Assembly (NCBI GenBank): GCA_009777445.1
Contig: WRLV01000014.1
Coordinates: 1-36,187, forward strand
Direction of reading: 5' to 3'
Source of the DNA: Oscillospiraceae bacterium
Lineage (GTDB): Bacteria > Bacillota > Clostridia > Oscillospirales > Ruminococcaceae
Length of the DNA stretch: 36,187 nucleotides
Of the stretch, positions 1 to 36,187 are shown in pieces. The notes under the pieces were generated by a model, which ran no database searches, had not been told where the DNA came from, and worked only from the letters and a program-made list of their open reading frames with translations. Positions within the stretch are counted from its first letter, which is position 1, and each line of letters opens with the position of its first letter. The position numbers and the translations under genes are program-made.

Positions 1-35
1 GAGGGTGCGTTTTTGTTAGTAAAAACAATTTTCTG

Positions 36-104
36 ATTTCCGGAATTTGTGATTTTTTGTAGGAATGTCTTGCGGAAATGGGGTTGGGTGGGGTGGGGAG
101 AGGG
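36..104 (+). repeat. G-rich inverted repeat, left copy
   Basis: A segment running from ATTTTTTGT through GGAATGTCTT and AAATGGGG to a G-rich tail (GGGTGGGGTGGGGAGA). A clearly related copy lies in inverted orientation at about 3896-3963, so the two bracket the three-gene cassette between them. Blocks shared by both copies are ATTTTTTGT, GGAATGTCTT, AAATGGG and the 16-base G-rich end; the similarity continues weakly outward around CGGAA. The G-runs at 80-104 (G4, G3, G4, G4, G4 with 1-3 base spacers) fit a G-quadruplex motif on the + strand. Whether these are element ends or just a dispersed intergenic repeat cannot be decided from one window. Confidence 0.7.
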
Positions 105-151
105 GCGTTTTATTTTAAAAATAATCCTGTCCCAAAATGTCCGTTTTGTTA

Positions 152-160
152 TGTTATAAT
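152..160 (+). promoter_or_regulatory. extended -10 promoter upstream of the 38-codon ORF
   Basis: TGTTATAAT forms an extended -10 (TGnTATAAT, TATAAT at 155-160) about 39 bases before the small ORF start. No good -35 hexamer is seen at 16-18 base spacing, which extended -10 promoters tolerate. Confidence 0.5.
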
Positions 161-198
161 AGTTACATGATTATTTAATGCAGAAAGGATGGATTAAA

Positions 199-315
199 AT
201 GAGTGCTAAAAATCAAAATTATTTCTATAATTTTCGTCAAAACAAACAAAGCTCATACGTAAAATTTGTGAGAAGTTACAAAGTTCATGAAACGCAAAAT
301 AATTTTGCATTTTAG
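199..315 (+). CDS. hypothetical 38-residue basic/aromatic peptide
   Basis: A short ORF with an ATG at 199, preceded by a good Shine-Dalgarno (GAAAGGAT, 183-190) and an extended -10 promoter. The peptide is rich in Asn, Tyr, Phe, Lys and Arg, contains no Cys, and has no obvious signal or membrane segment. It ends in TAG at 313-315, three bases before the -35 box of the hub-gene promoter. I do not recognise it. It could be a true small protein, a leader peptide for the cassette, or a chance ORF; the promoter and ribosome binding site favour translation. The leader (GCAGAAAGG) resembles those of three other genes here. Confidence 0.4.
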   Translation: MSAKNQNYFYNFRQNKQSSYVKFVRSYKVHETQNNFAF

Positions 316-317
316 GG

Positions 318-346
318 TTGACAAGCGTTGGTTTGTGTGATATACT
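318..346 (+). promoter_or_regulatory. strong sigma-A type promoter for the hub gene
   Basis: Perfect TTGACA (318-323), 17-base spacer, TATACT (341-346) preceded by TG at 338-339 (extended -10). The predicted start near 353 falls on a perfect 10-base palindrome ACGTTAACGT (353-362), a possible operator. A 7-bp hairpin CAGATAA/TTATCTG with a TAGA loop (386-403) lies in the leader. Confidence 0.8.
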
Positions 347-442
347 GTAACTACGTTAACGTGCAGTATTAAAATTTAGTCGGCGCAGATAATAGATTAT
401 CTGTGACTTTGACCGCACTTATATGTGCAGAAAGGAAGTAGT

Positions 443-1624
443 ATGAACTATGATTTAAAAATAAGAAACAGTGAGGGTGACATTTTGATTCCGTCTGTGA
501 GAGATGGTGTTACTCTTACGAGTTATCGCGTGAGAATGCCCGGGGTGCTTAGGTTTGCGGCTTTGATTGACGATGAGTTAAATATTTCAGAAGGAAACAA
601 AGTTGCGTTTTTCGTGGACGGCAGAAAAGTGTTCTTGGGTTACATATTCAGGCGAAGGTTGAGTGCTGACGGGCGATTTTGGGAAGTTATGGCGTGTGAC
701 CAGATTCGTTACTTCAAGAACAGTTACAGCTTAGTGTATAGAAACGCGCGTGCTTCACAAGTACTACGTACAATTTGTGACGAGCTTGGACTTAAAACAG
801 GCTTTATAGCAAAAACAACCCATGTCATTCCCTATGGAGAAGAAAAGGAAAATACTATTGGACGGATTGTCCACAACGCTTTAGAGCGTGAGCTTGCGAA
901 CAATAATACGCTTTATACGGTTTTTGATGATTTCGGTGAGGTTACGCTGAAATCTGCGCGCGCAATGACGGTTGATTCGCTGATTTGCCCGGATACCGTC
1001 AGCAAGATTCAATATTCGAGTTCGATTAATAGCGAGGCTTTTAATCGCATAATTGCAATTTATACTGATATGCGAAGCGGAAAATATCAAAAATTTGTTG
1101 CGAAAGACAGCGACAGAATTCGCGAATGGGGACCGCTTCAAAAAATTGAGCATTTGCGCGAACATGAGAATGGCGATGCGAAGGCGCAGGCACTGTTAGC
1201 GCGGTATAATTCTCCGTTTGAAGAGTTGAAAGTTAAGTGCTTTGGAGACATTTGCGTTAGGGCAGGAAGTAGGGTTCCGGTTGATTTGCCGCATGTTGGG
1301 CGGAAGTTTATGATTGCCGAATCTTGCATTCACACATTTTCAGGAAATTCTCACATGATGGAGCTTGACTTAGTGAACGAAAACAAGTATAATATAAGGA
1401 CGGCGTTTATGCCGGTTGTTGAGGGTGATGAAGTGCTTGAGACAGAGGGCATTGAGAAGGGGATTACTTATTTTTCTACTATAGGGAAGGATATTGAGGG
1501 GTTTGATGCGGCGAAAGAGCCGAAAGTGGCTGTTGCAGTGCCGACTCTTCTGAAGGGCGAAAATTTCAACTACGTATCGCCTTCTTTGGGTAACGGAACG
1601 GAGGTGTCAATCGTAAAATGGTAG
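443..1624 (+). CDS. XkdQ/YqbQ-like phage-tail baseplate hub protein
   Basis: Resembles the XkdQ/YqbQ family of PBSX-like defective phages, the hub at the centre of a contractile-tail baseplate (gpD/gp27-like fold). Seen in the 393-residue translation: an early EGNKVAFFVDGRKVFLGYI segment, then AYDQIRYFKN-type text (here ACDQIRYFKN), a mid-region FDDFGEVTLK, the AKDSDRIREWGPLQ stretch, RYNSP, and near the end VRAGSRVPVDLP followed by THTFSGNSHMMELDL-like text. These follow the family order. The last 70 residues or so form an unrecognised tail. ATG 443 is preferred over an in-frame GTG at 425 because AAAGGA (431-436) spaces correctly to it. It has its own strong promoter, and no sheath, tube, tape-measure or other baseplate gene lies in the window, so it is an orphan hub here. 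The next gene overlaps it by 7 bases. A domesticated tail fragment or an injection-machine component are both possible. Confidence 0.75.
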   Translation: MNYDLKIRNSEGDILIPSVRDGVTLTSYRVRMPGVLRFAALIDDELNISEGNKVAFFVDGRKVFLGYIFRRRLSADGRFWEVMACDQIRYFKNSYSLVYRNARASQVLRTICDELGLKTGFIAKTTHVIPYGEEKENTIGRIVHNALERELANNNTLYTVFDDFGEVTLKSARAMTVDSLICPDTVSKIQYSSSINSEAFNRIIAIYTDMRSGKYQKFVAKDSDRIREWGPLQKIEHLREHENGDAKAQALLARYNSPFEELKVKCFGDICVRAGSRVPVDLPHVGRKFMIAESCIHTFSGNSHMMELDLVNENKYNIRTAFMPVVEGDEVLETEGIEKGITYFSTIGKDIEGFDAAKEPKVAVAVPTLLKGENFNYVSPSLGNGTEVSIVKW

Positions 1625-2814
1625 AAAAAGGAATGTATTGTACAACCAAGCGCGGCGGCGTTCTCGTTTACGGAAAACCCACAGGGTTGAGGGCTGACGT
1701 TTTTGGAAAAACGGTTAACAGCGAAGTTTTAGCGAGCGCAAGCGAATTAGTCTACAGCAACAACAAAATTTGGGCAGTCTTTGGGGTTGACGGCAAGCGT
1801 GGGTACATTTTGTACGATAATTTGAACTTTCTTGACCGCGCTGAGGTTGAGTTGGCGGTTGAGCAGTTTATGAGACATAAGAATTTTATGTTGCATATGG
1901 CTAATGAGGCGAGCAAGGCAGCAATGGCTCCACGAGATTATATCTTGTTGAAAATCTTTTATCCAACTTTGAAGGCAACCAACAAGCATGGTGACGAGGC
2001 GTATTATTTGTTACCAGGCAGCGAAAATTCGATTGGTCGCCTTCAGAATAATGACAAAACAACACTTGAAATAAGCGGTATAGCCTTTCATAACGGCATA
2101 TTTTGGGCGCGTTCAAGAATGGAAAAGCGTGAAGTTTTCTTCTACTTTGACGATGTTGAGTTTAATCCTAAGGATAAGGCAGAAATCGAAAAAGAAATGC
2201 TTGTTATTATCCGCAGGGAAAATTACAGAATTAATACCGCACTTGACTCAAACACCGAGGTTTGTTTTAACAAATGGTATATCCCATTCCCTAATGCGAC
2301 AGGCATTAAAAAAGGCGTTCCGATGTATTGGCAAAAATTTTTCAAACCGGGAGAATCGGAAGCAACAAATTCTTACAAGTGCACACTTTTTTCTTCGATT
2401 ACGGGATATTATGCGATATTGGACTCTAATCCCGACCCTGTAGAATATAGTGATGAAATGCATAAAAAACATTGGAGTGGTGGTTTAGGCCCTTGGTTGA
2501 CATCTGAGGATGGGGATAAGCCCAACGAAAATCCTAACTGGAAAGAAGAACTTTTAAAAGTTGCGAGAACTCAGTTAAAAATGGGCAGACCAATAGTGGT
2601 TGCCGCCGGTGGCACTGGCCTCAATCATATGGTTGTGGTAGTAGGATATTTCAATGAAGGCAAAGAGGAAAAAGACTTTATTGTCCTTGACTCTATGGAA
2701 AAAAATCCCACCACCCTTGAAGATTTTTACAGAGATTATCCAAATCCCCTGTTGCCCGTTTGGACACGAAATAAAGGCAAATATTTATACGGCATTTTTT
2801 TCCCTTCTCCCTAA
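1618..2814 (+). CDS. SH3-like plus C39-type cysteine peptidase
   Basis: A 398-residue protein with two parts. The N-terminal 180 residues or so contain two SH3-like beta-barrel stretches (about 1-65 and 105-180). The C-terminal part has the layout of a papain-like Peptidase_C39_2 domain: Cys255 in YKCTLFSSITGYY, His337 in LNHMVVVVGYF and Asp358 in VLDSME, with normal order and spacing for the Cys-His-Asp triad. Its start overlaps the end of the hub gene by 7 bases, with GGAGGTG at 1600-1606, so the two are probably translationally coupled. No signal peptide is seen, which fits cytosolic assembly with the hub rather than Sec export. In tail or injection machines a hub-adjacent peptidase could act on cell wall or on a delivered target; that role is inference. 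There are no Cys-rich or membrane segments. Confidence 0.65.
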   Translation: MVEKGMYCTTKRGGVLVYGKPTGLRADVFGKTVNSEVLASASELVYSNNKIWAVFGVDGKRGYILYDNLNFLDRAEVELAVEQFMRHKNFMLHMANEASKAAMAPRDYILLKIFYPTLKATNKHGDEAYYLLPGSENSIGRLQNNDKTTLEISGIAFHNGIFWARSRMEKREVFFYFDDVEFNPKDKAEIEKEMLVIIRRENYRINTALDSNTEVCFNKWYIPFPNATGIKKGVPMYWQKFFKPGESEATNSYKCTLFSSITGYYAILDSNPDPVEYSDEMHKKHWSGGLGPWLTSEDGDKPNENPNWKEELLKVARTQLKMGRPIVVAAGGTGLNHMVVVVGYFNEGKEEKDFIVLDSMEKNPTTLEDFYRDYPNPLLPVWTRNKGKYLYGIFFPSP

Positions 2815-2837
2815 AAATAAATTTGGAGGAAACCCAC

Positions 2838-3875
2838 ATGAAAAGAGCAATCTTAATCTTAGTCGGAATAATCTTGTTATCAAGTTGTTCGGCAAAAGTT
2901 GCGCCAAATAATGTGATTGATGAGGTAGATGAAATCACGTTAATGACAGACAACACGACAGAGCAACCGCAAAAACCTGATGAAAATGAAGAGACAGCAG
3001 AAATAGAAGAAGTTGACGAAAATGAAGAGACAGCAGAAATAGAAGAAGTTGACGAAAATGAAGAGACAAATGAACACCCGGAAACCACGGAATCGCCCCA
3101 ACAGGGCGATTCCGGTGGACCTTTGCTTATACCAATCGAGGGCGACAATATGTTTGAAGTGCCACCGGAGACAGAGGTTTTAGAAATGTATTGGGATATT
3201 GTCTCTGAAACGCAAGACGGAAAGACGATGAATGAAATTATCTATAATCTCATGTGCAGAAATATTCTTGTTATAAAAACAGGGATATGGTCAGAAATGT
3301 TTGAATTTAAAAACGAAGAAGATTTGTATGAAATTATTGATAACGGGTTTAAACGAAACACCAGGGGGCATTTTGAAATAACATCTGACTACTTTAATTC
3401 TCCGTCAGACATAGTTGATTTAGCTCGCCTGACACTTGTCAAAGAAGCCGCCGACGAGTTTTCAGTGAAAACAAATGAAGTTTATATTATAGACGAAAAT
3501 GGGCGATTTTTACGCTCGGCAGAAGCAGGTTCTGCTCCGCCGGGTTATCTCTTTTTTCGTTACAACACCCCTATTGAAATAATTAGTGTAACCGAGGATA
3601 CTTGCGAATTTATTTGTTATTTGAATGATACAACACACTCCTTTTATTACGAAGGAGTAGTTTACAATATTTTTAATGAAAAAAAAGGTATGGCAGTTAA
3701 AGAAAATGGTGAATGGCGGCTTAAATATTTGATTTATGGGAGTAGCGAAGTCCCAGATGCTTATCCCTATTTAGTGGAACTTAAGGGTGATTATAAAACA
3801 TGGATTATTTCGCTCTTTGAAGCGTTGCCTGAGGGGTATGTGGTTCAAAAATCACAATTTCAAATGAGAGAGTGA
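2838..3875 (+). CDS. lipoprotein with acidic repeat linker
   Basis: A 345-residue predicted lipoprotein. The N-terminus is a classical type II signal (MKRAILILVGIILLSSC) with lipobox LSSC and lipidated Cys17. ATG 2838 is chosen over an in-frame TTG at 2823 because GGAGGA (2825-2830) sits 7 bases before it. Residues 48-80 are an acidic low-complexity linker built of a 12-residue repeat (DENEETAEIEEV, two and a half copies). A coding hairpin follows at 3088-3114. The folded part (about 105-345) is not recognised; it is mixed alpha/beta with several Trp and Tyr. It lies 23 bases after the peptidase gene and ends in a hairpin, so it is probably the last gene of the hub-peptidase unit. Its role may be a surface immunity or accessory factor, but nothing in the sequence proves this. 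Confidence 0.7.
   Translation: MKRAILILVGIILLSSCSAKVAPNNVIDEVDEITLMTDNTTEQPQKPDENEETAEIEEVDENEETAEIEEVDENEETNEHPETTESPQQGDSGGPLLIPIEGDNMFEVPPETEVLEMYWDIVSETQDGKTMNEIIYNLMCRNILVIKTGIWSEMFEFKNEEDLYEIIDNGFKRNTRGHFEITSDYFNSPSDIVDLARLTLVKEAADEFSVKTNEVYIIDENGRFLRSAEAGSAPPGYLFFRYNTPIEIISVTEDTCEFICYLNDTTHSFYYEGVVYNIFNEKKGMAVKENGEWRLKYLIYGSSEVPDAYPYLVELKGDYKTWIISLFEALPEGYVVQKSQFQMRE
2979..3068 (+). repeat. 36-base in-frame tandem repeat in the lipoprotein
   Basis: Two near-identical 36-base units (2979-3014, 3015-3050; only one position differs, GAT versus GAC) and a half unit (3051-3068), encoding DENEETAEIEEV. The in-frame period suggests copy-number variation by slippage in a linker. Confidence 0.9.
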
Positions 3876-3916
3876 GGGTGGGGGGTAGAACGTTGGTCTC
3901 CCCACCCCACCCTCAC
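3872..3916 (+). terminator. hairpin over the lipoprotein stop codon
   Basis: A 12-bp perfect stem GTGAGGGTGGGG (3872-3883) / CCCCACCCTCAC (3905-3916) with a 21-base loop includes the TGA stop (3873-3875). No clear T-tract follows, so it is a weak intrinsic terminator candidate or simply part of the G-rich inverted repeat. Confidence 0.45.
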
Positions 3917-3963
3917 CCATTTACACAAAGACATTCCACAAAAAATTTCCGCAATTTCTTGAC
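3896..3963 (-). repeat. G-rich inverted repeat, right copy
   Basis: Read on the minus strand this matches the repeat at 36-104: ATTTTTTGT, GGAATGTCTT, AAATGGG, then GGGTGGGGTGGGGAGA. The minus strand carries four G-runs (G3, G3, G4, G4), a G-quadruplex motif mirrored to the left copy. Its outer edge touches the -35 box of the lysC promoter at 3959. Confidence 0.7.
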
Positions 3964-3988
3964 ACGGCCTAAAAGAATATAGTATAAT
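3959..3988 (+). promoter_or_regulatory. promoter of the aspartate kinase gene
   Basis: TTGACA (3959-3964), 18-base spacer, TATAAT (3983-3988). The resulting leader is only about 25 bases, too short for a lysine riboswitch. Confidence 0.8.
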
Positions 3989-4019
3989 AAACTTATTCTA
4001 ATTATAAGGGGAGTGCTCT

Positions 4020-5345
4020 ATGCCAAAAGTTGTGAAGTTCGGCGGCAGCTCTTTAGCTGATGCCAATCAGTTCCGCAAGGTGGCGGACATAATAAAAGCG
4101 GATAAACACCGCAAGTTAGTAATCCCGTCTGCTCCGGGTAAGCGGTTTGGGGCTGACGTAAAAGTGACAGATATGCTGTATGGCTGTTATGAGGCGGTTT
4201 GCGCCGGTTGCGATTCGGTTAAAGAGTTTATGCCGATTGCCGCACGCTATAATGGCATAATATCAGATTTGGGGTTGCACCTCAACCTTGACAAAGAATA
4301 TCAAACTATAATCGACAATTTTAATAAGAAAAGTGGTGTCGATTATGCCGCGAGCAGAGGTGAATATTTAAACGGCATTATATTGGCTAACTTCTTGGGG
4401 TTTAAGTTTGTTGATGCGGCACAGGTGATTTTTTTCAACACCGATGGCAGCTTTGATGCCGAGCTTTCTGATGCCACTTTATCTTTAAAGCTTAAAGGAA
4501 TTAAAAACGCGGTTATTCCGGGTTTCTACGGCTCTATGCCGGATGGACGAATTAAAACTTTTTCAAGAGGGGGGAGTGACTTTACCGGAGCCGTAGTGGC
4601 ACGTGCTGTCAATGCCGTGGTCTATGAGAACTGGACTGATGTTTCGGGCGTTTTAGTCGCCGACCCACGAATAGTTAACAACCCAAAAGTCATTGACAGT
4701 TTAAGCTATCGCGAGTTGCGTGAGTTGTCGTATATGGGGGCGACGGTGTTGCATGAAGATGCGATTTTCCCGGTGAGAAGAGCAGGCATTCCCATCAACA
4801 TAAAAAATACAAACGAGCCTTGCGCCGCCGGAACCATGATTGTTCCCGAAACAGCCGACCTGCCCGACCCTGCCCACATTATCACAGGCATCGCGGGTAA
4901 AAAGAATTTCGCGGCAATTACACTTGAAAAAGACGAAATGAACAGCGAAATAGGTTTCTTCAGAAGGATTTTAACACTTCTCGAAACTGAAAAAATAAGC
5001 TTTGAACACATTCCAACCGGGATTGACACCATGACCTTAGTAATCAGCAACGAAAACTTAGCGAAAAGCCCCAAATTGGTTGAGAAAATTGAGAAAGTCG
5101 CAAAACCTAACCATATAGAAGTCGAAGATGATATTGCCCTCATCGCCGTTGTCGGAAGGGGTATGCGTCATAAAAGGGGAACGGCAACTCGCGTTTTTGC
5201 GGCACTCTCACACGCGAATATAAACATACGAATCATCGACCAAGGTTCGAGTGAGCTTAACATCATCGTTGGTGTTCACGAAGAAGACTTTGAAAACGCC
5301 GTAAAAGTTATATACGATATGTTTATCTTAAGCGCGAAGGGTTAA
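4020..5345 (+). CDS. lysC: aspartate kinase
   Basis: Phosphorylates aspartate to 4-phosphoaspartate, the committed step to lysine, threonine, methionine and diaminopimelate in the cytosol. The 441-residue protein starts with the amino-acid-kinase signature KFGGSS (residues 6-11), has FSRGGSDFTGA near residue 180 (substrate/nucleotide site), the YMGATVLHEDA helix before residue 250, and tandem ACT-type regulatory domains over about 290-441, ending in IRIIDQGSSELNIIVGV. Length is usual for a monofunctional enzyme. AGGGGAG precedes ATG 4020. The ACT pair implies feedback control by lysine and/or threonine, but which effector cannot be read here. The flavoprotein gene starts 4 bases after its stop, so the two are cotranscribed. 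The gene symbol marks the function; which paralog class this is remains open. Confidence 0.93.
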   Translation: MPKVVKFGGSSLADANQFRKVADIIKADKHRKLVIPSAPGKRFGADVKVTDMLYGCYEAVCAGCDSVKEFMPIAARYNGIISDLGLHLNLDKEYQTIIDNFNKKSGVDYAASRGEYLNGIILANFLGFKFVDAAQVIFFNTDGSFDAELSDATLSLKLKGIKNAVIPGFYGSMPDGRIKTFSRGGSDFTGAVVARAVNAVVYENWTDVSGVLVADPRIVNNPKVIDSLSYRELRELSYMGATVLHEDAIFPVRRAGIPINIKNTNEPCAAGTMIVPETADLPDPAHIITGIAGKKNFAAITLEKDEMNSEIGFFRRILTLLETEKISFEHIPTGIDTMTLVISNENLAKSPKLVEKIEKVAKPNHIEVEDDIALIAVVGRGMRHKRGTATRVFAALSHANINIRIIDQGSSELNIIVGVHEEDFENAVKVIYDMFILSAKG

Positions 5346-5349
5346 AAAC

Positions 5350-6600
5350 ATGAAAACTTTTCACACAGACATAGCTGTCATAGGGGGCGGTGCGGCAGGA
5401 CTTGCGGCCGCCATTTATGCGGCGCGAGAATCTAAATGCGGAATTACCGTGATTGAGAGAAACCCACGCCCGGGCAAAAAGCTAATCAGCACAGGAAACG
5501 GCAGATGTAACTTAGCACATTCGCCTGTTGACTTTAACGCCTTTTACGGCGAGCGGCAGTTAGCCCGAAGCGTTTTCGCAAGAACAACCCCCGAAGACGA
5601 GTTCTTCTCATCTTTGGGGGTTAAGTTAACCTGCGACAAAAACGGCAACGTATATCCATATTCAAACACCTCTTCTGCTGTGTTGGACGGGTTAAGATTA
5701 GAGGTTGCTAAGGCGGGCGTTAACATGCTCACCGAGTTTAAAGTCATTGACATTGTGCCGTTAATGGAGGGGTTTCGCATTTACCCCGATGACGACACTA
5801 AACCGATAATTTGCGCACGGCGGCTGATTTTAGCCCCCGGAGGAAAAGCCGCCCCCGATACAGGCAGTGACGGGCTTTGTTTCACGCTTATAAAAAAGCT
5901 GTCAATAGAAGTGAAAAAGTTAAGCCCTGCTCTTTGCCCCATAAAGACCACCAACACCGACACTCGTGCAATGAAAGGGCTTAGGATTAACGCTTGCTGC
6001 TCGGCAGTCTTAAACAACGGCAAGGTGTTGAGAAGCGAAACAGGCGAGTTGCAATTCGGCGAGGACAGGTTGAGCGGCATTTGCATTTTTAATTTAGCGA
6101 GTTTAGCATCAAGGCACGGCAGCAATTTAATCATATCGGTTGACTTAGCACCTGACATTCCACCTGATGAGCTTTTAAAATTTATAGTGCAAACTGCAAA
6201 AATAAGGGCAGATTTGCCTATTGAGGACTTGCTTTCAGGGCTTTTGCCGAAGCGGTGTGGGGTTACCATCACCAAACCCATTACCCGTCACCCGATGAAC
6301 GCAAAGATTAAAAACCTCACAACAGACGAACTCGAAAGCCTTGTTCTTGCGATAAAAGACTGGCGGTTTCCTGTGCGATACAGCGAGCCGTGGCTCAACG
6401 CACAGGTCACGGCAGGGGGCGTTCCCGCACATGAACTCACCGCCGAGCTTTGTTCAAAACGACACCCACACCTTTATTTTGCAGGCGAGGTAATCGACAT
6501 AAACGGCGACTGCGGCGGCTATAACCTAATGTGGTGCTGGCGAAGCGGAGAGTTAGCAGGGAAGAGCGCGGCGGGGAGTTTGATGTCAGTTGACAATTGA
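5350..6600 (+). CDS. BaiN/HI0933 (YhiN)-family FAD-dependent oxidoreductase
   Basis: A 416-residue flavoprotein of the HI0933/BaiN family. Seen: the dinucleotide-binding motif VIGGGAAGLAAAIYAAR (residues 9-25) followed by an acidic residue in VIERN, the family motif GKKLISTGNGRCNL (about 43-56), and the C-terminal FAD-contact region AGEVIDINGDCGGYNLMW (about 380-397). The physiological substrate of most members is unknown; BaiN was described as a bile-acid 3-dehydro-4-reductase candidate, so substrate must not be assumed. It sits 4 bases after lysC. The last residues (SVDN) and the stop codon are encoded by the heptamer repeat array at 6587-6614, so the original C-terminus has probably been replaced or extended by a few residues. 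Confidence 0.88.
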   Translation: MKTFHTDIAVIGGGAAGLAAAIYAARESKCGITVIERNPRPGKKLISTGNGRCNLAHSPVDFNAFYGERQLARSVFARTTPEDEFFSSLGVKLTCDKNGNVYPYSNTSSAVLDGLRLEVAKAGVNMLTEFKVIDIVPLMEGFRIYPDDDTKPIICARRLILAPGGKAAPDTGSDGLCFTLIKKLSIEVKKLSPALCPIKTTNTDTRAMKGLRINACCSAVLNNGKVLRSETGELQFGEDRLSGICIFNLASLASRHGSNLIISVDLAPDIPPDELLKFIVQTAKIRADLPIEDLLSGLLPKRCGVTITKPITRHPMNAKIKNLTTDELESLVLAIKDWRFPVRYSEPWLNAQVTAGGVPAHELTAELCSKRHPHLYFAGEVIDINGDCGGYNLMWCWRSGELAGKSAAGSLMSVDN

Positions 6601-6637
6601 CAGTTGAGAGTCGATAGTGATTGTAGGGGACGGGCTT
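6587..6637 (+). repeat. heptamer array plus degenerate GGGACGGGC module (copy 1)
   Basis: Heptamers CAGTTGA, CAATTGA, CAGTTGA, GAGTCGA fill 6587-6614; the second supplies the TGA stop of the upstream gene. At 6621-6637 follows TTGTAGGGGACGGGCTT, the left arm of the hairpin seen intact at 35580-35599. The right arm is missing but the trailing T-tract (6644-6650) remains, so this looks like a decayed terminator module. Confidence 0.8.
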
Positions 6638-6671
6638 CAAGAATTTTTTTATTCAAAACTTCAAAATACTA

Positions 6672-6700
6672 TTGCAATTTTAAAAACTATGTGCTATAAT
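6672..6700 (+). promoter_or_regulatory. secG promoter
   Basis: TTGCAA (6672-6677), 17-base spacer, TATAAT (6695-6700) with TGC just before (extended -10). Confidence 0.75.
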
Positions 6701-6735
6701 AAGTTTTGGATAAATAATTAGAACGAAATTTTAAA

Positions 6736-6754
6736 GCACACTTGTGCAGGAAGG
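6736..6754 (+). promoter_or_regulatory. leader mini-hairpin and ribosome binding site of secG
   Basis: GCACA-CT-TGTGC (6736-6747) forms a 5-bp hairpin directly before the Shine-Dalgarno GGAAGGA (6749-6754 core). Comparable leaders precede the hub gene (415-436) and the DUF1015 gene (16029-16048). The spacing to ATG 6764 is 9 bases. Confidence 0.55.
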
Positions 6755-6763
6755 ACATGCAAA

Positions 6764-7204
6764 ATGGAAATGCAGTTAATTGAGATTATCGGAGCGGTAT
6801 TACTTATAGTAAGTTGTATCTCTATTATACTCTTAGTAGTATCGCAGGACTCGACGAAAGGGTTATCGCAGTCGCTGACAGGTTCAAGCTCTGACAGTTA
6901 TTATCAGAAAAACTCAGGGAGAACTAAAGATGCGTTGTTGAAAAAGGCGACCCGGACAGCCATTATTATTCTTTTTGTGGTGACTTTAACGGTGAATGTG
7001 TTCGCGCTTTTAAACCGAAATAACCAAAGCAACCCACGGGATGCCTTGCTTGGGGCAGAAGACGTTGATTTCGGCGGCGATTTTCAGATGAATGTAGTCG
7101 ATGAAGAGGGCAATGAGATTGTAGGCAATGTGGTTGGGGGCGATGATGGTGAGCTTATAATCGAGCCTTCCGATGGCGATGGCAATGGCGAAGAAGTAGA
7201 ATAA
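6764..7204 (+). CDS. secG: protein translocase subunit SecG, with acidic tail
   Basis: Small membrane subunit of the SecYEG channel that assists SecA-driven export. The 146-residue product has two predicted membrane helices (about 6-27 and 65-83) joined by a Gly/Ser-rich polar loop typical of SecG (SLTGSSSDSYYQKN). Usual SecG proteins are about 75-80 residues; here an acidic, Gly/Asp/Glu-rich extension of about 60 residues (84-146) follows the second helix and ends in GNGEEVE. The role of that tail is unknown. Placement just before rnr is the common Gram-positive arrangement and supports the call. A hairpin after the stop could attenuate readthrough into rnr. Confidence 0.9.
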   Translation: MEMQLIEIIGAVLLIVSCISIILLVVSQDSTKGLSQSLTGSSSDSYYQKNSGRTKDALLKKATRTAIIILFVVTLTVNVFALLNRNNQSNPRDALLGAEDVDFGGDFQMNVVDEEGNEIVGNVVGGDDGELIIEPSDGDGNGEEVE

Positions 7205-7211
7205 AAACTTT

Positions 7212-7238
7212 TTGAGCCGCGAACAAGCGGCTCAATTT
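7212..7238 (+). terminator. hairpin between secG and rnr
   Basis: Perfect 9-bp stem TTGAGCCGC (7212-7220) / GCGGCTCAA (7227-7235), 6-base loop, then a short TTT. A weak terminator or attenuator, since rnr begins only 36 bases downstream. Confidence 0.6.
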
Positions 7239-7270
7239 GCTATGCTATAGAATTCTGCAGAGGAAATTTG

Positions 7271-9409
7271 ATGAAAAAACTCAATAAGAAGAGTGCTAAA
7301 AAATCGCTTAACCGAAAAACCGCCAACAAAGCTCAACGTCTCAAAAAACGCAGAGGTGGAGCTTCTAAATCACGTAATTCGGGGGCGGCGGCTTGTTTTG
7401 AGGCCGTGGTTACACGCGGCGGCGGAACATTTGGGTTTATTAAGCCTATTGGCGGCTCTCCATCTGCCACCGGCGGCTCGCCGGAGTTGTTTGTTCGCCG
7501 TCGAAATCTTTTGGGGGCGGTGACGGGCGATATTGTGTTGGCGCGAATTATTCCGGGTGTGCAGGATAAAAACGGGCAGGAAAATCGCACGGCTGAGGTG
7601 GTTAAGTTGCTTCGCCCGAGCGAAAACCCTATGTTCGGGGTAATTGTCATTCCACCCGAAACATCTGAATTATTCCTCTTGCCCGATGGATTTTTTGCTT
7701 CACCTTTAAGAATCGGCAGTTGGGGCAAAAATAAAATCGCGCCCGGCGATAAGGTTAAATTTAAAATCAGCAAACGTGGTGAGAGATATAGCGACCATGT
7801 TGTCGATATAATTTGTGTTTACGGTGACTCACAACTCGCTCGCGTGTCGGTGGAAGCTTATCTTGAAGAAAAACAAATTCCCACCGTTTTTGTTCAGGCG
7901 GTTAAAGACGAAGCCACACAAGTCATGAAACGCGGAATAAACCCCGGCGAAATTGAAGAGCGTTTGGATTTAAGAGGGCAGAGAATATTCACAATAGACG
8001 GCTCTGACACGAAAGATATTGATGATGCGATTAGCATAGAAAAAACCGAACACGGCTATCGCCTTGGGGTTCATATTGCCGATGTTTCTTATTACGTTAA
8101 ACAGGGTAGCGAATTAGACAAAGAAGCCCTTAAAAGAGGAAACAGTGTGTATATTGCCGACATGGTTTTGCCGATGTTGCCTAAGGAATTGTCAAACGGA
8201 ATTTGCTCACTTAATCCGTGTGAGGACAGGTTGGCACTCTCTTGCCTTATGAATATTTCAAATGCAGGTGAACTTTTAGAGTTTGACTTTAAGAAAACCG
8301 TTATCAAGTCGCTGTTGCAGGGGGTTTACAGCGAAATAAACAGCATAATTGAGAAAAAAGAAAGCCCTGACATTACAAAAAAATATAAAGAGATTATGCA
8401 AGATATTGAACACGCAACAACCCTTGCCGCAACGCTGAAGGCTAAACGTGAATCACGCGGGGCGCCGTCTTTAAATACCATAGAAAGTAAGATTATTTGC
8501 GCCCCCGATGGGCGATGTGTCGAAATTAAAAACCGCGAAATGTCTACAGCCGAAAACATTATAGAAGAATTTATGTTGATGGCGAACACCGCCGCCGCAC
8601 GGCTTGCGGGAGAGAACGTTCTGCCATTTGCCTACCGTGTTCACGAGCCGCCCACTGCCGAAAAATTAGAGGTTTTATCTGAAAGCCTTGTTTATTTAGG
8701 GGTGGACAATCTTGGCATAAACGCGAAAAGCAAAGCGGCTCATCTTGCAGCATTGCTGAAACGCCAAGAGGGCAGCGAAAAAGCGGAAATAGTCAATACT
8801 CTTGTATTACGCACTATGATGAAAGCGCGCTACAGTGAAGAGCCGTTGGGGCATTTTGGGTTGGCAACAGACGAATATGCACATTTTACCTCGCCGATAA
8901 GGCGTTATCCCGATTTGTTTATTCATAGGGTAATTTCCGCTCATATTGCCGGTGAACCTAAAGCTCAAATAGTTAAAAAATACGCTAAAATTTCGGGGGC
9001 TGTTTGTGCTAAGTCCTCCGCCGCTGAGCTTGTTGCCATTGCCGCTGAACGTGATTGCGCTAAGTTTTATATGGCAGAATATATGAGCGACAAAAAATCA
9101 CAAGAATTTGAGGGGATTGTCTCGGGCGTTATTGCAAACGGGTTCTTTGTGAGACTCGCTAACACCGTAGAAGGTAGGGTGGACATATCAACACTGCCAC
9201 CGGACGACTACACCGTTGAACACAGCTTAGCACTTAAAGGGAAAAACTCCTGCTACACAATCGGCGATAAAATAACCGTAAAATGCTCAAACGTCAACAT
9301 CCCGGCAGGTATGATAGACTTTTTGACCGGCGAGCCGCCGGTGGCAGACCGGGAAAGCTTGTCTTTAATTTGCAATAAATCACGCGCTGGCGAACCGGAG
9401 CTTTTTTAA
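7271..9409 (+). CDS. rnr: ribonuclease R
   Basis: A processive 3'-5' exoribonuclease of the RNB family that degrades structured RNA. The 712-residue product has a Lys/Arg-rich N-terminus (1-35), a cold-shock-like OB domain (about 37-95), the RNB catalytic domain with the metal-binding Asp cluster IDGSDTKDIDDA (Asp243, Asp246, Asp249, Asp251, Asp252), the FTSPIRRYPDL motif near residue 545, and a C-terminal S1 domain (about 620-690). ATG 7271 fits AGAGGA at 7259-7264 better than the adjacent TTG. In many Firmicutes smpB follows; here the accessory receiver/HipA cluster follows instead. Two copies of a coding palindrome interrupt it: residues 65-72 in the cold-shock domain and residues 686-692 near the end of S1, both apparently tolerated in frame. 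Confidence 0.94.
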   Translation: MKKLNKKSAKKSLNRKTANKAQRLKKRRGGASKSRNSGAAACFEAVVTRGGGTFGFIKPIGGSPSATGGSPELFVRRRNLLGAVTGDIVLARIIPGVQDKNGQENRTAEVVKLLRPSENPMFGVIVIPPETSELFLLPDGFFASPLRIGSWGKNKIAPGDKVKFKISKRGERYSDHVVDIICVYGDSQLARVSVEAYLEEKQIPTVFVQAVKDEATQVMKRGINPGEIEERLDLRGQRIFTIDGSDTKDIDDAISIEKTEHGYRLGVHIADVSYYVKQGSELDKEALKRGNSVYIADMVLPMLPKELSNGICSLNPCEDRLALSCLMNISNAGELLEFDFKKTVIKSLLQGVYSEINSIIEKKESPDITKKYKEIMQDIEHATTLAATLKAKRESRGAPSLNTIESKIICAPDGRCVEIKNREMSTAENIIEEFMLMANTAAARLAGENVLPFAYRVHEPPTAEKLEVLSESLVYLGVDNLGINAKSKAAHLAALLKRQEGSEKAEIVNTLVLRTMMKARYSEEPLGHFGLATDEYAHFTSPIRRYPDLFIHRVISAHIAGEPKAQIVKKYAKISGAVCAKSSAAELVAIAAERDCAKFYMAEYMSDKKSQEFEGIVSGVIANGFFVRLANTVEGRVDISTLPPDDYTVEHSLALKGKNSCYTIGDKITVKCSNVNIPAGMIDFLTGEPPVADRESLSLICNKSRAGEPELF
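7465..7484 (+). repeat. in-frame palindromic repeat (copy 1, in rnr)
   Basis: A 20-base sequence starting TGCCA and containing the hairpin CCGGCG-GCT-CGCCGG. It encodes part of SATGGSPE. Identical 20-mers occur inverted at 9327-9346 and direct at 17120-17139. Confidence 0.85.
9327..9346 (-). repeat. in-frame palindromic repeat (copy 2, in rnr, inverted)
   Basis: The exact reverse complement of the 20-mer at 7465-7484. Read on the gene's strand it encodes TGEPPVA near the RNase R C-terminus. Confidence 0.85.
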
Positions 9410-9456
9410 TCTGTGCAAAATCTGTGCAAAATTTTTGAAAAGGGGGAACTGAAAAA

Positions 9457-10290
9457 ATGAAGAAGAGTATATTAATTATTAGTGATTCAATAAATACAAA
9501 TGCCATCTTTAAAGCGGTGTTATCGTCTGATTATATAGTTGATGCAACCGACTCAACCACCGAAGCACTTGAAATTTTGGTTAAACGTCAACCGAATTTG
9601 ATTTTATCAACGCTTAATCATAAAAAGAGCAATTGCTTTGACTTTTTTGCCGACCTCAGAAAAAGAGAAGAGCCGCTAAAGTCAATTCCGGTTGTTATTA
9701 TAACCGCTAACGTTACTGCCGAAATGATTTCAAAGTCCCACAAATATGAAGTGAGTGATTTTGCTAAATTACCGGTTGAACCAATCTCGTTTTGCAGAAA
9801 AATTCAAAACGTACTATTAAAATTCGGAAAGCCTTATGAGCGGTTAGACCCCGTCACCGGGTTACACAAAAAACAGTTTGCCGAAGAACAGATTATAGAA
9901 ATGCTTAATGAAGGCAAAAAGGGCGCGCTTATGCTCATTGAAGTTGACCGCTATAGCTACGCCGGAAGTAAGGTGAGCAACAATGCCTTAAAAGCCTGCA
10001 AAGAAGCCGTAACCGATATAGTTGAAAATGAGGTAATGGTGGCTTCAACCTGCGACGGGTTTATCGTTTTCGCACCTAACCTTAAAACAAAAGCCGAGGT
10101 TGAAACTTTAGGCACGAGTATTGTTGATGCTATGTTGAAGCGTGCGAAAGAGCCGATGTATGTATCAATCGGGCTTGCCGTTTCAGAGAGACACGGTGTC
10201 GGGTATGCCGACCTTTATCAAAATTGTGACATGGGATTAGGTCTTGCACGTCAAGACGGGAAAAACAAGGCTAAGTTTTATAAGTGGTAA
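9457..10290 (+). CDS. degenerate receiver-GGDEF protein
   Basis: A 277-residue protein with a CheY-like receiver (about 1-120) and a GGDEF-like domain (about 130-277). Both are degenerate. In the receiver the phospho-acceptor position after NLILS is Thr52 rather than Asp, while the conserved Thr83 (IITAN) and Lys104 (DFAKLP) remain. The GGDEF half begins with the usual DPVTGL but its signature site reads STCDGFIVF, lacking GG[DE]EF, so diguanylate cyclase activity is unlikely. A sensor or scaffold role fits better than catalysis. GGGGGA (9442-9447) precedes ATG 9457. It begins 47 bases after rnr and is 20 bases upstream of another degenerate receiver, opening a run of five close genes. Just upstream, CTGTGCAAAAT is repeated in tandem (9411-9432). 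Confidence 0.75.
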   Translation: MKKSILIISDSINTNAIFKAVLSSDYIVDATDSTTEALEILVKRQPNLILSTLNHKKSNCFDFFADLRKREEPLKSIPVVIITANVTAEMISKSHKYEVSDFAKLPVEPISFCRKIQNVLLKFGKPYERLDPVTGLHKKQFAEEQIIEMLNEGKKGALMLIEVDRYSYAGSKVSNNALKACKEAVTDIVENEVMVASTCDGFIVFAPNLKTKAEVETLGTSIVDAMLKRAKEPMYVSIGLAVSERHGVGYADLYQNCDMGLGLARQDGKNKAKFYKW

Positions 10291-10310
10291 GCTATGGGAG
10301 GGGGCGCATC

Positions 10311-10700
10311 ATGAGTAAAAAGGTTTTGCTGATTAGCGGCGGTGTTATAGAAATCAATCGTATGAGAAGATATTTTGACCCCGGATTTTCTATAAAAGCC
10401 ACAAGCTCTGTCAAAAACGCACAGCAAGTTGTGGCGACTGAAGACATAGAGTTGGTAATCTACAGCATAGGCACTGACTTTATAGGGCTGTTCGAGTTTT
10501 ATAAAAATCTGCGACTTTCAAAGAAAACCGCAGATGTTCCCCTTATAATAATTGCCGATGATGCGGTCTTAAAACCGCTTAACGACTGTGTTGAGCTTAG
10601 AAAAACAAAGCTCATCGGTCACGCAATATCGCGCGAAAAGGCGAGAAAAGTAATTTATGAGCGGTTCGGAGAAGTCCCGCCTGAAGCGGTGACGAGTTGA
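10311..10700 (+). CDS. stand-alone degenerate receiver-like protein
   Basis: 129 residues with the alternating strand/helix pattern of a receiver domain: KKVLLISGG at the first strand, ELVIYSIG where the phospho-acceptor strand should be (no Asp at that site), and VPLIIIADD at the fourth strand. The acidic pair normally after strand 1 is also absent, so phosphorylation is unlikely. The start at 10311 is chosen for the very strong GGGAGGGGG (10296-10304), 6 bases upstream. Its TGA stop overlaps the ATG of the HipA-fold kinase by one base (TGATG), implying translational coupling and a roughly fixed ratio of the two proteins. It could be a pseudo-receiver adaptor for the kinase; that is inference. 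Confidence 0.6.
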   Translation: MSKKVLLISGGVIEINRMRRYFDPGFSIKATSSVKNAQQVVATEDIELVIYSIGTDFIGLFEFYKNLRLSKKTADVPLIIIADDAVLKPLNDCVELRKTKLIGHAISREKARKVIYERFGEVPPEAVTS

Positions 10701-11626
10701 TGGCGTGGGGTGTTGAAAATTTATTACTAATGTGTAAAGACGTTCCTGTTTTTGATGTTGGCAATGATTTAATTCTTAACGAGAGCCTTGTTCCCGGGGG
10801 CATTTTACGCAAAACCATGAACTTCAACGAATGGTTCAACACGAGATATTCGATGGGTTCAAACACATCGGCGCGGCGGTTAATGTTGCGAGCTTTCGGA
10901 ACAGACCGACACACGAAAGAAACGAACATGGTAACAAGGGCGTTGTCTTTGTCCGACTGTTATTGGCTTAAACGTTCCGACGAGTCTGTGACGTTCGCTC
11001 AAATCACGCCATATTTTAATGAGGAATGGGATGGGCGCGCCCCTTTTAAGGGCGGCGCGATTTCAACCCTGTTTGTCAACGGCGCGGCGGATAAAAAGTG
11101 GCTTAACAGCAAAACTCTGTTGAAGGTAGGCTCTTTTAAAGAAATAGAGCCTTATGAATTGTGCAATGCACTCGGAATAAAACACATTCCCGAAACGCGA
11201 CTTGTGAAAGAAGGTTTGTTAGTCACTAATTTCACCTGCGTCTATCGCTACTTTGAATCTATGGAACAGTCGGGCTTTGTTAAAGAAGGTGAAAATCCAC
11301 GCGAAAAAGCAATTAGTTTGTTTGGGGAGGCTGCCGTAACTCTTTTTGTTGTGGACTATCTTGTAGAACACGATGACAGACATTGGGGTAATTATGGGTT
11401 TATGCGCAACGCCGACACCGGCGAATATGAAGGAATGTCGCCTTATTATGATTTCGATTGGCTTTGGACAGATGGTGTAGTGCCGTTGCCACAAATCGCA
11501 GTTGAAAAATACGGCGACTTAATTTATAAAATTTGCACTGCCGCCAAAAAAGTTGCTCATAAATTTGAACACGGGGGTATAATAACTAAACGTGCTGATG
11601 AATTAATGCTTTTTGAAAGGCGGTAA
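10700..11626 (+). CDS. HipA-fold serine/threonine kinase-like protein
   Basis: 308 residues with the signatures of the HipA catalytic fold. EHDDRHWGNYGF carries the catalytic Asp226 and metal-binding Asn231 in the D-R-H-x-x-N pattern, and SPYYDFDW holds the DFD-type metal loop (Asp251). LSLSDCYWLK near residue 95 and the following region match HipA-like proteins common in Lachnospiraceae and relatives, sometimes annotated as excisionase. The N-terminal HipB-contacting domain of classical HipA (440 residues) is not evident, and no HipB-like HTH gene is adjacent. Classical HipA phosphorylates GltX; the target here is unknown. It starts in the stop codon of the degenerate receiver gene and ends 4 bases before the DUF3990 gene, so it belongs to a single transcript with them. 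Confidence 0.75.
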   Translation: MAWGVENLLLMCKDVPVFDVGNDLILNESLVPGGILRKTMNFNEWFNTRYSMGSNTSARRLMLRAFGTDRHTKETNMVTRALSLSDCYWLKRSDESVTFAQITPYFNEEWDGRAPFKGGAISTLFVNGAADKKWLNSKTLLKVGSFKEIEPYELCNALGIKHIPETRLVKEGLLVTNFTCVYRYFESMEQSGFVKEGENPREKAISLFGEAAVTLFVVDYLVEHDDRHWGNYGFMRNADTGEYEGMSPYYDFDWLWTDGVVPLPQIAVEKYGDLIYKICTAAKKVAHKFEHGGIITKRADELMLFERR

Positions 11627-11630
11627 GGCT

Positions 11631-12320
11631 ATGAGTCCATTAAAACTATATCATGCTTCAGCCGCTGTGGTTAAAAAACCGCAATGGGATTATGCGCGCG
11701 AGATTTTAAAAGACGATTTCGCCGAATTGAGAGATTTCGGCTTGGGTTTCTACACCTGCGCAGATAAAGAATATCCTCTTAAAATAGCCGCATTTCATAA
11801 TGAGACGGTCTATTTGAATGAATATGAAATAGACATTGCAAATTTAAATGTTGTCGAACTTAAACTTGACATTGAATGGCTTATCAGCATAGCATTTCAC
11901 AGGCGTGAATTTGCAGGAAGAAAGAAATACACAGAGATTAAAGAAAGATGTAGGGCATGGTTACGGGGGTTTGATATAGTAATCGGCACAATTTCAAACG
12001 ACAGGACATTCTCTGCAATAGAAGGTTTTTTAGACAACACACTGTCCGACACAACTTCTATATCAATGGTTGATGCGTCGAAATACGGCGTTCAGTATAC
12101 ATTGAAATCCGACAAAGCTTGTGAGAGATTAAAGTGGTTGAATTCATATAAGTTAACCGCTGACGAAGTTTCAAAATACAAAAAAATTTTTGAAAACGAA
12201 AAACGTGAATATTCGGGGAGAGCGGAAGAAATAAAAATAGCTCTGTATAAAAAACACGAGGGTGACTTATTGGCAACGATTATCGGGGAGGGCTTGTTTA
12301 ATGGAAGAGTACGGTTTTAA
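11631..12320 (+). CDS. DUF3990 family protein (ADP-ribosyltransferase-like)
   Basis: 229 residues resembling DUF3990. Seen: LYHAS at residues 5-9 (family YHGS), DFGLGFYTC near residue 38 (family DFGxGFY), GTISNDRTF in the middle (family GxxADDR) and YGVQYTLKSDKACERLKW toward the end (family QxxFxTxxAL). DUF3990 is thought to share the ADP-ribosyltransferase fold, with the His of the YHGS-like motif at the NAD site; enzymatic activity here is not shown. GAAAGGCGG (11616-11622) precedes ATG 11631. The gene is 4 bases after the HipA-fold kinase and overlaps the next gene by 20 bases, with that gene's GGGGAGG inside its coding sequence. DUF3990 proteins often pair with small DUF3791-type partners, suggesting a toxin-antitoxin-like unit. 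Confidence 0.7.
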   Translation: MSPLKLYHASAAVVKKPQWDYAREILKDDFAELRDFGLGFYTCADKEYPLKIAAFHNETVYLNEYEIDIANLNVVELKLDIEWLISIAFHRREFAGRKKYTEIKERCRAWLRGFDIVIGTISNDRTFSAIEGFLDNTLSDTTSISMVDASKYGVQYTLKSDKACERLKWLNSYKLTADEVSKYKKIFENEKREYSGRAEEIKIALYKKHEGDLLATIIGEGLFNGRVRF

Positions 12321-12741
12321 TAAAGACTTAGACTCATATGAGTTGGCGTGGGCTAACAATCAAGGCATTGTGTTTGAGGAATGTCAAGACTTAGGGGCAG
12401 ATGCCGTGGATTATATTACTAAGTTTATGCTAAGCGAAGTTGCCGAAAACATAGATAAAAGAGTCTATCCTTACAGCTGCGCCGGAGCGGCACCCATAAA
12501 AAGAACCGCTTATCAAAAAAACCAACCCATTAAACCTTATAGCGATAATAATCACATCAACGAGGATACATTATATTGGATAGGCTATATATACAGATAT
12601 TGGCAAAATCTGCTCGGAACATCAAGCAAGGAAATTATCAAAATTGTTCCGGTTGAAAAAGCAATGGCGTTTTACCCGGCTTGCCACTCAATGGGAAACA
12701 AAGAAGCCATTGCAAGAATGATTAATATGGTTGACAGTTGA
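12301..12741 (+). CDS. small unknown partner of the DUF3990 protein
   Basis: 146 residues, not firmly recognised. The C-terminal 50 residues (YWIGYIYRYW, then SSKEIIKI, then an MNxx-like AMAFYPACHSMG stretch) are helical and look like the small genes often found next to DUF3990, loosely DUF3791-like; this is a tentative resemblance. The start is ATG 12301 with GGGGAGG at 12285-12291; it overlaps the DUF3990 gene by 20 bases, a tight coupling expected of an antitoxin or immunity partner. The last three residues (VDS) and the stop are encoded by the heptamer repeat at 12728-12741, which also supplies the -35 box of the next promoter. It contains two Cys (Cys27-like ECQ and SCAG) but no metal-site pattern. 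Confidence 0.6.
   Translation: MEEYGFNKDLDSYELAWANNQGIVFEECQDLGADAVDYITKFMLSEVAENIDKRVYPYSCAGAAPIKRTAYQKNQPIKPYSDNNHINEDTLYWIGYIYRYWQNLLGTSSKEIIKIVPVEKAMAFYPACHSMGNKEAIARMINMVDS
12728..12741 (+). repeat. short heptamer array (copy 2)
   Basis: Two units, TGGTTGA and CAGTTGA, overlap the end of the upstream gene; TGA 12739-12741 is its stop. No hairpin module follows. Confidence 0.6.
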
Positions 12742-12759
12742 GAATTATTATGTTATACT
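12731..12759 (+). promoter_or_regulatory. yajC promoter using a repeat-derived -35
   Basis: TTGACA (12731-12736) spans the junction of two heptamers; 17-base spacer; TATACT (12754-12759) with TGT before it (extended -10). The stop codon of the upstream gene lies in the spacer. Confidence 0.75.
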
Positions 12760-12793
12760 AAATAAATTAAATATAGAACGGAGATTTAAGAAA

Positions 12794-13153
12794 ATGAATT
12801 TATTAAATAGCGTGGGCTTTTTGTTGTCCGGTGAGGGACAAGCGGCAGCTGGCAGTCCTCCCGAGGCGGGGGGTATGGGCGATGCCTTGTTCACTTTGAT
12901 TTTGCCTTTCGGAATCATGATTCTTGTGTTTTACTTCCTGTTAATCAGGCCCGAGAAGAAAAGGGCAAAAAGAGCCAAAGAGATGTTAGACAATATTCAA
13001 GTGGCTGACGAAATAGTCACCACAGGCGGCATAATCGGGAGGGTTATAAGCGTTAAAGAAGACACAATCCTGCTTGAAACAGGCTCTGACCGAACTAAAA
13101 TCAGAATCTTGAAAAATGCTGTTGCCGAAAATCGGACAGTGCATGATAGCTGA
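12794..13153 (+). CDS. yajC: YajC, preprotein translocase accessory subunit
   Basis: A 119-residue single-span membrane protein of the SecDF-YajC accessory complex. The membrane helix is at about 31-51 (ALFTLILPFGIMILVFYFLL), followed by the hallmark IRPEKKRAKRAKEMLDNI and a small beta domain with TTGGIIGRVISV. ATG 12794 follows GGAGA (12780-12784). The N-terminal 30 residues are Gly/Ala/Pro-rich and poorly conserved, as usual. secA follows after a repeat element rather than secDF, giving a Sec pair. The stop (13151-13153) lies 4 bases before the next heptamer array, so here the repeat does not provide it. Confidence 0.92.
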   Translation: MNLLNSVGFLLSGEGQAAAGSPPEAGGMGDALFTLILPFGIMILVFYFLLIRPEKKRAKRAKEMLDNIQVADEIVTTGGIIGRVISVKEDTILLETGSDRTKIRILKNAVAENRTVHDS

Positions 13154-13157
13154 CGAA

Positions 13158-13215
13158 CAATTGACAATGTACAATTGACAATTGACAATTATGGAGTCGC
13201 CTTTGGCGACGGATT
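13158..13215 (+). repeat. heptamer array plus GTCGCC hairpin (copy 3)
   Basis: Units CAATTGA, CAATGTA, CAATTGA, CAATTGA, CAATTAT (13158-13192), then hairpin GTCGCC (13196-13201), loop TTT, GGCGAC (13205-13210), then GGATTTT. It lies between yajC and secA in gene orientation. Confidence 0.9.
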
Positions 13216-13239
13216 TTATTTAAGAAGGACAATTTTTAT

Positions 13240-15963
13240 ATGGGATTATTTTCAAAAATTTTCGGTAGTTATTCCGAAAAAGAAATCAAACGGATTATTC
13301 CGTTGCAGAAGGCGGTTTTAGAGCTTGAGGGCAAATACAGCGAGATGAAAGATGCTCAACTTCGCGCTCAAACCGCAATACTCAAAGAAAGACTTGAAAA
13401 GGGCGAAACGCTTGACGACATTCTGCCCGATGCTTTTGCGGTCTGTCGTGAAGCGATGTGGCGCGCAATTGGGATTAAACCCTATCCTGTTCAGATTCTC
13501 GGGGGAATTGTGCTTCACCAAGGGCGAATTTCAGAGATGAAAACCGGTGAAGGAAAAACCTTTGTCGCCGCTCTTCCCTCTTATCTTAACGCGCTCACCG
13601 GCAAAGGCGTTCACGTAGTGACGGTAAACGACTATTTGGCGAAATACGGCTCAGAGCAAATCGGAAGGGTTCATAACTTTTTGGGGCTTTCTGTCGGGCT
13701 GATTGCCCACGAAAAAAACAACACTGAACGTCGTGAAGCCTATAAATGCGATGTAACCTATGCCACAAATAATGAGTTGGGCTTTGACTATCTTCGTGAC
13801 AACATGTGTGTGCGCAAAGAGGACAAGGTTCAGCGCGCGCATAACTTTGCCATTGTTGACGAGGTTGACTCTATATTAATAGACGAGGCGCGAACGCCGC
13901 TTATTATTTCGGGCAGGGGTGATAAATCCACCGACCTTTATCAAAGGGCGGATAGACTTGCGCGCTCGATGAAAGCCACAAAAGTCGTTGAGCTTGACAG
14001 CAAAGAAGAACACGGCGACCAATATGACGGTGATTATATCATAGATGAGAAAGGAAGAAGTGCGACCCTTCTTCCGACGGGTGTAAAAAAAGCCGAGGCA
14101 TATTTCGGTATAGAAAACCTAATGGACCCAGACAATATCACCTTGCTTCACCACGTAAATCAAGCAATCCGTGCATATGGAATCATGAAGAATGATGTTG
14201 ACTATGTGGTTAAAGACGGCGAAATTATTATCGTTGACGAGTTCACCGGGCGTTTGATGTTCGGGCGGCGTTTTAACGAGGGTCTTCATCAAGCAATCGA
14301 GGCAAAAGAAGGGGTAAAAGTCAAAAACGAAAGCAAAACCCTTGCAACAATAACCTTCCAGAATTTCTTCAGACTTTATGAGAAACTTTCGGGAATGACC
14401 GGTACGGCTCTCACAGAAGAGCAAGAGTTTCGCGGCATTTATAATCTTGATGTTATTGAAATCCCTACAAACAAGCCGATGGTTCGTTCCGACCACGAGG
14501 ACAGGGTTTATAAAAATCAAAAAGGCAAATATAACGCCGTGGTTGAACAAATTGTTGAGTGCAACAAAAAAGGGCAACCTGTGTTAGTGGGTACAATCAC
14601 AATTGAGAACTCTGAATTGTTTTCAAAAATGCTTAAAAAAAGAGGTGTTAAACACGAAATTCTTAACGCCAAACACCACGAGCGCGAAGCTGAAATTATA
14701 GCTCAAGCAGGGAAAAAGGGCGCGGTAACCATTGCCACTAACATGGCAGGGCGCGGAACCGACATAATGCTTGGCGGTAACCCCGAATATTTAGCGCGTG
14801 CAAAAATGCGTAAGATGGATTTTGAGGAAGAGGTTATTTTTGAAGCCATGGGCTTTTCTCAAACCGATGATGAGCATATTCTTGAAGCGCGTGCGGTCTT
14901 TAAAAAACTTAACGATGAATATAAAGCACAAATTGAACCCTTAGCGAAAGAAGTGAAAGAAGCAGGCGGTCTGTTTATCGTTGGTACTGAGCGACACGAA
15001 GCAAGAAGGATTGACAACCAGTTAAGAGGACGTGCAGGGCGGCAAGGTGACCCGGGCGAAAGCTGTTTCTTCATCTCGCTTGAGGACGATTTAATGCGCT
15101 TGTTTGGCGGCGAGAAAGTTCAAGGCATGATGGAGACACTGAGAATCGAAGAGGACACTCCCATAGAAAACGGATTCCTCACACGCACAATCGAATCCTC
15201 ACAGCGCAAGATTGAAGGCAGGAACTACTCTATTCGTAAGAGCGTCTTAGACTTTGACGATGTTATGAGCCAACAACGTATGACTATTTACAAGCAAAGA
15301 GGAAAGGTGTTAGACGGCGAAGACGTAAGTGAAAACATCAAGCAGATGTTCAGAGAGACTATAGCCGAAACAGTCAACACCTATTGTCAAGGCGACATCG
15401 TTGACGACTGGAACTTAACCGGCTTGCGCGAAAGTTGGGCAGGAGTTTTAACCAACACAAACGACTTCAGATATTCCGACGAGCAGAGAGAGCAAATCAC
15501 TAAAGAAGAAATTACGCAAGAAATAGAGTCACGCGCCTTCGCTATTCACGAGAAAAGAGAAGAAGAATTCGGCTCTGAAATTATGCGTGAGCTTGAACGG
15601 GTGGTTTTGCTTAAGAGCGTTGACACAAAATGGATGGACCATATTGACGCGATGAGCGACTTAAAACAGGGAATACACCTGCGCGCGATGGGCGGCGGCA
15701 GAGACCCCGTAGTAGAATATCGCCACGAAGGTTTCTCTATGTATGACGAGATGATAGCGGCAATTCGTGAGGACACAGTGCGTATGGTGCTGACCGCAAG
15801 AGTGCGCCGCGAAGCACCGCCACAGCGTGTTCAGACGGCAAGACCCGATGCCGAGAATGCCGGCTCAACCACACCCGTCAAAAAAACAACCGCACAAAAG
15901 GCAGGAAGAAACGAACCTTGTCCCTGCGGCAGTGGGAAGAAATTTAAAAAATGTTGCGGATAA
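13240..15963 (+). CDS. secA: preprotein translocase ATPase SecA
   Basis: Motor ATPase that pushes unfolded preproteins through SecYEG. The 907-residue product has Walker A MKTGEGKT (about residues 99-106), Walker B in IVDEVDSILIDEARTPL, the preprotein cross-linking and helical-wing regions, NMAGRGTDIMLGG in the second nucleotide-binding fold, RIDNQLRGRAGRQGDPG, and a C-terminal SEC-C zinc site PCPCGSGKKFKKCCG that binds SecB or phospholipid in other species. The length is slightly above the usual 830-900 because of a linker rich in Pro, Ala and Thr before the zinc site. AAGGA precedes ATG 13240 by 10 bases. A repeat hairpin lies between it and yajC. It is the housekeeping SecA type, not the shorter accessory SecA2. 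Confidence 0.96.
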   Translation: MGLFSKIFGSYSEKEIKRIIPLQKAVLELEGKYSEMKDAQLRAQTAILKERLEKGETLDDILPDAFAVCREAMWRAIGIKPYPVQILGGIVLHQGRISEMKTGEGKTFVAALPSYLNALTGKGVHVVTVNDYLAKYGSEQIGRVHNFLGLSVGLIAHEKNNTERREAYKCDVTYATNNELGFDYLRDNMCVRKEDKVQRAHNFAIVDEVDSILIDEARTPLIISGRGDKSTDLYQRADRLARSMKATKVVELDSKEEHGDQYDGDYIIDEKGRSATLLPTGVKKAEAYFGIENLMDPDNITLLHHVNQAIRAYGIMKNDVDYVVKDGEIIIVDEFTGRLMFGRRFNEGLHQAIEAKEGVKVKNESKTLATITFQNFFRLYEKLSGMTGTALTEEQEFRGIYNLDVIEIPTNKPMVRSDHEDRVYKNQKGKYNAVVEQIVECNKKGQPVLVGTITIENSELFSKMLKKRGVKHEILNAKHHEREAEIIAQAGKKGAVTIATNMAGRGTDIMLGGNPEYLARAKMRKMDFEEEVIFEAMGFSQTDDEHILEARAVFKKLNDEYKAQIEPLAKEVKEAGGLFIVGTERHEARRIDNQLRGRAGRQGDPGESCFFISLEDDLMRLFGGEKVQGMMETLRIEEDTPIENGFLTRTIESSQRKIEGRNYSIRKSVLDFDDVMSQQRMTIYKQRGKVLDGEDVSENIKQMFRETIAETVNTYCQGDIVDDWNLTGLRESWAGVLTNTNDFRYSDEQREQITKEEITQEIESRAFAIHEKREEEFGSEIMRELERVVLLKSVDTKWMDHIDAMSDLKQGIHLRAMGGGRDPVVEYRHEGFSMYDEMIAAIREDTVRMVLTARVRREAPPQRVQTARPDAENAGSTTPVKKTTAQKAGRNEPCPCGSGKKFKKCCG

Positions 15964-16028
15964 ATTCTTTGAAAGGACTTAAAGTTTGAAATTAAAATCC
16001 TGTGTAAATAGGAGAGCATACTTTTAAA

Positions 16029-16048
16029 GCGCATTTGTGCAGAAAGGG
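16029..16048 (+). promoter_or_regulatory. leader mini-hairpin and ribosome binding site of the DUF1015 gene
   Basis: GCGCA-TT-TGTGC (16029-16040) forms a 5-bp hairpin with one G-T pair, directly followed by AGAAAGGG. The same layout precedes secG and, less perfectly, the hub gene. Confidence 0.5.
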
Positions 16049-16061
16049 CATATTTAAAATC

Positions 16062-17441
16062 ATGGCTGAAATAAAAAGTTTTAAAGGGCTGAGATATACC
16101 GAGAAGGCGGGGGCTATAGCGCAACTGTGTTGCCCCCCTTATGACATTATCGACAAAGCCACGCGAGAGAGATTTTTGCAACACAATCCCCATAACATCA
16201 TAAGGTTAGAGCTTCCTAAGCCGTTGTCCGACACCACGCCCGACGACCAACCTTATGCTTTGGCGGCTCAAATTCTGAAAGATTGGCTCTCAAAGGGGCT
16301 TGTTAAGGCGGCTCTTGAGGAATGTCTTTACGTTTATGAGATGGAGTTTCAGCTCGCGGGAAGCCCCGAATTTCACAGTGTCAAGGGGTTTATTTCACTC
16401 GTAAAGCTTGAAGAGTTTTCAAAGGGCATAATCCTGCCCCATGAGGAAACGTTAAGCAAAGCGAAAACCGACCGCTTAAAACTCATGGAGGCGACCGGCT
16501 GTAATTTCAGCCAAATTTACTCGCTTTATATGGACGAAAACGCCCAAATTCTTGAGCTTATAACTGCGCAAAGTTTAAACGCGCCCGACAGCGAGTTCAC
16601 TGACGGGGACAATGTTACCCATCGACTTTGGTGCGTGTCGGACTCGAAATTTATCGAAAAAGTAACCACCCTCATGGCGGACAAGAAAATCTATATTGCC
16701 GATGGTCATCATCGTTATGAGACCGCGCTGAATTATCGAAACAATTTGGCAAATCGCGGCGTGTCTATGGGAGCGTCTGAGTACGTTCCCATGATGTTGG
16801 TTAATATTGAAAACCCCGGATTAGTGGTTTTCCCCACTCATAGAATTGTGCGTGGGTTAGCAAACTTTGATTATGCCGCGTGTCTTGAAAAGTGCGCCGA
16901 GTTTTTTGATGTCACGCAAGACATTCCACCCAAAATGGCTTTGGCGGCTTTAGAGCAAGCCTATCGCGATGAGAAAAAAGCGTTCTTAATTTACACCAAA
17001 GATAGCTATACTTTGATTGTGCTGAAAGAGGGCGTGAGTGTTGGAGATTCGCCGTCTACGGAAGCTCAAGATAAATCAGCGAGTGAGCTGTTGCAAATAA
17101 AGCAAACTTGTTCACGGTTTGCCACCGGCGGCTCGCCGGATTCGCCGGTTGAGAGATTAGATGTGAGTGTTCTTCACACTTTGGTTCTTGACAGAATTTT
17201 AGGAATTGACAAAGAGAACATGACGAATCAGACTAATCTCGTTTACACAAAAACCATTGCCGAAGCGTTAGCGGCAGTGGACTCGGCAAATGCAAATTGC
17301 GCCTTTTTGCTGAACCCCACGCGCATAAGCGAAATTCGCGATGTCGCCGCCAACGGCGAGAAAATGCCGCAAAAGTCTACATACTTTTATCCTAAACTTA
17401 CCACGGGGTTGGTTTTTAGACAGTTGACAGTGGACAGTTGA
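16062..17441 (+). CDS. DUF1015 family protein
   Basis: 459 residues of the DUF1015 (SerR-like/putative HTH-kinase era annotation) family, common in Clostridia and of uncertain biochemistry. Family text seen: KSFKGLRYTEK at the start, CCPPYDII near residue 27, GIILPHEETLSKAKTDRLKLM in the first third, YIADGHHRYETALNYR near residue 220, LVNIENPGLVVFPTHRIV, and LDVSVLHTLVLDRILGI toward the end. Some members are placed near D-amino-acid or serine metabolism genes, but no function is assumed. The segment at residues 330-366 between two conserved blocks is an insert containing the coding palindrome (TGGSPDSPV). The C-terminus (LTVDS) and stop come from the heptamer repeat. ATG 16062 lies 13 bases after AGAAAGGG, a somewhat long spacing. 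It is convergent with the giant secreted-protein gene. Confidence 0.8.
   Translation: MAEIKSFKGLRYTEKAGAIAQLCCPPYDIIDKATRERFLQHNPHNIIRLELPKPLSDTTPDDQPYALAAQILKDWLSKGLVKAALEECLYVYEMEFQLAGSPEFHSVKGFISLVKLEEFSKGIILPHEETLSKAKTDRLKLMEATGCNFSQIYSLYMDENAQILELITAQSLNAPDSEFTDGDNVTHRLWCVSDSKFIEKVTTLMADKKIYIADGHHRYETALNYRNNLANRGVSMGASEYVPMMLVNIENPGLVVFPTHRIVRGLANFDYAACLEKCAEFFDVTQDIPPKMALAALEQAYRDEKKAFLIYTKDSYTLIVLKEGVSVGDSPSTEAQDKSASELLQIKQTCSRFATGGSPDSPVERLDVSVLHTLVLDRILGIDKENMTNQTNLVYTKTIAEALAAVDSANANCAFLLNPTRISEIRDVAANGEKMPQKSTYFYPKLTTGLVFRQLTVDS
17120..17139 (+). repeat. in-frame palindromic repeat (copy 3, in the DUF1015 gene)
   Basis: The same 20-mer as at 7465-7484, holding the hairpin CCGGCG-GCT-CGCCGG, in the same reading frame as in the first rnr copy (ATGGSP). 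It lies in an insert between conserved blocks. Confidence 0.85.
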
Positions 17442-17481
17442 GAGTTGACAGTTACGGTGTCGCCTTACGGCGACGGATTTG
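17421..17481 (+). repeat. heptamer array plus GTCGCC hairpin (copy 4)
   Basis: Units CAGTTGA, CAGTGGA, CAGTTGA, GAGTTGA, CAGTTAC (17421-17455); hairpin GTCGCC (17459-17464), TTAC, GGCGAC (17469-17474); then GGATTTG. TGA 17439-17441 is the stop of the DUF1015 gene. Confidence 0.9.
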
Positions 17482-17492
17482 AATTTATAACG

Positions 17493-17535
17493 AAATACAC
17501 CGCCCAACGGTTTTTGTTGGGCGGTGTTTAATTTT
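17493..17535 (+). terminator. bidirectional-type terminator between convergent genes
   Basis: 12-bp perfect stem ACACCGCCCAAC (17497-17508) / GTTGGGCGGTGT (17516-17527), 7-base loop, then TTAATTTT. On the minus strand the stem is followed by ATTTCG, a poorer tract. It lies between two inverted repeat elements. Confidence 0.85.
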
Positions 17536-17539
17536 AAAT

Positions 17540-17596
17540 CCCGTCCGCGCAAGCGGACTCAATCACTGTCAACTCTCAACTGTCCACTGTCAACTC
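17540..17596 (-). repeat. heptamer array plus GTCCGC hairpin, inverted (copy 5)
   Basis: On the minus strand: GAGTTGA, CAGTGGA, CAGTTGA, GAGTTGA (17596 down to 17569), then a spacer and hairpin GTCCGC (17558-17553), TTGC, GCGGAC (17548-17543), then GGGATTT. Its TGA at 17592-17590 is the stop of the minus-strand gene, so the element follows that gene's direction. Confidence 0.88.
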
Positions 17597-20500
17597 TTTT
17601 TAATCGCCCCTTTAGTAACCACAATCGTCCCACCCTCAGAAGTGGTGAAGTGGAGATATCCGTTTTTGTCGACTCTGTATTGCGATACTCTCAAGGGTCT
17701 GAATTTATTCGTTGCTCTGTCATAGCTGTAGAAGTTCAATCTCTCGCCGTTTGTAATCCCAGGGGCTCTCGCGGCGACGGTTGCTTCTTGACCGTAACTG
17801 CCGTTTTGCCCTAATTGAATTACTAAAGCAACGTTTGAGAAAAACTTGTCAAATCTTTCTTTGATTTGTCTTGGAACTGCCCCGGTGGTAGTGCCCGAAA
17901 GATTAAGCGTTTCGTTTGCTTTGGTAACGTCAACGATAACACGCACATCAACCCTTGATTTATCAGCCGTTAAGCTGTCAATGGTGAGGGTAATTCTGCC
18001 GCCTGATTCGTTTGAAGCCGCTGCCATTGCTGCGAAAGTCTCGCCTGTGACAACTGCAACGTTTGCAAAACGAACATTCACGTTAACATTCGCTGTGTCT
18101 CTTCCTGCTTCTTGAGCTTGAGCCACTGCCGCCGCGACTGCGCTTTCAACCGCGCTTACTGCCGCACGGGTTGAAATCGTGTTGCCTGCCGCACCGCCGG
18201 TACCTGTTGCGACTGCGCCAGGTGCAGCACCGCCACCACCGCCTCTTCTGCCATCGAAGGTGGGACCACCACCGCCTTCGCCACCGCCGCCGCCTTCGGT
18301 TCTGTCGGGTTTAATAATGATGTTTGAACCGGGGTCGGGTTTCAAGTTTCTGAAGTCTGCACCTTTGGGAAACCCTTCAGATGACCATGCCATGTCGGGC
18401 GTGAATCCGGGAAGTGCTTCAAGTGTCGGAATAGGCTCGCTCATAGGTGTAAATTCGGTTGGTAATAAGAAACCGTGCATATCAATAGTCCCATTGGGAG
18501 CGATTGAGGGGGCTTTGAATGGGTTAGACGGGTTTTGGCTGTTAAATAAGTCAAACCAAAGGTGGTCACTGCCGTCTAAGAGTTCAATTTCACCAACTTC
18601 GGGGATATAAAAGTCTGAGAACGGACCGCCCAAATTCGGGTCGTAAGTTCCGTATGCGACAGTCCCGTCAGAATTGCGAATGAGAGCGCCGCCGTTTGAA
18701 ACCACAGAATTTTGTATGCCGTTCAGATAAAACTCATTCCCTATTAATGGGTGGGTTTTATCCACACTTTGTCTGATTCTGCCGCCTGATTCGATGAGCA
18801 GGTTGTTGTATGCCCTGAATTTAAGCATATCATGCTGTTCTGGTGGAGCATCTAACATTCTGTAGTTTGAGGTGAGGTTCATACCGACTTCATTTCTGAA
18901 AGCTGTGCTGTTATAGACTTTAAGCCCTGAACCAGTATTGGCATCAAAACCGATTGCGTAGTTGTACATAGCAATGCTGTTTCTAACTTCATGGGGGACA
19001 GCCATGTTCGCGCCACCCATTTTAAAGCCGTTTCCGTCACCGATTTTAGCCCCGACAAAACTACCGCCGTTTTCGTCATAGTCATATTTCGGCAACCCGT
19101 TGGCGTAAGCCACACAGCTGTCAATGATTGTCGGCCCGATAGGCCCGTCTGATGATTGCGCGAACATATCCCAACCGTCGTCGGCGTTAAAGCTTGATAT
19201 GCAATATTTGAACATGTTGCCATACCCCACGGTCAGTTTTGCCGCGAAACCATCGGCGTTGTTACGTTCGAGGTCAGCGCAGTTCCATGCTTCAGAGCTG
19301 ATAACAAGGTTATTGTGAGGCCATTCCTCTATACTTTCTGTGCTGTCACCGCTGATTTGCAAGCCGGTGTCGGCAGAGTCATAAACTCTGATTCTTTCCA
19401 TTCTGTTATTGTCCCCTGATACTTGGAAAGGTCTTCCTCTGTGTCCGGGGTTATTAAGGGTGTTTCCGCCGAATATGTCAAAACCGTAGAAATGCCAGTC
19501 GTCACCTCTTAAGTTAAGACAGCCGTTAGTGCTGTTTGAATAGTCGAGAACGACATGAGAACCGGGGTCTGACATGAGTGTGCCGCCGTTGTTTCCTCTC
19601 GCTATGTTAATTCTGCTGTTGATAACATATCTTCCCCCAAGCATGATGATTTGTTGTCCGGGGCGACTGTAGTCAAGAGCTTCTCTTAAAGCCATAGGGT
19701 CGCTTCGTGTGCCTGCCGCAACTACTGTGCCACCCGGGGAAACATAAATAGCATAGGTGGGGTCTGCTATACTTCTAACCGTGATTGAGAACCTAAGCTC
19801 AAATTCATCTTGGTCCGGGTCAATTTCAAAACCTTCTTCAAGATTTTGCTCTTGGCTTCGGTCTATTTTTACGGTTGCGTAAAGGCTGTTCACACCTTGG
19901 TCTAAGTTAAGTGGAATTTCCATTCTCTTAGTGCCTTCGATGGGAAGAGGCCCTGCCACTCTGCGATAATTTGAATCGGAGATTTCAATAGTCCCCGTTA
20001 CGTTTGAAACAAATGCCGCGTTGAATGTGGGGCTACCCGTTGTAGAGGATGAGTCAACCCTCAAACTGATACTTTGATATCTTGTCGGGCGCGGATTAGT
20101 CCCCGGTGCGGGTTTGGGTTGTGAATCCGGGTCAAACTCTTGCCATTTAATATCAGTTATTTCTGCCGCCATTTTGCGAGTGACAAACAAGCCAACGAAA
20201 TATCTGTCGGGGTCTTGAATACGAACATGATAGTCAGGAACGTACTTGCCATTCCTATCTAAAATAAACTGCCCGTTTTCATCGAAAACATAATTGCCGT
20301 TTGCGTCAACTCTAACCAATTCGCCGTAAGCTCTCAGTGGGTTACCGACAAACGGTGTTCCGCCGTAATTTTCGCCGGTCGGGTTGGTGTATTGCCAATA
20401 TGTGCGCATTCCGTCCATAACTCTTGCGCTTATAAATGTCCCGTGGAAACCGAAGTTGTCTTTTTCCAATTTGAACACATAGGTTTCACCTTCGTTGCCC

Positions 20501-23091
20501 ATTTCTTTAACTGAAAATCTATCGTGCGAAATCCATCTTAGGTCATAACCGGGCATAACCGGGTCATTCCTCAAAGCAGAGCGATAAAACTCGTCAAAGC
20601 TCATGGTGTCTAATCCCCAGCAATAAATGCCATCGGGTGATGTAGCCCCTGTGGGGTCGGTCCAACCGGTTTTTACTACTAAGCCGGGTGCGCCTTCAAC
20701 CCTTGTGTTTGTGCCGTTGGGGGCGATGAAACGATGCCTGCCCATGCCGACAGCGACAGAGTTGAAGTATGCAAGTAAGTCGTTTTGCGATTCCATGTCG
20801 ATTGCGATAATACCGAATGCCGATTGGGTGTCGGTTGGTTCTGAGCCACCTCTTGAGGTGTCCTCAACACGGTCAGCAATCTTGAAGGTAGCTTCAAGCG
20901 ACCAGTTTTGGCGTTCGGGGTCAATTTCGGTGTAGAAATAAGACCACCCGTTATGCCCATCGGTATATTTTGTAAGTATAGGCGCGGACATATAGATTTT
21001 GCCGGGGAAGCCGCCCTCAGCCGCGCTCTTTGTGGGGTCAATGCTTATGGGAATGTTCATATAATTAGTTTGTCGCGGCATCATACCCGGGTTTGTGCCG
21101 TGATATTGGTGGTCTCTGTGATAGGAAAAACCGCGTTTATCTTCAGAAGTGTTGGTTAATCCTTCTCCCATTGAGCCAACGCCGCCCGGTAAAACAGTTG
21201 CGTTTTCACTTTCATAGAGATAAGTGAAGCCATAAGTACGATAAGCTTGCGCGCCAAGGGTTGAGCCTTCAAAGCCTTTTCCGATAACGCCGTACTGCCA
21301 AATGCGGTCTTTAAAGTCGAGTGCAACTCTTATTCTTGTTCCTTCAACCCTGTCGATGACGGGGTCATGAGAGGGGCCTTCGTTACGGAATGCCAACACT
21401 CTGAAATCATATTCGTTGCCTATGACTATTGGCTGTCCGCCGACTTCAATGCCGCTCATCAAGTCAAGCACAAAGTCGTTTGCCGGGCCATCATATAATG
21501 TTCTAGCATTTGCCCAGTTGGTAGCCGATGCTATTGGTTGTCTCATTTGAAGCTCATATCTTGTCGCTTCAGGAACGGCAAACCATTTTATGATATAGTC
21601 GTTTTGTTTAAATTTATCGCGATAGGTTGTCAAAATTACAGGGTCTTCAAGCTGAACCATCGCGGAGTATCCCGGGTCGTTTATTCCGGGATAAGGGGGA
21701 GACTCAATCGCGAAGCCGTCATTATAGTTGTCAATGCTGACGATGCCGGGGTCAAGCATACCCGCGCCCCTGCCGGTTTCTCTTGAGCCTAACAGCGTGA
21801 GCCTGTATGTCCCCGAACGCGGAATTGGGTGAGACAATATTTTGTTCTCGCCAACTCTCGCTTCCCATGTTTTTTGAATGTCGATTGCCGAAGAGGGGGT
21901 TTCAACAGGAAGCCCTGTGAAGGTGTCCACAAGGGTTAATGAAACCTTGTCAACGCCTGCCCAGTTGATGTTTCCGTTCCAAGCGACTTGAATTTCTTTA
22001 CCGACTAAATTAACAGAAGCCGGGATTATTCTCAAATTAGAAGAAGCATCTGTCAAAACAGGACGTTCGTCAAAGGTGTATTCAAGTCTCATAAAGAAAA
22101 TTCGCCCCGTGTTTGCGTTGGAATATGTATACATCCCACTTCCGGGTAGGTCAAAGTCTATTTTCAGTGGGCGGTTTTCAGCTGAACCTCTGTTCACAAC
22201 GCCCATATTGCTAACCCAACCGGGGAAAAACTGAAACGGAACATATTGTCCGGCACCGACTAACTGCCCGTTAATCGGGTCGGTTCCTCTTCTGACACTA
22301 ATAACTCTGTCATCACCACTTCCGTGAACCCAAACCGAAAGCCGCGCACCTGTCGCGCCGGCAGGCACGTTTACGGTGAAATAACGCCCGTTTTGAGTAG
22401 CGTTAACAACCGGCGCGCCACGCGCATCCATTGCCGCTTTTATGACAACACCGTCAATTTCGCCATACATATCGGGGGTGGGTTCACTCATACCGACATC
22501 TGTTCCCCCTGCTTGACCTGCTTCTATAAGTTGGTTATATGGCAGGTTGTTATAGCGAACATGATAAGAGTTTGTAGGGCTTGAACCAGTCCCTTCGCCC
22601 GGGCATTTCCAGTTAATCAACCCATCGGCAAACGAAATGTCGCCGTATTGGTTAACAGATGCCGGTCTGCCGACTAAGTCGTTAAAATTAGCCTCAATGA
22701 CATGAGCGTTCGGCATGTAAGGAACATATGTACTGCCTTCTAAACGCTTGTCGCCGCCCGGAGCAAAGACATCCGTCAACTGTAAGTCTAACTCCTCCGG
22801 GAGCGTTTCGCTCTCTTCGTTTCTCTCTTTGTTGCTTTCGTCAATGTTTTCATTCTCGTTTGTTTCTTCGTTAATTTCGTCAATGTTTTCGTCTGTTTCT
22901 TCGTTAGTTTCGTCTGTTTCTTCATCAAGCTCTTCGCTGATTATGTCGTCGTTGCCCTCATCACCGATTTCAATATTGTCGCTTAGACCGATTGTGTCGT
23001 CAGCCGACACAGAGCCGAACAACAAACTTGACATCAGAAAGACAGCCGCCATGATGCCACTAAGAAATCTCAGCTTCTTAGATTTTGACAT
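17590..23091 (-). CDS. giant secreted multidomain protein with PL9-like pectate lyase beta-helix
   Basis: An 1833-residue exported protein. A Sec signal peptide occupies residues 1-30 (ends FGSVSA). An acidic Glu/Asn/Thr linker runs to about 97, then beta-rich regions, a fibronectin III-like domain (about 480-590), a large beta-sandwich-like region (about 600-1010), and a right-handed beta-helix (about 1110-1500). The helix carries PL9 text: NADGFAAKLTVG with Lys1285 in the place of the catalytic Lys of PelL-type lyases, and FNADDGWDMFAQ after it. This suggests eliminative cleavage of polygalacturonate outside the cell. A Gly-rich linker (about 1597-1630) leads to an unrecognised 200-residue C-terminal domain ending KNGYLHFTTSEGGTIVVTKG, possibly for surface attachment; no dockerin, SLH or LPXTG motif is seen. 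AAAGGGGGA (23107-23099) precedes the ATG. Confidence 0.8.
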   Translation of the reverse strand: MSKSKKLRFLSGIMAAVFLMSSLLFGSVSADDTIGLSDNIEIGDEGNDDIISEELDEETDETNEETDENIDEINEETNENENIDESNKERNEESETLPEELDLQLTDVFAPGGDKRLEGSTYVPYMPNAHVIEANFNDLVGRPASVNQYGDISFADGLINWKCPGEGTGSSPTNSYHVRYNNLPYNQLIEAGQAGGTDVGMSEPTPDMYGEIDGVVIKAAMDARGAPVVNATQNGRYFTVNVPAGATGARLSVWVHGSGDDRVISVRRGTDPINGQLVGAGQYVPFQFFPGWVSNMGVVNRGSAENRPLKIDFDLPGSGMYTYSNANTGRIFFMRLEYTFDERPVLTDASSNLRIIPASVNLVGKEIQVAWNGNINWAGVDKVSLTLVDTFTGLPVETPSSAIDIQKTWEARVGENKILSHPIPRSGTYRLTLLGSRETGRGAGMLDPGIVSIDNYNDGFAIESPPYPGINDPGYSAMVQLEDPVILTTYRDKFKQNDYIIKWFAVPEATRYELQMRQPIASATNWANARTLYDGPANDFVLDLMSGIEVGGQPIVIGNEYDFRVLAFRNEGPSHDPVIDRVEGTRIRVALDFKDRIWQYGVIGKGFEGSTLGAQAYRTYGFTYLYESENATVLPGGVGSMGEGLTNTSEDKRGFSYHRDHQYHGTNPGMMPRQTNYMNIPISIDPTKSAAEGGFPGKIYMSAPILTKYTDGHNGWSYFYTEIDPERQNWSLEATFKIADRVEDTSRGGSEPTDTQSAFGIIAIDMESQNDLLAYFNSVAVGMGRHRFIAPNGTNTRVEGAPGLVVKTGWTDPTGATSPDGIYCWGLDTMSFDEFYRSALRNDPVMPGYDLRWISHDRFSVKEMGNEGETYVFKLEKDNFGFHGTFISARVMDGMRTYWQYTNPTGENYGGTPFVGNPLRAYGELVRVDANGNYVFDENGQFILDRNGKYVPDYHVRIQDPDRYFVGLFVTRKMAAEITDIKWQEFDPDSQPKPAPGTNPRPTRYQSISLRVDSSSTTGSPTFNAAFVSNVTGTIEISDSNYRRVAGPLPIEGTKRMEIPLNLDQGVNSLYATVKIDRSQEQNLEEGFEIDPDQDEFELRFSITVRSIADPTYAIYVSPGGTVVAAGTRSDPMALREALDYSRPGQQIIMLGGRYVINSRINIARGNNGGTLMSDPGSHVVLDYSNSTNGCLNLRGDDWHFYGFDIFGGNTLNNPGHRGRPFQVSGDNNRMERIRVYDSADTGLQISGDSTESIEEWPHNNLVISSEAWNCADLERNNADGFAAKLTVGYGNMFKYCISSFNADDGWDMFAQSSDGPIGPTIIDSCVAYANGLPKYDYDENGGSFVGAKIGDGNGFKMGGANMAVPHEVRNSIAMYNYAIGFDANTGSGLKVYNSTAFRNEVGMNLTSNYRMLDAPPEQHDMLKFRAYNNLLIESGGRIRQSVDKTHPLIGNEFYLNGIQNSVVSNGGALIRNSDGTVAYGTYDPNLGGPFSDFYIPEVGEIELLDGSDHLWFDLFNSQNPSNPFKAPSIAPNGTIDMHGFLLPTEFTPMSEPIPTLEALPGFTPDMAWSSEGFPKGADFRNLKPDPGSNIIIKPDRTEGGGGGEGGGGPTFDGRRGGGGGAAPGAVATGTGGAAGNTISTRAAVSAVESAVAAAVAQAQEAGRDTANVNVNVRFANVAVVTGETFAAMAAASNESGGRITLTIDSLTADKSRVDVRVIVDVTKANETLNLSGTTTGAVPRQIKERFDKFFSNVALVIQLGQNGSYGQEATVAARAPGITNGERLNFYSYDRATNKFRPLRVSQYRVDKNGYLHFTTSEGGTIVVTKGAIKKS

Positions 23092-23150
23092 AAAAATTTC
23101 CCCCTTTATAAAATTTGTTTTTTGACGTATATTACTTATCGCATATATTA

Positions 23151-23179
23151 ATAATAACAGAATTATGAAAATTTGTCAA
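23151..23179 (-). promoter_or_regulatory. promoter of the giant secreted-protein gene
   Basis: On the minus strand TTGACA (23179-23174), 17-base spacer, TATTAT (23156-23151). It is divergent from the + strand promoter at 23264-23292, in an AT-rich intergenic stretch. Confidence 0.65.
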
Positions 23180-23263
23180 TAGTTTGAATTGTGAAAAATA
23201 ATTAAAATTAACCAAAAAACAACCCACTTATTTGTGGAAAAACACCTATAGTGAATTTCTTTC

Positions 23264-23292
23264 TTGACTTAAGCGCGTAAATATTCTATAAT
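23264..23292 (+). promoter_or_regulatory. promoter of the 444-residue lipoprotein gene
   Basis: TTGACT (23264-23269), 17-base spacer, perfect TATAAT (23287-23292). Confidence 0.75.
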
Positions 23293-23328
23293 TATAATAA
23301 TTATGATTAACGAAAGGACGTTTTTAAA

Positions 23329-24663
23329 ATGAAAGTATTAAATCTTATAATCGCGTTTGTTTTGATGTTTGTTGTAATGGGGGCGTTCGTTGCTTGTGAA
23401 CCAACCGGCGAGCCTGACAGCTCTGATAACCCCGAAGAAGTCACTCCCGATAATTTTATCACCGCCGAAAACTTCAGGGACTCACTTGCAGGTGAGGACT
23501 ATGAATTTCACCCCCACGCGATTGTTGAAAATGATTATCCCGAAATAATTTTTGACGGCGCGAACATTGTGATGAACACCGCACGCGAGTTTAAAGAGTT
23601 CGGTATTGAGCTTGGAGTTCATGACGAACAAATGCTCATAGAATATAAACGCCAAAGTTTCAACACTTATGAGCAAATTTTAAGACTGCTGTTTGACTCA
23701 AGCCACGGGGTTGGATTTAGCCTTGTAATCACCGATGACATAGAGTCTGAGATTATGCGTGACATTTCACAATCATATCCCGATGTCGTAATTAACACAG
23801 AGCAAATGCTTGAAGACAACGGCGCACTTTTTGACGACGACGGGAGTTTAAGCGCGCAAATGCTAACCGACATTGAGCTTTTAAGCGCGACGGCTCTTAT
23901 AATTTCACAGGCTGTCGAAACCGCGGATTTAGTGCAGTTAAATGAGCGGTTTAATAAAGAAATATGGCGTTTAATCGATGTGTCACAACACGCTGAAGAC
24001 AATCCCGAACGGGCCAATCTTGCATTATCCCATGAAATAGCTGTCAACATAATCGAAAACAATGCCGCGAAATTTATTATTCGCAACCCATTCCCCACAC
24101 TAATAGAGCTTTATAATCCTCAAGAAGGTTTTGTGGGAATAGGTAGCGCGCTTTGGCAAATAGCAACAATAAATCTGTCGCTTGATGTTGGCTATCTTCC
24201 CGTGGAGGGAGCAACGCTAAGGGGTGTTCGCCCTGTGGAGGGGTTTGAGTTTTTTGCTATGTGCCACCCTGTTACGGGTGACTATGCCATAATTGCGGCA
24301 AACAACTCGCCTGCCACACGAAACCTCACGTTTACCATGAGAAATTTCGCGAAAGAAGATGCGGTTGTGTTCGTTTGGCTCACAGCAGGAAAAGAATATG
24401 ACGACCAGGAATATTACGATGCCTATTTTAATAACACCGAGACATTCCACCCTGTGGAGTTTGGGTTAGACAGATATGAAGATGAATTTTACGCATATGA
24501 AGAAGACGATGATGATGACACGCTGCCTGTCCCCTATTCATTCTCTTACACGTTCAGACCGCGTTCGTTGACAGCGTTCACCACTAAAAGGCTCACCGAA
24601 TGGACAATGTTTAGCGACTATACAGTCTGGGATGTTTACAGTGAAATGACAGAGAGTTGGTGA
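23329..24663 (+). CDS. probable lipoprotein of unknown function
   Basis: 444 residues. The N-terminus is hydrophobic with a Cys at residue 23 in GAFVACEPTGEP; the lipobox (FVAC) is off-consensus at -3, so lipid attachment is likely but not certain. An acidic Pro/Asp/Glu linker follows. The middle (about 60-250) is largely helical and unrecognised. The last 150 residues look like the C-terminal beta-sandwich of some glycoside hydrolases: AIIAANNSPATRNLTFTM and, near the end, YSFSYTFRPRSLTAFTTK. No catalytic TIM barrel precedes it, so it is not called a hydrolase. An Asp/Glu run (YEEDDDDDTL) interrupts this domain. AAAGGA lies before ATG 23329. It is divergently transcribed from the secreted lyase-like gene, which may hint at a shared role at the cell surface. 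Confidence 0.65.
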   Translation: MKVLNLIIAFVLMFVVMGAFVACEPTGEPDSSDNPEEVTPDNFITAENFRDSLAGEDYEFHPHAIVENDYPEIIFDGANIVMNTAREFKEFGIELGVHDEQMLIEYKRQSFNTYEQILRLLFDSSHGVGFSLVITDDIESEIMRDISQSYPDVVINTEQMLEDNGALFDDDGSLSAQMLTDIELLSATALIISQAVETADLVQLNERFNKEIWRLIDVSQHAEDNPERANLALSHEIAVNIIENNAAKFIIRNPFPTLIELYNPQEGFVGIGSALWQIATINLSLDVGYLPVEGATLRGVRPVEGFEFFAMCHPVTGDYAIIAANNSPATRNLTFTMRNFAKEDAVVFVWLTAGKEYDDQEYYDAYFNNTETFHPVEFGLDRYEDEFYAYEEDDDDDTLPVPYSFSYTFRPRSLTAFTTKRLTEWTMFSDYTVWDVYSEMTESW

Positions 24664-24690
24664 TTGTCGCTGAATTGTCTAAAATTTTTC

Positions 24691-24719
24691 TTGCATTTTT
24701 AAAAGAAATATGTTATCAT
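24691..24719 (+). promoter_or_regulatory. aminotransferase promoter
   Basis: TTGCAT (24691-24696), 17-base spacer, TATCAT (24714-24719) with TGT before it (extended -10). Confidence 0.65.
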
Positions 24720-24750
24720 AGGTTAGTAATAATAAAGAAGGGGTGGATTT

Positions 24751-26022
24751 ATGTACAATTATTCAAAAGAGAAGTTGAACGAGTTAAAGTCAGAACTTGA
24801 AAAAAAACATGAAGAGTATAAGGCAAGGGGGTTGGCTCTTGACATGTCGAGAGGAAAACCGGGGCCCGACCAGTTAGATTTAACAAACGAGATGTTAATT
24901 CACTGTCTTGACGGCGACCATTTGTCCGAGGACGGATTTGACTGTCGCAATTACGGGATTCTTGATGGTATTCCCGAAGCTAAGCGGCTGTTTTTGAAAA
25001 TGTTGGGCGTTGAGATGAGCGAGATTATAATCGGCGGAAACTCCAGCCTTAAATTGATGTACGATGCGGTTGTTCGCGCGATGATTCAAGGTGTTTACGG
25101 AGGAAAACGCCCCTGGTTAACAGGTGGTGCAATCAAATTTTTATGCCCGTCACCGGGATATGACCGCCATTTCGCCATCTGTGAAAAACTCGGAATCGAA
25201 ATGATTATAGTTGACATGAAAGCCGATGGTCCCGATATGGATGCGGTTGAAAAATTAGTGAGCGAAGACGAAGCTATTAAGGGCATTTGGTGCGTCCCTC
25301 TCTATTCAAATCCCGATGGCATTACCTATTCAAACGATGTAGTCAAGCGATTCGCCAACTTAAACCCCAAAGCTGATGATTTCAGAATTTTTTGGGATAA
25401 TGCCTATCTTGTGCATTATATATACGAAGAGGTTGACTCACTTCTTAACATATTAGACGAGTGTAAAAAAGCGGGCAAAGAAGACATGGTTTATATCTTC
25501 TCGTCTACCTCAAAAATTTCGTTCCCGGGTGGCGGATTAGGCATTATGGCAGGTAGTGCTAATAACATGAAACTCACAAGAGAGCAAATGGCAATTGAAA
25601 CAATAGGTCACGACAAGCTCAATCAGTTAAGACATGCCAAATTCTTTAAGGATTATGACGGCATTATGGAACATATGGCTAAACATCGCGACATTCTTCG
25701 TCCTAAATTCAAAATGGTGTTAGATACCCTTGATTCAGAGTTGTCGGGGTTGGGAATTGGCAGTTGGAATAAGCCGTCGGGCGGCTATTTTGTGTCATAT
25801 AACGGTATTCCCAATACCGCTAAACGCATGGTGGCTCTCTTGAAAGATGCCGGGGTTGTAATGACTCCCGCAGGGGCGACATTCCCTTACGGAAAAGACC
25901 CGTTAGACCGCAATGTGCGTATTGCCCCGACTTTTCCGTCTGTTGAAGAATTGAAAAGTGCTATGGAAATATTCTGCAACAGCGCGAAACTCGCCGCAGC
26001 TGAATCATTGTTAGCACAATAA
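24751..26022 (+). CDS. PLP-dependent aminotransferase, aspartate aminotransferase type Ic-like
   Basis: A 423-residue class I aminotransferase of the family with the start motif LDMSRGKPGPDQLDL (residues 30-44), typical of the Asp_aminotransf (PF12897) group that includes corynebacterial aspartate transaminase. The PLP-binding Lys is Lys255 in SSTSKISFPGGG. Other expected pieces are GGNSSLKLMYD near residue 95, CPSPGYDRHFAICE (about 132-145), the Asn-Pro-Asp stretch YSNPDGITYS (about 186-195) and IFWDNAY near 212. The likely reaction is aspartate plus 2-oxoglutarate to oxaloacetate plus glutamate; specificity is inferred from family only. AAGGGG precedes ATG 24751. It is a single-gene unit with its own promoter and is followed by a 13-bp hairpin. 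Confidence 0.88.
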   Translation: MYNYSKEKLNELKSELEKKHEEYKARGLALDMSRGKPGPDQLDLTNEMLIHCLDGDHLSEDGFDCRNYGILDGIPEAKRLFLKMLGVEMSEIIIGGNSSLKLMYDAVVRAMIQGVYGGKRPWLTGGAIKFLCPSPGYDRHFAICEKLGIEMIIVDMKADGPDMDAVEKLVSEDEAIKGIWCVPLYSNPDGITYSNDVVKRFANLNPKADDFRIFWDNAYLVHYIYEEVDSLLNILDECKKAGKEDMVYIFSSTSKISFPGGGLGIMAGSANNMKLTREQMAIETIGHDKLNQLRHAKFFKDYDGIMEHMAKHRDILRPKFKMVLDTLDSELSGLGIGSWNKPSGGYFVSYNGIPNTAKRMVALLKDAGVVMTPAGATFPYGKDPLDRNVRIAPTFPSVEELKSAMEIFCNSAKLAAAESLLAQ

Positions 26023-26040
26023 ACCGATTAATGAATATAA

Positions 26041-26074
26041 TATAGCAGTTACGATTAAAACCGTAACTGCTATA
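26041..26074 (+). terminator. 13-bp hairpin between aminotransferase gene and tRNA-Arg
   Basis: A perfect 13-bp stem TATAGCAGTTACG (26041-26053) / CGTAACTGCTATA (26062-26074) with an 8-base loop. There is no T-tract; the tRNA begins 3 bases later. It may end the aminotransferase transcript or take part in tRNA 5' processing. TATAAT at 26036-26041 could be a tRNA -10, but no good -35 is seen. Confidence 0.55.
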
Positions 26075-26077
26075 GAA

Positions 26078-26150
26078 CTGCCTGTAGCACAATGGATAAT
26101 GCGTCAGACTCCGACTCTGAAGATTTCCGGTTCGAGTCCGGACAGGCAGG
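26078..26150 (+). tRNA. tRNA-Arg, anticodon CCG
   Basis: A complete 73-base cloverleaf: acceptor CTGCCTG / CAGGCAG, a D arm GCA/TGC, anticodon stem TCAGA/TCTGA with loop CTCCGAC giving anticodon CCG (reads CGG), T stem TCCGG/CCGGA with loop TTCGAGT, and discriminator G. CCA is not encoded. A heptamer array begins 6 bases downstream. No integrase or repeated 3' end that would mark an attachment site is present. Confidence 0.95.
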
Positions 26151-26156
26151 TGATGA

Positions 26157-26226
26157 CAATTGACAATGTACAATTGACAATTGAAAATTGAAAATTGACA
26201 GTTAACAATGTACAATTGACAATTAA
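26157..26226 (+). repeat. ten-unit heptamer array (copy 6)
   Basis: Ten consecutive 7-base units, mostly CAATTGA with variants CAATGTA, AAATTGA and CAGTTAA. This is the longest pure array here, with no hairpin module. It lies between tRNA-Arg and the hybrid kinase and ends 2-3 bases before that gene's Shine-Dalgarno. Confidence 0.92.
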
Positions 26227-26245
26227 CTAAAGGAGAGCTTGATTT

Positions 26246-29200
26246 ATGTTTGGAGCCAAAAAGTATAAAGTTCCTAAGGCACTCACCCCGACAATCCTTA
26301 AAATGAAATTAAAAGAGCAACAACGACTTTTAAGCGAATTTAAGGCGATTGAATATGATATAACTAACTATAAATTAGCGAGTGAAGCTATGAAAATCGC
26401 GCTTTGGCGAATGGACGTGGTTGTTGATGACCCGGTTAATTTAGATAATCGGTTTGTTTGGTCGCCTGAATTTCGCGCTATGCTCGGCTTTTCGGATAAG
26501 AATGACTTTCCTGATGTGCTTCGCAGTTGGTTTGAGTGTCTGCACCCCGATGACAAAGAGGTGTCGCTTAAGGCTTTCGCCTCTCACATAAACGACCGCA
26601 CGGGAAATACGCCGTATAATATTGAATATCGCCTGAGAAATAAAAACGGCGAATATCGCCATTATGACGGTTTTGGAACGACTTTGCGCGACAGCGAAGG
26701 CATACCGATTAGGGTGTCGGGGGCGATAAGAGACGTTACCGAAAAAAAGCAAGCGCAAATAGCACTTGAACACCGTGAGAAATTGTTGCTGGCGTTAAAC
26801 GAGGCCGCCGTTGCTTTTCTTTCTCAAAGTAAAAAAAGCTTTACCGACACAATGATGGGCAGTGTCTCTCCGATTGCCGATGTCACGGGGCTTCACCGCT
26901 TGTCTATATGGCGTAATATCGAAAAACCAAGCGGCTTATACGCACGCCAACTCTACAGGTGGGACAGAGAATCCGGTGGAACCACCACCCCACAACCACT
27001 GCTTCAGGGAGACGTTCCCTTTTCAAAACTCGCACCGCGTTGGCCCGAAATATTTAAGAACGGCGATTCTATAAACAGCCCGACAAAACTACTTCAAGAA
27101 GCTGAGATGTTAAAGTCTTTCGGCGTTGTTTCAGCTTATATAACACCATTATTTATCAACGGGTTTCTTTGGGGGTTCGGGCTTTTTGAAGACCGCAAGA
27201 ACGAACGATTTTTCGATGAAAACGTTTCAGAAATATTGCGTTCGGCGGGCTATTTGTTCGCTAACGCCATTATCCGCGATGAAATGGAGAGAGAAGTCGC
27301 CAAAGCTAACGCACGCTCAAAAATCCTTCTTGACAAAACCCCGTTGTGCTGCCAATTGTGGGACAACAATTTCAAAAAAATAGACTGCAACGAAGCGGCA
27401 GTAAAGCTGTTCGGGTTTAAAGACAAACAAGATTATTTAGACAGATACCACGAGCTTTATACTAAAACTCAGCCCGATGGTCAAAAAACCGAAGAAAAAG
27501 CAATTAAAAGCGTAAAAAAAGCCCTTGATGAGGGCATTCATGTGCTTGATTGGACATATAAAATGCTTGACGGTTCACTCATGCCCACTGAAATTACGCT
27601 GATTAGGGTTGAGTATGAAGATGGTTTCGGCGTGGCAGGTTACACTCGCGATTTGCGCGAACACGAGAAAATGATGAAAGAAATCAATCATCGTGACCGC
27701 CTTCTGCGCGCGGTAAACAGCGTCTCAAACGTGTTGCTGACAGCCGAAAACAACGCGCCGTTTAAAGACGTGTTGCTTGAAGCAATGGGAATAATCGGGC
27801 AAGGCGTAAATGCCGACTGCGTTGAAATCTGGCAAAACACCTTCAAAGGAGGAGAGCTTCACGCTATCATGCGCAGCTATTGGGTGCGTGAAAGAGATAA
27901 TCGTCTTATTACCGACATTACCGTAAAAAAATTCGCCTATAACTCAACACCCGGCTGGGAGGAGAGAATGTCGCGCGGTGAGTGCATAAACGGCCCTGTT
28001 GAACATCTTGCTGACCGAGACCGCGACTTTCTAAGCAAATTCGAGATTAAATCAGCACTAATCATTCCAATTTTCATAGAAAATAATTTTTGGGGAATGT
28101 GTTGCATTGATGATTATACAAAGCAGCGTGTTTTTTCCGAAGAAGAGGTAAACATTCTGCGCTCATGCGGCCTGCTTTTTGCTAACGCCCTGCTCCGCAA
28201 CGAAATGGTAGGGGAGATTGAACAGCAGTCACTCAAACTCTCAATTCAAAAAAACACACTCCAAACTATGATTAATTCAATGCCAGACTTTGTGTTCGGC
28301 AAAAATTTAAAATCAGAATACACATTGCTCAATCTTTCTGCCGCTAAATATCTAAACGTCAACGTATATGACGTTATAGGTAAAGATGATATAGACGGGT
28401 TGCATTTTCCCCCTGAAATTGCAAAAACAATGATTGCGCAAGACAAAACCATTTTTGACAGCAACGATAAGTTTGTAGATGAGCATTGGATACCCGCCTA
28501 TGACGGCTCTTTGAGATATTTTGAAACAACCAAAGCCCCGATTATACAAGACGGTGTAACAATCGGGCTTGTGGGTGTTTCGCGCGATATAACCGAAAAA
28601 ACAAAGATGAAAGAAGATTTGCAAAAAGCACTTGAAACGGCAACCACCGCCGCTAAGGCGAAGGGGGACTTTTTGTCTGCCATGAGCCATGAAATGAGAA
28701 CGCCCATGAACGCAATAATAGGCATGACGGCAATAGGAAAAAGGGCAACTTCTACAGCAGAAAAAAATGACGCGCTCAAGAAAATAAGCGATGCATCTTC
28801 TCACCTTCTCGGGGTAATCAATGATGTTCTTGATATGGCTAAAATTGAGGCAAATAAATTAGAGTTGTCTTCAATCGAGTTCAGTTTTGAAAGAATTCTT
28901 AATAAAGTGATTACAATAGCTAATTTCCGCATAGACGAAAAACGGCAGCACTTCTCTGTCGATATAGACAAACACATTCCCTCATTTCTTTTTGGAGATG
29001 ACCAGCGTTTGGCTCAAGTCATCACAAACATTTTGTCAAACGCGGTAAAGTTCACACCCGAAGGCGGCGAAATCAGTCTCAAGGCTGTTTTGGAAGATGA
29101 AACCGATTCGATTTGCACGTTGAGGATTGAAATTGCCGACAATGGAATAGGAATCGCTCCCGCGCAACAAAAGAAGCTTTTTGATATGTTTGAGCAAGCC

Positions 29201-30190
29201 GAAAGCGGAATCAGCCGCAAATACGGCGGAACAGGCTTAGGGCTTGTAATATCAAAACGCATTGTCGAGTTAATGGGCGGTGAAATTTGGGTCGAGTCTG
29301 AACTTAACAAGGGCGCGCGGTTTATCTTCACGCTCAAGGCACGCCGCGGAAGCAAAAGCCCTGCATCTCTCCTCGCACCGACAATAAATCAAAATAACGT
29401 ACGCGTTTTGGTGGTGGATGATACTATTGAAGTTCACGCTCAATTTTTAGAATTGTTTAAAAAGATGAATATAAAATGCGACGTTGCTTCAGATGGGCAC
29501 GAGGCTTGCCGCATTATAGAAGAGAACGAAAGCTATGACATTTATTTCATAGATTGGGGTATGCCCGGCATGAACGGCATTGAGTTGACAGAAAAAATCA
29601 GACAACTCCGCGATGGAAAACAAGCGGTTGTAATCATGATAACAGCTATGGACTGGGATAAAATTAAAGGCGATGCGTGCAAAGCGGGGGTGAACAAATA
29701 TCTGCTCAAACCACTTATGGCATCAACCATTATTGACTCGATAAACGAATGTTTAGGCATCGAAAAAATCGCAAAAAATCGCCATAAAGAGGAAGAAGAA
29801 GGTGAGTTTTCAGGCAAAACACTTTTGCTCGCCGAGGATATTGAAATTAACCGCGAAATATTAACGGCGTTGCTCAAGGACACGGGCATTAAAATTGATT
29901 ACGCCGAAAACGGTGAAGAGGCATTGGGTATAGTAGAAAAAGAACCCGATAAATATGACGTTGTGTTCATGGACGTGCAAATGCCCAAAATGGACGGTCT
30001 CGAAGCAACACGCCGTATTCGCGCACTGCCAACCGAACGCACGCGTGAATTGCCAATCATAGCAATGACAGCAAACGTCTTTAAAGACGACATCGAAGCA
30101 TGTCTCGCAGCAGGAATGAACGACCATATCGGCAAACCCCTTGATATAGATAAAGTAATAGAAACGCTTCGGAAGTATTTATATAGTTGA
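26246..30190 (+). CDS. soluble hybrid histidine kinase with PAS/GAF sensors and two receivers
   Basis: A 1314-residue cytosolic sensor kinase with no membrane span or signal peptide. Order: PAS (about 40-165, ending in a VTEKK linker), GAF (about 175-345), PAS (about 355-470), GAF (about 480-660), PAS (about 665-790, ending DITEKTK), HisKA with phospho-acceptor His815 in MSHEMRTPMNAIIGM, HATPase_c (NILSNAVKFTP, ADNGIGI, GGTGLGLVIS), receiver 1 with Asp1103 (YFIDWGMPG) and receiver 2 with Asp1243 (FMDVQMPKMDG). Both receivers keep the acidic pocket, Thr/Ser and Lys, unlike the degenerate receivers at 9457-10700. No Hpt domain and no adjacent response regulator are seen, so its output partner lies elsewhere. 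AAAGGAGA precedes ATG 26246. The stop TGA is the first unit of the next repeat. Confidence 0.93.
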   Translation: MFGAKKYKVPKALTPTILKMKLKEQQRLLSEFKAIEYDITNYKLASEAMKIALWRMDVVVDDPVNLDNRFVWSPEFRAMLGFSDKNDFPDVLRSWFECLHPDDKEVSLKAFASHINDRTGNTPYNIEYRLRNKNGEYRHYDGFGTTLRDSEGIPIRVSGAIRDVTEKKQAQIALEHREKLLLALNEAAVAFLSQSKKSFTDTMMGSVSPIADVTGLHRLSIWRNIEKPSGLYARQLYRWDRESGGTTTPQPLLQGDVPFSKLAPRWPEIFKNGDSINSPTKLLQEAEMLKSFGVVSAYITPLFINGFLWGFGLFEDRKNERFFDENVSEILRSAGYLFANAIIRDEMEREVAKANARSKILLDKTPLCCQLWDNNFKKIDCNEAAVKLFGFKDKQDYLDRYHELYTKTQPDGQKTEEKAIKSVKKALDEGIHVLDWTYKMLDGSLMPTEITLIRVEYEDGFGVAGYTRDLREHEKMMKEINHRDRLLRAVNSVSNVLLTAENNAPFKDVLLEAMGIIGQGVNADCVEIWQNTFKGGELHAIMRSYWVRERDNRLITDITVKKFAYNSTPGWEERMSRGECINGPVEHLADRDRDFLSKFEIKSALIIPIFIENNFWGMCCIDDYTKQRVFSEEEVNILRSCGLLFANALLRNEMVGEIEQQSLKLSIQKNTLQTMINSMPDFVFGKNLKSEYTLLNLSAAKYLNVNVYDVIGKDDIDGLHFPPEIAKTMIAQDKTIFDSNDKFVDEHWIPAYDGSLRYFETTKAPIIQDGVTIGLVGVSRDITEKTKMKEDLQKALETATTAAKAKGDFLSAMSHEMRTPMNAIIGMTAIGKRATSTAEKNDALKKISDASSHLLGVINDVLDMAKIEANKLELSSIEFSFERILNKVITIANFRIDEKRQHFSVDIDKHIPSFLFGDDQRLAQVITNILSNAVKFTPEGGEISLKAVLEDETDSICTLRIEIADNGIGIAPAQQKKLFDMFEQAESGISRKYGGTGLGLVISKRIVELMGGEIWVESELNKGARFIFTLKARRGSKSPASLLAPTINQNNVRVLVVDDTIEVHAQFLELFKKMNIKCDVASDGHEACRIIEENESYDIYFIDWGMPGMNGIELTEKIRQLRDGKQAVVIMITAMDWDKIKGDACKAGVNKYLLKPLMASTIIDSINECLGIEKIAKNRHKEEEEGEFSGKTLLLAEDIEINREILTALLKDTGIKIDYAENGEEALGIVEKEPDKYDVVFMDVQMPKMDGLEATRRIRALPTERTRELPIIAMTANVFKDDIEACLAAGMNDHIGKPLDIDKVIETLRKYLYS

Positions 30191-30267
30191 CAGTTGACAA
30201 TTGAGAGTTGACAGTTGTGGTGTCCGCTTGCGCGGACGACTTGTAGGGGACGGGCTTGCCCGTACCG
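30184..30267 (+). repeat. full composite repeat: heptamers, GTCCGC hairpin, GGGACGGGC hairpin (copy 7)
   Basis: The only copy with all three modules: heptamers TAGTTGA, CAGTTGA, CAATTGA, GAGTTGA, CAGTTGT (30184-30218); hairpin GTCCGC (30222-30227), TTGC, GCGGAC (30232-30237); then TTGTAGGGGACGGGC, TT, GCCCGTACC (to 30266). TGA 30188-30190 is the stop of the hybrid kinase gene. Confidence 0.92.
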
Positions 30268-30281
30268 AATTTGACAAACAT

Positions 30282-30310
30282 TTGACAAATGCGGTAAAGT
30301 GTGGTATACT
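30282..30310 (+). promoter_or_regulatory. promoter of the Rpn-family gene
   Basis: TTGACA (30282-30287), 17-base spacer, TATACT (30305-30310) with TG at 30302-30303 (extended -10). A second TTGACA lies at 30271-30276. Confidence 0.8.
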
Positions 30311-30338
30311 ATACAAAAAAGAGAGGTGATTGCGTTTT

Positions 30339-31166
30339 ATGACTGAACTCGAATATAAATTCACTTATGACCTGCTGTTCAAGATGGTCTTCACAAAGCA
30401 TGTTAAATTGCTAAAAAGTCTCGTAGCCACGCTACTTGGGCTTGCTCTTGACAGCATTGAGCTGTTTCAAATTCGCAACCCCGAAATTCCACCTGAAACA
30501 TGGGGCGACAAGTTTTGCCGTCTTGATATTAACATGATAGTAAACGGTCTGCGGGTTGACCTTGAAATTCAAATCAATGACGAGGGCGACTTTCCGGAAC
30601 GTTCGCTTTATTACTGGGCTCGTGAGTATTCTACAGCTTTACAAGAAGGTGAGACCTACTCGGATTTACCGAAGACGATTATTATCAGCATAGTAAATTT
30701 CACGATGTTTAAAGATTATTCCGGCTTTCATTCAGAGTTTCACGCACTTGAAGCCACTCGTCATACACAGTTAACAGATAAATTTTGTCTGCATTATTTC
30801 GAGTTGCCTAAACTGCCATTGGAAGCTTTATCTAAAACCGATAGGCTCAGATTATGGCTTGCATTGTTCAAAGCAAAAACTGAAGAAGATTTGAAACAAA
30901 TTGAAGAGTTGGGAGTTGATGAAATGCAAGAAGCGATTCAAGCTTATAAAACAGTTGCCGCCACTTCCGAGTTCAAGGAAGTCGCACGTCTTCGTGAACG
31001 AGCGAGATTTAATGAAGCATCGGCTTTACGGAATGCAGAGAGGAAGGGAAGGCGTGAGAGGAATATTGAAATTGCACGAAATTTATTAGGCACAGGCTTA
31101 CCGCTCGACCAAATTGCGAAGGCAACAGGATTATCCAAAAAAGAAGTCGAAGGCTTGCGAGGGTAA
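30339..31166 (+). CDS. Rpn-family recombination-promoting nuclease (PD-(D/E)XK, Transposase_31-like)
   Basis: A 275-residue protein of the Rpn/YhgA-like family, predicted PD-(D/E)XK endonucleases linked to RecA-independent recombination in E. coli. Seen: TYDLLFKMVF at the N-terminus, the catalytic core CRLDINMIVNGLRVDLEIQI (Asp, then Glu-x-Gln), YYWAREYSTALQEGETYSDL, and the C-terminal IARNLLGTGLPLDQIAKATGLSKKEVEGL typical of the family. ATG 30339 fits GAGGTG (30323-30328) better than the in-frame TTG at 30330. It directly follows the only full composite repeat and has its own strong promoter. A second family member, cut off by the window end, lies next to another repeat. It looks intact. Confidence 0.88.
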   Translation: MTELEYKFTYDLLFKMVFTKHVKLLKSLVATLLGLALDSIELFQIRNPEIPPETWGDKFCRLDINMIVNGLRVDLEIQINDEGDFPERSLYYWAREYSTALQEGETYSDLPKTIIISIVNFTMFKDYSGFHSEFHALEATRHTQLTDKFCLHYFELPKLPLEALSKTDRLRLWLALFKAKTEEDLKQIEELGVDEMQEAIQAYKTVAATSEFKEVARLRERARFNEASALRNAERKGRRERNIEIARNLLGTGLPLDQIAKATGLSKKEVEGLRG

Positions 31167-31236
31167 CACATATTTTTGTGTAAAATAGCAAAACCAAGCT
31201 TTCAAAATAATTAAAAAGTAAATTTCATAAAAAGGG

Positions 31237-31265
31237 TTGAAAAAATTAATAAACTGTGATATAAT
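31237..31265 (+). promoter_or_regulatory. promoter of the 77-residue membrane protein gene
   Basis: TTGAAA (31237-31242), 17-base spacer, TATAAT (31260-31265) with TGA before it (extended -10). Confidence 0.75.
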
Positions 31266-31301
31266 GGTACTATTAAATTGGAAAGGCATGGTTAAAGGCA
31301 G

Positions 31302-31535
31302 ATGAAAAACAAAAACTTTTTCTTAGGGGTGTTGGGGATTATTGCGGTTATCAGCGGTGCGATAATAACGCTTTTATTGCTTAAAGACAAATTTAGAAGG
31401 CGCGGAGAATTTGACTTTGATGAGTTTGATGAAATATTTGAAGGTGATGACGAAGAATTTGAGCATTTCTTTGACACTGACGATGAATTTATGGATGGGC
31501 TTGAAGGAGATAATGAGCCTATAATTGAAGGCTGA
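31302..31535 (+). CDS. small single-span membrane protein with acidic tail
   Basis: 77 residues: a short basic start (MKNKN), one membrane helix (about 7-27), a basic KDKFRRR stop-transfer stretch, and then a strongly acidic Asp/Glu/Phe-rich tail (about 35-77). Topology should place the tail in the cytosol by the positive-inside rule. It has its own good promoter and an AAAGG before ATG 31302. I do not recognise the family; such tails resemble small membrane-anchored acidic proteins seen in many Clostridia. The stop is followed within 3 bases by a heptamer array. Confidence 0.65.
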   Translation: MKNKNFFLGVLGIIAVISGAIITLLLLKDKFRRRGEFDFDEFDEIFEGDDEEFEHFFDTDDEFMDGLEGDNEPIIEG

Positions 31536-31537
31536 TA

Positions 31538-31599
31538 CAGTTGACAGTGGACAGTTGAGAGTTGACAGTTATTGTGTCCGCTTACGCGGACGGATTTGA
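31538..31599 (+). repeat. heptamer array plus GTCCGC hairpin (copy 8)
   Basis: Units CAGTTGA, CAGTGGA, CAGTTGA, GAGTTGA, CAGTTAT (31538-31572); hairpin GTCCGC (31576-31581), TTAC, GCGGAC (31586-31591); then GGATTTGA. The first 33 bases match copy 4 although the hairpin stem differs. Confidence 0.92.
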
Positions 31600-31611
31600 A
31601 ATGATAATATG

Positions 31612-31697
31612 TTTACGGGAGCTGTTTTATGACGGCTGAGAGGGTGTCCGATAAGACACCGACCGCACCTGATTTGGATAATGCCAACGTAGGGAGA
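31612..31697 (+). promoter_or_regulatory. TPP riboswitch (THI element)
   Basis: Contains the hallmark pyrimidine-sensing CTGAGAGGGTG (31636-31646), a P3 hairpin GGTGTC/GACACC, and the pyrophosphate-sensing block from ACCTGAT (31667) through GGATAATGCCA to GTAGGGA (31690-31696). It precedes thiC, as expected. The promoter must lie close upstream, inside or just after repeat copy 8; only a weak GATAAT (31603-31608) is visible. Confidence 0.95.
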
Positions 31698-31710
31698 AAT
31701 TTTGTGCTTT

Positions 31711-31738
31711 AAGCGCGCTCTCAACGGCGCGCTTTTTT
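31711..31738 (+). terminator. intrinsic terminator, expression platform of the TPP riboswitch
   Basis: AAGCGCGC (31711-31718), 8-base loop, GCGCGCTT (31727-31734), continuing into a T6 tract (31733-31738). It lies 14 bases after the aptamer and 32 bases before thiC, so TPP binding should favour termination. Confidence 0.9.
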
Positions 31739-31769
31739 GTTGAATTATATATTTTTTAGGAGGAATGTC

Positions 31770-33068
31770 ATGAGCTATAAAACACAAATGCAGGCGGCGA
31801 AAAACGGGGTTATAACAGAGCAACTCAAAATTGTCGCGTACAAAGAGGGAATATCTGAAGAGAGCTTAAGAGCGCGCGTGGCGGCAGGGGCTGTTGCCAT
31901 TCCCGCCAACATCAACCATAAGTCTTTAAGCCCCGAAGGGGTGGGAGAGGGGTTGCGCACAAAAATAAACGTCAACCTCGGCGTGTCGGGCGACTGCGCC
32001 GATTATTCAAAAGAGTTCGACAAAGTTAAACTGTCAATAGAACTGAAAGCTGAAGCGATTATGGACTTGAGCAATTACGGCAAAACTTTTGAGTTTAGAA
32101 AACAATTGATTGAACACTCGCCCGCCATGCTCGGAACGGTTCCCATTTATGATGCCATAGGCTATCTCGAAAAAGAGCTTGTGAACATAAGCGCGCAAGA
32201 CTTTTTAGATGTCGTGGAACTCCATGCGCGCCAGGGGGTTGACTTCATGACAATACATGCGGGAATCAACCGAAAAACCATATCTGTGTTCAAAGAAAGC
32301 GGCAGATTGATGAACATTGTCTCGCGGGGCGGCTCTCTGCTTTTCGCGTGGATGGAACTCACCGGCAGAGAGAACCCGTTCTATGAATATTACGATGCTG
32401 TAATGGATATCTTCAGGAAATATGATGTCACAATAAGCTTAGGAGATGCGATGAGACCGGGCGCGATTGCCGACAGCACAGACAGCTCACAAATAACCGA
32501 GCTTATAGAATTGGGGCTGCTCACTAAAAGAGCGTGGGCGCGTGACGTTCAGGTTATGGTTGAAGGCCCCGGGCATATGGCAATCAATGAAATTAAGGCG
32601 AACATGGTTCTGCAAAAGCGGTTGTGTCACAATGCGCCGTTTTACATATTGGGGCCGCTCGTCACCGACATTGCCCCCGGATACGACCATATTACATCGG
32701 CAATAGGCGGAGCAATCGCGGCGGCGGCAGGCGCGGATTTTCTTTGTTATGTCACACCGGCAGAGCATTTGCGGCTACCGGATTTGCAGGACGTTAAAGA
32801 GGGGATTATAGCAGCTAAAATTGCGGCTCACGCGGCTGATATTGCTAAGGGAATACCAAGTGCGCGCGTTATTGACAATAAAATGTCAAAGGCGCGCAGA
32901 GAGATTGACTGGGAAGAGATGTATAAACACAGCATAGACCCCGAAAAGGCAAGACGATATCGCGAGAGCGTGCCGGTTGAGAACGAGAGAAGCTGTTCAA
33001 TGTGCGGCAAAATGTGCGCTGTGAGAACAACCAACGCCATTCTTGAAGGAAAGGAATTAGACTTATGA
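31770..33068 (+). CDS. thiC: phosphomethylpyrimidine synthase ThiC
   Basis: Radical-SAM enzyme that rearranges 5-aminoimidazole ribotide to HMP phosphate, the pyrimidine half of thiamine. The 432-residue product shows [11 protein letters not shown] near residue 155, SRGGS near 188, [16 protein letters not shown] near 225-240, [11 protein letters not shown] and [13 protein letters not shown]. The C-terminal [4Fe-4S] motif reads CSMCGKMC, i.e. C-x2-C-x3-C, as in the shorter clostridial/archaeal ThiC type rather than the C-x2-C-x4-C of E. coli. ATG 31770 follows a strong AGGAGG (31758-31763). It is controlled by the upstream TPP riboswitch and overlaps thiW by 4 bases (ATGA). Confidence 0.96.
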
Positions 33069-33637
33069 AAAATAGCAGAGCCTTTAAAAAGTCAATAATG
33101 CTGTCAATGTTTGTCGCCATAGGTGTTGTCATTTCGCCAATCTTGCGTTTTGAGGGGTTCGCCCCCACGGCGCACCTTGTGAATGTCGTCTGCGCCGTGT
33201 TTTTAGGGCCGTGGTACGCATTGGCTAACGCCTTCATTACAGCAATTATTCGTATGAGTGTAATGGGTATTCCTCCTCTTGCAATCACCGGTCAAGTTTT
33301 CGGCGCGCTGTTAGCAGGTATTCTGTACAAGTTAAGCAAAGGCAAACTATTCGCCGCAACCTTAGGCGAGGTGGTGGGAACGGGTCTCATCGGCTCAATA
33401 GTGTCTTATCCTGTAATGACACTATTTGTCGGGCGGCCGGATTTGTTCTTGTTTTTCTATACCCCGAGTTTTACCATAGCAAGCATAATGGGTGGGAGCA
33501 TCGCCTACATATTACTCAAAATTTTGTCAGTGAACGGCAAGTTAGCTGAAATACAAATTGAACTGACCGGCAAAACATATGAGAAGCCTAAGAAAGAAAG
33601 GGGAATAAAAAGCAATGAACTACCGCGAGAATCTTGA
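33065..33637 (+). CDS. thiW: ThiW, ECF transporter S component for the thiazole precursor
   Basis: A 190-residue integral membrane protein with about five predicted spans. It matches the ThiW substrate-binding component of energy-coupling factor transporters, thought to import hydroxyethylthiazole. Seen: [27 protein letters not shown] near the N-terminus, then [20 protein letters not shown] and [15 protein letters not shown], both family-like. Its start overlaps the thiC stop (ATGA) and its end overlaps thiE by 23 bases. The energising EcfA/T module is not in the window and must be shared. With ThiW the cell can salvage the thiazole half while ThiC makes the pyrimidine half, which fits the absence of thiG/thiF/thiS here. 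The C-terminal 25 residues are a basic, polar tail. Confidence 0.9.
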
Positions 33638-34283
33638 CTTGACTCTTTATTTAGTAACCGACCGCCCCAGCACAAACCTTACTTTTGAACAACTCTTAAC
33701 AAAGGTGGAACAGGCATGCAAAGGCGGTGTCGGCTTAGTGCAATTAAGGGAAAAAGAATGCACGACACAAGAATATATTAACATGGCGAAAAGAATGATG
33801 GAAGTTACCCACAAATATAATGTCCCCTTAGTGGTAGACGACCGCGTTGACGTGGCACTTATCGCCGAAACAGACGGCGTTCACGTGGGGACAGATGACA
33901 TGAGTGTGGCAGATGCAAGGCGGCTTTTGGGCGAAAGTAAAATAGTGGGTTCAACAGCAAAAACCATTGAACGCGCACAAAGCTCAGAGAAAGAGGGTGC
34001 GGACTATCTCGGGACAGGAGCGATTTTTGAGCCGACAGTCAAAGTAAAAACCCACAGAACAAGTATAGAAAAATTAGGTGAAATCGCAAGAAGCGTAAAA
34101 ATCCCAACAGTCGCCATAAGCGGCATAAACAGAGGAAACATAGAGCAATTAGCCAACTCCCCCATAGCAGGGATTGCAGTAATAGCCGCAATCCTCGATG
34201 CCCACGACAGCGAACTTGAAACGGTTTTGTTGAAAAAAGAGGTAGTTAGGCAGTTGAGGGGCTTCAAGTCTGCGCCCCTTTAA
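33615..34283 (+). CDS. thiE: thiamine phosphate synthase ThiE
   Basis: Couples HMP pyrophosphate with hydroxyethylthiazole phosphate to thiamine phosphate. The 222-residue TIM-barrel protein has LYLVTDR at the first strand, GVGLVQLREKE (pyrophosphate/HMP contact), VPLVVDDRVDVAL, TDGVHVGTDD, IVGSTAKT, GADYLGTGAIFEPTVK and VAISGINRGNI, in the usual order. ATG 33615 lies inside the end of thiW with AAAGGGGA at 33596-33603. The kinases ThiM and ThiD needed to prepare both substrates are not in this window. The 3' end overlaps the convergent XRE gene by 20 bases. Confidence 0.95.
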   Translation: MNYRENLDLTLYLVTDRPSTNLTFEQLLTKVEQACKGGVGLVQLREKECTTQEYINMAKRMMEVTHKYNVPLVVDDRVDVALIAETDGVHVGTDDMSVADARRLLGESKIVGSTAKTIERAQSSEKEGADYLGTGAIFEPTVKVKTHRTSIEKLGEIARSVKIPTVAISGINRGNIEQLANSPIAGIAVIAAILDAHDSELETVLLKKEVVRQLRGFKSAPL

Positions 34284-34905
34284 TTAAACTCAAAAGTGCC
34301 GTTCCTTGTTTTTGATATTCTTGTTCGATTGTGTGGGTTGAAATTTCGATGTTGCTTTTGTTTTCGGTGAACGAATCGAGTGCCGCCGCCTCACTTATGT
34401 CGGAATGTGCTGATGCGAAGCGTAAAGCCATATCAAGGCTTTGAGCGAACATTTCCGATGTGTGAGCGGGATTTGCGGCGTGCAACAGACGAAAAACCCG
34501 ATAAACAGCAAGATTTAAAATCCTAATAATGCTCGCCGTCAGAGTTTGGTTTTTAATTCGTGCCGCAAGTGAGAAGACAATATCAAGCCCACTTATTATA
34601 ATTCGCTTTGACATTGCCGTTGAAAACGAGCCTAATTCGCGGTCTGCTTTTACATCTTTTGGAACTAAATCCTCTTTCGCGATAACGCTCCCGTCACGCG
34701 CGGCTGTTCGCCCTAATAAATAATCAGCAGAAACGTTATAATAATCAGCCGCACGCACTAAAAAAGCTAACCCACATTCCCTCTTACCCTTTTCATAATG
34801 CGAAAGCAACGCCTGGTTGAGCTTTAAATCCTCAGCCGCTTGCTTTTGGCTGATTTTTTTCTCCTTGCGCAAAAGTGTCAAAACTCGCGGAAAATCCATA
34901 TTCAT
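34264..34905 (-). CDS. XRE-family transcriptional regulator
   Basis: 213 residues. An N-terminal Cro/C1-type helix-turn-helix (about 4-60) shows ISQKQAAEDLKLNQALLSHYEKGKRECGL, read in two parts: the ISQKQAAEDL helix and the NQALLSHYEKGKR recognition helix, followed by ADYYNVSADYLLGR. The C-terminal 140 residues are helical and unrecognised. ATG at 34905 is chosen for GGAGG on the minus strand (34918-34914), 8 bases upstream. A candidate minus-strand promoter has TATAAT at 34943-34938 and a weak TTTACT at 34966-34961. It is convergent with thiE (20-base 3' overlap) and divergent from queH, 79 bases away. Its target is unknown; thiamine control is already explained by the riboswitch. Confidence 0.85.
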   Translation of the reverse strand: MNMDFPRVLTLLRKEKKISQKQAAEDLKLNQALLSHYEKGKRECGLAFLVRAADYYNVSADYLLGRTAARDGSVIAKEDLVPKDVKADRELGSFSTAMSKRIIISGLDIVFSLAARIKNQTLTASIIRILNLAVYRVFRLLHAANPAHTSEMFAQSLDMALRFASAHSDISEAAALDSFTENKSNIEISTHTIEQEYQKQGTALLSLIKGAQT

Positions 34906-34984
34906 CTTTTCAACCTCCAAGAAAGAACTTCCAGTATATTATACACCATATATTTCAAAAAGTAAAGAAAAAAGAGGTAATTTT

Positions 34985-35563
34985 GTGGTTTTTAATGAAA
35001 CGCTAAAGAAAATAGCAAACTATGTCGAAAAGCCTAAGCTTTTGTTGCACAGTTGTTGCGCGCCTTGCAGTAGCTATGTGATTAGCGTGTTGACTGAAAT
35101 TTGTGATGTTTGTGTTTTTTATTTTAATCCGAACATTTCGCCTGTTTTGGAATATGAAAAGCGTTATAGCGAACAAATTCGGCTGTTAAACATTTTGAAT
35201 ATAAAGCACATTGAAACGCGTTATGAGCCGCGTGAATTTCACAACGCCGTTTGCGGATTAGAAAGCGAACCCGAGGGCGCGAGACGTTGCGACGTGTGCT
35301 TCAAGCTAAGGCTTTCTGAAACCGCAACCGTTGCAAAAGAAAACGGGTTCGACTTTTTCGGGACAACGCTGACAGTAAGCCCCCATAAAAACGCCGAAAA
35401 AATAAACGCAATCATGAAGCAAATAGGCGAACACAAAAAAATAAACCCCCTTTCAGCAGATTTCAAGAAGAAAGACGGTTATAAAAAATCAATAGAACTG
35501 TCAAAAAAACACGCACTCTATCGGCAGAATTATTGTGGATGCAGGATGGCAGTTGACAGTTGA
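34985..35563 (+). CDS. queH: epoxyqueuosine reductase QueH
   Basis: Reduces epoxyqueuosine to queuosine in tRNA, the non-homologous replacement of QueG (family formerly DUF208). The 192-residue protein has LLHSCCAPCSSY with Cys24, Cys25 and Cys28, FYFNPNI, the ETRYEPREFHNAV segment, RRCDVCFKLRL with a Cys-x2-Cys pair, TTLTVSPHKNAEKIN and a C-terminal YCGC. The Cys set fits the iron-sulfur and metal centres known for the family. The GTG at 34985 is chosen because GAGG (34974-34977) lies 7 bases upstream and the N-terminus then has usual length; a longer in-frame reading back to 34817 would run antisense through the XRE gene. The final MAVDS and stop come from the heptamer repeat. Confidence 0.93.
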   Translation: MVFNETLKKIANYVEKPKLLLHSCCAPCSSYVISVLTEICDVCVFYFNPNISPVLEYEKRYSEQIRLLNILNIKHIETRYEPREFHNAVCGLESEPEGARRCDVCFKLRLSETATVAKENGFDFFGTTLTVSPHKNAEKINAIMKQIGEHKKINPLSADFKKKDGYKKSIELSKKHALYRQNYCGCRMAVDS

Positions 35564-35617
35564 CAGTTGACAATTGTAGGGGACGGGCTTGCCCGTCCCG
35601 ATTTTTTTGCCCGTCCC
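35550..35617 (+). repeat. heptamer array plus GGGACGGGC hairpin (copy 9)
   Basis: Units CAGTTGA three times, then CAATTGT (35550-35577), directly followed by AGGGGACGGGC and its hairpin partner. TGA 35561-35563 is the stop of queH. A second GCCCGTCCC arm is present at 35609-35617. Confidence 0.92.
35580..35608 (+). terminator. strong intrinsic terminator after queH
   Basis: GGGACGGGC (35580-35588), TT loop, GCCCGTCCC (35591-35599), then GATTTTTTT. The stem is 9 bp, all Watson-Crick, with a T7 tract. This shows that the repeat's second hairpin module can be a functional terminator. Confidence 0.92.
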
Positions 35618-35636
35618 TCACAATTAACGTTGGTTT

Positions 35637-36187
35637 TTAATGCAGCTGCAAGCGTTCAATTTCCTTATGTGTCAAGCCAGTGGCTCTTTCAATTTGCCAC
35701 ATAGGCATATTCATTGCGATAAGGTTTCTCGCAACCTCGGCATAACCCTCTCTACGCCCTTCAATAATCCCCTCTTGCTTAGCTCCACGAACAAACATAT
35801 TATGGTCACGCCGTGCCTTCTCCCTACGTTCATACAAATCACGCGCCTTTTCATCGGCAGACAACTCACGCAATCTGACAACAGTCGGTTGAAATTGCGG
35901 ATTTCTTTCAGCAATCATGGCTAATTCCTCCTCTGTTTCGGCGTTAATAAACTTTGCCCAATCGTACAGTTCTGTGCCGTCCGTATCAATCGGCAATTTA
36001 CTTAACTCAAGCGTATGTATTTCCAACAAATCAGAAAACTCAACGTCCGATTTTTGGTCAAACATTACGAAACGATGATGATATTCCGGGCTATCAGCAA
36101 TCAGCGTTTCTTCCGTAATTATTATGCTTATAACTTTCTTAATCGTGTCATAATTATCACCGCTGCCCATTTGTTCTGTTATGAGCT
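35637..36187 (-). CDS. Rpn-family nuclease/transposase-like protein, N-terminus beyond the window
   Basis: Partial gene: the reading frame stays open through the window edge at 36187, so the N-terminal catalytic part is missing from view. The visible 180 residues or so show the family layout: LITEQMGSGDNYDTIKKVISI, then HTLELSKLP, a helical middle, a charged YERREKARRDHNMF stretch, and the C-terminal VARNLIAMNMPMWQIERATGLTHKEIERL. The end of this matches the C-terminus of the Rpn protein at 30339-31166 in layout (ARNL...QIAKATGLSKKEVEGL) although overall similarity is low, so they are distinct subfamilies. It is convergent with queH, with repeat copy 9 between them. Confidence 0.82.
   Translation of the reverse strand, partial: LITEQMGSGDNYDTIKKVISIIITEETLIADSPEYHHRFVMFDQKSDVEFSDLLEIHTLELSKLPIDTDGTELYDWAKFINAETEEELAMIAERNPQFQPTVVRLRELSADEKARDLYERREKARRDHNMFVRGAKQEGIIEGRREGYAEVARNLIAMNMPMWQIERATGLTHKEIERLQLH

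What the first reader, a model, noticed from the sequence alone, without database searches (positions are those of the whole stretch)
6587..35617. Dispersed heptamer arrays act as all-frame stop cassettes at gene 3' ends
Nine arrays of a 7-base unit (consensus CARTTGA) begin at 6587, 12728, 13158, 17421, 17596 (inverted), 26157, 30184, 31538 and 35550. Each lies just downstream of a gene and points the way that gene is read, including the inverted copy after the only long minus-strand gene. As 7 is not a multiple of 3 and each unit holds TGA, any three units give a stop in every frame; the opposite strand carries none. Six genes use an array TGA as their stop. This looks like an element selected or targeted to gene ends.
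Basis: seen in the sequence. Interest (0 to 1): 0.78.

Follow-up and report, generated by a model that had tools for sequence, protein, structure and literature searches.

The report
Heptamer-ended repeat elements at gene ends
A Clostridia-type bacterium carries a large family of short non-coding repeat elements whose ends are arrays of a 7-base unit and which sit right where genes stop; the stop signals in the arrays probably let the elements live there unharmed rather than being what they are for.

Summary
The arrays are real, far beyond chance and genome-wide. In a 404-kb sample, 49 of 77 arrays begin within -21..+8 nt of the end of a same-strand gene (simple null 8.6%), and unpaired arrays point the gene's way 47 to 3. 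A second species of the genus repeats this (22 to 1). But the array is one part of a larger element: it is usually followed by a perfect hairpin of changing stem, and in complete copies by a mirror-image hairpin and array. In two sister species the arrays are built from mixed heptamers, only 20 of 104 and 18 of 100 stop all frames, and unpaired arrays no longer favour 3' ends. Arrays also abut tRNA genes, and in one relative 5 of 31 lie inside genes; two sense ones examined have lost the in-frame TGA. A published stop-free heptamer in Xanthomonas has the same outward-pointing geometry. Best reading: a non-autonomous dispersed element, MITE- or REP-like in behaviour, whose all-frame stops make insertion in the last codons harmless. 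The enzyme that moves it and the cause of its gene-end preference are unknown. New variant of a known kind.

The parts
6587..6607 (+). array of 3 exact units; its second unit gives the TGA stop of the gene 5350-6600
12728..12741 (+). marginal array (one exact unit, one with 2 mismatches); TGA 12739-12741 ends the gene 12301-12741
13158..13192 (+). array (CAATTGACAATGTA type) 4 nt after the yajC stop; TGACGAA precedes it
13196..13210 (+). hairpin A (GTCGCC-TTT-GGCGAC) behind the array
17421..17448 (+). left array of a full mirror-image element between convergent genes; stop of the gene 16062-17441
17459..17474 (+). hairpin A of that element
17497..17527 (.). intrinsic-terminator-like hairpin at the centre of that element, palindromic on both strands
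17543..17558 (-). hairpin B of that element
17569..17596 (-). right array of that element; stop of the minus-strand gene 17590-23091
26157..26226 (+). array starting 7 nt after the last base of the tRNA-Arg gene (26078-26150); no A, B or C hairpin found behind it
30184..30218 (+). array; its first unit gives the stop of the gene 26246-30190
30222..30237 (+). hairpin B behind it, followed by hairpin C at 30243-30263
31538..31565 (+). array 2 nt after the stop of the gene 31302-31535
31576..31591 (+). hairpin B behind it
35550..35577 (+). array; its second unit gives the stop of the queH-like gene ending at 35563
35576..35599 (+). hairpin C with a T-rich tail, terminator-like

Best explanation
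A family of short (up to about 230 bp) non-coding dispersed elements. Shown: the ends are heptamer arrays that point inward to the element, hence outward from the neighbouring genes; next to the array there usually lies a perfect hairpin whose stem differs between copies; complete copies are mirror-image (array, hairpin, core with or without a terminator, hairpin, array); many copies in this genome are one-sided, with the array next to the upstream gene. Shown at a few loci: copies differ between sister species in presence, array length and core orientation. Inferred: they spread as passengers of an unknown enzyme in trans, like MITEs or REPs. Inferred: when a copy lands in the last codons of a gene, the first in-frame TGA of the array ends the protein with a short tail, whatever the frame, so the insertion is harmless, and the copy is then kept because losing it would read through; gain or loss of 7-bp units does not disturb termination. 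The stops thus act as a licence to sit at gene ends, not as the reason for the element. Why the left end falls so precisely at the gene end, even where free intergenic space exists, is not explained.
For: Strong hairpin within 34 nt 3' of the array: 61 of 78 (control 4 of 76) in G000, 21 of 27 (1 of 27) in G005, 21 of 33 (3 of 33) in G029, 15 of 23 (2 of 23) in named MAG loci, these last fetched with a pattern that already held the bases GGWGTC behind the array; 34 stems counted as different among 119, nested lengths and hairpin C included, 7 of them of exactly 6 bp. All 57 perfect A/B hairpin sites of the G000 sample have an array of 2 or more units on the proper side within 60 bp (6 of the 57 also one on the other side). 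23 facing-array pairs of 100-229 bp, 16 in G000 and 7 in MAG loci; a few enclose other sequence, such as L012 2212. Closest relative G083: 0 exact triples; in 11 reciprocal-best genes with arrays the unaligned tails are at most 8 (G000) and 16 residues (G083), so arrays sit at true gene ends. G005/G029 (96% at secA): element in one only at L200 5879 and L190 7844, one-unit change at L190 13647, reverse-complemented core at L194 7279 (58 bp at 97%) and, less clearly, L166 3201 (84% reversed against 78% direct). Few all-frame stops in G005/G029. Stop-free GGGAATC has the same geometry (PMC4692102 passages).
Against: No target-site duplication seen: mean 2.0 nt against 1.6 for shuffled flanks. 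No mobilising enzyme found: Y1 transposase 0 hits in G000; other transposase families were not searched genome-wide. G065 arrays have no hairpins (1 of 31, control 2 of 30), so the array can exist alone. The gene-end preference exceeds the simple nulls, which plain passenger insertion does not explain. The presence/absence sites are not clean: the empty allele carries other bases there.
Confidence: 0.6

Rival explanations
1. The arrays are selected as all-frame translation stop cassettes at gene ends.
For: 49 of 77 arrays at the gene end, sense-oriented; stops in all three frames in 59 of 77, none on the reverse strand in 69 of 77; 26 genes stop on a TGA inside an array, at units 1, 2 and 3 about equally (10, 9, 7); sense arrays read inside two G065 genes have lost the in-frame TGA.
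Against: Only 20 of 104 and 18 of 100 arrays of the sister species stop all frames, against 49 of 78 in G000 by the same broad unit definition, and their unpaired arrays show no 3' bias (16:24 and 13:24). Arrays abut tRNA genes. The closest relative ends the orthologous genes without these arrays.
Confidence: 0.1
2. Gene-end-targeted insertion: the mobilising machinery prefers the 3' end of genes, perhaps through TGA on the coding strand.
For: The gene's stop is TGA in 20 of 22 genes with the array at 0..8 nt, against 102 of 316 array-free genes, p 5e-8; in G065 9 of 11 against 105 of 330. Tandem regions with at least 60 nt of other intergenic DNA: 19 of 25 arrays at the gene end against 4.8 expected, largest of 20,000 draws 14; G065 8 of 9 against 2.3, largest 8. 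Among arrays with TGA within 8 nt upstream, it is in frame in 27 of 44 against one third expected, p 1e-4.
Against: 16 of 27 in-array-stop cases have no TGA within 8 nt before the array. TGACGAA also stands at the 3' edge of a tRNA-Gly gene, its T being the last base of the predicted tRNA (L028), so at least GACGAA may belong to the element. The nulls do not model selection against disturbing the next gene's promoter. G005/G029 lack the 3' bias among unpaired arrays.
Confidence: 0.18
3. A domesticated 3'-UTR element: the hairpins stabilise mRNA ends or stop transcription.
For: Perfect stems are found while the stem sequence differs between copies; terminator-like hairpins at 17497-17527 and 35580-35599; stretch 17421-17545 folds at -47.8 kcal/mol, z -5.6.
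Against: Of 47 A/B hairpins behind arrays only 6 have a T-run (5 T in 8 nt) after the stem; two of the five shorter stretches folded had z above -2; G065 has arrays without hairpins; the closest relative lacks the arrays.
Confidence: 0.09
4. Plain short tandem repeats born by slippage at stop codons.
For: Array length differs by one unit between sister species (L190 13647 against L170); G065 arrays have no hairpin.
Against: The order of imperfect units is shared between loci (CAGTTGACAGTGGACAGTTGAGAGTTGA at 17421, 31538 and, with one base changed, 17569-17596), and in G000 hairpins come with them, so copies were dispersed, not born in place.
Confidence: 0.03

Closest known systems
GGGAATC heptamer repeats of Xanthomonas and GGGGA(T/C)T of Nostoc (PMC4692102; passages seen)
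   Same: Majority of 4 units in Xanthomonas; mainly intergenic; downstream of ORFs mostly 0-50 bp from the stop on the coding strand, including overlaps with the stop; [quoted passage not shown] The authors found no regulatory role
   Different: G-rich; the perfect GGGAATC unit gives no stop in any frame (read from the sequence); the passages seen describe no hairpins or mirror-image elements
TAACTGA repeats of Beggiatoaceae, Cyanobacteria and Bacteroidetes (PMC4679880; abstract, outline and passages seen)
   Same: 7-bp unit with stops in all three forward frames, overlapping the stop of upstream genes in 13 cases; patchy distribution; mostly 7-nt indels between two Cyanothece strains
   Different: Mostly just upstream of start codons, suggested to regulate translation; the passages seen describe no hairpin or mirror-image element
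Stop-rich bacterial miniature elements: RUP, 155-bp Correia, CIR (PMC2229807), MITEAba12 (PMC6382973) (passages seen)
   Same: Short, non-coding, dispersed, with stops in all six (RUP, CIR, MITEAba12) or 'all' (Correia) reading frames; a MITEAba12 copy ends a gene prematurely
   Different: MITEAba12 has terminal repeats and target duplications and is IS-derived; here the ends are heptamer arrays and neither duplication nor parent element was found
BrickBuilt MITE of Porphyromonas (PMC4596501; abstract passage and passages seen)
   Same: Tandem repeat inside an inverted-repeat element
   Different: 23-nt unit; 49-591 nt away from coding sequences; promoter activity
REP/BIME with RAYT (recalled)
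   Same: Dispersed intergenic hairpins, often as inverted pairs
   Different: No Y1 transposase in G000; arrays as ends

Membership tests
MITE | short non-coding element with terminal inverted repeats | tested here: met
   23 facing-array pairs, 100-229 bp, but many G000 copies are one-sided
MITE | target-site duplication | tested here: inconclusive
   mean 2.0 nt against 1.6 with shuffled flanks, largest shuffle 2.26; 15 of 23 have no immediate direct match; ragged array ends could hide one
MITE | ends match those of an autonomous transposon | not tested
   only Y1 transposase was searched as a family; genes between facing arrays were listed but not identified
MITE | presence or absence between close relatives | tested here: inconclusive
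   two loci differ (L200 5879 vs L180; L190 7844 vs L170) but the empty alleles are not clean
REP/BIME-RAYT | palindromes dispersed between genes | tested here: met
REP/BIME-RAYT | Y1 (RAYT-type) transposase in the genome | tested here: not met
   0 matches in G000, 91.6% complete; 0 in G065 and in G066, 61% complete
   59 of 77 in G000, 26 of 31 in G065; with the broader unit definition 49 of 78 in G000, 22 of 25 in G065, 20 of 104 in G005, 18 of 100 in G029
Heptamer repeats with outward-pointing gene-flanking geometry (as in Xanthomonas) | array abuts a gene and points away from it | tested here: met
   passages of PMC4692102

The most novel reading that the evidence does not exclude
The elements are inserted by a machinery that aims at the 3' ends of genes, placing its own all-frame stops over the native stop codon, so that the element replaces the end of a protein without harm: a safe-site strategy for a mobile element in a genome that is about 91% coding.
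Probability: 0.2. Interest if true: 0.75.

Novelty: new variant of a known kind. Interest (0 to 1): 0.45.

Why it matters
About one gene in eight of the sample (49 of 373; stretches were mostly chosen for holding arrays, so this is biased upward) ends on or beside such an array, and 26 take their stop codon from inside one. It links three things usually described apart: heptamer repeats, hairpin repeats and stop-rich miniature elements. It suggests that outward-pointing heptamers at gene borders, seen in Xanthomonas with a stop-free unit, follow a common rule. Stems that differ between copies but stay paired, and cores that look inverted between sister species, make the family a natural test of whether DNA or RNA hairpins drive its spread.

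Tried and rejected
Promoter reading (the -35 hexamer TTGACA recurs in the array): a -10-like hexamer (5 of 6) at 16-18 nt stands behind 1 of 71 arrays in G000, 4 of 30 in G065, 0 of 106 and 0 of 96 in G005 and G029; rejected as a general role. Y1/RAYT mobilisation: no such enzyme in G000, G065, G066. Known RNA family: at gathering threshold only a tRNA and a TPP riboswitch in the window. Spread by phages: the one 31-base array-plus-GGWGTC pattern scanned is absent from viral contigs; other forms were not scanned. Mid-gene truncation mistaken for gene ends by ORF calling: checked with 11 reciprocal-best genes and rejected for those. The pattern-read-backwards control and my reversed-sequence control are poor, because (CAGTTGA)n read backwards is the same array in another register; Markov controls were used instead. 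Published sequence: none of four 19-20-letter heptamer strings is in the held library; searches on heptanucleotides, STRR, MITE stops and Clostridia repeats (listings seen) gave the relatives named. The genus could not be named; the genus mate G029 has a contig of the same length (44,797) as CANRGJ010000015.1, labelled uncultured Ruminiclostridium sp., an inference by length.

Limits: genes were called by a script of my own, not a standard caller. Stretches of G000, G065, G005 and G029 were mostly chosen because they hold arrays; contig C1 of G000 was taken whole (20 arrays in 99 kb). Of three sense arrays called inside G065 genes two were translated as they stand; the third, in L122, lies 17 nt from its gene's end and was not translated. 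In one search, 26 of 33 G029 arrays and 19 of 27 G005 arrays had a partner locus in the other genome's held stretches; the partner lacked a 3-unit array in 17 and 9 of these, often because it carries other heptamers; 9 loci were aligned. The inverted core at L166 3201 is uncertain because the element is nearly palindromic.

Full report
Observation. The window is contig C14 of a 1.98-Mb, 91-contig genome (G000), 91.6% complete. Two-unit matches number 37 against 1.4 expected. I took 20 further stretches of the same genome; with the window this is 404,083 bp holding 78 arrays of at least 3 units, 77 after removing one double call; Markov controls gave none in ten tries.

Placement. With a simple gene caller (382 genes, 91% coding), 49 of 77 arrays start at most 8 nt behind the end of a same-strand upstream gene or inside its last codons; uniform placement over non-coding DNA plus the last 21 coding bases gives 8.6% (p 5e-33). 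Of 373 genes with a stop, 57 have a forward array between -25 and +60 of their end and 3 a reverse one. 26 genes stop on a TGA inside the array, at unit 1, 2 or 3 in 10, 9 and 7 cases, as expected for entry in any frame. Unpaired arrays point the upstream gene's way 47 to 3. In G065, another species of the genus, 31 arrays in 380 kb: of 22 forward arrays near a gene end 21 lie at -21..+5, 3 genes have a reverse one, and unpaired arrays are 22 to 1, with 5 of 31 inside genes. In tandem regions with 60 nt or more of other intergenic sequence the array still sits at the gene end in 19 of 25 (null 4.8) and, in G065, 8 of 9 (null 2.3). The null ignores selection on the next gene's promoter.

An artefact was possible, since a sense array ends a reading frame and would make a gene end anywhere. 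In the closest relative, G083 (SecA 84% identical; no exact triple array), 69 reciprocal-best proteins were found in the held stretches, 63 with complete 3' ends, 11 of them with an array in G000. In these 11 the unaligned tails are 0-8 residues in G000 and 0-16 in G083; for four genes (L016_7, L016_8, L025_1, L027_10) the native last residue is kept, with at most the two residues DS added. These arrays therefore sit at true gene ends.

Anatomy. The array is followed by a perfect hairpin within 34 nt in 61 of 78 cases (control 4 of 76); likewise in G005 (21 of 27), G029 (21 of 33) and MAG loci titled Clostridia, Oscillospiraceae, Ruminococcaceae and Ruminiclostridium (15 of 23), but not in G065 (1 of 31). 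The MAG loci were fetched with a pattern holding GGWGTC behind the array, so their count is not independent, and one of them is probably G029 itself. Stems include GTCGCC/GGCGAC, GTCCGC/GCGGAC, ATCGCC/GGCGAT, GTCCC/GGGAC, GTTGCC/GGCAAC and GTTTTTCGCC/GGCGAAAAAC; 34 were counted as different among 119, which includes nested lengths and hairpin C. In the sample all 57 A/B hairpin sites have an array on the proper side. Complete copies are mirror-image, 100-229 bp; the window copy at 17421-17596 lies between convergent genes and holds a terminator-like hairpin. The left edge often reads TGACGAA or TGACGG. The gene's stop is TGA in 20 of 22 genes whose array starts at 0..8, against 32% of ordinary stops; TGA stands within 8 nt before the array in 11 of 27 out-of-frame cases against a 15% background. 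At a tRNA-Gly gene TGACGAA begins on the last base of the predicted tRNA (L028). So TGA is part of the element, or a preferred target, or both.

Against a stop function. In the pair G005/G029 the arrays mix CAGTTGA with CAGTGTA, CAGTGCA and others; 20 of 104 and 18 of 100 stop all frames, against 49 of 78 in G000 by the same definition, and unpaired arrays are 16:24 and 13:24 for the 3' side. In the 404-kb G000 sample 2 of 4 tRNA genes have an array within 10 nt of their 3' end; in G065 and G005 an array also stands just before a tRNA and points away from it. In G065 five arrays are called inside four genes, two antisense and three sense; two of the sense ones were translated and carry TGG instead of TGA in the frame used, so the protein runs through a QLTVDSG-like repeat. 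The Xanthomonas heptamer GGGAATC, which has no stop in any frame, flanks genes in the same outward-pointing way (PMC4692102, passages). For a stop function speak the 59 of 77 arrays with stops in all frames and the 26 genes that use them.

Evolution. Exact triples occur in 21 of 71 genomes of the genus, own included: 227 in G000, then at most 65 (G066), and in 1 of 24 order mates. Between G005 and G029, 9 loci aligned in detail show a one-unit length change, two element differences by presence, replacement of unit types, and a core that is reverse-complemented between the arrays at L194 7279 and probably at L166 3201. No target duplication was seen and no Y1 transposase in G000.

Conclusion. 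It works like a MITE or REP: a dispersed, non-coding, mirror-image element. It is not filed as a member of either, since the Y1 enzyme of REPs was tested and not found, and the target duplication and parent element of MITEs were not shown. The all-frame stops most likely widen the set of harmless landing places to the last codons of genes. A true aim for gene ends remains possible and is the most novel reading.

Noticed in passing
window 31605-31713: TPP riboswitch directly behind the array and hairpin at 31538-31591, ahead of the gene 31770-33068.
   Followed up: no
window 30339-31166: PD-(D/E)XK nuclease family transposase-like protein (PF12784) between two arrays of the same orientation; whether such genes mobilise the elements was not tested.
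   Followed up: no
L110 3222-5651 and L117 7149-10454 (G065): Genes that read in frame through a sense heptamer array whose TGA in that frame is TGG, giving QLTVDSG-like peptide repeats.
   Followed up: partly
L194 7279 against L176; L166 3201 against L192: Element core reverse-complemented between sister species while the flanking arrays stay, suggesting inversion between the inverted arrays; clear at the first locus, uncertain at the second.
   Followed up: partly
G083 stretches L045-L104: The closest relative, without exact triple arrays, has a different abundant intergenic repeat (GCCGCAGATGTTTGAA, 31 copies in 607 kb).
   Followed up: no
window 2978-3068: 36-bp repeat, 2.5 copies, 98% matches, inside the gene 2838-3875.
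   Followed up: no
window 30243-30263 and 35576-35596: Hairpin C (GTAGGGGACGGGC..GCCCGT): of 14 sites found on the forward strands of the sample, 11 follow an array and 3 stand alone, so it may be a second family riding with the first.
   Followed up: no
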